Shown here piece after piece: positions 1 through 35,251 of a stretch of DNA of 35,251 nt (positions are counted from its first letter, which is position 1; each line of letters begins with the position of its first letter). Source of the stretch: an uncultured Prevotellaceae bacterium (lineage in GTDB: Bacteria; Bacteroidota; Bacteroidia; Bacteroidales; Bacteroidaceae); assembly GCA_900320565.1 (NCBI GenBank), contig ONSR01000054.1, positions 1 through 35,251 on the forward strand, written 5' to 3'. Under the pieces are notes generated by a model that saw only the letters and a program-made list of their open reading frames with translations, was not told the DNA's origin and did no database searches. The translations under genes were made by a program, and so were the position numbers.

Positions 1-79
1 TGCAAATGCCAAAAGAAATAATCCTTTTATTTACAGGCTATTGCACTAACATGGCATTTCATGCAAAATCCGTAAATAT

Positions 80-123
80 GACTCATAATCTGGAGGTCCT
101 AGGTTCAAGCCCTAGCTGGTCCA
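80..123 (+). mobile_element. tRNA(CAT) 3' fragment, probable integration scar (att site)
   Basis: The sequence reads as the 3' half of a tRNA: an anticodon loop with CAT (84-86), a T-arm with stem CTAGG/CCTAG around loop TTCAAGC (99-115), acceptor strand CTGGTCC (116-122) and discriminator A (123). The matching 5' acceptor (GGACCAG) and the D-arm are absent upstream, where the DNA is unrelated and AT-rich. Integrases that target tRNA genes leave the complete tRNA at one end of the element and a 3' duplicate at the other. The natural downstream terminator follows this fragment, so the element would lie to the left of the window. Positions 1-79 also hold an inverted pair (TGCAAATGCC near 2, GGCATTT-N3-GCA near 53) that could be arm sites. 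A group I intron in the tRNA or an assembly join are alternatives. Confidence 0.6.
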
Positions 124-134
124 CAAGAGACAAG

Positions 135-170
135 AAGCACTTGCAAAGATTTTGCAGGTGCTTTATTTGT
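135..170 (+). terminator. Intrinsic terminator after the tRNA fragment
   Basis: A 13-bp stem with one G-T pair (135-147 with 151-163, loop GAT) is followed by a T-rich stretch. It sits 12 bases after the tRNA fragment and is probably the original terminator of the target tRNA gene. Confidence 0.75.
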
Positions 171-192
171 TTATTATAGGTAATCAGTCAGG

Positions 193-270
193 TTAACGTG
201 TCGAGTTGGCGAACTTAACGTGTCGAGTTTTGCAACTTCACACGTCGAGTCTGGTGTGTTGACGTGAGGA
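193..270. repeat. 22-bp-period tandem repeat, locus 1
   Basis: Units start at 193, 215, 237 and 259, exactly 22 bp apart. The first two begin TTAACGTGTCGAGTT; the third and fourth are degenerate (TTCACACGTCGAGT, TTGACGTGAGG). On the opposite strand the unit reads AACTCGACACGTTAA, close to the AACTTGACACGTTAA seen at 11964 and 18372. It lies between the two tRNA-related transcription units and has no coding potential. Confidence 0.8.
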
Positions 271-271
271 C

Positions 272-304
272 AATAAAAAAGGGCCTCGCGTTGCGAAGTC
301 CTTT
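272..304 (-). terminator. Intrinsic terminator of the tRNA-Ser/tRNA-Glu unit
   Basis: An imperfect hairpin (279-303, loop GTT, core TCGC/GCGA and AAGG/CCTT) is followed on the minus strand by TTTTTTATTG. It lies directly after tRNA-Glu. Confidence 0.75.
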
Positions 305-306
305 TG

Positions 307-378
307 TAGCGCCTACGGGAATCGAACCCGTGTTCCATGCGTGAGAGGCATGTGTCCTAGCCGCTAGACGAAAGCGCC
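307..378 (-). tRNA. tRNA-Glu (anticodon CTC)
   Basis: On the minus strand the sequence folds as a cloverleaf: acceptor GGCGCTT with AGGCGCT, D-arm typical of tRNA-Glu (GTCTAGC...GGAC), anticodon stem CATGC/GCATG with loop CTCTCAC giving anticodon CTC, and T-arm ACGGG-TTCGATT-CCCGT. The 3' CCA is not encoded, as is common in this phylum. It is second in a two-tRNA unit behind tRNA-Ser. Confidence 0.92.
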
Positions 379-393
379 ATCATTTTGTTTTTG

Positions 394-480
394 CGGAAGC
401 TGGGGGATTCGAACCCCCGGTACGGTAACCCGCACGTCAGTTTAGCAAACTGGTGGTTTCAGCCACTCACCCAAACTTCC
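394..480 (-). tRNA. tRNA-Ser (anticodon GCT)
   Basis: An 87-nt minus-strand cloverleaf with acceptor GGAAGTT/AGCTTCC, anticodon stem-loop with GCT (serine, AGC/AGU codons), the long variable arm expected for class II tRNAs, T-arm GGGGG-TTCGAAT-CCCCC and discriminator G. It is first in the unit, directly downstream of a good promoter. Confidence 0.93.
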
Positions 481-541
481 TTCCAGTAATTAAGAGTCAG
501 AATTAGTGCTAAAAACCGCCTTCTTTCTCTTGTTGCGGATG

Positions 542-572
542 CAAAGGTAGAGTTTTTTTATGAACTGAGCAA
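542..572 (-). promoter_or_regulatory. Bacteroidota-type promoter for the tRNA unit
   Basis: Minus-strand -7 box TACCTTTG (plus 542-549) with a TTG -33 element (plus 570-572) and a 20-base spacer, matching the primary sigma consensus of Bacteroidota (TTG / TAnnTTTG). It lies about 60 bases upstream of tRNA-Ser. Confidence 0.75.
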
Positions 573-591
573 GCATTTAAGGATTTTTTTG

Positions 592-599
592 TAACTTTG
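592..599 (+). promoter_or_regulatory. -7 box upstream of the amino-sugar genes
   Basis: TAACTTTG fits TAnnTTTG and lies 18 bases before the ATG at 618, implying a short leader. The -33 region is T-rich without a clear TTG. Confidence 0.6.
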
Positions 600-617
600 T
601 GCAGAAAATCATAGAGA

Positions 618-1070
618 ATGAGTCATAATTCTTCAACTTTGCTGCCGAAAGGTTGCTTCTTTGTGCAACTTCCTAACATCTCTGACGAACGCGGAAGTTT
701 GGCTTTCGGAGAGGCGGAACATCACATTCCGTTTCCCATCAAGCGTGTCTTTTGGACGTACGACATTAAGGGAGAGGGCATGCGAGGCGACCATGCTCAC
801 CGGTCTTGCCAGATGGTGTTGTTTCCCATCGGAGGCAGTTTCGACATTGAAATAGACGATGGTGAGAGGCAGACGCTCCTGCATATGGACGACCCCAGCC
901 AAGGTGTCTTCATACCGCCTTTGGTGTGGTGCAGGCTGATGAACTTCACGAAAGATGCGGCTTGCATCAGTCTTGCTTCGGAGGAGTACCGTGCTGAGGA
1001 CTACATTCACGACTATGAGGAATTTATGAAGCTGACAACGGACAACAGACAACCGACAATCGATAGTTGA
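618..1070 (+). CDS. Sugar 3,4-ketoisomerase, QdtA/FdtA (WxcM-like cupin) family
   Basis: A 150-residue cupin of the family that isomerises dTDP-4-keto-6-deoxyglucose to its 3-keto isomer, the step before 3-amination in Quip3N/Fucp3N synthesis for surface polysaccharide. Visible family signs are the early DERGSL segment, the GDHAHR stretch near residues 57-62 that holds the catalytic-type histidines, FPIGGSFDI and the FIPPLVW strand. The next gene carries the matching aminotransferase 33 bases downstream, so the two form an operon. The last residues (TTDNRQPTIDS) are encoded by a heptamer array and are probably not ancestral. I cannot tell from sequence which C4 epimer is made. Confidence 0.85.
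   Translation: MSHNSSTLLPKGCFFVQLPNISDERGSLAFGEAEHHIPFPIKRVFWTYDIKGEGMRGDHAHRSCQMVLFPIGGSFDIEIDDGERQTLLHMDDPSQGVFIPPLVWCRLMNFTKDAACISLASEEYRAEDYIHDYEEFMKLTTDNRQPTIDS
1034..1068. repeat. Heptamer array at the end of the ketoisomerase gene
   Basis: GACAACG, GACAACA, GACAACC, GACAATC and a degenerate GATAGTT follow each other with an exact 7-bp period. The stop codon is just inside or after it, so the array encodes the protein's C-terminus. Confidence 0.75.
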
Positions 1071-1103
1071 CGCTTTGTTGCATGTTGTCAAAAAACAGAT
1101 GAT

Positions 1104-3308
1104 ATGACGATTATACCTTATTCTATAAACCGGAAGGAGACGTGGGATGCGTTTGTCGAGATGTCGAAGAACGGCACATTCCTACTCAAGCGCAACTTCA
1201 TGGACTACCATTCCGACCGCTTCTTCGATTGTTCTCTGCTCATCTATGCTGGCATTTCGCCTGATGAGGAGTTCAAGGAGAAGAGCCTTACCACGAAGGA
1301 TCTTGTGGCGGTCTTTCCTGCGAATTGGGACAAGGAGCAGCGTACGGTCTATTCCCATCAGGGGCTGACCTACGGCGGGCTGGTTGTCTTGCCCGAGGTG
1401 ACGCAGAAGGAGGTGCTGGACATGATGCAGGCTATCGTGCAGTACTACCGCGATATGATGCAGGCAGAGCGCATCGTCTATAAGCCTATACCTTATATAT
1501 ATAGTAGTGTCCCTTCTGGCGAAGACCTTTATGCACTGTTCCGTGCTGGAGCCAGACTGACCAGACGACTCGTGAGTACTTGTGTCTCGATGCAGAACCC
1601 GATGAAGATGTCCACGCTTCGCATACGTCAGGCACGCAAGGCGGTGGATAATGGCTTCTACATAGATCGCATGACGGAAGGCGACACGCAGACGCTGCAG
1701 GAGTATTGGGCGCTTTTGGAAGAGGTCTTGGAGAAGTATCACAATGCCCGACCCACGCATACTTTGCAGGAGATGCAGCTCTTGATGAGTCAGTTCCCCA
1801 AGAACATCCGTCTCTACATCGTGAGGCATGAGAAGCGCATCGTGGCCGGAGTGGTTATCTTCGAATGCCGCAAGGTGGCACATGTGCAGTATATCGCCAG
1901 CGGAGAAGAGGGTAGGGCACATGGTGCGCTCGACCTCTTGTTCCGACATCTCATCAATGAACGCTACAAGCAGTACGACTATCTTGACCTTGGAACGTCC
2001 AACGAGAACGACGGTCGCTACCTGAACGAGGGACTTATCCATCAGAAGGAAGGCTTCGGAGGCAGAGCCGTCTGCTACGATACCTACGAGATAAACTGCC
2101 TCATTCCAGCCTTCTCCAATGACGAAGCCTCCCCCGTCCCATCAAATGGAGGGGTGAACGGCAGCGACAAGGCTCCTGCGCATGTTCCCTACCTCGACCT
2201 TCAGCGCGTTAGCAACTCCTTCGAGCCGGAACTGACAAAGGAAGTATCGCGTGTGGTGCAGGGCGGATGGTATCTGCTGGGCGAAGAGAACAAGCGTTTC
2301 AGCAAGGCGTTTGCAGAGTTCTGTGGCAGCAAGTATTGTGTGCCGACGGGAAATTGCCTGGATGCCTTGACGATGATCCTGACCGCCTACAAGCGGATGC
2401 TTGGCTGGGCCGACGATGACGAAGTGATTGTTCCCTCTAACACCTACATTGCCAGCATCTTAGCCGTGAGCCGAGCCTGCCTGCAACCCGTGCTTTGCGA
2501 GCCTCGCATGGAGGATTACCTCATCAATCCCGACGGCATAGAGCCCCTCATCACTGAGCGGACCAAGGCCATCATGGTGGTTCATCTCTATGGTCGCGTG
2601 TGCGATATGCAGCCCATCTTGGAGGTGGCTAAGCGACATAACCTGAAGGTCATCGAGGATGTGGCACAGGCTCAGGGTGCGGTTTACAAAGGTGTACGAG
2701 CCGGTCATCTTGGCGATGCTGCCGGTTTCAGTTTCTATCCCGGCAAGAACATCGGTGCTCTTGGCGACGCGGGCTGTATTACGACGGATGATGTGGCACT
2801 GGCCGACTACGTGCGAGCCATGTCGAACTATGGCAGCAAAGAGAAATACCTCAACGAGATGAAAGGCCTGAACAGCCGTATGGACGAGATTCAGGCAGCC
2901 GTGTTGTGTCTGAAACTGAAGCGTTTGGATGCCGATAACGAGGCACGCCGAAAGGTTGCGCTGGCTTATAGCGAAGGCATCAGGAACCCGCTTATCACGC
3001 TGCCACAGATGCCTTCCGAAGCAGGAGAGAACGTCTGGCACATCTATCCCATACGAACTCCCGAGCGCGACCATCTGCGCGAATACCTTTCGCGGGCAGG
3101 CATCGAGACGATGGTGCACTATCCTATCCCTCCACATCGGCAGCAGGCCTACAGCGAATGGAACAACCTCTCGTTCCCCATCAGCGAGCGTATCCACCAT
3201 GAAATCCTATCGCTCCCGATGTCGCCCGTAATGACAGAAGCCGAAGTGCAGCGCGTCATCGAAGTCCTGAACGCATACAACATTGAAGCACCATCTGGCG
3301 CCCTATAG
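1104..3308 (+). CDS. Fusion: FemAB/GNAT-like acyltransferase + DegT/DnrJ/EryC1 aminotransferase (FdtB/QdtB type)
   Basis: A 734-residue two-domain protein. Residues 1 to about 338 resemble FemAB/GNAT-type acyltransferases ([43 protein letters not shown]). Residues about 362-734 are a complete PLP sugar aminotransferase: [15 protein letters not shown] start, [27 protein letters not shown], the DVAQAQGA segment with PLP-binding Asp, the Schiff-base lysine in [14 protein letters not shown], and [12 protein letters not shown]. Known QdtB/FdtB enzymes are about 370 residues and separate from the acetyltransferase (QdtC/FdtC, a hexapeptide-fold protein). The inferred job is to aminate the 3-keto dTDP sugar and then acylate the amine on one chain. 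The linker is encoded by a small palindromic repeat. The final residues (PSGAL) come from a CCCTATAG-type repeat. No sugar nucleotidyltransferase is nearby. Confidence 0.85.
2128..2160. repeat. Short palindromic repeat in the fusion-gene linker
   Basis: A CCTCCCCC...GGAGGGG segment with inner hairpin CCAT-CAA-ATGG encodes the linker (near residues 342-352, [10 protein letters not shown]). It is in frame. Its CCTCCCCC/GGGG ends resemble the larger elements at 19873-19974 and 24143-24239. Confidence 0.55.
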
Positions 3309-3346
3309 AGGTTTTAAATGAGGAGTTGAGTCACCAGGCGTTGAAG

Positions 3347-3522
3347 CTGCTGTGAAAACAGGTGAATGGTGCTGTGAAGAAAGGAGGGATGTGCAGAGTA
3401 AAAGGGTAGGACGTGCTGTGGATTCCGTTCCAATCCGCCCGCCCTCATATGTTGGGGCGGCCGCCCCAACATCTTGGAGCGCTCGACCTTATCTGTGCGA
3501 GCGCCCGCCCAAAACTGTTTTT
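3347..3522. repeat. 22-bp-period tandem repeat, locus 2, filling the gap between the fusion gene and rpsP
   Basis: Eight units start every 22 bp from 3347. The first four share (C/G)TGC(T/A)GTG- or GTGCAGAG-type starts (3347, 3369, 3391, 3413). The last four share GC-rich starts of the CCGCCCGCCC type (3435, 3457, 3479, 3501). No convincing gene lies in 3309-3666. The GC-rich units create a 24-bp perfect palindrome at 3449-3472. Confidence 0.7.
3449..3472. repeat. 24-bp perfect palindrome
   Basis: ATGTTGGGGCGG followed immediately by its reverse complement. It lies across two 22-bp units. It has no T-tract and so is not an ordinary terminator. Confidence 0.8.
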
Positions 3523-3585
3523 TATACTGTCCAGGCATGGGGGGAACTTCCTTTGTGCCAACAGTATTTTGCTTCCTAAAATATT

Positions 3586-3615
3586 GAGGGGCATTGCCTC
3601 ACGGCAACGCCCCTC
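3586..3615. terminator. Bidirectional intrinsic terminator between the fusion gene and rpsP
   Basis: Stem GAGGGGC-A-TTGCC with GGCAA-C-GCCCCTC and loop TCAC, flanked by GTTTT on the plus side and an AT-rich ATATTTT on the minus side. It can serve both converging units. Confidence 0.75.
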
Positions 3616-3666
3616 GTTTTGGTTGGTTGGAAAAAGTCTAATTGAAATAATGGTTTGTGATTGATT

Positions 3667-4266
3667 TTAAGCCTCTGCGGGAGTTTCAGTTGCCTGTTCC
3701 TCAGCGGCTGGTGCAGCTTCTGCTTCTGCTTCGGGAGCGGCTGCAGCTTCTTCTGCTGCTTCCTCAGCCTTAGCTTCAGCCTCTGCTTCTGCCTTTGCGA
3801 CAGCTTCAGCAGCCTTCTTGTCTGCTACCTTCTTAGCGATCTCTGCGTTGGCTTTCTTCTCAGCCTCAAGCTTAGCAGCAGCAGCTGCCTTCTTGTCGGC
3901 CTCGTTCTTAGCCGTCACCTGACTCAAGCCCTTCTGCTTGTCAGCCTTCCAAGCGTCAAACTTTGCCTGGCATGCTGCTTCGTCAAAAGCGCCCTTCTTA
4001 ACACCACCACGCAGGTGTTTCATGAGATAAACACCTTCGCCGGACAGGATGTTGCGAACCGTGTCGGTGGGCTGTGCGCCACACTCTACCCAGTACAGGG
4101 CACGATCGAATTTCAAATCTACAGTGGCAGGATTGGTGTTCGGGTTGTACGTACCAATCTTCTCTGTAAACTTACCGTCACGCGGTGCTCTTACATCAGC
4201 GATCACGATGCTGTAGAAAGCATAGCCTTTACGGCCGTGACGCTGCAATCTGATTTTTGTTGCCAT
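3667..4266 (-). CDS. rpsP: 30S ribosomal protein S16 with Ala/Glu/Lys-rich C-terminal tail
   Basis: A 199-residue protein whose first 80 or so residues are classical bS16 ([32 protein letters not shown] start, [23 protein letters not shown]). S16 binds 16S rRNA and helps assemble the small subunit body. From about residue 110 the chain is a low-complexity, probably helical A/E/K tail. Extended S16 tails are typical of Bacteroidales, whereas the E. coli protein has about 82 residues. It is transcribed alone from a strong promoter and ends 52 bases before a shared terminator. Confidence 0.96.
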
Positions 4267-4324
4267 AATTTAAATTAGAACTTTTAATAGGTTTGAAATG
4301 TGCCGCTAACTCGTAACGGCGGCG

Positions 4325-4353
4325 CAAAGGTACAACTTTCTTTTGAATTACAA
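4325..4353 (-). promoter_or_regulatory. Promoter of rpsP
   Basis: Minus-strand -7 box TACCTTTG (plus 4325-4332) with TTG at plus 4351-4353 and an 18-base spacer, about 58 bases upstream of the rpsP start. Confidence 0.7.
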
Positions 4354-4391
4354 TGCACTAAGCACACTTTTTTTATTCTTACCTCTGGATA

Positions 4392-5636
4392 TTATATGTA
4401 GTTTTGCTGGTTTTGTCCCCTATTTTGGGCCGTCATCTGCTTCAGTTTTTCCTTTCCCTTGAAGGCAAAGAACCAGATGAGCAGAGCGGCGACGGCAAGG
4501 ATGGCGATGCCGATGAGCGGCCTGTAGAACAGCCACGCCAAGCCGATGATGATGAGCGACCACACCAAGCCGACTACAGTACATACCAGTCCTACGCCCC
4601 AGCCTATGATGTTGGCAACGAAGGGAACGACCTTCAGCAGCGTTTCCAGGATGGCGAAGATTCCCTTCAGGCCTATGATGACCAGCAATAAACCTACAAA
4701 GCGGAGTATCCACATCAGCATGTGGTTCGACCTGTGGGCGCCTTCATAGATCTCTGCAGCATCGCGCGTTCCCATCACAAGGGTGGAGAAGGTCTTGCCG
4801 TTCTTGGCCTTGAAGCTGGTGAAGGTGTTGTCCTTCTGCTTGGCAATAATGGTGACTTTGGCGGGCAAGACTTTTGTCCAGGTGATGCGAACGTCGCCCA
4901 CAGCCGGACCGCTTGGGCTGATGCCGTAGTAGAGCTGATTGTTGTTGACGTGGACAAGCTGTGCCGCATCAACACCATTGCCGCCATGACGGCCGAGCAC
5001 CTGTCGCACCTCCTTGTTCCAACCGTCCAGCGTCAACGAATCCAGGCTGAGGCTCACGGGCTCGTCGCCTCTTATGCTGCAAATCTGGTGCTCATTCAGG
5101 AGGAAAGCACCAAAGGTGACTTTCTCTGCCTGCCAGCTCTCGGAGTCGGCTGTGGTGAGGACAAAGTTCTTCTGCTGGTAGGCAGGATCGTGGAAGCGGG
5201 ACGATTGCACAGGTTCGGAGGTCCACTCTTTCGTATAAGTATATGTGGTGACAATCTCCTCCGAGCCGCCCAGCTTGTCCTTGTGCTGCTCCTGCGAGTG
5301 CTCCACCCACTGGTAGTATTCCACGTCGCGAGCCAGTCTGATGGCCGTCGCACCGATGCCGAACTGCGCATCCACCAGCGAGTCCTCGGTGTTGGCAAAG
5401 CCTGTGGCATAGACCAACTTGCCGTCCATCTCCGGATTTATGCGGTCGATGGTCTCCAGTTCCACTGTGACTTCTTCTGCTTCGTAAAGCATCTTGTCTG
5501 TCTTCACGACTCGGCCTTCATTCCACCAAAGCAGAGCGGTGCCTGCTATGAAGAGCAAAAAGCCTGTTCCTATGCTGCGGAACGAATTGCCTACGCGAGA
5601 GCCGTAGCCAATCGTTGTAGTCTCTGTATAAGCCAT
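4392..5636 (-). CDS. TMEM43/LUMA family membrane protein
   Basis: A 414-residue protein with one N-terminal membrane segment (about residues 20-40, GTGFLLFIAGTALLWWNEGR), a large soluble middle domain, and three or more hydrophobic segments in the last 110 residues (LMWILRFVGLLLVIIGLKGIF, then IIGWGVGLVCTVVGLVW and IGIAILAVAALLIWFFAF). The WWNEGR segment, the overall layout and the length match the TMEM43 family, named for a human inner-nuclear-membrane protein; the role of bacterial members is unknown. It starts 21 bases after the OPT transporter stop and is probably cotranscribed with it. Confidence 0.8.
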   Translation of the reverse strand: MAYTETTTIGYGSRVGNSFRSIGTGFLLFIAGTALLWWNEGRVVKTDKMLYEAEEVTVELETIDRINPEMDGKLVYATGFANTEDSLVDAQFGIGATAIRLARDVEYYQWVEHSQEQHKDKLGGSEEIVTTYTYTKEWTSEPVQSSRFHDPAYQQKNFVLTTADSESWQAEKVTFGAFLLNEHQICSIRGDEPVSLSLDSLTLDGWNKEVRQVLGRHGGNGVDAAQLVHVNNNQLYYGISPSGPAVGDVRITWTKVLPAKVTIIAKQKDNTFTSFKAKNGKTFSTLVMGTRDAAEIYEGAHRSNHMLMWILRFVGLLLVIIGLKGIFAILETLLKVVPFVANIIGWGVGLVCTVVGLVWSLIIIGLAWLFYRPLIGIAILAVAALLIWFFAFKGKEKLKQMTAQNRGQNQQNYI

Positions 5637-5657
5637 AATCGTTGTCGGGTTGTTTCT

Positions 5658-7622
5658 TTATGCTTTCGCGCGCATAGACGCACGTACCATATATATAATA
5701 AGGATGCAGTACATGCCGAGGCTCAGCAGTTCGGACGAGGGGTTCTGCCACCATGCAGCGTAGTCGAAGCTGACGTTCTGCCATTTAAGAGCTGCGCTGA
5801 GTACGCCCATCAAAGCGCCGCCGGCGATGAAGCCGCTGGCAAGCAGAGTGCCTTTTTCGCCTCGGGCATTGTTGAGGGCTTGGTCGCTGCTGCGAGTTGT
5901 GACGAACCAGTTGATGGCGCCGCCAACAAGCAGCGGCAGGTTGAGCTCCAAGGGAATGAACATGCCGAGGGCAAAGGCGAGGGCCGACACGCCGAAGGCA
6001 TTCAGCACGAGCGCAATGATGGCACCGATGCCGTAGAGCAGCCAGGGTGCTCCGTTGCCGCTCATCAGCGGTTCAATCACTGCAGCCATTGCGTTGGCTT
6101 GGGGTGCTGAGAGCGTTCCGTCGGTGAAGCCATAGGTCTTGTTGAGTATCATGATGACGCCGGCTACGGTTGCTGCGCTGACCAGCGTGCCGAGGAACTT
6201 CCATGTCTCCTGCTTGCGAGGTGTGCTGCCGAGCCAATAGCCTATCTTCAAGTCAGTGACGAAGCCGCCTGCCATGCTCAGGGCTGTGCAGACCACGCCG
6301 CCCATGATGAGGGCTGCCACCATACCGCTCGTGCCGCTCAAACCTACGGCTACCATGATGACGGAGGCCACGATGAGTGTCATCAAAGTCATGCCGCTGA
6401 CGGGATTTGTGCCGACGATGGCGATGGCGTTTGCTGCCACAGTGGTGAAGAGGAAAGTGATGACGCTCACGACAAGAATGGCAACAATGCTGAAGACCCA
6501 GTTCCCGCCCATCACGTCGAAGTGGAAGAAGAGGAAGGTCAGCACGAGAGCCAGGATGATGCCGAAGGTGATGAACCGCATCGGAAGGTCCTTCTGCGTG
6601 CGAGGAGCCTCGATTTGTTCGACGTCCTTCTTGCCTTTGAGCTCTCTTCCGGCCAGCGAAACGGCCTCAACAATAATGCGCCAACTCTTCACGATGCCGA
6701 TGATGCCGGCCATCGCGATGCCGCCAATGCCGATGCTCTTCGCGTATTTGAAGATGACTTCGGGCGAAGCAAGCGCTGCCGTAACACCCTCTTGCACCTC
6801 GAGCGACGGGAAGAAGAGGGCGATGCAGGGCACGATGACCCACCACACAAGCGCGGAGCCGCAGCAGATGATGAAGGCGTACTTGAGTCCCACGATGTAG
6901 CCCATACCCAGGATTGCAGCGCCGGTGTTGCACTTCAGGACAAGCTTGGCTTTCTCCGCAATGGTGTCGCCCCACAGAAGAGCTCGGCTGGTGAAGTTCT
7001 CGTGCCACAGTCCGAAGGTTGCCACAACGAAGTCGTAGAGTCCGCCCAACAGGCCTGCAATCATCAGAGGCTTGGCTTGGGCACCACCTTTCTCACCGCT
7101 CACGAGCACTTGTGTGCCTGCAGTTGCCTCGGGGAAGGGATATTTGCCGTGCATTTCCTTGACGAAATATTTGCGGAAAGGAATGAGGAAAAGGATGCCG
7201 AGGATGCCTCCGAGCAGGCTTGCAAAGAAGACTTCGAGGAAGTTCACCGTCATTTCAGGGTACTTGGCCTGCAGGATGTAGAGTGCCGGCAAAGTGAAGA
7301 TGGCTCCGGCAACTATAACTCCGCTACATGCTCCTATGCTCTGGATGATGACATTCTCGCCCAGGGCGTTCTTCCTTCGAGTGGCGCTGCTGACGCCCAC
7401 GGCAATGATAGTGATGGGGATAGCTGCTTCGAAAACCTGGCCGACCTTCAGTCCCAAGTATGCGGCGGCTGCGCTGAAGATGACAGCCATCAGGATGCCC
7501 CAGCAGACCGACCACAGGTTGACTTCTCTCGGACTGCCCTCTGCGGGCATCAACGGTTCGTACTCTTCGCCCTCATGCAACTCGCGGAAAGCGTTCTCGG
7601 GCAGTGAAGTTTTGTATTCCAT
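5658..7622 (-). CDS. OPT family oligopeptide transporter
   Basis: A 654-residue polytopic membrane protein of the OPT/YSL superfamily, proton-coupled importers of small peptides or metal chelates. Signs are the soluble N-terminal start, a glycine- and alanine-rich first segment (WGILMAVIFSAAAAYLGLKVGQVFEAAIPITI), IPFRKYFVKEMHGKYPFPEATAGTQVLV, and roughly 14 or more hydrophobic helices. The bacterial single-subunit length is usual. It is first in a two-gene unit with the TMEM43-like gene. The substrate cannot be told from sequence. Confidence 0.9.
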   Translation of the reverse strand: MEYKTSLPENAFRELHEGEEYEPLMPAEGSPREVNLWSVCWGILMAVIFSAAAAYLGLKVGQVFEAAIPITIIAVGVSSATRRKNALGENVIIQSIGACSGVIVAGAIFTLPALYILQAKYPEMTVNFLEVFFASLLGGILGILFLIPFRKYFVKEMHGKYPFPEATAGTQVLVSGEKGGAQAKPLMIAGLLGGLYDFVVATFGLWHENFTSRALLWGDTIAEKAKLVLKCNTGAAILGMGYIVGLKYAFIICCGSALVWWVIVPCIALFFPSLEVQEGVTAALASPEVIFKYAKSIGIGGIAMAGIIGIVKSWRIIVEAVSLAGRELKGKKDVEQIEAPRTQKDLPMRFITFGIILALVLTFLFFHFDVMGGNWVFSIVAILVVSVITFLFTTVAANAIAIVGTNPVSGMTLMTLIVASVIMVAVGLSGTSGMVAALIMGGVVCTALSMAGGFVTDLKIGYWLGSTPRKQETWKFLGTLVSAATVAGVIMILNKTYGFTDGTLSAPQANAMAAVIEPLMSGNGAPWLLYGIGAIIALVLNAFGVSALAFALGMFIPLELNLPLLVGGAINWFVTTRSSDQALNNARGEKGTLLASGFIAGGALMGVLSAALKWQNVSFDYAAWWQNPSSELLSLGMYCILIIYMVRASMRAKA

Positions 7623-7650
7623 AATATATAAGATTTAGAGTTATTGCGTA

Positions 7651-7658
7651 CAAAGATA
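7651..7658 (-). promoter_or_regulatory. -7 box for the OPT-TMEM43 unit
   Basis: Minus-strand TATCTTTG (plus 7651-7658), 29 bases before the OPT start. Its upstream side runs into the heptamer array at 7666-7693, so the -33 region is made of repeat DNA. Confidence 0.6.
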
Positions 7659-7665
7659 TAAAAAA

Positions 7666-7693
7666 GTTTAGAGTTTAGGGTTTAGAGTTTAGA
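7666..7693. repeat. Heptamer array between divergent promoters
   Basis: Four exact-period units: GTTTAGA, GTTTAGG, GTTTAGA, GTTTAGA. It lies between the minus -7 box at 7651-7658 and the plus -7 box at 7703-7710, so it forms part of both upstream promoter regions. Confidence 0.8.
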
Positions 7694-7702
7694 GAAATTT
7701 TG

Positions 7703-7710
7703 TACTTTTG
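7703..7710 (+). promoter_or_regulatory. -7 box of the nitrilase gene
   Basis: TACTTTTG fits TAnnTTTG, 20 bases before the ATG at 7730. It argues against the upstream TTG start at 7700, which would fall inside the promoter. Confidence 0.6.
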
Positions 7711-7729
7711 CACACAAAAGGACGAAGAT

Positions 7730-8530
7730 ATGAAGGTTGCGTTGGTACAGATGGACATCGTCTGGGAGAACTCCAAGGCGAATCGTGAGGTGGCGGAGCG
7801 CTTGATGCTCGCTGCCGAGAAGTGCGACATTTACGTACTTCCCGAGATGTGGAGCACGGGCGTTACTACCGAACCAATGGGTGTGGCTGAGCCTGAGAAC
7901 GGCGAAACCCTACAGTGGATGCAAAGGATGGCAGACAAGTTGGATGCAGCAGTTGTGGGCAGCATCGCCGTCAAAGCACAGGACGGCTCTTATAGGAACA
8001 GACTTTACTTCGTCAAACCGAGAGAAAATGTTCAATGTTCTTCCCTTCGGTCAGGCGCAGGCGGAACAATGTTCAATGTTCAATGGTATGACAAGCACCA
8101 CCTCTTCTCGTATGGTGGCGAAACGAAGAACTACACGCCCGGGAACGAATATGTGACGGTCGAGTGGCGAGGCTTGCGCTTCCACCTCAGCATTTGCTAC
8201 GACCTGCGCTTCCCGATTTGGCTGCGGAACCGCGACGACTACGAAGTCCTCATCTGCGTGGCCTCCTGGCCTTCTGTGCGGATGCAGGCTTGGAGGGTGC
8301 TGCTTGCGGCTCGTGCCATCGAGAACCAATGCTATGTGTTGGGCGTGAACCGCATTGGCAAAGACCCATATTGCGAGTACAGCGGCGGCTCTTGCGTCGT
8401 CGATCCCTTCGGCTTTGCGACTGTTTGCCAAGACAACGAGGCCAGCGTCCTCACCCAGACCCTCGACCTGAAACGCCTCAAATCCTTCCGCGAAAAGTTC
8501 CCCGTACTGAAGGAAATGGATTCAATCTGA
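7730..8530 (+). CDS. Carbon-nitrogen hydrolase (nitrilase superfamily), omega-amidase YafV-like
   Basis: A 266-residue hydrolase that probably removes the amide from alpha-ketoglutaramate-type substrates (omega-amidase, glutamine/methionine salvage). The Glu-Lys-Cys triad is visible: E39 in VLPEMWSTGV, Lys in WYDKHHLF and Cys in SICYDLRFP. NRLYFV and VGVNRIGKDP also fit. The start is the ATG at 7730. Residues about 100-120 (from NVQCSSLRSG to TMFNVQ) are encoded by a heptamer-armed repeat lying in frame just before the catalytic-lysine loop, so activity may be altered or the insert may be looped out. It is a single gene with its own terminator. Confidence 0.85.
   Translation: MKVALVQMDIVWENSKANREVAERLMLAAEKCDIYVLPEMWSTGVTTEPMGVAEPENGETLQWMQRMADKLDAAVVGSIAVKAQDGSYRNRLYFVKPRENVQCSSLRSGAGGTMFNVQWYDKHHLFSYGGETKNYTPGNEYVTVEWRGLRFHLSICYDLRFPIWLRNRDDYEVLICVASWPSVRMQAWRVLLAARAIENQCYVLGVNRIGKDPYCEYSGGSCVVDPFGFATVCQDNEASVLTQTLDLKRLKSFREKFPVLKEMDSI
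8028..8089. repeat. Heptamer-armed element inside the nitrilase gene
   Basis: ATGTTCA and ATGTTCT on the left, a GC-rich core containing TTCGG and GCGCAGGC, then ATGTTCA, ATGTTCA and ATGG on the right. The core resembles that of the element at 17146-17240 (TTCG...GCGCAGCC). It is in frame without a stop, adding about 20 codons. Confidence 0.65.
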
Positions 8531-8536
8531 AAAAAG

Positions 8537-8564
8537 CAAAAGGCGGCATTTCTGTCGCCTTTTG
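8537..8564 (+). terminator. Intrinsic terminator after the nitrilase gene
   Basis: A 9-bp perfect stem CAAAAGGCG/CGCCTTTTG with a 10-base loop, 6 bases after the stop. The stem's own T-run supplies the tail. Confidence 0.75.
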
Positions 8565-8573
8565 TGTGTGTCA

Positions 8574-8608
8574 TTTCTAACAATGTAGTTTTGTTAGATT
8601 GTTAGAAA
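8574..8608. repeat. 11-bp inverted repeat at the edge of the restriction-modification cassette
   Basis: TTTCTAACAAT (8574-8584) and ATTGTTAGAAA (8598-8608) are perfect inverted copies. They span the stop codon of the specificity gene. No T-tract follows on the minus strand, so it may be a cassette boundary or an RNA-stabilising hairpin rather than a terminator. Confidence 0.6.
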
Positions 8609-9640
8609 AGATAGAATTGTTTGCGTTTTCCTCTCAATAGATTCCATATATTGTTCCATATAATCCCAATCGGGAGTACCCGTAGATGTGACAGGAAGCA
8701 AAACGGAGAAGTCTGTTCGCATATGCCTGTTCAATTCGTCAATAAAGGCCTTATATCGCAATCTCCCTTCTTTGAAAACCATTATAGAAATAAATCTTTT
8801 GCAATGATCAGACATGATATGTTTCGGAATGAGCACATTTACATTCTGACTTGTATAAAAAGGCTTCTCTTGAATAAAACAGGAGCCTAGATATTCTCCA
8901 CCTAGCGAAATTGTCAAATTGCCTGCTTCATATGGCGTTAGTCCTTCGATTTCATCTATAAAATCAGTTACGCCATTATTTGCATTTGCCCTTCCGACAA
9001 AATTGATACTAGGATTATTATCTGTCATTTTAACTTTATCTAATTTTGTTCCACTATCGATAGTAAACAAAGTATCATCATATAAATGAAATCTTTTCCA
9101 TGTTGTCGTATCAATCTTTGTCCGTGGCTTTCCAACTATGTTATATAATAAAGATATATTATTTCTTGCACCATCTTCTTTCTGTTGCATATAACGCTCC
9201 ATGTGTTGCCAATCGGGTTTGTTGTCGGCAGTGATGGGGAGTTTTATTATTTCGTCACTAACCTTTTGAGGGGAACATTTCTCTTCATATGAATATTTTC
9301 GGAACAATACTCCATCTAACATACAACTTATGAAAATTTTTGCCTTTTCGGGAATCTCCACCTTTTCTTTCAAGACAATAGCATCTCCATTCACATTAAA
9401 TGGATAGTTATGGTAAAATGAACTTCCACATCCTACCCCATTACACGAAATTGTTATTTGATTGCAATAAGGAGCATCTGCTTCATAATATCCCGCAACA
9501 CCCTGACAACTACGGGCAGCGGCTACTACTGGAGTAGGCCCTTCTGGAAGTATCTGTAATTTTTTTACCTTTCCTCTTTCAAAGTCAAATAAATCTCCAA
9601 CCCGAAAGTCTCCCCAGTTTGTGGTATCTATCTTTCTCAT
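8594..9640 (-). CDS. Restriction-modification specificity subunit (HsdS/BcgI-B-like)
   Basis: A 348-residue protein built as two similar halves, each opening with a target-recognition-like segment (IDTTNWGDFRVGDLFDFERG near 4-23; IDTTTWKRFHLYDDTLFTIDSG in the second half) and each closing with a PDW-x-YMERYM-type helix (PDWQHMERYM, PDWDYMEQYM). This duplicated layout is that of type I and type IIB specificity subunits, which read a bipartite DNA site. The length is close to the BcgI B subunit (about 340). Its ATG overlaps the stop of the upstream catalytic subunit by 4 bases, so translation is coupled. Base composition is clearly more AT-rich than in neighbours. The recognised DNA site cannot be predicted. 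Confidence 0.85.
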   Translation of the reverse strand: MRKIDTTNWGDFRVGDLFDFERGKVKKLQILPEGPTPVVAAARSCQGVAGYYEADAPYCNQITISCNGVGCGSSFYHNYPFNVNGDAIVLKEKVEIPEKAKIFISCMLDGVLFRKYSYEEKCSPQKVSDEIIKLPITADNKPDWQHMERYMQQKEDGARNNISLLYNIVGKPRTKIDTTTWKRFHLYDDTLFTIDSGTKLDKVKMTDNNPSINFVGRANANNGVTDFIDEIEGLTPYEAGNLTISLGGEYLGSCFIQEKPFYTSQNVNVLIPKHIMSDHCKRFISIMVFKEGRLRYKAFIDELNRHMRTDFSVLLPVTSTGTPDWDYMEQYMESIERKTQTILSFLTI

Positions 9641-11430
9641 ATATCTACCCCCTTTAATGTTATAATGGTATCATTATTGTTTTGCGAAATATGACTACCA
9701 TATAGAACCTTTTGCATTAGTTTTTCTTCAAACTCTTTCACATCAATACCTCTTTTGAAAAGTTCGTAATCCATCATTGTTTTTATAAAATCCTCTTCGA
9801 AGATTTCAAAGGGTTTTTCGGGCTTTTGATATGAAAGATGTTCGTTTGGATGAATGATTTGACGAGTGTTATATAAATCATCTACACCATTATGAATGGC
9901 ACATATCCAATAATCTTCTTTTTCCGGCCATTTGTTCCTTATATCTTGGCGTCCCTGATTTTTGACGGTTTCAAGTCCATCTTCCTCTATATAATAACCA
10001 ATAATGTCGCGTCCATTTTGAGAACGTTTTGCTTCGAAAACGAAAACAGAAGTCGTTACTCCTTGACCAAAGAATAAATTTTCGGGTAATTTTACAATTA
10101 AATTCAAAGTATGGTCCTTTAATAATTTATTACCATATCTTTTGTCCTTCATGTCTTTCTCGAGTTTTTTATCCGGCAAGATGAAAGCGCATTTCGTTCC
10201 CTGAGGAACAGAATCGAGTACGTTTTTGACGATAGTTAAACAACCATACTTTCTTTCAAATGGTGGGTTCATAAGAACCTTTGTAATGCCCTTGGATGCA
10301 ATCCACTCTTTTGCTTCTTCTGTTCTTGAATCTAATTGTTCAAGATTTGTTTTACCATCCTTATGTATAAGCATATTAGCGCATGCCAAAGCAAAAATCT
10401 CTTTGTCAAACTCTATACCGAACAAATGATTTCCTTTGATGTTTTTTGCTTCTTGGGTGCTAACTCCCCCAACTTCGTGTATCATATTACACATGGCTTT
10501 CACCAAAAAAGCCCCAGAACCGCAAGCCGCATCCAATACTCTGTCATCCTTATTTACATCGATAAGACGAAACATAAAAGAAGTAATATGGTCAGGAGTA
10601 AAGACTTGCCCAGATTCAGATTTCTTTTTGTAACGGTTGAACTCGTTGAAGAAGATGCCCATCACATCCTCGCCGTTCCAATAGTCAGAGTTCACGCATT
10701 CGGAAATCTCGCCAATCCTTTGAATAAAATCATCAATAGCTGACTGATTGCTATCATTATTCATCTCGATAGCATTATATGCTTTCGTTAGGAGTTGCAA
10801 TTTTAAGTTTTGTTGAAGGTCTGCCTGTATCGTTTGGTTTAGTGTGCTTAATATGCTTTGTTTTAGAGTAGAGAAGTCCATTCCCTTTTGCAGTAAAGCC
10901 CCATAACGCTTCGCAACTAAAGCGCAAGCGGTAAATATCATTCGTTTATAGAGATTCTTTATTCCAAATTGTGTATGAAGAGAATCGTTGATTTGTTTTG
11001 TAATACGAAATATTTTTTGCTTGTCGATTTGTTGCTGCGTATATAGGCACTTGTAGTAGTGCTTATGCTGCAATGTTGAAGCAACACCTGTGATTTCTTC
11101 ATCGTTTTTGAAAACACGAATGTCTACACCATTATATAAAATTCCAACGACTTTTGAATATTTGGCTCGAACAAATTCAATGTTCTTTTCTAATTCTTTA
11201 ACCCATTTAGATTTGGTTAAATCTTCTTTTTCTGCTTTGGTTTCAAGGATTATTGCGACTTCTCCCTTATCAGAAGGAAGATACCATCCGTCGGGCTTGT
11301 TTGTGTTGCCAGTAAAACCTAATTGATTAAAGGTGGTAATTTGACCAGTACCTTGTTGTACATTTTCTTCTCCGTCATCAAAACCGAGAATAATTTTGGC
11401 TTCGTCTCTTACTTGGTCTTCGGTTCTCAT
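9637..11430 (-). CDS. Combined restriction nuclease-N6-adenine methyltransferase subunit (BcgI-A-like, type IIB/IIG)
   Basis: A 597-residue protein. Residues about 45-70 carry a PD-(D/E)xK-like nuclease pattern (PDGWYL...VAIILETKAEK). The middle is helical. From about residue 280 comes an N6-adenine methyltransferase: DAACGSGAFLVKA (AdoMet-binding motif I), FGIEFDKEIFALA, and catalytic NPPF (motif IV). One polypeptide therefore both cuts and methylates, with specificity supplied by the next gene. Size and two-gene layout match BcgI (about 640 and 340 residues), which cuts on both sides of its site. No separate helicase/HsdR is present, which argues against type I. It is AT-rich, so probably acquired. 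Translation starts next to a perfect hairpin. Confidence 0.85.
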   Translation of the reverse strand: MRTEDQVRDEAKIILGFDDGEENVQQGTGQITTFNQLGFTGNTNKPDGWYLPSDKGEVAIILETKAEKEDLTKSKWVKELEKNIEFVRAKYSKVVGILYNGVDIRVFKNDEEITGVASTLQHKHYYKCLYTQQQIDKQKIFRITKQINDSLHTQFGIKNLYKRMIFTACALVAKRYGALLQKGMDFSTLKQSILSTLNQTIQADLQQNLKLQLLTKAYNAIEMNNDSNQSAIDDFIQRIGEISECVNSDYWNGEDVMGIFFNEFNRYKKKSESGQVFTPDHITSFMFRLIDVNKDDRVLDAACGSGAFLVKAMCNMIHEVGGVSTQEAKNIKGNHLFGIEFDKEIFALACANMLIHKDGKTNLEQLDSRTEEAKEWIASKGITKVLMNPPFERKYGCLTIVKNVLDSVPQGTKCAFILPDKKLEKDMKDKRYGNKLLKDHTLNLIVKLPENLFFGQGVTTSVFVFEAKRSQNGRDIIGYYIEEDGLETVKNQGRQDIRNKWPEKEDYWICAIHNGVDDLYNTRQIIHPNEHLSYQKPEKPFEIFEEDFIKTMMDYELFKRGIDVKEFEEKLMQKVLYGSHISQNNNDTIITLKGVDI

Positions 11431-11434
11431 ATAC

Positions 11435-11459
11435 GATAAGCATTGTGCGAATGCTTATC
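11435..11459. promoter_or_regulatory. Perfect inverted repeat directly before the R-M start codon
   Basis: GATAAGCATT (11435-11444), 5-base spacer, AATGCTTATC (11450-11459); the gene's ATG starts 4 bases after it. In the mRNA this hairpin would occlude the translation start; as DNA it could be an operator. No T-tract follows. Confidence 0.65.
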
Positions 11460-11479
11460 ATCGGAGGCAGGCTATGTAG

Positions 11480-11729
11480 AAACAAATAAAGCATGGACGT
11501 CTATCCATGCTCTAAAGGCTCTACCAAAGCCTACCAGTTCAGATAAGTTACGCCCATGCCTATGGCATAGACGTTTGCAACTTATTCATTGAACTGGTTT
11601 CTTTTTGAATTGGTAGATTCTTAGAGCAATTCCGAATAACAGCAAACGCTTGTTATATATTCCAATAAGATTCAAAGGGCTCCTCCGCTGAGGTTTGAGG
11701 CTCCGTGATGGAACTTTTATGCCCTTCTG
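11480..11729 (-). ncRNA. Structured small RNA with own promoter and terminator, possible 6S/Bacteroidales-1 class
   Basis: A rod of nested perfect helices is visible: GCTCTAA (11509-11515)/TTAGAGC (11621-11627), CTACCAA (11521-11527)/TTGGTAG (11610-11616), CCAGTTCA (11534-11541)/TGAACTGG (11590-11597), ATAAGTT (11543-11549)/AACTTAT (11579-11585), ATGCC/GGCAT with a 3-base loop (11556-11568). A TATCTTTG promoter lies at its 5' side. It ends in hairpin AGCATGGA/TCCATGCT (11490-11511) followed on the minus strand by TTTATTTGTTT. A rod interrupted by internal loops, standing alone with a promoter and terminator, fits 6S-like RNA. A further 7-base match (CGTTTGC near 11655 with GCAAACG near 11575) could form a pseudoknot. 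The 5' end is estimated. The class is inference. Confidence 0.6.
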
Positions 11730-11734
11730 CTTTG

Positions 11735-11765
11735 CAAAGATACGAAAAATCTCCCTTACCCACAA
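11735..11765 (-). promoter_or_regulatory. Promoter of the small RNA
   Basis: Minus-strand -7 box TATCTTTG (plus 11735-11742) and TTG (plus 11763-11765) with a 20-base spacer. It is the only good promoter seen upstream of the restriction-modification genes on this strand. Confidence 0.7.
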
Positions 11766-11777
11766 AAGATAAGGGAG
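11743..11777 (-). terminator. Hairpin overlapping the small-RNA promoter
   Basis: CTCCCTTA (11751-11758) and TAAGGGAG (11770-11777) form a perfect 8-bp stem, followed on the minus strand by ATTTTT. It can stop transcription arriving from the rel side. It also spans the -33 region of the small-RNA promoter, so it could instead be an operator. Confidence 0.55.
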
Positions 11778-11851
11778 AAATTTTGGAGTAGCTTCATGCA
11801 GGAAGGTTGCTCCTTATAGGTTGATTGAAGACTAAACTCGCAGGAAATGGA

Positions 11852-11983
11852 GTGATTTCTCACGTCAAATTATCCTTTATCATTTGACGAGTTGCTCAAC
11901 ATGACTCGTCAGATTCGTTGATTCATCATGATGAATCGATTGGTGCATCATGATGAATCAAACAACTTGACACGTTAAAATAA
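11852..11983. repeat. 22-bp-period tandem repeat, locus 3
   Basis: Six units start at 11852, 11874, 11896, 11918, 11940 and 11962. The fourth and fifth (11918-11939, 11940-11961) are palindromes around CATCATGATG with TTG...CAA-type ends. The third contains GACTCGTCA and the last AACTTGACACGTTAA. The same central position of each unit carries CATG, CACG or CTCG. The array ends in the T-tail of the rel terminator. Apart from this array, the small RNA and the terminators, I see nothing in 11431-12085. Confidence 0.75.
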
Positions 11984-12009
11984 AAAAGCCAGGCTGTTGA
12001 GTCTGGCTT
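11975..12009 (-). terminator. Intrinsic terminator of the parA-to-rel operon
   Basis: AAGCCAG/CTGGCTT stem (11986-12009) followed on the minus strand by TTTTTTATTTT. It lies 77 bases after the rel stop. Confidence 0.85.
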
Positions 12010-12085
12010 GTTATCATGTTAAGTTCCCTCGGGAATGCAGGGGTAGTCGGTCTCCCGTCGGGGGATGTTTGTTGTCGGGGTTGCT

Positions 12086-14356
12086 TTAGAAGCGTCGTAC
12101 GTCCTCGACCTCTTCGATTTTCTTCAGGTCGTGGCAGATGTTTTGGAGGTCCTTGGCATCGTGCACACCGAGTCGGAGTTCGGCGGTAAACAGGCCGTCG
12201 CTGGTGTCGATGTGTATGCTGTGGATGTTCATGTTGAGCTGCTGCGAGAGGATTCCCGTGATTTGATGGAGGACGCCTACGCGGTCGAAGCCCACGATGT
12301 GGAGTGTGGCGGGGAAGGATAGCGTGCCGTGTGTGTCCCAAGTGGCAGCCAGGATGCCGTTCCCGCCAGTTGCTTTGAGGCGTTTTGCGATGTCGCACTG
12401 GCGTTTGTGGATGACGATTTTGCCGTTTTCATCGAGGTATCCGAGCACATCATCGCCGGGAATCGGGTGACATTCGTCGCACAAAGTGTATCGGCCGATA
12501 GTCTCCTCGCTGAGGACCAGCGTTTTCTTCTTGTCGATTTTGGGTGTCTTGTCCTCTCCTTCGGAAGCGGGCTTTGTCTCTTCCTCCTCGGCGGAAATGG
12601 GGGAGTGGTTCTTTTTCTTGAAGATTGTGAAGTACTTGCTCCACTTCTTCTCCTTGTGAATCTTCTCGTTGAGGGCGTTCAAGTCGCCTTCTCCGAGCGT
12701 GATGGTCTGCGAACCAATCATGGAGAGCAGTTCCTCGCGGCTGCTCAATTCGTGGTAGTGACAGAGTTTCGCGATGTTGAGGCTCGTGGCTTCTTTCTCG
12801 TTTTTCTGCAGGAAGTCGTTCAGGATGTCCTCGCCAATCTTCTGCTTCTCCCTTTCCATTCGGCGCAGGATGGCAACGATCTTGCCCTTCGCTTTAGCCG
12901 TCGTGACGAAGTCTATCCAGCCTTTCTCGACCTTTTGGTTCTTCGAGGTGAGGATCTCGACTTGGTCTCCGCTCTGCAGCACCTGGCTGATGCCGACGAG
13001 TTTGTGGTTCACCTTTGCTCCGATGCAGTGTGTGCCGAGGAAGGTATGCACGCTGAAAGCGAAGTCGAGCACAGTACAACCGGCCGGCATGGTCTTGAAT
13101 TCGCCCTTAGGCGTCACGACGAAAATCTCGTTGGCAAACAGGTTGAGCTTGATGGTGTCGAGGAAGTCGATGGCATTCGGCTGTGGGTCGTCCAGGATTT
13201 CCTTGATTTGGTAGAGCCATTTGTCGAGCCCGTCGTCGGTGCCCTCCGTGTTGATGTCGCCGTCCTTGTACTTCCAGTGAGCCGCAAAGCCGTGCTCTGC
13301 GATGTCGTCCATGCGGCGGCTTCGTATCTGCACCTCAACCCATTTGCCCGACTTGCTCATGAGCGTCGAGTGAAGCGCCTGGTATCCGTTGGCCTTTTTG
13401 TTGTGCACCCAGTCTCGCAAGCGGTCGGGATGCGGCTTGTATATCGTGCTGGCGATGTTGTATATCTTGAAGCACTCGTCCGTTTCGTTCATGCCTTCCG
13501 TCACTTCGAAAATGATGCGTACGGCCAGTATGTCATAGACCTCTTCGAATGTGACGTGCTTCGTCTGCATCTTCGACCAGATGCTGTAGGGCTTTTTGAT
13601 GCGTGCCTTGATCTCGTACTTGAGTCCCGCCTTGTCGAGCTCCTGCCTGATGGGTGCGGTGAACTGGTCGAAGATGGACGTCAAGTGCTCTCGAATGCCC
13701 TCGAGCTGGTCTTGTATCGCCTTGTATTCCTCAGGGTGCTCGTAGCTGAAGCTGAGGTCCTCGAGCTCCTCCTTCACTTTGTTCAGGCCGAGTCGGTGAG
13801 CCAAAGGAGCATAGATGTAGAGGGTCTCGCCCGCTATCTTGTACTGTTTTCCAGGCAGTTGGCTGCCCAGGGTACGCATGTTATGCAGTCGGTCGGAAAT
13901 CTTAATCAGGATGACTCGTATGTCCTCGCTCATCGTGAGCAGCAACTTCTTGAAGGATTCCGCCTGTACCGACGCTTTGTCGCCGAAGATGCCGCCCGAT
14001 ATCTTGGTCAGTCCATCGACGATCTGCGCTATTTTAGGCCCGAAGATGTTGGCGATGTCCTCAACCGTGTAGTCCGTATCCTCTACCACATCGTGCAGGA
14101 GCGCCGAGCAGATGCCTGTGCTTCCCAAGCCGATGTCCTCGCACGCAATCTGTGCCACGGCAATGGGATGCATGATGTATGGCTCTCCGGAAAGTCGTCG
14201 GACGCCTTTATGAGCTTCTTTAGCGAAGTTGAAGGCCTTGTCGATGATTTCGGTATGCTTGCGGTGATGCGATGCCAAATAAGTGTCTATCAGGTGCTGA
14301 TACGCTTCGGCAACCATCCGCTCGTCTTCCATCTCACGAAGGTTATTGTCTTCCAT
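12086..14356 (-). CDS. Bifunctional (p)ppGpp synthetase/hydrolase, Rel/SpoT family
   Basis: A 756-residue long RSH protein controlling the stringent response alarmone. N-terminal HD hydrolase domain (AKEAHKG...YIMHPIAVA, and the HDVVEDTDYT metal site near residue 90), synthetase domain (RIKKPYSIWSKMQ, YDILAVRI, NGYQALHSTLM), TGS domain (VVTPKGEFKTMPAGCTVLDFAFSVH), and a C-terminal zinc-finger/ACT region (TLHIVGFDRVGVLHQITGIL). Both catalytic halves look intact, so hydrolysis and synthesis are both expected. It is the last gene of the parAB cluster. Its ATG lies 8 bases after the stop of the displaced lytic-transglycosylase LysM frame. Confidence 0.95.
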   Translation of the reverse strand: MEDNNLREMEDERMVAEAYQHLIDTYLASHHRKHTEIIDKAFNFAKEAHKGVRRLSGEPYIMHPIAVAQIACEDIGLGSTGICSALLHDVVEDTDYTVEDIANIFGPKIAQIVDGLTKISGGIFGDKASVQAESFKKLLLTMSEDIRVILIKISDRLHNMRTLGSQLPGKQYKIAGETLYIYAPLAHRLGLNKVKEELEDLSFSYEHPEEYKAIQDQLEGIREHLTSIFDQFTAPIRQELDKAGLKYEIKARIKKPYSIWSKMQTKHVTFEEVYDILAVRIIFEVTEGMNETDECFKIYNIASTIYKPHPDRLRDWVHNKKANGYQALHSTLMSKSGKWVEVQIRSRRMDDIAEHGFAAHWKYKDGDINTEGTDDGLDKWLYQIKEILDDPQPNAIDFLDTIKLNLFANEIFVVTPKGEFKTMPAGCTVLDFAFSVHTFLGTHCIGAKVNHKLVGISQVLQSGDQVEILTSKNQKVEKGWIDFVTTAKAKGKIVAILRRMEREKQKIGEDILNDFLQKNEKEATSLNIAKLCHYHELSSREELLSMIGSQTITLGEGDLNALNEKIHKEKKWSKYFTIFKKKNHSPISAEEEETKPASEGEDKTPKIDKKKTLVLSEETIGRYTLCDECHPIPGDDVLGYLDENGKIVIHKRQCDIAKRLKATGGNGILAATWDTHGTLSFPATLHIVGFDRVGVLHQITGILSQQLNMNIHSIHIDTSDGLFTAELRLGVHDAKDLQNICHDLKKIEEVEDVRRF

Positions 14357-14364
14357 AGTCGGTT

Positions 14365-14532
14365 TTATTTCACTCTAATCTTTCGTCCGGCATAGACCGT
14401 GTTGCCACGAATGCCGTTAAGCCGCTTGAGTTTGGCAACAGTTGTGCCGTTTCTCCTTGCAATTGCGCCAAGAGTATCGCCTCTGCGGACAGTCACAGAC
14501 TTGCCTCCTCGACTGCTTTTACCCTTCTTTGC
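14365..14532 (-). pseudogene. Detached C-terminal LysM domain of the lytic transglycosylase (frameshifted)
   Basis: One base out of frame with the upstream gene, the minus strand reads AKKGKSSRGGK, then VTVRRGDTLGAIARRNGTT, VAKLKRLNGI and VYAGRKIRVK, then a stop at 14365-14367. That is a complete LysM peptidoglycan-binding domain. It follows the transglycosylase without a start codon of its own. The reading frames can be joined by removing one base near 14531-14536. Confidence 0.75.
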
Positions 14533-15529
14533 AAGCGTGGGAATCGCCTGGAATCAACGTGGTGCGGTACTGCGGATTGAGCTTCCGAAGTTCCTCCTGA
14601 CTAATGCCGCAAAGCTCGGCGATGCGTTCCATGCGGACATTTCTGCTGACCTGTATCGTGTCGGTTCCCTGCGGAAGTCTGGTGTTGATGGGGCAGATAT
14701 TGTGGTCGCAATAGTAGTTCATGATGTAGTTTGCTGCGATGAAAGCAGGCACGTAGCCGCGTGTCTCGGCTGGCAAGTAAGGATAAATCGTCCAATAATC
14801 CTTGACGCCTCCTGCTCTCTTTATGGCTTTGAGGATATTGTTGGGACCGCAATTGTAGCTGGCAATAGCGAGGGTCCAGTCGCCGAAGATGCCATAAAGG
14901 TCGTGCAAATAACGGGCTGCGGCATAACTTGCCTTGATGGGGTCGCGACGTTCGTCAATCAAACTGGTCACCTCGAGACCGTATTGCTTGCCGGTACCTA
15001 TCATGAATTGCCACAAGCCAACTGCTCCGGCGCGGCTCACGGCAGTGGGATTGAGTGCGCTCTCAATGATGGGCAGGTACTTTAGCTCAAGCGGCATTTG
15101 ATAGCTCTCGAGTGCCTCCTCGAAGATTGGGTTGTAGAAGTTGCTCGCGCCCAGCAGTACGGCAACCGAGTTGCGCAGCCGTCCGCTGTAGAGATCTATG
15201 TATCTCTGCACAGCGCTGTTGTATGGCATGTCGATTACATTAGGCAACCTGCTCAATCGATAAGCGTAGGTCTGTGCGTCGAACACAGGGTTGTCGCCTG
15301 TCGATTCACAGTTCTCGTCGAAGAAGAGGTAGTTGCGTGTCTGCCAGTCGGCAAGCAAACTGTCTATTTCCCTGTTCTGCAAGCCTTCGGGCAACTCTTC
15401 GATGACTTCCGGCAGGGACAGGATGTCGTCTTGTTCTTCGTCGTCTTCTTCGTATTGCGCCAAGGCGAGATTGCAGGGGAAGAATAGGAAAAGGAGTAGG
15501 GCGGAACAGTATGTTGTGAACTTTTTCAT
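14519..15529 (-). CDS. Membrane-bound lytic murein transglycosylase (MltD-like, SLT domain), C-terminus truncated by frameshift
   Basis: A 336-residue exported protein. Signal peptide at residues 1-24 (FTTYCSALLLFLFFPCNLALA); lytic transglycosylase family 1 domain with catalytic Glu in KYLPIIESALNP, SRAGAVGLWQFM, and the AIASYNCGPNNILKAI segment; then a first LysM-like repeat (VSRNVRMERIAELCGISQEELRKLNP). It cleaves glycan strands with 1,6-anhydro ends during wall turnover. The frame ends abruptly (DSHACKEG), and a full second LysM continues in another frame. Either this strain has a truncated enzyme, or there is programmed shifting or a sequence error. It is cotranscribed between DUF5683 and rel. 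Confidence 0.88.
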   Translation of the reverse strand: MKKFTTYCSALLLFLFFPCNLALAQYEEDDEEQDDILSLPEVIEELPEGLQNREIDSLLADWQTRNYLFFDENCESTGDNPVFDAQTYAYRLSRLPNVIDMPYNSAVQRYIDLYSGRLRNSVAVLLGASNFYNPIFEEALESYQMPLELKYLPIIESALNPTAVSRAGAVGLWQFMIGTGKQYGLEVTSLIDERRDPIKASYAAARYLHDLYGIFGDWTLAIASYNCGPNNILKAIKRAGGVKDYWTIYPYLPAETRGYVPAFIAANYIMNYYCDHNICPINTRLPQGTDTIQVSRNVRMERIAELCGISQEELRKLNPQYRTTLIPGDSHACKEG

Positions 15530-15544
15530 TGTAAGATATGTAGT

Positions 15545-16228
15545 TTAGAAGTTTATGACGCATTGCACACCTGGGGTTGTGGTGCGATGATGCATGTCGA
15601 ATCGTCCTGTTTCAATCATTGTGGGGTGTATCTCAAGGCTGAGGTCGTGGGAGATGTCGAACGTCGAGAGTTCTGCATCGACGTAGGCATCGATGACGGA
15701 CAGCAGGTAAACTCCTCCGAAGGCGAAGATGCTGAGGTCTCGGAACCTGCGGTAGGTGTCCTTCTTACTCTTGAAGATTCTCTGGAATCGCTCTTCTTTG
15801 CCAACGATGCTATAGTTGGGCGGCAGCATCTTCTCGTAGCTTTTCGTGTTGGGGTCGCTGTCCGTGATATCGAGGTAGGCCTGCGAGTAGTCGGAGAGCA
15901 TCTGCCCATTCCAGGTGAGGGCGTACACGCAACCGAGGAAGCCTCCGTAGATGATGGGCAGTTTCCAGTACTTGCGATTGTAGATTTGGCCTGCTCCAGG
16001 CAGTACCAAGCCCAGCCACATTGCCCGAATCGGGTCGGGTTTGAAGTTCTTGAGGTTGCGATGAGGCCGTACATTCTTCAGTATGTTGTCGCTGATGGTA
16101 AGCAGTGCGGCGGTATCGACGGCGTTTTCTGTGAGCACACTATCCACTTCCTGTGCCTGAAGTACAGGTGCGAAGCCGAGCCAGAAGGGCAGGGCCATGA
16201 GGATGAGGAGAGTGTGCCGGAGTTTCAT
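15545..16228 (-). CDS. DUF5683 domain-containing membrane protein
   Basis: A 227-residue protein with a signal-like N-terminus (LLILMALPFWLGFAPVLQA), the family core PIRAMWLGLVLPGAGQIYNRKYWKLPIIYGG near residues 67-97, and a second hydrophobic stretch (LSIFAFGGVYLLSVIDAYVDAEL). The family is a regular third member of the Bacteroidetes parA-parB cluster; its function is unknown. The start codon directly follows the parB stop. Membrane location next to segregation and wall genes suggests an envelope role, which is inference. Confidence 0.85.
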   Translation of the reverse strand: MKLRHTLLILMALPFWLGFAPVLQAQEVDSVLTENAVDTAALLTISDNILKNVRPHRNLKNFKPDPIRAMWLGLVLPGAGQIYNRKYWKLPIIYGGFLGCVYALTWNGQMLSDYSQAYLDITDSDPNTKSYEKMLPPNYSIVGKEERFQRIFKSKKDTYRRFRDLSIFAFGGVYLLSVIDAYVDAELSTFDISHDLSLEIHPTMIETGRFDMHHRTTTPGVQCVINF

Positions 16229-17131
16229 TTAGCTGCGTAACTTGTCGAACATTTCGATGATGCGTTCCAGTTCTGCCTCGTTGGCGAAGGGGATGCTTAT
16301 CTTTCCTTTGCCTTTCTCGGAGCAGGTCATTTCCACGCGCGTCTTGAAGAGGCTCCTCAAGCCCTCGCGCAGCAGGTTGTAGTCGGCACTGAGGTTCGAG
16401 CCTTTCTGGCGGATGCGTTTGCCGGTCTTGGTCTTTACGGAAGCGCCTTCGCTGAGGAGTTTCACCATGTTCTCTATTTGGCGGACGCTCATGCGACCTT
16501 TCTTCATTTCCGAGAAGACCTTGAGCTGTGCCTTGGGATCTGAGATGGAGAGGAGCGCGCGGGCGTGTCCCATGTCGATTTCCTTGTTGCGAAGCGCCAT
16601 CTGCACGCTGGCGGGGAGCTTCAGCAGACGCAGGTAGTTGGCGATGGTGGCGCGGTTCTTGCCCACTTTCTCGCTGAGTTGGTCTTGCGTGAGGCTGTGC
16701 TTCTCGATGAGGTTCTGGTAGGCCAGCGCCACTTCTATTGCGGTGAGGTCTTCGCGTTGGATGTTCTCGACGAGTGCCATTTCGAGCATGTTCTCGTCAT
16801 CGACCGTGCGGATGTAGGCGGGGATGGTGGTGAGGCCGACGCGTTGGCTTGCCCGCCAGCGGCGTTCACCTGCGATGATTGTATAGGTTCCGTCGCCCAT
16901 GTCGCGCAGGGTGATGGGCTGCACGAGTCCGATCTGGCGGATGCTGTTGGCGAGTTCCTGCAGCGCGTCGTCGTCGAACTCACGTCGCGGCTGGTCGGGA
17001 TTCGGCCTGATGTCGTCCATCCTCACTTCCGAGAGGTTCGACGAGCCGTTGGTCTGAATGACTTCTGTCTGCAGAAGAGCGTCGAGTCCTCTGCCCAGAG
17101 CTTGTCCTTGATACTTTTTCTTTATGGCCAT
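16229..17131 (-). CDS. parB: Chromosome partitioning protein ParB (Spo0J family)
   Basis: A 300-residue ParB. The N-terminal CTPase/clamp domain shows RPNPDQPRREFDDDALQELANSI, VQPITLRD and the GERRWRAS box near residue 94; a helix-turn-helix follows (TQDQLSEKVGKNRATIANYLRLLKLP), then a C-terminal dimerisation domain (IEMFDKLRS end). It loads at parS sites and is moved by ParA. It shares an operon with parA, separated by a 101-base gap that is almost entirely a repeat element. I saw no clear 16-bp parS palindrome in the window. Confidence 0.95.
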   Translation of the reverse strand: MAIKKKYQGQALGRGLDALLQTEVIQTNGSSNLSEVRMDDIRPNPDQPRREFDDDALQELANSIRQIGLVQPITLRDMGDGTYTIIAGERRWRASQRVGLTTIPAYIRTVDDENMLEMALVENIQREDLTAIEVALAYQNLIEKHSLTQDQLSEKVGKNRATIANYLRLLKLPASVQMALRNKEIDMGHARALLSISDPKAQLKVFSEMKKGRMSVRQIENMVKLLSEGASVKTKTGKRIRQKGSNLSADYNLLREGLRSLFKTRVEMTCSEKGKGKISIPFANEAELERIIEMFDKLRS

Positions 17132-17145
17132 ATTCTTAGTTCTTT

Positions 17146-17240
17146 ATTGAACATTGACCATTGGACATTGACTATTTTTCCTTCGCCAGGGCTTTGGGCG
17201 CAGCCTAATGTTCAATGGTCAATGTTCAATGGTCAATGTT
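17146..17240. repeat. Heptamer-armed inverted element between parA and parB
   Basis: Left arm ATTGAAC, ATTGACC, ATTGGAC, ATTGACT (17146-17173); core with CTTCGCCAGGGC and GGGCGCAGCC; right arm ATGTTCA, ATGGTCA, ATGTTCA, ATGGTCA (17208-17235). The arms are reverse complements and keep an exact 7-bp period. The parA stop codon (17233-17235) lies in the right arm. Confidence 0.8.
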
Positions 17241-18000
17241 TTTCCTTTGCTATTATCTCCTGCGCCAGTGCCAGGTGAGCCTTCGAGCCTGTGGCGTCGG
17301 CATCGTAGAGGATGGCGGGGACGCCGTGGCTGGGTGCTTCGCTGAGCTTGACGTTACGCTGGATGACTGTCTTGAACACGAGTTCGCGGAAATGCCGCTT
17401 CACCTCTTCGTAGATTTGATTAGCGAGGCGGAGGCGACTGTCATACATGGTCAGGAGGAAGCCCTCTATCTCGAGACGCGGATTCATGCGTGTCTTGACT
17501 ATCTTTATCGTGTTGAGCAGCTTGCTGATGCCTTCCAGGGCGAAGTACTCGCACTGCACGGGGATGATGACACTATCGGCAGCCGTGAGGGCATTCACTG
17601 TGATGAGGCCCAGGCTGGGACTGCAATCGATGAGGATATAGTCGTAGTCCTGAACGATGGGCTGTATCGTGTCCTTCAGCACGCGCTCCTGGTTCTTGAA
17701 GTTCAGCAGTTCGATTTCGGCTCCGACCAAGTTGATGTGGGACGGCACGATGTCGAGGCCCTCGATGTCTGTCGTGTAGATGATGTCCTTTATGTCAACC
17801 TGTCCGAGCAGGGCGTTGTAGATGGATGCCTCCAGCTTGCTGACGTCCACGCCCATACCGCTCGATGCGTTGGCCTGCGGGTCAGCGTCGATGAGGAGAA
17901 CTTTCTTTTCGAGTGTGGCGAGTGAGGCAGCCAGGTTCATGCTCGTGGTGGTCTTGCCCACGCCGCCCTTCTGGTTTACTATTGCGATTGTTTTATTCAT
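17233..18000 (-). CDS. parA: Chromosome partitioning ATPase ParA (Soj family)
   Basis: A 255-residue Walker-type ATPase: deviant Walker A KGGVGKTTTSMNLAASLA (residues about 11-28), DADPQANAS (A'), and Walker B-type YILIDCSPSLGLI. It binds nucleoid DNA as an ATP dimer and moves ParB-parS. It is first gene of the parA-parB-DUF5683-transglycosylase-rel operon; the start ATG is at 18000. The last codons are supplied by the heptamer element, a harmless variable tail. Three DnaA-box-like 9-mers lie upstream. Confidence 0.96.
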   Translation of the reverse strand: MNKTIAIVNQKGGVGKTTTSMNLAASLATLEKKVLLIDADPQANASSGMGVDVSKLEASIYNALLGQVDIKDIIYTTDIEGLDIVPSHINLVGAEIELLNFKNQERVLKDTIQPIVQDYDYILIDCSPSLGLITVNALTAADSVIIPVQCEYFALEGISKLLNTIKIVKTRMNPRLEIEGFLLTMYDSRLRLANQIYEEVKRHFRELVFKTVIQRNVKLSEAPSHGVPAILYDADATGSKAHLALAQEIIAKEKH

Positions 18001-18088
18001 AATCTTCGATGTGGTGTTAAGTAGTGTCTTCTATCTCCTTCTGTCTTCCTCTATCTTCTTGTTATTTTCTTAGATTAAAATGACTTTG

Positions 18089-18096
18089 CAAATATA
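18089..18096 (-). promoter_or_regulatory. -7 box of the parA operon
   Basis: Minus-strand TATATTTG fits TAnnTTTG, about 90 bases before the parA start. The -33 region is T-rich with no clean TTG. Confidence 0.5.
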
Positions 18097-18146
18097 CATC
18101 AAAAGTCCGAAAAACACACTATTTTTCTTAAGCAGATTGCCTAAAG

Positions 18147-18194
18147 TGTTGATAACTGCCTGTTTTTGTTGATAACTAAGGCTGTTTATCAACA
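18147..18194. other. Cluster of three DnaA-box-like 9-mers, candidate oriC part
   Basis: TTATCAACA occurs three times in 48 bp: reverse at 18147-18155 and 18167-18175 (20 bp apart, two helical turns) and forward at 18186-18194. It differs from TTATCCACA at one position. The cluster sits in AT-rich DNA upstream of parA, and parAB genes often lie near the replication origin. The surrounding 18001-18519 gap otherwise holds promoters, a 22-bp array and a heptamer array. Confidence 0.45.
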
Positions 18195-18237
18195 TGTTTC
18201 GCCACGTTTTGTCGCTTCGTTCCGAGTGTTACCTTTC

Positions 18238-18413
18238 CCGACATAGCACGTCGGGTTGATTGCATATACATGTACATGCAATTGCACGTACATGTATATG
18301 CAATTGCACGTACATGTAGTTGCAATGAATTATCCTTGCGAAATTGAGCGTCGAGGTGTGCTGAATGAGCCAACTTGACACGTTAACTTGCCCAACTTGG
18401 CATGCTGAATCTG
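18238..18413. repeat. 22-bp-period tandem repeat, locus 4, with three palindromic units
   Basis: Units start every 22 bp from 18238. Those at 18260, 18282 and 18304 are near-perfect palindromes of form TTGCA-N2-TACATGTA-N2-TGCAA. The units at 18348-18413 are degenerate and include AACTTGACACGTTAA (18372) and AACTTGGCATGCTGAA (18394). Register is kept throughout. It lies between the divergent parA and surE promoters. Confidence 0.85.
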
Positions 18414-18453
18414 TTCGCGTAGGCAGCCAGGTTTTTGTCCGCGCCACAATAAT

Positions 18454-18481
18454 TTTTCACTTTTCACTTTTCACTTTTCAC
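18454..18481. repeat. Heptamer array at the surE promoter
   Basis: Four TTTTCAC copies end 9 bases before the surE -7 box and so occupy the -33 region. A gain or loss of one unit would shift that region by 7 bp. Confidence 0.8.
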
Positions 18482-18490
18482 TTTTTATTG

Positions 18491-18498
18491 TATCTTTG
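18491..18498 (+). promoter_or_regulatory. -7 box of surE-lpxB
   Basis: TATCTTTG, 21 bases before the ATG at 18520. It rules out the in-frame TTG start at 18496, which would lie inside the promoter. Confidence 0.7.
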
Positions 18499-18519
18499 CA
18501 GGGAAATAAACGTTCAAAC

Positions 18520-19275
18520 ATGTCAAACAGATCCTTAATACTTATCTCGAACGACGATGGTGTCGCGGCGCAGGGACTGGGGGTGCTGACCGATTTGATG
18601 TGCCAGCTTGGCGACGTCATCGTGGTGGCTCCCGACGGGCCGCGCAGCGCGGCATCCTGCAGCATATCGCCCCTCAGCACGATTACCATTAAGCTCGTGC
18701 GGGAGCATCCTGGCTTGAAGGTCTATCAATGCAGCGGAACGCCCACAGATTGCGTGAAGCTGGCGCTGGACGGACTGCTCGAGAGGCGGCCCGACCTGGT
18801 GGTGAGCGGCATCAATCACGGCGATAATGCGTCGGTTTCGGTGCACTACAGCGGTACTGTCGGCGCGGCTTTCGAGGCTTGCATGAAGGCTGTTCCGGCC
18901 ATCGCATATAGCCTCAAGACCCGAAGCTTGCAATGTGACTTCCGACCTTACGAGGCTGAAGTGGTCAGGATAGCCCGTTACGTCCTCGAACACGGCTTGC
19001 CAGAGGATGTGCTGCTCAACGTCAACTTCCCCGAAGTGCCTGAACTGAAGGGCACTCGCGTCTGCCGAACCGGTCGCGGACGCTGGATGAAAGAGATGAT
19101 GCAGGTGGGCGAAGGCGAGTACCAACTCACAGGTTATTTCCAGAACCTCGAGCCCGAAGCAGAAGACACGGACTATTGGGCCCTCGATCACGGCTATGCG
19201 TCCATCACGCCCATACAGCTCGATATGACGGCACACGATTACCTCAATTCACAATTCACAATTCATAATTCATAA
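18520..19275 (+). CDS. surE: 5'/3'-nucleotidase SurE
   Basis: A 251-residue metal-dependent phosphatase that removes phosphate from nucleoside monophosphates. Diagnostic segments are ILISNDDG near the N-terminus (metal-binding Asp pair), VVAPDGPRSAAS, SGINHGDNASVSVHYSGTVGAAFE and LLNVNFP. The start at 18520 is set by the promoter. The final residues NSQFTIHNS are encoded by the left arm of a heptamer element. It is cotranscribed with lpxB, an arrangement common in Bacteroidales. Confidence 0.95.
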   Translation: MSNRSLILISNDDGVAAQGLGVLTDLMCQLGDVIVVAPDGPRSAASCSISPLSTITIKLVREHPGLKVYQCSGTPTDCVKLALDGLLERRPDLVVSGINHGDNASVSVHYSGTVGAAFEACMKAVPAIAYSLKTRSLQCDFRPYEAEVVRIARYVLEHGLPEDVLLNVNFPEVPELKGTRVCRTGRGRWMKEMMQVGEGEYQLTGYFQNLEPEAEDTDYWALDHGYASITPIQLDMTAHDYLNSQFTIHNS

Positions 19276-19350
19276 TTAGGCTACGCCATAAGCCCAAAGT
19301 TATAAGCAGGAGTGATGAATTATGAATTGAGAAATATGAATTATGAATTA
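19247..19350. repeat. Heptamer-armed inverted element between surE and lpxB
   Basis: Left arm ATTCACA, ATTCACA, ATTCATA, ATTCATA (19247-19274); core starting TAGGCTACGCC; right arm TGAATTA, TGAATTG, one degenerate unit, TGAATTA, TGAATTA (19316-19350). The core start matches TTAGGCTGCGCC of the parA/parB element read on the minus strand. It holds the surE stop and ends 5 bases before the lpxB ATG. Confidence 0.8.
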
Positions 19351-19355
19351 ATATA

Positions 19356-20582
19356 ATGAAGTACTATCTCATAGCAGGCGAGGCAAGCGGCGACGTTCAT
19401 GCGAGCCACTTGATGGCGTCCATCAGGCAGCAGGATGCGGCGGCTCAGTTCCGTTGCTACGGCGGAGACATGATGGCGGCACAGGGCGCTGAGCTCGTTC
19501 AGCACTATCGTGACCTCGCTTATATGGGCTTCATCCCCGTCCTCATGCACCTGAGGACCATCCTTCGCGGCATGAAACGCTGCCAGCAGGACATCCTCGC
19601 GTGGCAGCCCGACGTGCTGATTCTGGTCGATTACCCAGGCTTCAACCTCAAGATAGCACGCTTCGTCAAGCAGCACAGCACGATTCCCGTGGTCTATTAC
19701 ATCGCTCCGAAGATCTGGGCATGGAAGGAACATCGCATCCGTAACATTAAGCGCGACGTCGATCTGCTGCTCTCCATCCTGCCTTTCGAAGTGCCGTTCT
19801 ACGAGGAGAAGCACGGTTACCATATTAATTATGTAGGCAATCCGACGGTGGATGAAGTGGCGAAGTGGCTCGGACCCTCCCCCAACCCCTCCCTTGCAGA
19901 GAGGGGAGTGGATAGTACTGCCACTGAAAGAGAATCAGCTCCTCTCCCTACAAGGGAGAGGTTGGGAGAGGGTCTGAGGGGTATCGATGGGCTTCCCATC
20001 ATCGCTCTGCTGCCCGGAAGCCGCAAGCAGGAAGTGCGCGACAATCTACGTCGCATGCTGGAAGCGGCAGCGCCCTATGCGGGAGACTATCAGCTGGTGC
20101 TCGCCGCCGCCCCAGGACTCGAGGATGAGTTCTACAGGGAGTGCATTAAAATGGTAAATGGTAAATGGCTAAATGGTAAATGCACCGTTGTTCGCGACCA
20201 GACTTATCAGCTTCTTCAGCACAGCACGGCAGCCCTCGTCACCAGCGGCACAGCGACGCTCGAGACGGCTCTGCTGCGTGTGCCGCAAGTCGTCTGCTAC
20301 TACATGAAGGCAGGCCGCCTGGCGTCTCTCGCAAAACGGCTCTTCATAAAGGTTCCCTACATATCCCTCGTCAACCTCATCTGCGGAGAGGAAGTGGTGC
20401 CGGAACTCGTCGCAGAGCAGATGAACGTCAGCAGCGTTCGCCATCATCTCGCATCAATCCTGCCCGGAGGCTCAGCCAGGCAGGCCCAGCTGGAAGGCTA
20501 CGAGCGCATGGCAGCCATACTGGGCGAACCCGGAGCACCAGAGAGAGCGGCTAAGTTAATACTCGACTTTACAAAGAGATAA
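19356..20582 (+). CDS. lpxB: Lipid-A-disaccharide synthase with two repeat-encoded insertions
   Basis: A 408-residue GT-B glycosyltransferase that joins UDP-diacylglucosamine and lipid X to form the lipid A disaccharide. Family segments are AGEASGDVHASHLM at the start, VVYYIAPKIWAWKEHRI, YVGNPTVDEV, IALLPGSRKQEV and TSGTATLETALL. Two stretches do not belong to the family: residues about 173-206 (PSPNPSLAERG ... LPTRERLGEGLRG), encoded by a 102-bp palindromic element, and residues about 265-276 (KMVNGKWLNGKC), encoded by a heptamer array. Both keep the frame and lie between conserved motifs, so the enzyme, which is essential for LPS, is probably still active. Confidence 0.93.
   Translation: MKYYLIAGEASGDVHASHLMASIRQQDAAAQFRCYGGDMMAAQGAELVQHYRDLAYMGFIPVLMHLRTILRGMKRCQQDILAWQPDVLILVDYPGFNLKIARFVKQHSTIPVVYYIAPKIWAWKEHRIRNIKRDVDLLLSILPFEVPFYEEKHGYHINYVGNPTVDEVAKWLGPSPNPSLAERGVDSTATERESAPLPTRERLGEGLRGIDGLPIIALLPGSRKQEVRDNLRRMLEAAAPYAGDYQLVLAAAPGLEDEFYRECIKMVNGKWLNGKCTVVRDQTYQLLQHSTAALVTSGTATLETALLRVPQVVCYYMKAGRLASLAKRLFIKVPYISLVNLICGEEVVPELVAEQMNVSSVRHHLASILPGGSARQAQLEGYERMAAILGEPGAPERAAKLILDFTKR
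19873..19974. repeat. 102-bp palindromic element inside lpxB
   Basis: The 24-base ends 19873-19896 and 19951-19974 are inverted copies with two mismatches (GACCCTCCCCCAACC and CTCCCTTG parts), with a second inverted pair (AGAGGGGAG / CTCCTCTCCCT) inside. It is open in frame. The ends resemble those of the element at 24143-24239. This parallels Rickettsia palindromic elements, which also lie inside genes. Confidence 0.85.
20149..20184. repeat. Heptamer array inside lpxB
   Basis: AAATGGT, AAATGGT, AAATGGC, then AAATGGT after one extra T, and AAATGCA. It adds about 12 codons in frame. Confidence 0.7.
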
Positions 20583-20616
20583 ATAGTAAATAGTAAATCA
20601 TTAAATTCTAAATTAG
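20581..20616. repeat. Heptamer array between lpxB and the ABM gene
   Basis: AAATAGT, AAATAGT, AAATCAT, then AAATTCT and AAATTAG. It begins inside the lpxB stop codon and ends 3 bases before the next ATG, so it fills the ribosome-binding region. Confidence 0.65.
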
Positions 20617-20619
20617 ACT

Positions 20620-20895
20620 ATGATCCGTCTTAATTGTTTCTTCCAAGCCAAGAAGGGTAAGTACAACGAAGCCCTTGAGGCAGCCATTCTGCTCACTGCA
20701 AAGACTCAGAAGCACGAGGGAATGGTAAGCTACGACGTTTTTGAAAGTGCTACACGCAAGGACATCTTCATGTTCTGCGAGACCTGGGAAAGCGAAGAAG
20801 CCCTGGCAAAACATGCCGCCACACCAGAGTTCAAGGAACTCGTGGGCATCATCGAGAACTGCGGCGACATGAAGATCGAGAAGCTGACGCTGTAG
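20620..20895 (+). CDS. ABM-domain monooxygenase (putative quinol monooxygenase, YgiN-like)
   Basis: A 91-residue single-domain dimeric alpha-beta barrel of the antibiotic-biosynthesis-monooxygenase family. Signs are RLNCFFQAKKGKYNEALEAA, EGMVSYDVFESATRKDIFMFCETWESEEAL and HAATPEFKEL. Members oxidise quinols or act on small aromatics; the substrate here is unknown. It lies 37 bases after lpxB, probably as the last gene of that unit, and is followed by a strong terminator. Confidence 0.85.
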   Translation: MIRLNCFFQAKKGKYNEALEAAILLTAKTQKHEGMVSYDVFESATRKDIFMFCETWESEEALAKHAATPEFKELVGIIENCGDMKIEKLTL

Positions 20896-20926
20896 TCGTC
20901 TGCACGAAACCTGTTAGGCCAGACTA

Positions 20927-20966
20927 AAAGAGGGCTACCTATTTCATCATATAGGTAGCCCTCTTT
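20927..20966. terminator. Bidirectional terminator between the ABM gene and porZ
   Basis: A perfect 16-bp stem (20927-20942 with 20951-20966; AAAGAGGGCTACCTAT half) with an 8-base loop and A/T runs at both bases, serving two converging units. Confidence 0.92.
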
Positions 20967-20993
20967 GTGCAAAGCAATATGCAGGCTTTGCAA

Positions 20994-23303
20994 TTATCTC
21001 ACAATAACGACGCGCGTCACGATAGCCTTGTTGCCCTCCGGAGTGTTGGCTACGACGTGATAGATGCCGCTGGCAACGCGCAATCCATTGTTGGCACAAC
21101 CGTTCCAAAGGCAGGTTCCGCCAGCAGATGTGCCGTTCCATACGAGCTGACCGCCAGTGGAGATGATCTTTACCTCTGTGTTGTTCACCAATCCTCGGAT
21201 GGCAATCGGACCGTTGTAGTCAGGTGTAACTGGGTTGGGAAATACGACGACGTTGCTCTTCTCCAACTCTGCTTCGGGCGACGTGGCATCGCTCATGAAG
21301 CTGCACAGGCCTTTGTCCGTACCGAAGACCACTTCTCCAGTGCCCGGATGAACAGCAATGCTTTGCACGTTATTGCTAAGGAGAGGACTGTCGTCGGTAG
21401 TGAAGTGGTGTATCATCTCCTGCCCGTCGGCACTGATCAGGTAGGCTCCATTGTTTTGCGTGCCTATCCATTTACGGTTCGCCGCATCGATGGAGATGCA
21501 GGCAATAGAGACATTGTTGAGCAGATAGTCAGCAAGTCCGCTGCCATCATTGCGGTTTATCTTAACCTGCGTAAACTGGTAATCCGTATTGAAGACATTG
21601 GATAAGTCCTCCATAACGAAGAGGCCGGAGGATGTTCCTACCCAGACTAAGCCATCAAGGTCCTCGCAAACACAGAAGAATTCCTCGGGCTGATAAATTG
21701 TCCCGTCCTGGTTGACGATGTTCTGATGCATGATGCTTCTGTCGTCGGCATTGCGTTCCGTCCCCTTTGTGTCGAGGCAGAAGATGCCACGCATGTCCAG
21801 GCGTCGGCTGGTCACTATCTTAATGCCGCTGCTGTGATGCAGGATGTTGTCCACCAGAGAGCAGCCATCCAACTCCTTATAGTATAGTTTGTACCATTTT
21901 CCGTTAGGCTTGAATACAATCAAGACAGAGTCTCTCATCGAAGATGCCATCCATAGGCTGCCGTCCGCATCATAGCTCAACGCGGCGCACATAACGTAAT
22001 TGTAGTTTTGCGACGATGAAGGCATTAAGCTTGTCAGCGCGGAGTTCTTGTGATTATAGAGCTTGACAAACTTGCCGTTCTTGTATTCGCATAGGCCTCC
22101 ACGATAGAGGCTGGCGAAGTGATGCGTGTCGTCTGTAGGATCTTGAACGAGGTTGGTTGTGTTGACAAGCTTAAATCTTGGGTACTCAGCGGGAATGTCC
22201 ATCTCCTTGAAGTTAGTCCACTCTCCGTTTTCATAGTACATGGCGGTGGCGGGATTGGAGAAGCCGCTTACTGTATTGATGCCTCCTGCCACGAGGAGAC
22301 GGTCGCCCACCCAACTGAGCCTATATCCGAGATCGCGAATAGGACTGCTTGGCTGTATGATTTCTCCTGTGGGCGTGAATGCGTTGTCCGTAATCTTATA
22401 GCCACGCAAGCCGTTCTCGTTCTCGCTCATCCAGTATTTGCCACCGAGATAAGACACGTCGCTCCATTTGGCAGGAGTTGTGAGGATGGTGGGGCTGCTC
22501 GTGAGGTCGGTGGTCATACCGAGTTGGGTATTGTTGCCCCAAAAGAGGCGGTCTCCATTGTGTTTCAGGAAGGTCAGGAAGGTATAGCTTCCTTTGTCGT
22601 AGGCCGTATTGGTAGTGCTGGCAGGGTCCATTTCGTAGAGTGTGGCGTTTGTCAATGCCATGACTTTGTCCTGAAAGCAGCACATGTTCATCACGGTGGT
22701 CCATGTAGCCCTCCTATTCCAGTTCTTCTCCAGCTGCATGTTGCTGTTCTTTGGGCATTGGTACACGCCATCGTTTGTAGCAATGAACACCTCATCGTCG
22801 GTTGCTGTGATGCACTGTATGGTCTTGCTCATCTTGTAAGTGTTGCGGAACACACCTTCCTTCATGTCCACTTCAATAAATCCAAAGCCGGTAGCAAGGT
22901 AAGCCATAGATTTGTTGATGGAAACATAGGAGACTTCTTTGCCCAAGATGCTTTTGTCCTTCAGGGCAGAGAGGTTCTGTACATTGCCCTCCTTGTCGAG
23001 CAGGTCAATGTTACTATTGCTGTAAACGATGAGCAGCTTGCCAGCCTCTTTGCTATATGCAATGTGAGCGATATTGACATCACTGAGCTCGTTCAGATGG
23101 TCGTAAGTGCGAACTTCGCCATCTTCTGTATCGTAGGAAAGCAGATTACCGTTCATCAGGGAATAGATGATGCTGCCGCTTACGTCACTCTTGGTGGCAA
23201 TTTGGTAACTAAGATACATGCGCCATGTTCCCAGTTGCTGGGCTGAGGCTGTAAGGCAAAGCACACAAAGGAGTAGTGCCAGGGAAGAGAGTTTCTTTAT
23301 CAT
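20994..23303 (-). CDS. porZ: Type IX secretion system protein PorZ-like (two beta-propellers, C-terminal sorting-type domain)
   Basis: A 769-residue surface protein. Signal peptide at residues 1-21 (LSSLALLLCVLCLTASAQ); PorZ-type opening LGTWRMYLSYQIAT; many YVS/regulator-propeller blades (FIATNDGVYQC, GLVWVGTSSGLFVMED, KWIGTQNNGAYLIS); and a final domain with VVVFPNPVTPDYNG and VASGIYHVV, which is the T9SS C-terminal fold. In Porphyromonas gingivalis PorZ (similar length) is part of the attachment complex that joins cargo to anionic LPS. It is last in the leuS-yitT-rdgB-porZ run. A 22-bp repeat array lies just upstream. Confidence 0.8.
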   Translation of the reverse strand: MIKKLSSLALLLCVLCLTASAQQLGTWRMYLSYQIATKSDVSGSIIYSLMNGNLLSYDTEDGEVRTYDHLNELSDVNIAHIAYSKEAGKLLIVYSNSNIDLLDKEGNVQNLSALKDKSILGKEVSYVSINKSMAYLATGFGFIEVDMKEGVFRNTYKMSKTIQCITATDDEVFIATNDGVYQCPKNSNMQLEKNWNRRATWTTVMNMCCFQDKVMALTNATLYEMDPASTTNTAYDKGSYTFLTFLKHNGDRLFWGNNTQLGMTTDLTSSPTILTTPAKWSDVSYLGGKYWMSENENGLRGYKITDNAFTPTGEIIQPSSPIRDLGYRLSWVGDRLLVAGGINTVSGFSNPATAMYYENGEWTNFKEMDIPAEYPRFKLVNTTNLVQDPTDDTHHFASLYRGGLCEYKNGKFVKLYNHKNSALTSLMPSSSQNYNYVMCAALSYDADGSLWMASSMRDSVLIVFKPNGKWYKLYYKELDGCSLVDNILHHSSGIKIVTSRRLDMRGIFCLDTKGTERNADDRSIMHQNIVNQDGTIYQPEEFFCVCEDLDGLVWVGTSSGLFVMEDLSNVFNTDYQFTQVKINRNDGSGLADYLLNNVSIACISIDAANRKWIGTQNNGAYLISADGQEMIHHFTTDDSPLLSNNVQSIAVHPGTGEVVFGTDKGLCSFMSDATSPEAELEKSNVVVFPNPVTPDYNGPIAIRGLVNNTEVKIISTGGQLVWNGTSAGGTCLWNGCANNGLRVASGIYHVVANTPEGNKAIVTRVVIVR

Positions 23304-23360
23304 CGTCGTTCTGTTATGGTATGACAGGAAGTTTTCTATGCGACATGTAGGGGTTTTTCA

Positions 23361-23480
23361 TTCCCCTATAGGGCGCCAGTCATTCCCCTATAGGGCGTTG
23401 CTTATTCCCCTATAGGGCGTTGGTCACTCCCCTATAGGGCGTTGGTCACTCCCCTATAGGGCGTTGAAGATTCCCCTACG
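23361..23480. repeat. 22-bp-period tandem repeat, locus 5 (CCCTATAGGG type)
   Basis: TTCCCC or CTCCCC starts recur at 23361, 23383, 23405, 23427, 23449 and 23471, exactly 22 bp apart. Five units carry the palindrome CCCTATAGGG followed by CGTTG or CGCCA; the sixth is broken (CCCTACGGAGGG). It lies between porZ and the rdgB stop. Confidence 0.92.
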
Positions 23481-23543
23481 GAGGGTTTTGAAGGCTTCCT
23501 TGTCTAATACATCTTTTATATATTCAATAACGAAAAAGTCGGG

Positions 23544-24134
23544 TCAATTATTGCTTTGGGCCACAAGATATTCTGCCAGTTTCTTCGTGGCTCGCCCACG
23601 ATGGCTGATGCTGTTCTTTGCTTCGGCACTCATTTGGGCAAAGGCGAGGCCGCCTGCTTCAGTGGGAGCGAAGACTGGGTCGTATCCGAATCCACCTTCG
23701 CCGGCACGCTGCGGCAATATCTCGCCTTCCACGATGCCTTCGAAGAGTCTTTCCTTACCATCCTGAACGAGGGCTATGACTGTACGGAAGCGAGCCTTGC
23801 GTGTCTCTGCCTTTTCTATCTTGTCGAGCAGGCATCGTATGTTGGCATCGGCATCATGGCTTTCGCCATATCCGTTCATGGCACCGAAACGAGCCGTATA
23901 GACTCCTGGCGCTCCGCCGAGTGCATCTACCTCCAAGCCAGTGTCGTCGGCAAAACAATCTACGCCATAGTGCTCATGGACATATCGTGCCTTCTGCAAG
24001 GCATTGCCCTCCAGCGTGTCGGCCGTCTCGGGGATGTCCTCGGTGCAGCCGATGTCGCTCAGCCCTTTCACCGTGAAGGCACTGCCCAGTATCTGCCGGA
24101 TCTCCTCCAGCTTGTGGGCATTGTTGGTTGCCAT
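23544..24134 (-). CDS. rdgB: Non-canonical purine NTP pyrophosphatase (RdgB/HAM1)
   Basis: A 196-residue house-cleaning enzyme hydrolysing dITP/XTP to monophosphates. Segments MATNNAHKLEEIRQIL at the start, CFADDTGLEVDALGGAPGVYTARF, and GGFGYDPVF, SHRGRA near the end are diagnostic. A longer frame begins at 24194, but its extra 20 residues (GNKEFPLKGVRRSII part) are encoded by a palindromic repeat element. Family proteins begin at (F/M)ATNN, and AGGAGG lies shortly upstream of the ATG at 24134, so I use that start. It is the gene before porZ. Confidence 0.92.
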   Translation of the reverse strand: MATNNAHKLEEIRQILGSAFTVKGLSDIGCTEDIPETADTLEGNALQKARYVHEHYGVDCFADDTGLEVDALGGAPGVYTARFGAMNGYGESHDADANIRCLLDKIEKAETRKARFRTVIALVQDGKERLFEGIVEGEILPQRAGEGGFGYDPVFAPTEAGGLAFAQMSAEAKNSISHRGRATKKLAEYLVAQSNN

Positions 24135-24142
24135 GATGATGG

Positions 24143-24239
24143 ACCTCCTAACCCCCTTCAGGGGGAACTCTTTATTACCTTCTTCTCCTGTCATGTCATA
24201 GTTTGTGTTTAATTTCCACTAAAGAGGGTTAGGGGGTCT
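24143..24239. repeat. 97-bp palindromic element between yitT and rdgB
   Basis: GACCTCCTAACCCCCTT (24143-24159) and AAGAGGGTTAGGGGGTC (24223-24239) are inverted copies with two mismatches; a smaller hairpin CCCCCTTCAGGGGG sits in the left end. Length and ends match the element in lpxB. It reaches from the yitT stop to 9 bases before the rdgB ATG and seems to supply its AGGAGG. Confidence 0.8.
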
Positions 24240-25147
24240 TACTTCTTTATGGGGTCGAAGCCTTCGCCAAAGACGCCTTCTACGTTGCTCATAGAGACGA
24301 ATGCCTGCGGGTCGATGCGCTTGATGAGCTGGAATATGCTGCGACTCTCATAGCGCTTGGCCAGGATGAGCAGCACCTGCCGCTTCTCCTTGCTATAGAA
24401 CCCTTCGCCCGATAGAACGGTTACGCCTCGCTCGAGTCTTGTATTGACCTCCTCTGCTATTTTCTCGTACTGTTCGCTGATGATGATGAACTGCACGCTT
24501 CGCCTTGCCGAGTTGATGACATAGTCAAGGAAGTTGAGGCTGATGAACATTGCCAGGTAGCCCACCACCATCGTCTCGATGTCGTGCGAGATAAAGTAGC
24601 TGCCGCCGATGATGACGATGTCGAGCATCAGGAGCAGTCGGCCGAGGGAGATGTCCCAATACTTGTTGATGGAGCTGGCAATGATGTCTGTGCCACCCGT
24701 ACTGCCGCCTGCCAAGAAGATGGTTGCCAAGCCAAGACCTTCAAGGAAGGCACCAATGACGCAGGCCATGAACTTCTGTTCGCCTATGATGTGCATAAGC
24801 GTATGGTGACCATCTGCACCAACGACGGTGAGCTGGGTCTGCATGATGCCGATAGCACTCGAGATGAGTAGCGTCACAATGATTGTGCGTACCAGATAAC
24901 GCCAGCCCAGTATGCGCATAGCCATCAGGAGCAAGCCTACATTTATAATTAAGTAGGTGTTGCCTGCAGGAAACCCTGTCAAGTAGTACAGGATGGTGGA
25001 GATACCCGTAACGCCTCCACTGACTATCTTATAAGGCAATAGGAAGCAGGCATAGCCAACCGTGTAGATGACTGTGCCCAGCAACATCTGCAGATAGTCG
25101 CGCAGTAGTTGCCAAGGTGAAGGTCCTATGATGTCCTTTATCGTCAT
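24239..25147 (-). CDS. YitT family membrane protein (DUF161/DUF2179), copy 2
   Basis: A 302-residue protein with five or six membrane segments in its first 200 residues and a soluble DUF2179 C-terminal domain (GVTVLSGEGFYSKEKRQVLLILAKR ... RIDPQAFVSMSNVEGVFGEGF). The FLAGGSTGGTDIIA loop is a family hallmark. Function is not established; some members are linked to export or sporulation in Firmicutes. Its ATG overlaps the stop of copy 1 by 4 bases, and the two are tandem paralogues. Confidence 0.88.
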   Translation of the reverse strand: MTIKDIIGPSPWQLLRDYLQMLLGTVIYTVGYACFLLPYKIVSGGVTGISTILYYLTGFPAGNTYLIINVGLLLMAMRILGWRYLVRTIIVTLLISSAIGIMQTQLTVVGADGHHTLMHIIGEQKFMACVIGAFLEGLGLATIFLAGGSTGGTDIIASSINKYWDISLGRLLLMLDIVIIGGSYFISHDIETMVVGYLAMFISLNFLDYVINSARRSVQFIIISEQYEKIAEEVNTRLERGVTVLSGEGFYSKEKRQVLLILAKRYESRSIFQLIKRIDPQAFVSMSNVEGVFGEGFDPIKK

Positions 25148-26037
25148 GGCTTTATGACATTAAACCCGTTCCCATAGACACCCTCTGCTCTGCTCTGCGA
25201 GACGAAGGCAGCAGGGTCGGTCTCTTGAATCATGCGCAATATCTTGACGGACTCTCTCTTGTGTACAATGGTGATCAGCACCTTAATGTCTTGATGACTG
25301 TAATAGCCCTCGCCATTCATCGAGGTCACGCTGTGGCAGGTCTCTGATATGATGCGTTGGCAGATTTCGTCGGGTTTCCTTGTGAAGATGATGAACTGGA
25401 TGTCTTGCCTTGCGCTGTTGATGAGCATGTCCAGGGCATAGGTATAGACAACCAAAGTGACGTAGCCAAACACAACCATCCTGACATCATGGAAGATGGG
25501 CCAGCACGAAGCAATGACCACAAAGTCGAGAATCAGCAAGGCTCGGCCGAAGGTGATGTTGCGATACTTGTTCACGAGGGCCGCTATGATGTCCCATCCG
25601 CCCGTACTTCCTCCTGTGAGGAACACAATGCCGATGCCCAAACCGTTCAGTATGGCACCAAGCACGCAGGCCATCGAGTCTTGGCCTTCGCCAAGGATCT
25701 GCATCAAGTGTCCGCTCTCATCTGTCATCATCTGTTGCCCCAGCTCGAGGAAAGAGGAAAGGGCAATGGTTGCGTATGCCGTCTTGCCGACAAACTTCCA
25801 ACCAAGTGGCTTGATGGCAATGATGAGCAGGATGGAGTTGGCAATGAGCACGGCAGCCGAGATGGGGAACTTCGTCAAGTAGTAAAGGATGGCGAACATA
25901 CCCGTCATGCCGCCCGTCGTGATGTGATAGGGCAACAGGAACGCGGCCCAACCCAAGGCATAGATGGCCATGCCGAGGTTGATGGCCAGGAAGTCCAGCG
26001 TGAACTCCCATATTCTGCGATAGTTTACCTTTGGCAT
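25144..26037 (-). CDS. YitT family membrane protein (DUF161/DUF2179), copy 1
   Basis: A 297-residue paralogue of the next gene with the same layout: PYHITTGGMTGMFAILYY, FLTGGSTGGWDIIAALVNKY, and a DUF2179 end (NGEGYYSHQDIKVLITIVHKRES ... AFVSQSRAEGVYGNGFNVIKP). The start codon shares its A with the leuS stop codon, so leuS and both yitT genes are translationally coupled. Two retained copies may form a heteromer, which is inference. Confidence 0.88.
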   Translation of the reverse strand: MPKVNYRRIWEFTLDFLAINLGMAIYALGWAAFLLPYHITTGGMTGMFAILYYLTKFPISAAVLIANSILLIIAIKPLGWKFVGKTAYATIALSSFLELGQQMMTDESGHLMQILGEGQDSMACVLGAILNGLGIGIVFLTGGSTGGWDIIAALVNKYRNITFGRALLILDFVVIASCWPIFHDVRMVVFGYVTLVVYTYALDMLINSARQDIQFIIFTRKPDEICQRIISETCHSVTSMNGEGYYSHQDIKVLITIVHKRESVKILRMIQETDPAAFVSQSRAEGVYGNGFNVIKP

Positions 26038-28865
26038 TATGCTTTTGGCTTTACTACGATGTTGACGATGCGCTTAGGGATAGCGATGGTCTTCACTATG
26101 TCCATTCCCTCAAGATGCTTAGCTGCCTCGGGTGCTGAGGTAGCAAGCTCTATCATCTGCTCCGGTGTTGCATCGGCAGGGAAGAGCATGTCGAAACGCA
26201 CCTTACCGTTGAACTGCACGCCGAGCTTCACGCTGGTCTCAACGAGATACTTCTCCTCGTACTGCGGCCACCTTGCATCGCAGACACTTCCTTCGCCGCC
26301 GAGTGCTTCCCAAAGCTCTTCTGCGATGTGCGGTGCAAAGGGAGCGATGAGGACGGGCAGCGTCTGGAGTACGGTGCGGCTGCTGCATTTCTGCTGGCTC
26401 AACTCGTTGACTGCGACCATGAATGCCGAGATGCTCGTGTTGTAGGAGAACGCCTCGATGTCGCCTGTCACCTTCTTGATGAGCTTATGCAGCGTCTTGA
26501 GGCTGTCGGCAGAGGGTTCGTCGTCGGTCAACGCGAGGTTGCCGTCTTTGTCCCAATACAGCGCCCACAACTTCTTGAGGAAGCGGAAGCAACCGTCTAT
26601 GCCGTTGGTGTCCCAAGGCTTCGACTGCTCGACCGGACCGAGGAACATCTCGTAAAGGCGCAACGTATCTGCCCCATAGTTCTCGACAATCATGTCGGGA
26701 TTGACGACGTTGTACATCGACTTAGACATCTTCTCGATGGCCCAGCCGCAGATGTACTTGCCATCTTCGAGGACGAAGTCTGCCGTAGCGTACTCCGGAC
26801 TCCAGGCCTTGAAGGCTTCCAGGTCGAGGATGTCGTTCTTCACGATGTTTACGTCCACATGGATAGGCGTGACGTCGTACTTGTCTTTCAAGCCTAAAGA
26901 GACAAACGTGTTAGTCTCCTTGATGCGATACACGAAGTTGGAGCGCCCTTGAATCATGCCTTGGTTGACGAGTTTCTTGAAGGGCTCTTCCTTCTTACTT
27001 ACGCCGAGGTCGAAGAGGAACTTGTTCCAGAAGCGTGAGTAAATAAGGTGACCTGTGGCATGCTCCGAGCCGCCGACGTAAAGATCGACGTTCTGCCAAT
27101 ATGATGCGGCACGGTCGCTGACCAGAGCCTGATCGTTGTGCGGGTCCATATAGCGCAGATAGTAGGCACTCGAACCTGCAAAGCCAGGCATGGTATATAG
27201 TTCGATGGGATAGATGCCGGCAGCCTCGTCAATGAGTTTCTTATCGACAATCTTGCGATTCTTCTCGTCCCAAGCCCAAATCTGGGCATTGCCGAGAGGC
27301 GATTCGCCTGTTTCCGTCGGCAAGAACTTCTCGACTTGTGGCAACTCGATGGGTAGGCACTCTTCCGGTATCATAGTGGGGATGCCCTTTTTGTAATAGA
27401 CGGGGAAGGGCTCGCCCCAGTAGCGCTGACGGCTGAAGATAGCGTCGCGAAGGCGATAGTTTACTTTGACGCGACCCAGATTGTGTGCCTTGACGAAGCG
27501 CTTTGTCTCGGCAATTGCCTCCTTAATAGTGAGGCCATTCAGGCAGAGACGCTCTCCGTCATACTCGACACTCTTGTCCGGCGTGATGGGCGAATTGATG
27601 ACAATGCCTTCCTTGGCATCGTAGCTTTCCTCCGAAATGTCGGCGCCTTCCACGAGCGGAATGATGGGCAGGTCGAAGTGCTTGGCAAAGGCATAGTCTC
27701 TGCTGTCGTGAGCAGGCACAGCCATAATGGCACCTGTGCCGTAGCCGGCAAGCACGTATTCTGCGATATAGATGGGGCATTTGTCGCCCGTAATGGGATT
27801 GATGCCGTAGGCACCGCTGAAGACGCCCGTCACGGTGTGGTCTATCATGCGTTCCCTCTCGGTGCGGCTCTTGACGTACTTCAGGTACTCATCTACTGCA
27901 GCACGCTGGTCGGGTGTAGTAACCTTATCGACGAGTTCGCTTTCGGGAGCGAGGACGAAGAAGGTAACGCCGAACATCGTGTCGGCTCGCGTGGTGAAGA
28001 TGGTGAAGGAACCTGCCTCGTCTCCATCTTTGGAGAGGGTATAGGGAATCTCTATCTCAGCTCCTTCGCTACGGCCTATCCAGTTGCGTTGTGTTTCCTT
28101 GATGCTCTCGCTCCAATCGATGGTGTCGAGGCCGTCGAGGAGGCGCTGGCTGTAGGCACTGACACGCAGGCACCATTGCCGCATCTTCTTCTGTTCGACG
28201 GGATAGCCGCCACGGACGCTGACGCCTTCCACCACTTCATCGTTGGCGAGCACTGTGCCGAGCTTTGGGCACCAGTTCACCATCGTCTCGCCCAGGAAGG
28301 CGATGCGATAGTTCATCAGCAGGTCGCTCTGAGCCTTCTCGTCGGCTGGCCAAGTTCCTTCCTGCTTGAACTTCTCGATGAGCTTCTCGATGGGCTGAGC
28401 CTTCTGGAGTTCCTCGTCGAAATATGAGTTGAACATCTTTTGGAAGGCCCATTGCGTCCACTTGTAGTAGTCGGGTGTGCAAGTGCGCACTTCTCTGTCC
28501 CAGTCGAACGAGAAACCTATCTTATCGAGCTGCTCGCGATAGCGGTCGATGTTGGCGAAGGTAGTCTTCTCGGGGTGCTGACCTGTCTTGATGGCGTACT
28601 GCTCGGCAGGCAAACCGTAAGCATCATAACCCATGGGGTTCAAGACATTGAAGCCTTGTTGACGCTTGTAGCGTGCATAGATGTCGCTTGCGATGTAGCC
28701 GAGCGGGTGGCCTACGTGGAGGCCTGCACCGCTGGGGTAGGGGAACATGTTGAGGACATAGAACTTCTCTCGACGTTCATCCTCTGTTACCTTGTATGTC
28801 TGGCGTTCCGTCCAAAGGCGGTGCCACTTCTGTTCTATCTCGCGAAAGTTATATTCTTTTACCAT
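26037..28865 (-). CDS. leuS: Leucyl-tRNA synthetase
   Basis: A 942-residue class I synthetase. The N-terminus [19 protein letters not shown]-type motif in [16 protein letters not shown], editing (CP1) domain with [12 protein letters not shown], zinc-insert region, KMSKS motif in [14 protein letters not shown], and anticodon-binding C-terminus are all present. A longer frame to 29009 would overlap the upstream membrane-protein gene; the ATG at 28865 gives the family start and lies 4 bases after that gene's stop. Confidence 0.97.
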
Positions 28866-28869
28866 GAGC

Positions 28870-29598
28870 TTAGAGACGATAACCGAAGGTAATGCTGAAG
28901 TTGAAGTTACGAACCTTAGGAAGGACTCTGCCGGCATTGGCTGTGTCGTCCTTGAAGGCATCGCGATAGCTGACGCGATAGATGTCTGCCAGACCCCAGT
29001 CGCAGCCAATCAGCAGGTTGTAGTGGTGGTTGTATTCTGCACCGATGCGGAAGCCGATGCCTGCATCCCAGCGTTGGAACGATTCGGTTGGGTATCCGTA
29101 GTTCTTGAAGGCTACGTAGGATGCATTGTCTTCAATGTCCCTGAAGGCGCTGCCATCTTCGTCGATGCTTATTTTATGACGTCCTGCGAAGCCCACAGCA
29201 AAGTAGGGGCCGACTTCTCCGTACAGGCCGATGGACTCTGTGGGGTTGTAACGGAAGCCGACTCGAATAGGAACTTCGAAATAATGGAGGGCATACTTAC
29301 CATTTACATCGTAGTCCTTGCCATCAATCGTTATGTCGGGTTCCTCACCTTTACCACCCTTCATGGTCCAGTCCAGACCGGCAGTCAGGTATGTTCCATG
29401 AGCCTTTGGGAGAACAAAGTCCACTCTTGCTCCCAAGACCGCACCGGCTTTAGCGCCGAAGTCATGGTTCTGGAGTTTGGATACGTTCATGCCGAAGATT
29501 CCCATCCACGAGAAGCCTTGTTCGGGTTCGTACTCAAAAGCCCTTGCGTTGCCGGCACACATTACCATAGCAACGATAACGAATAAAATCTTTTTCAT
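28870..29598 (-). CDS. Outer-membrane beta-barrel protein
   Basis: A 242-residue exported protein: signal peptide [19 protein letters not shown] (start ATG at 29598), then alternating strands ([65 protein letters not shown]), ending in a barrel strand [11 protein letters not shown] with an aromatic/hydrophobic end. This is the PorT-like/OMP_b-brl type common in Bacteroidales; no specific function can be named. A longer frame starting at 29664 would run through the promoter. It is followed closely by leuS. Confidence 0.82.
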
Positions 29599-29634
29599 AA
29601 CGGTGTTTATTAAGTTTGTATTATAATTTGGGTG

Positions 29635-29664
29635 CAAAGGTACGAATAAGCGAGCGAAAAACAA
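29635..29664 (-). promoter_or_regulatory. Promoter of the OMP-leuS unit
   Basis: Minus-strand -7 box TACCTTTG (plus 29635-29642) with TTG at plus 29662-29664 and a 19-base spacer. A second TACCTTTG lies at plus 29723-29730 without a clear -33. Confidence 0.75.
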
Positions 29665-29858
29665 AAGGAAAACGAAAGTTTTTCTTTATTTTTCCGAGCG
29701 AGAGTACTTTCGGGGCTTGCCTCAAAGGTACGACATTTAATTGAAAATTAAAAGGTGAAACATGAAAAATGTTGTTTCTCGCGGGGAGAGGCATTTCGTC
29801 AAAACTATTGGAAAAGCAGGAAAAAACTTTACATTCTTTTGCCTGGGTGATGTCGTCC

Positions 29859-29962
29859 GGCAGGTCGGATTTGTCGATGAAGGCAGGGGCGTTTCTCAAC
29901 GCAGGCAGTTGAATTTGCAATTCCCCTATAGGGCGTTTGTAATTCCCCTACGTTGATTTCAT
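29859..29962. repeat. 22-bp-period repeat, locus 6 (CCCTATAGGG type)
   Basis: TTCCCCTATAGGGCG at 29921 and a broken TTCCCCTACG at 29943 are 22 bp apart and match locus 5. Upstream, GGCAG recurs at 29859, 29882 and 29904 (23 and 22 bp), probably degenerate units. The wider gap 29665-30159 has no gene that I can support. Confidence 0.6.
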
Positions 29963-30159
29963 CGAGAAAAAAGCCCGAATTTTATCCTAAAACACTTGGA
30001 ACTTGTTCGTTTTCTCGCTTGATTCAGAAAATGCCGTTTTGTAACAACCTGAATGCCATTGTGTTGCAAAATAAGCTTCAAATTCGATTTCGGGGGTCTC
30101 TGGCTATGGCAAAGTGGAAAAGATGCGCTTAAAACGCGTCTGTCAGGGAAAAATATTTA

Positions 30160-30190
30160 CAAAAAAGAAAGGGCGCACCGAAGCGCGCCC
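30160..30190 (-). terminator. Intrinsic terminator of the esterase gene
   Basis: Stem GGGCGC/GCGCCC (30171-30190) with an 8-base loop, followed on the minus strand by TTTCTTTTTT, 21 bases after the esterase stop. Confidence 0.85.
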
Positions 30191-30210
30191 CCAAAAGGTT
30201 TATGTCTTGC

Positions 30211-31374
<1,164 letters not shown>

Positions 31375-31402
31375 TTATGTTGTTAAACTATCGTTCCTGC
31401 CA

Positions 31403-31410
31403 CAAAATTA
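31403..31410 (-). promoter_or_regulatory. -7 box of the esterase gene
   Basis: Minus-strand TAATTTTG fits TAnnTTTG, 44 bases before the start. There is no clear TTG at the expected distance. Confidence 0.45.
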
Positions 31411-31453
31411 AGTATTTTTTTGGCAAAGGCTTTCATATTTGAAGAAAAAAGTG

Positions 31454-31461
31454 TTACTTTG
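31454..31461 (+). promoter_or_regulatory. -7-like box of the GH78 gene
   Basis: TTACTTTG (one mismatch to TAnnTTTG), 29 bases before the ATG at 31490. It argues against the TTG start at 31439. Confidence 0.45.
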
Positions 31462-31489
31462 TGTCGCATATCATATAATACAATGTAGT

Positions 31490-34276
31490 ATGAGACGATT
31501 TGTATTGCCCATTGTGGCGTTATTCATGATGATACAGAGTGCAGTCGCAAGCGACCTGACAGGTTTCCGCGTTTGCCGTATGAAAGAACCCGCCGGAATA
31601 ACCCGAACTGCACAGTTCTCCTGGCAGACAGTCAGCGAGAAACCCAATGTGAAGCAGATGGCCTACCGCATTCTCGTGGCGACATCGAAGGCCGACATCA
31701 AAGCCGAACGCAACCTCCTTTGGGACAGCGGCCGCACGAGTAACGACGAAAGCATCGCTGTGCCTTATCAGGGACGACGCTTGCCCTACCAGAGCCGTGT
31801 GTTCTGGCAGGTCGAGGTCTGGCTTAGCACGGGCGAGCACATCGTCAGCCCCATGCAAAGCTTCCTGACGGGACTCAAGGCGTTCGACGGCAAAGCACAA
31901 TGGATAGGCATCGACGACGCCGACCGCATCGTGACGGGCGACAACCAGAGCCGTGATCTGCCGGCACGTTATTTGCGCCGCGCCTTCTATCTCGACAAGA
32001 AGCCCCGCCGCGCCACCCTGTATATAAGTGGTATGGGATACGGCCAGACGTACATCAACGGCAAGGCGGTCAGCAAGGATGTCTTCGGTACGTTGCAGAC
32101 GGACTACACCAAGACTGTCTATTACAACACATACGATGTGACGAAGCTCTTGCGTCGAGGCAACAACGCCATTGGCTCCATCCTGGGCAACGGCTATGTG
32201 CTTGGCTTCAACCCGAGTTGCACGTCATACGGTTTGCCTCGCTTGAAGGCACAACTCGTCGTAGAGAACGACAAAGACACGCTGACCATCGTGAGCGGTC
32301 CAGACTGGAAAGCCACGTCAGAAGGCCCGATACAACGCAATCATCTCTATGATGGCGAACGCTACGAAGCAGCCCGCGAGATGAAAGGCTGGCTGACGGC
32401 TTTCTTCGACGACAGTGCTTGGGGACAAGCCCAGACACTGAAGGCGCCTACGGGCATCATGCAGCCACAGCCCTGTCCCAGTATGAGAATACAGAAGGAA
32501 CTGAAGCCAAAGAGCATTCGCCGCACGGATGATGGCCGCTTCCTCGTCGATATGGGACAGAACATGGTAGGTCAGCTTCGTGTACGCCTTGCAGGAAAGA
32601 AGGATGTGCCCGTCGTTATCCGCCATGCCGAGATACTCGACCCGAGCAATCCCGACAAGCTTTCCGTTGCCAACCTCCGCTCTGCAAAGTGTACCGACAC
32701 ATACATCCCCGCCTCAGACGGCACGTTTACTTACCAGCCGCAGCTCACCTATCAGGGCTTCCGCTTTGTGGAAATCAGCGGCATCAGCGTAGAGCCTAAA
32801 CTGACGGACATCACTGGCCTGGTCATCTACGACCAGATGGCCGACCAAGGCACCTTCTGGTGTGACAACGAGCTCCTCAATAAGTTGCACGAGAATGCCT
32901 ATTGGGGCATCATCGGCAACTATCATGGTATGCCCACGGACTGCCCTCAGCGCGACGAACGAATGGGCTGGCTGGGCGATCACGCCATGGGATGCTACGG
33001 CGAGAATCTCGTCGTAGATAACGGCGAACTCTATTACAAGTGGCTGCAAGACGTTTGGGATACGCAGGACGACGATGGCATGATTGCCAACGTGGCACCC
33101 GGCTATTGGGTGGTTCGCGGCAATGATGTGGCTTGGGGGGCGCTTTCGGTATATGCTACCTTCATGCTCTATCGTCGTTACAACGATGTGAATGCCGTGC
33201 AGAAGTACTATCCGTTCCTGCAGAACTACATGAACTTCCTGGAGCGCACCCTGCAGGATGGCATCGTGACGGGCAATAACTATGGCGACTGGTGCATGCC
33301 TCCCGAACGACCCGACCTGATTCATAGCGAAGATCCGGCTCGCAAGACGGACGGCAGACTCATCTCCACAGCCATGTATTACAGCATGCTTACGATGATG
33401 GGACAGATGGCGATGCAGCTCGGACGCGAGGGAGACATGTTGGATTACGACCGTCGTCAGCAGAAGCTGAAGGAGACATACAACCGTCACTTCTACCATC
33501 CCGAGTCGGGCAGCTATGCGAACAATACCGTGACGGCAAACCTCTTGTCGCTCGAGTTCGGCCTCGTTCCCTATGGCGACGAGGAGAAAGTCCTGCAGAA
33601 CGTCGTCGATGTGACCGAGAAGACCTATAACAACCACATCAGCTGCGGCGTGATTGGCATGCAGCACCTCTTGACGTGCCTGACACGAAGCGGCCACCTC
33701 GACCAAGCCATGCAGTTGATGCTGCAGAAGGACTATCCCAGCTTTGGCTATATGATAGAGAATGGCGCTACGACCATCTGGGAGCTTTGGAACGGCAACA
33801 CTGCCGACCCCGCCATGAACAGCGGCAATCATGTGATGCTCCTCGGTGATGTCCTGCCCTGGATGTATGGCAGTCTGGCTGGCATAAGGCAGTCGCCAAG
33901 GAGTCGTGCCTTCAAGGAACTGGACATGTACCTCAGTATGCCTGACGAGTTGAACCATGTCCGTGCCACTCACAACACGCCTTATGGCAAGATAAGCAGT
34001 GAATGGTGGCGTACGGAGGAAGGCATCACTTGGGTGGTCGATATACCTGCCAACACGTCTGCCCGTATTCATCTTCCCACCGGCTACACCATCCAGGGCA
34101 TGCACAGCCTGCGTTGGGCCAGTGCGGAGATAGAGGGCGACGACATTTGCCTGTGTGTCGGTTCGGGCATCTACACGATTGATGCTCACAAGACCTTCAC
34201 CGAGACGCAGCCCACAATATTCCACAAGGTGACGAACACCATAAAGAACATCCCCGAATTCCTCAAAAACTTATAA
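31490..34276 (+). CDS. Exported alpha-L-rhamnosidase, GH78
   Basis: A 928-residue enzyme that releases terminal L-rhamnose from plant glycans such as rhamnogalacturonan or flavonoid glycosides. Signal peptide RRFVLPIVALFMMIQSAVA; N-terminal beta domains (ARYLRRAFYLDKKPRRATLY, YINGKAV, DYTKTVYYNTYDVT); then the (alpha/alpha)6 barrel with MPTDCPQRDERMGWLGD (general-acid Glu region), and ENGATTIWELWNGNT with the second catalytic-type Glu. Length is usual for family 78. The start at 31490 gives a clean signal peptide. It is followed after 8 bases by a regulator-like gene, so both share one transcript. Confidence 0.93.
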   Translation: MRRFVLPIVALFMMIQSAVASDLTGFRVCRMKEPAGITRTAQFSWQTVSEKPNVKQMAYRILVATSKADIKAERNLLWDSGRTSNDESIAVPYQGRRLPYQSRVFWQVEVWLSTGEHIVSPMQSFLTGLKAFDGKAQWIGIDDADRIVTGDNQSRDLPARYLRRAFYLDKKPRRATLYISGMGYGQTYINGKAVSKDVFGTLQTDYTKTVYYNTYDVTKLLRRGNNAIGSILGNGYVLGFNPSCTSYGLPRLKAQLVVENDKDTLTIVSGPDWKATSEGPIQRNHLYDGERYEAAREMKGWLTAFFDDSAWGQAQTLKAPTGIMQPQPCPSMRIQKELKPKSIRRTDDGRFLVDMGQNMVGQLRVRLAGKKDVPVVIRHAEILDPSNPDKLSVANLRSAKCTDTYIPASDGTFTYQPQLTYQGFRFVEISGISVEPKLTDITGLVIYDQMADQGTFWCDNELLNKLHENAYWGIIGNYHGMPTDCPQRDERMGWLGDHAMGCYGENLVVDNGELYYKWLQDVWDTQDDDGMIANVAPGYWVVRGNDVAWGALSVYATFMLYRRYNDVNAVQKYYPFLQNYMNFLERTLQDGIVTGNNYGDWCMPPERPDLIHSEDPARKTDGRLISTAMYYSMLTMMGQMAMQLGREGDMLDYDRRQQKLKETYNRHFYHPESGSYANNTVTANLLSLEFGLVPYGDEEKVLQNVVDVTEKTYNNHISCGVIGMQHLLTCLTRSGHLDQAMQLMLQKDYPSFGYMIENGATTIWELWNGNTADPAMNSGNHVMLLGDVLPWMYGSLAGIRQSPRSRAFKELDMYLSMPDELNHVRATHNTPYGKISSEWWRTEEGITWVVDIPANTSARIHLPTGYTIQGMHSLRWASAEIEGDDICLCVGSGIYTIDAHKTFTETQPTIFHKVTNTIKNIPEFLKNL

Positions 34277-34284
34277 TACGAACC

Positions 34285-34965
34285 ATGATACAGAACGATT
34301 TGCAACGCCTTCGTTGGATGATTCTCGACGAGGCTCTTCGCGACCCTGAAATGGAGTATTTCATGGGCGAACGTACCAAAACAAACGAGACAGGCAACAC
34401 GCGCAGCCTGATTCATTATGTGAACCAGCGCCTCAAGGCTGTCAACCGAGACTTCAAGTGCAGCAAACGTATGTTGCAGAACGATGTGGCTTACTTCGTG
34501 CAGAAGGGCGCAAAGCTCGAGCCACGCTTCCGTCGTGGCCACAAACGCATCCTGCGTTACATCAACCTCGACTGGAAGAACCCTCTCCTGAAAGCCGCTT
34601 CCTTCCTTCGCTACGAGGCTGGTCCGGTCGAGACTCCTGCTTTGCCCGACGGACCGCTGACGCCCGTCACCCTTCGCATCACGGCTGGCGAGGAAGCCAT
34701 CCGTGCCAAGCTCGGCAACCCTGAAGTGCTCCAGCGCAGCAGCGACAGCCAGACAAACTCTGTCACCCTGCAGGTGGAGCTTCCCCAGAGCAGCCAACTG
34801 CAGTATTTCCTCCTGGGTCTTGGCCCCGACATCGAGGTCTTGGCGCCCGAAAACCTGCGCGACGACATCCGTCAGACCGTAGCTAATCTGCAGAAGCTCT
34901 ATAAGAAGGAAACCGCTTCGGCCAAGAAAACTGTTCAGGGCGACCTGTTCGAAGGGCTATTCTAA
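34285..34965 (+). CDS. WYL-related regulator lacking the WYL core
   Basis: A 226-residue protein. Residues 1-95 look like the DNA-binding start of Bacteroidales WYL regulators (LRWMILDEALRDPEMEYFM, CSKRMLQNDVAYFV, RILRYINLDW-NPL). Residues about 130-205 resemble the C-terminal WCX extension (VTLRITAGEEAIRAKLG, VTLQVELPQSSQLQYFLLGLGPDIEVLAPENLRDDI). The ligand-binding WYL barrel that normally lies between (about 100 residues) is missing; full-length relatives are about 320 residues. The end, QGDLFEGLF, contains a QxxLF pattern like sliding-clamp-binding peptides. Placed between GH78 and GH2 genes it could regulate them, which is inference. Confidence 0.6.
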   Translation: MIQNDLQRLRWMILDEALRDPEMEYFMGERTKTNETGNTRSLIHYVNQRLKAVNRDFKCSKRMLQNDVAYFVQKGAKLEPRFRRGHKRILRYINLDWKNPLLKAASFLRYEAGPVETPALPDGPLTPVTLRITAGEEAIRAKLGNPEVLQRSSDSQTNSVTLQVELPQSSQLQYFLLGLGPDIEVLAPENLRDDIRQTVANLQKLYKKETASAKKTVQGDLFEGLF

Positions 34966-34978
34966 CGAGGTGAGTTGA

Positions 34979-35022
34979 TTGCATGTACATGTATCTGCAA
35001 CGAATATGACTCGTTAAGGTGA
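34979..35022. repeat. 22-bp-period repeat, locus 7
   Basis: Unit 34979-35000 has the form TTGCA-N2-ACATGTA-N2-TGCAA and matches the palindromic units of locus 4, including the preceding GTTGAT. Unit 35001-35022 contains ATGACTCGTTAA at the same internal position as the locus 3 unit at 11896. Confidence 0.8.
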
Positions 35023-35062
35023 GCAAGACTATACATTATATAATATAATAAAGACAGACGAA

Positions 35063-35251
35063 ATGAAAAACTTCAGCAAGCTGCTCATGGCAGCAACCCT
35101 GTTGCTCGGTTTGAGCAGCAGTGTAAAGGCAGCGGACCTTCCTCGCAGCGAGTACCCACGTCCGCAGTTCGAACGTGCCGATTGGGTCAACCTGAACGGT
35201 ACTTGGAGCTATAGTTTCGACTTCGGACAGACTGGTGCGGAGCGTGACTTC
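35063..35251 (+). CDS. Glycoside hydrolase family 2 enzyme, start only (runs off the window)
   Basis: The first 63 residues are visible: a signal peptide (KNFSKLLMAATLLLGLSSSVKA) then the opening of a GH2 sugar-binding domain (LPRSEYPRPQFERADWVNLN, GTWSYSFDFG). Such enzymes are beta-galactosidases, glucuronidases or related; this fragment does not say which. It is in the same direction as the GH78 gene and probably belongs to the same plant-glycan locus. Confidence 0.75.
   Translation, partial: MKNFSKLLMAATLLLGLSSSVKAADLPRSEYPRPQFERADWVNLNGTWSYSFDFGQTGAERDF

Follow-up and report, generated by a model that had tools for sequence, protein, structure and literature searches.

BIMEs are located at the 3' ends of genes, and operator or iteron arrays, such as the 22-bp plasmid iterons, consist of sites spaced by one or two turns of the helix and bound side by side. 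To our knowledge, operator and iteron arrays are neither dispersed over the chromosome nor placed at gene 3' ends, and their sequence is fixed by one protein. REP elements, in the available parts of their descriptions, are intergenic, palindromic, and high-copy, and form species-specific families (PMC2817692, PMC3733652). Within Bacteroidales, the accessible part of the report on the Porphyromonas gingivalis MITE BrickBuilt describes a 23-nt unit of one sequence family, present at 19 loci in 1 to 22.8 copies, with a leader and a tail carrying IS5-type inverted ends (PMC4596501). The same part mentions 22-nt direct repeats in strain W83, without sequences or places (PMC4596501).

We analyzed a window of 35,251 nucleotides, the whole stretch of DNA under study, from an uncultured Prevotellaceae bacterium. 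An initial annotation had described seven loci with a shared 22-bp period in this window. Scoring the best 30-bp window at lag 22 against 1000 dinucleotide shuffles, we found a significant signal at six of them. At loci 193 (23/30), 3347 (21/30), 11852 (21/30), 18238 (29/30) and 23361 (30/30) the score was matched by none of the shuffles, and locus 29859 reached 19/30 (p 0.001). The seventh, locus 34979, scored only 10/30 (p 0.46) and is a single unit. Two start positions also shifted, 11852 to 11908-11964 and 29859 to about 29918-29957. TRF, at a minimum score of 30, reported period 22 only at 193-254, 18259-18326 and 23358-23478. The features, none of which is assigned a strand, are:

193..254, no strand: array of 2.8 units of the TTAACGTGTCGAGTT type (TRF period 22; lag-22 23/30)
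3436..3488, no strand: weak lag-22 segment that is also a GC-rich inverted repeat (lag-22 test)
11908..11964, no strand: array of about 2.6 units of the TTGATTCATCATGATGAATCAA type, then one AACTTGACACGTTAA-like unit (lag-22 test)
18253..18335, no strand: array of about 3 units of the TTGCAYRTACATGTAYRTGCAA type (TRF, lag-22 test)
18371..18410, no strand: pair of degenerate AACTTGACACGTTAA-type units at 22-bp spacing (by eye)
23346..23488, no strand: array of about 6 units of the CCCCTATAGGGCG type (TRF, lag-22 test)
29918..29957, no strand: pair of CCCCTATAGGG-type units at 22-bp spacing, the second shortened (lag-22 p 0.001)
34979..35000, no strand: one TTGCATGTACATGTATCTGCAA unit, tandem copy absent (lag-22 p 0.46)

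The 3347 region is the weakest of the six because it consists of a spaced GCTGTGAA pair (by eye) and segment 3436..3488, each a weak signal. The segment lies between convergent genes for a DegT/acetyltransferase-domain protein and ribosomal protein S16; being also a GC-rich inverted repeat, it is doubtful as an array. Array 193..254 stands before the 3' side of a tRNA-Glu gene (306-378, minus), 11908..11964 is 3' of a RelA/SpoT-domain gene, and 23346..23488 is 3' of a Ham1-like gene. The near-identical locus in RGIG6885 has one unit fewer than the last of these. Array 18253..18335 occupies a divergent gap between ParA-like and SurE genes and is one of only two own-genome arrays so placed. By eye, a hairpin-plus-T-run-like sequence (about 136-165) precedes array 193..254.

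The arrays extend well beyond the noted loci. In 415,844 bp of the same genome, lag 22 yielded 55 segments, against 0-11 for each other lag between 8 and 60, leaving aside 14 (heptamer microsatellites) and 44 (harmonic). The annotation had named a genome without such an excess as the outcome that would refute it, and in this sample that outcome did not arise. All loci in the window are intergenic, as the annotation had stated, and in the larger own-genome sample one of the 55 segments falls within a gene call. Sampled congeners display period 22 too, with other units that are often palindromic, and so the earlier claim of a fixed period with a free unit sequence was borne out in both samples. 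Across 20 other families of the order, the 272,622 bp sampled contained a single lag-22 segment.

The spacing is strict: 125 of 128 consecutive same-orientation cores lying 16-28 bp apart are separated by exactly 22 bp, and the remaining three, all in genome G035, by 21 bp. Of the 104 arrays, 39 (37.5%) scored 8 or more of 11 dyad pairs, versus 1.9% of shuffled units. Identity between neighboring units, evaluated in 38 of the 104 arrays, is roughly symmetric about the dyad, at 0.80-0.90 for positions 1-4 and falling to 0.45-0.63 at positions 10-11. Segment length peaks at 4 units (53/104 arrays), with a floor of about 2.4 units imposed by the detection window. Single linkage at 16/22 sorted the units into 30 clusters, a few resembling other simple repeats, which rules out one universal unit or a single family; a weak consensus is common to the clusters (CAAW-N3-CACGTG-N3-WTTG; 3.63 bits vs null 3.08 +/- 0.08). 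No 22-bp excess was seen among dyads whose cores are clearly dissimilar, which rules out a general rule of in-register arrays built from unrelated cores. Non-homologous units at fixed spacing are therefore seen only in single cases (L115/L116, L038:2052 and L049:11675).

How do these arrays compare with the described systems? Like REPs and BIMEs, they are high-copy, palindromic intergenic repeats in the 20-40 bp range with species-specific families, located 3' of genes and rare between divergent genes. They differ in a strict head-to-tail 22-bp period common to 30 unit clusters of one genus, and the cross-family consensus over these clusters has no GTAG or CGTC tag at the palindrome foot. REPs are also accompanied by RAYT transposases, whereas the own genome lacks a Y1 transposase match. 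With BrickBuilt they share the order Bacteroidales and a short, dispersed, intergenic tandem unit. The available part of the BrickBuilt description nevertheless rules that element out by unit length, family and ends, in agreement with the annotation's view that it does not cover the 22-bp set: the arrays have 22-bp units in many families, about 4 copies, and mostly no homology beyond the array. Instead of showing a leader and a tail that carry inverted termini, 29 of the 37 strong array-array alignments within the own genome have homology that stops at the array edges, within about 20 bp; the other 8 comprise 6 from one contig-end repeat, 1 neighboring array, and 1 longer L048 repeat. The W83 repeats, for which the accessible text gives neither sequences nor places, compare by their 22-nt length alone. 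Iteron and operator arrays have sites at helical-turn spacing as well, whereas the arrays here are dispersed, at gene 3' ends, and variable in their letters. ACGTTAAG at a 22-bp period resembles a LytTR-type direct-repeat motif, but zero PF04397 matches in the own assembly (G000, 89% complete) speak against LytTR sites; the model finds matches in 5/14 control genomes. We found no description of such arrays for Bacteroidetes, Bacteroidales or Porphyromonas in a literature search that covered mainly freely available papers.

Arrays are near gene 3' ends and rare in divergent gaps: in codirectional gaps, 70/83 are closer to the 3' end of the upstream gene, and 11 of 127 placed arrays lie in divergent gaps versus about 22 expected from length. 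Among orthologous gene pairs, with duplicated pairs removed, both 3' sites carry an array in 106/290 cases versus 77.4 expected; after stratification and removal of the seed loci, co-occupancy was 54/193 versus 38.7 expected, and the maximum of 2000 permutations was 49. In 89 of the 106 co-occupied pairs, the units resemble each other no better than chance. Related species often appear to keep array position and spacing while the letters differ. The excess is modest, and permissive sites could explain it.

Between genomes G011 and G023, from two close species, substitutions number 101/1496 in arrays, 3068/22353 in other intergenic DNA, and 6465/99257 in coding DNA (Fisher p 1e-16). By this estimate, which comes from one species pair, is dominated by one family, and covers only arrays still alignable, the divergence rate of arrays is half that of other intergenic DNA. 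At distances 1-7 from the dyad, the counts are 0/102, 1/101, 7/99, 1/98, 10/97, 8/100 and 0/97, leaving positions 1, 2, 4 and 7 almost invariant, and distances 8-11 reach 8-15%. The substitution:indel ratio is 20.2 in aligned arrays and 20.3 in other intergenic DNA, so there is no sign of indel avoidance on a short time scale. We inspected the three sites discordant between G011 and G023; two were threshold effects with an array visible in both species and the third was a rearranged region, so that no empty, clean insertion site exists among the three.

We therefore favor, at slightly below even confidence, the reading that the arrays are cis-acting DNA elements at transcription-unit ends, composed of phased putative sites for a dimeric DNA-binding protein. 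The exact spacing, the 3' location, the co-occupancy, the slow divergence, and the fixed positions symmetric about the dyad favor such sites. Constraint that is dyad-symmetric at fixed helical spacing, as expected of a phased dimer-binding array, is what one species pair displays. Of the three processes proposed by the initial annotation, dimer binding is thus the best supported, copying fits in part, and hairpin RNA is disfavored. Typically about four putative sites, one per 22 bp, would line the end of a transcription unit, each dyad being bound by a dimer. Since 22 bp spans two helical turns of about 11 bp each, the dimers would lie on one helix face and could therefore bind side by side, possibly forming a boundary at the gene end that acts in nucleoid structure, supercoil control or read-through control. 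Spacing and site would be kept by selection. The letters could drift because copies are homogenized across the loci of a genome and the specificity of the protein co-evolves or is loose. Besides the indel ratio and the missing 22-bp excess among dissimilar dyads, what weighs against the dimer-site reading is that one genome contains many families, which a single sequence-specific protein would hardly explain, and that many terminator-like hairpins lie inside congener arrays. More tentatively, the arrays may form a genus-wide class of element that conserves position, spacing and symmetry and not letters. A putative protein or recombination machine would recognize phased 22-bp dyads at gene ends, and unit families would sweep genomes and replace one another in register, the site outliving its sequences.

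We consider it rather unlikely that the arrays are selfish, REP/BIME-like palindromes. On this view an enzyme would copy species-specific families into permissive 3' sites, the 22-bp unit would be its footprint, and arrays at orthologous sites would have arrived independently. The families are indeed species-bound: CCCCTATAGGG pairs occur in 2/61 genomes and GGTTAACC pairs, with one mismatch allowed, in 8/139, with 270 forward matches in G011, 238 in G023, and at most 22 elsewhere. Identical variable spacers recur at different, unlinked loci (22 vs 3.7 expected; reached by 1/5000 shuffles), the homology mostly ends at array edges, the arrays sit at gene 3' ends as BIMEs do, and by eye those of G007 tend to end in CTGCAG or CTGGAG caps. 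Copying as the annotation proposed it is partly supported, by the recurring spacers and the homology limits, but no enzyme was found. Zero Y1 transposase (PF01797) matches in G000 speak against REP/RAYT elements, with the proviso that the assembly is 89% complete and the gene could sit in the missing 11%; 5/14 control genomes contain a match. The slower evolution of arrays than of other intergenic DNA, with its site-like constraint, and the one period across 30 unit clusters also argue against selfish spread.

That the arrays are 3' RNA hairpins or bidirectional terminators we judge improbable. They do lie at gene 3' ends, seven of them give good RNA folds (z -1.8 to -6.4, as expected of any palindrome array), and where terminator-like hairpins accompany array-bearing 3' ends, 16/22 fall within the array in congeners and 4/13 in the own genome. 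Such hairpins are not clearly commoner with arrays than without, however, at own codirectional (5/27 vs 15/85) or convergent ends (8/22 vs 10/26) or in two congener comparisons of 3' ends (10/39 vs 13/67 and 12/40 vs 7/26). On the sense strand of 38/83 codirectional arrays, A.C mispairs exceed G.U (115 vs 71), opposite to the expectation for RNA pairing; convergent and divergent arrays, where the strand is arbitrary, lean the same way (45 vs 34), which leaves the tie to the sense strand unclear. Rfam matches nothing in the window but two tRNAs, and GCTTAACC for GGTTAACC near the stem center is tolerated although it breaks the stem, while positions 1, 2, 4 and 7 hardly vary.

Equally improbable is an origin without function, by slippage and palindrome correction with 22 set by polymerase or repair geometry: near-identical strains do differ by gain or loss of one unit and template switching is favored at palindromes, but segment length is tight around four units (above the detection floor), arrays are conserved between G011 and G023, dispersed families require copying between loci, and the sampled stretches of other families lack arrays apart from one segment.

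Bacterial repeats are normally classed by sequence. In these uncultured gut bacteria of one genus, arrays stand just 3' of many genes, and it is length, symmetry and place that are conserved as sequence turns over between species, so that alignment-based searches miss them. With these arrays it can be tested directly if geometry, in place of letters, lets a protein hold a chromosomal site; their co-evolving site families also offer a natural series for finding the binding protein. Should their role be to mark or insulate the ends of genes, the arrays would constitute a chromosome-organizing system of a ruminant-gut genus.

The window is one entire contig of an 89% complete assembly (2.63 Mb, 122 contigs). 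The initial annotation had marked seven loci in it as sharing a 22-bp period; six carry a lag-22 signal above that of dinucleotide shuffles, and the seventh, at 34979, is a single unit. A lag-22 excess beyond the window was borne out. In an own-genome sample of 20 stretches (380.6 kb; 415,844 bp with the window), which is not random because its contigs were chosen for having earlier matches, lag 22 yielded 55 segments when 70% identity was required and 30 when 90% was. At 70%, lag 44 gave 42 segments, lag 14 gave 32 and the remaining lags from 8 to 60 gave 0-11; at 90%, lag 44 gave 10 and all others 0-2. Lag 44 is the harmonic of lag 22, and lag 14, the strongest after these two, reflects heptanucleotide microsatellites. 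Extrapolating from the sampled density, hundreds of arrays would be expected across the whole genome. The microsatellites are many (AGTTTAG, TTTTCAC, CAATTCA, AAATGGT, TAAATAG and others), some in facing inverted pairs.

Heptanucleotide microsatellites in the window
7665-7694
8067-8085
17146-17240
18454-18485
19245-19350
20149-20182
20580-20598

Also in the window, an AT-rich gene pair (8594-11430), one gene of which has an N-6 DNA methylase domain (PF02384), looks like a type I restriction-modification system; because the codon-usage gene caller overlooked it, it was perhaps acquired.

The proposal that the period is fixed and the unit sequence free held across the sampled genomes. From 147 segments in 16 genomes a shorter-period filter removed 43; the remaining 104 formed 30 clusters at 16/22 identity, where the best chance match is mostly 8-13, and a few clusters resemble other simple repeats. 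Dyads (symmetry centers of palindromic units) pairing at no fewer than 8 of 11 positions occur in 39 of the 104 (37.5%), against 1.9% of shuffled units. A weak consensus across families, CAAW-N3-CACGTG-N3-WTTG, hints that the families have an ancestry or a contact pattern in common. In the own genome, the CCCCTATAGGGCG family is dispersed (203 matches with at most one mismatch on both strands, palindromic sites perhaps counted twice in part; reversed-pattern control, 0), TTGCATGTACATGTACATGCAA is a second dispersed family, and there are many smaller ones, AACACGTTAAGTT, AACTTCTGCAGAGAAGTT, AAATCCTGCAGGATTT, AGGGACGCGTCCCT and CAGTACCACCGTGGGAGTACTG among them. Neighboring cores in the same orientation and 16-28 bp apart (seven family words, n=128) are spaced by exactly 22 bp in 125 cases and by 21 in 3; the next spacing classes are 44 and, in congener G035, 43. 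The three 21-bp steps and four 43-bp double steps occur in G035 (stretch L182) only, which may represent natural variation in the spacing rule. Segments are most often 4 units long (53 of 104; middle half 3.6-4.6), with a floor of about 2.4 units set by the detection window and ends that may be stretched. Dyads recur at 11, 33 and 55 bp too, because tandem palindromes produce them, and are no separate evidence.

By eye, the TTGCAYRTACATGTAYRTGCAA unit (window 18253-18335) is a nearly unbroken alternating pyrimidine-purine run of about 20 bp that varies mostly within pyrimidines or within purines, a Z-DNA-like composition. A repeat common to the ends of contigs C35 (L031:1-444) and C56 (L043:1-305) contains consecutive 22-bp arrays of differing families (AAATCC..GGATTT and AACTTCTGCAGAAGTT in both, additionally GGGACGCGTCCC in L043), perhaps next to a multi-copy operon where the assembly broke. 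Several arrays of congener G007 (L184, L185, L197) are, by eye, capped with CTGCAG or CTGGAG at the start or end, as though the core of the terminal units were a special one.

Unit families are tied to particular species. Spaced by 22 bp, the CCCCTATAGGG pair is present in 2 of 61 genomes; in a named genome collection it occurs in 19 stretches, of which 16 belong to MAGs with a Bacteroidales, Bacteroidaceae or Prevotellaceae label, several of whose names mention sheep, roe-deer or reindeer. The other 3 are single CCCCTATAGGG-N11-CCCCTATAGGG matches (L067, L068, L069) whose records bear the labels Acidimicrobiales, Rhodospirillaceae and Bacteroides; they are chance, mislabelled bins or real copies. 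With one mismatch allowed, 8 genomes out of 139 from the genus contain the GGTTAACC pair; forward matches number 270 in G011, 238 in G023 and at most 22 elsewhere. The sheep-rumen genome RGIG6885 matches window 18958-27054 at 97-98% identity, with a gap of about 130 bp. Twenty stretches from 19 congeners (369,869 bp) hold 28 lag-22 segments with units other than our own (next lags: 21, 17; 44, 15; 14, 14; 42, 13), and 8 of the 20 have none. Eight closer congeners hold 70 in 432,999 bp, a few of which are microsatellite-like; most of these stretches were picked for lying near orthologs of genes that adjoin own arrays, and two from G034 were already part of the 19-congener sample. Sampling 20 other families of the order (20 stretches, several of them short; 272,622 bp) gave one segment. 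In the open-access papers searched, we found no description of this 22-bp array system.

Placement of lag-22 segments relative to genes (simple purpose-made gene caller; 24 genomes)
Own genome (55): 32 codirectional, 11 convergent, 2 divergent, 9 at stretch edges, 1 genic
Eight congeners (77): 44 codirectional, 22 convergent, 7 divergent, 4 at edges, 0 genic
15 other congeners (14): 7 codirectional, 0 convergent, 2 divergent, 5 at edges, 0 genic

Of 127 placed segments, 11 are in divergent gaps, where about 22 would be expected from length, and 70 of 83 codirectional segments lie closer to the upstream gene's 3' end. Terminator-like hairpins show no clear enrichment where arrays are present (with versus without arrays: own codirectional, 5/27 versus 15/85; own convergent, 8/22 versus 10/26; congeners, 10/39 versus 13/67 and 12/40 versus 7/26); where both are present, the hairpin lies inside the array in 4/13 own and 16/22 congener cases.

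For three own arrays between convergent genes, we retrieved the 3' sides of the orthologs from 41 genomes of the genus. At the C49:56.6 kb site, our genome and G019 share one family, and G035, G026, G007 and G011/G023 carry 22-bp arrays of four others (neighbor gene confirmed in G019, G035, G011 and G023, not in G026 and G007); G012 has no array, though its sequence there is only 219 bp, and among more distant species only G003 has an array, a weak one. At the second site, C49:35.3 kb, our genome and G035 share a family in which both arms changed (AGTAC..GTACT to AGTCC..GGACT), four other families occupy G007, G023, G011 and G019, the segment in G026 is at lag 21, and lag-22 segments occur again in four distant species. 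At the third site, C36:7.5 kb, our genome and G007 have arrays of differing families, G011/G023 have a mixed array under threshold, G035, G034, G026 and G012 have no array, and two distant species (G004, G024) do. Of 290 unique gene pairs that are reciprocal best matches and whose 3' gaps both measure at least 50 bp, 106 have arrays at both sites; 77.4 would be expected, and the highest count in 2000 permutations was 90. Unit similarity in the 106 is at chance (up to 13/22) in 89 and at least 17/22 in 14; with each array pair counted once, it is at chance in 78 of 93. Without the seed loci and stratified by species pair and gap type, co-occupancy is 54/193 against 38.7 (maximum 49), and in 100-500 bp gaps 30/57 against 26.2, attained in 4 of 2000 permutations; these p-values are optimistic because pairs within an ortholog group are non-independent, and the excess could come partly from a common preference for roomy 3' gaps. 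At L186:11424-12569 of G011, a lipoprotein-like ORF of 146 aa lies in about 1 kb of DNA bounded by two near-identical arrays in direct orientation; the flanking genes are 132-148 bp apart in our genome, G035, G007 and G019 and about 10 kb apart in G023, and it looks like a gene was gained or lost between arrays.

The near-identical RGIG6885 differs from window 23346-23488 by exactly one 22-bp unit and spacer changes, with the same cores. Spacers of CCCTATAGGG (n=34, 15 places) form 22 identical pairs at separate loci, where 3.7 would be expected (1 in 5000 shuffles gave as many), and in 29 of the 37 strong array-array alignments within our genome, homology extends no more than about 20 bp beyond the first array. 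Mixed arrays exist (L038:2052, L049:11675, L115/L116), yet dissimilar dyads have no general excess at 22 bp; units may be exchanged in register.

In one species pair, arrays evolve more slowly than other intergenic DNA. Between G011 and G023 (280,000 and 248,456 bp; 32 and 35 arrays), substitutions affect 101/1496 array positions (6.8%), 3068/22353 other intergenic (13.7%) and 6465/99257 coding positions (6.5%), with a Fisher p of 1e-16; 1273 of 2532 G011 array bases were aligned, the remainder lacking a fetched ortholog or being unalignable. A smaller initial run pointed the same way (28/486 versus 560/5626), and substitutions per indel are alike (20.2 in arrays, 20.3 in other intergenic DNA). 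Changes are rare at dyad distances 1 (0/102), 2 (1/101), 4 (1/98) and 7 (0/97) and reach 7-10% at 3, 5 and 6 and 8-15% at 8-11, a pattern such as a dimeric DNA-binding protein would impose. Phased dyad sites at gene ends, bound by a putative dimeric protein, are thus the reading we tentatively favor; it requires that protein and an account of the many families per genome. A selfish repeat of the REP type (palindromic bacterial repeats; PMC3733652) ranks second and seems rather unlikely: it must account for the slow evolution of the arrays, and since no PF01797 (Y1) transposase was found in the 89% complete assembly, it needs some other, putative enzyme. An RNA stem would hardly tolerate change at position 3 while fixing position 7. 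Sense-strand mispairs (38 of 83 codirectional arrays, at least 60% of positions paired) number 115 A.C and 71 G.U, and 83 and 43 within 40 nt of the stop codon, the opposite of the direction of RNA pairing and with no G.U excess; the strand-arbitrary control also leans to A.C (45 versus 34), which leaves no clear link between the asymmetry and the sense strand. BrickBuilt, the P. gingivalis MITE, does not cover the 22-bp set, as had been supposed: it differs in unit length, in being a single family and in its leader and tail (PMC4596501). For the phased dyad sites we favor, 22 bp makes two helical turns of about 11 bp each, and this may be what sets the period.
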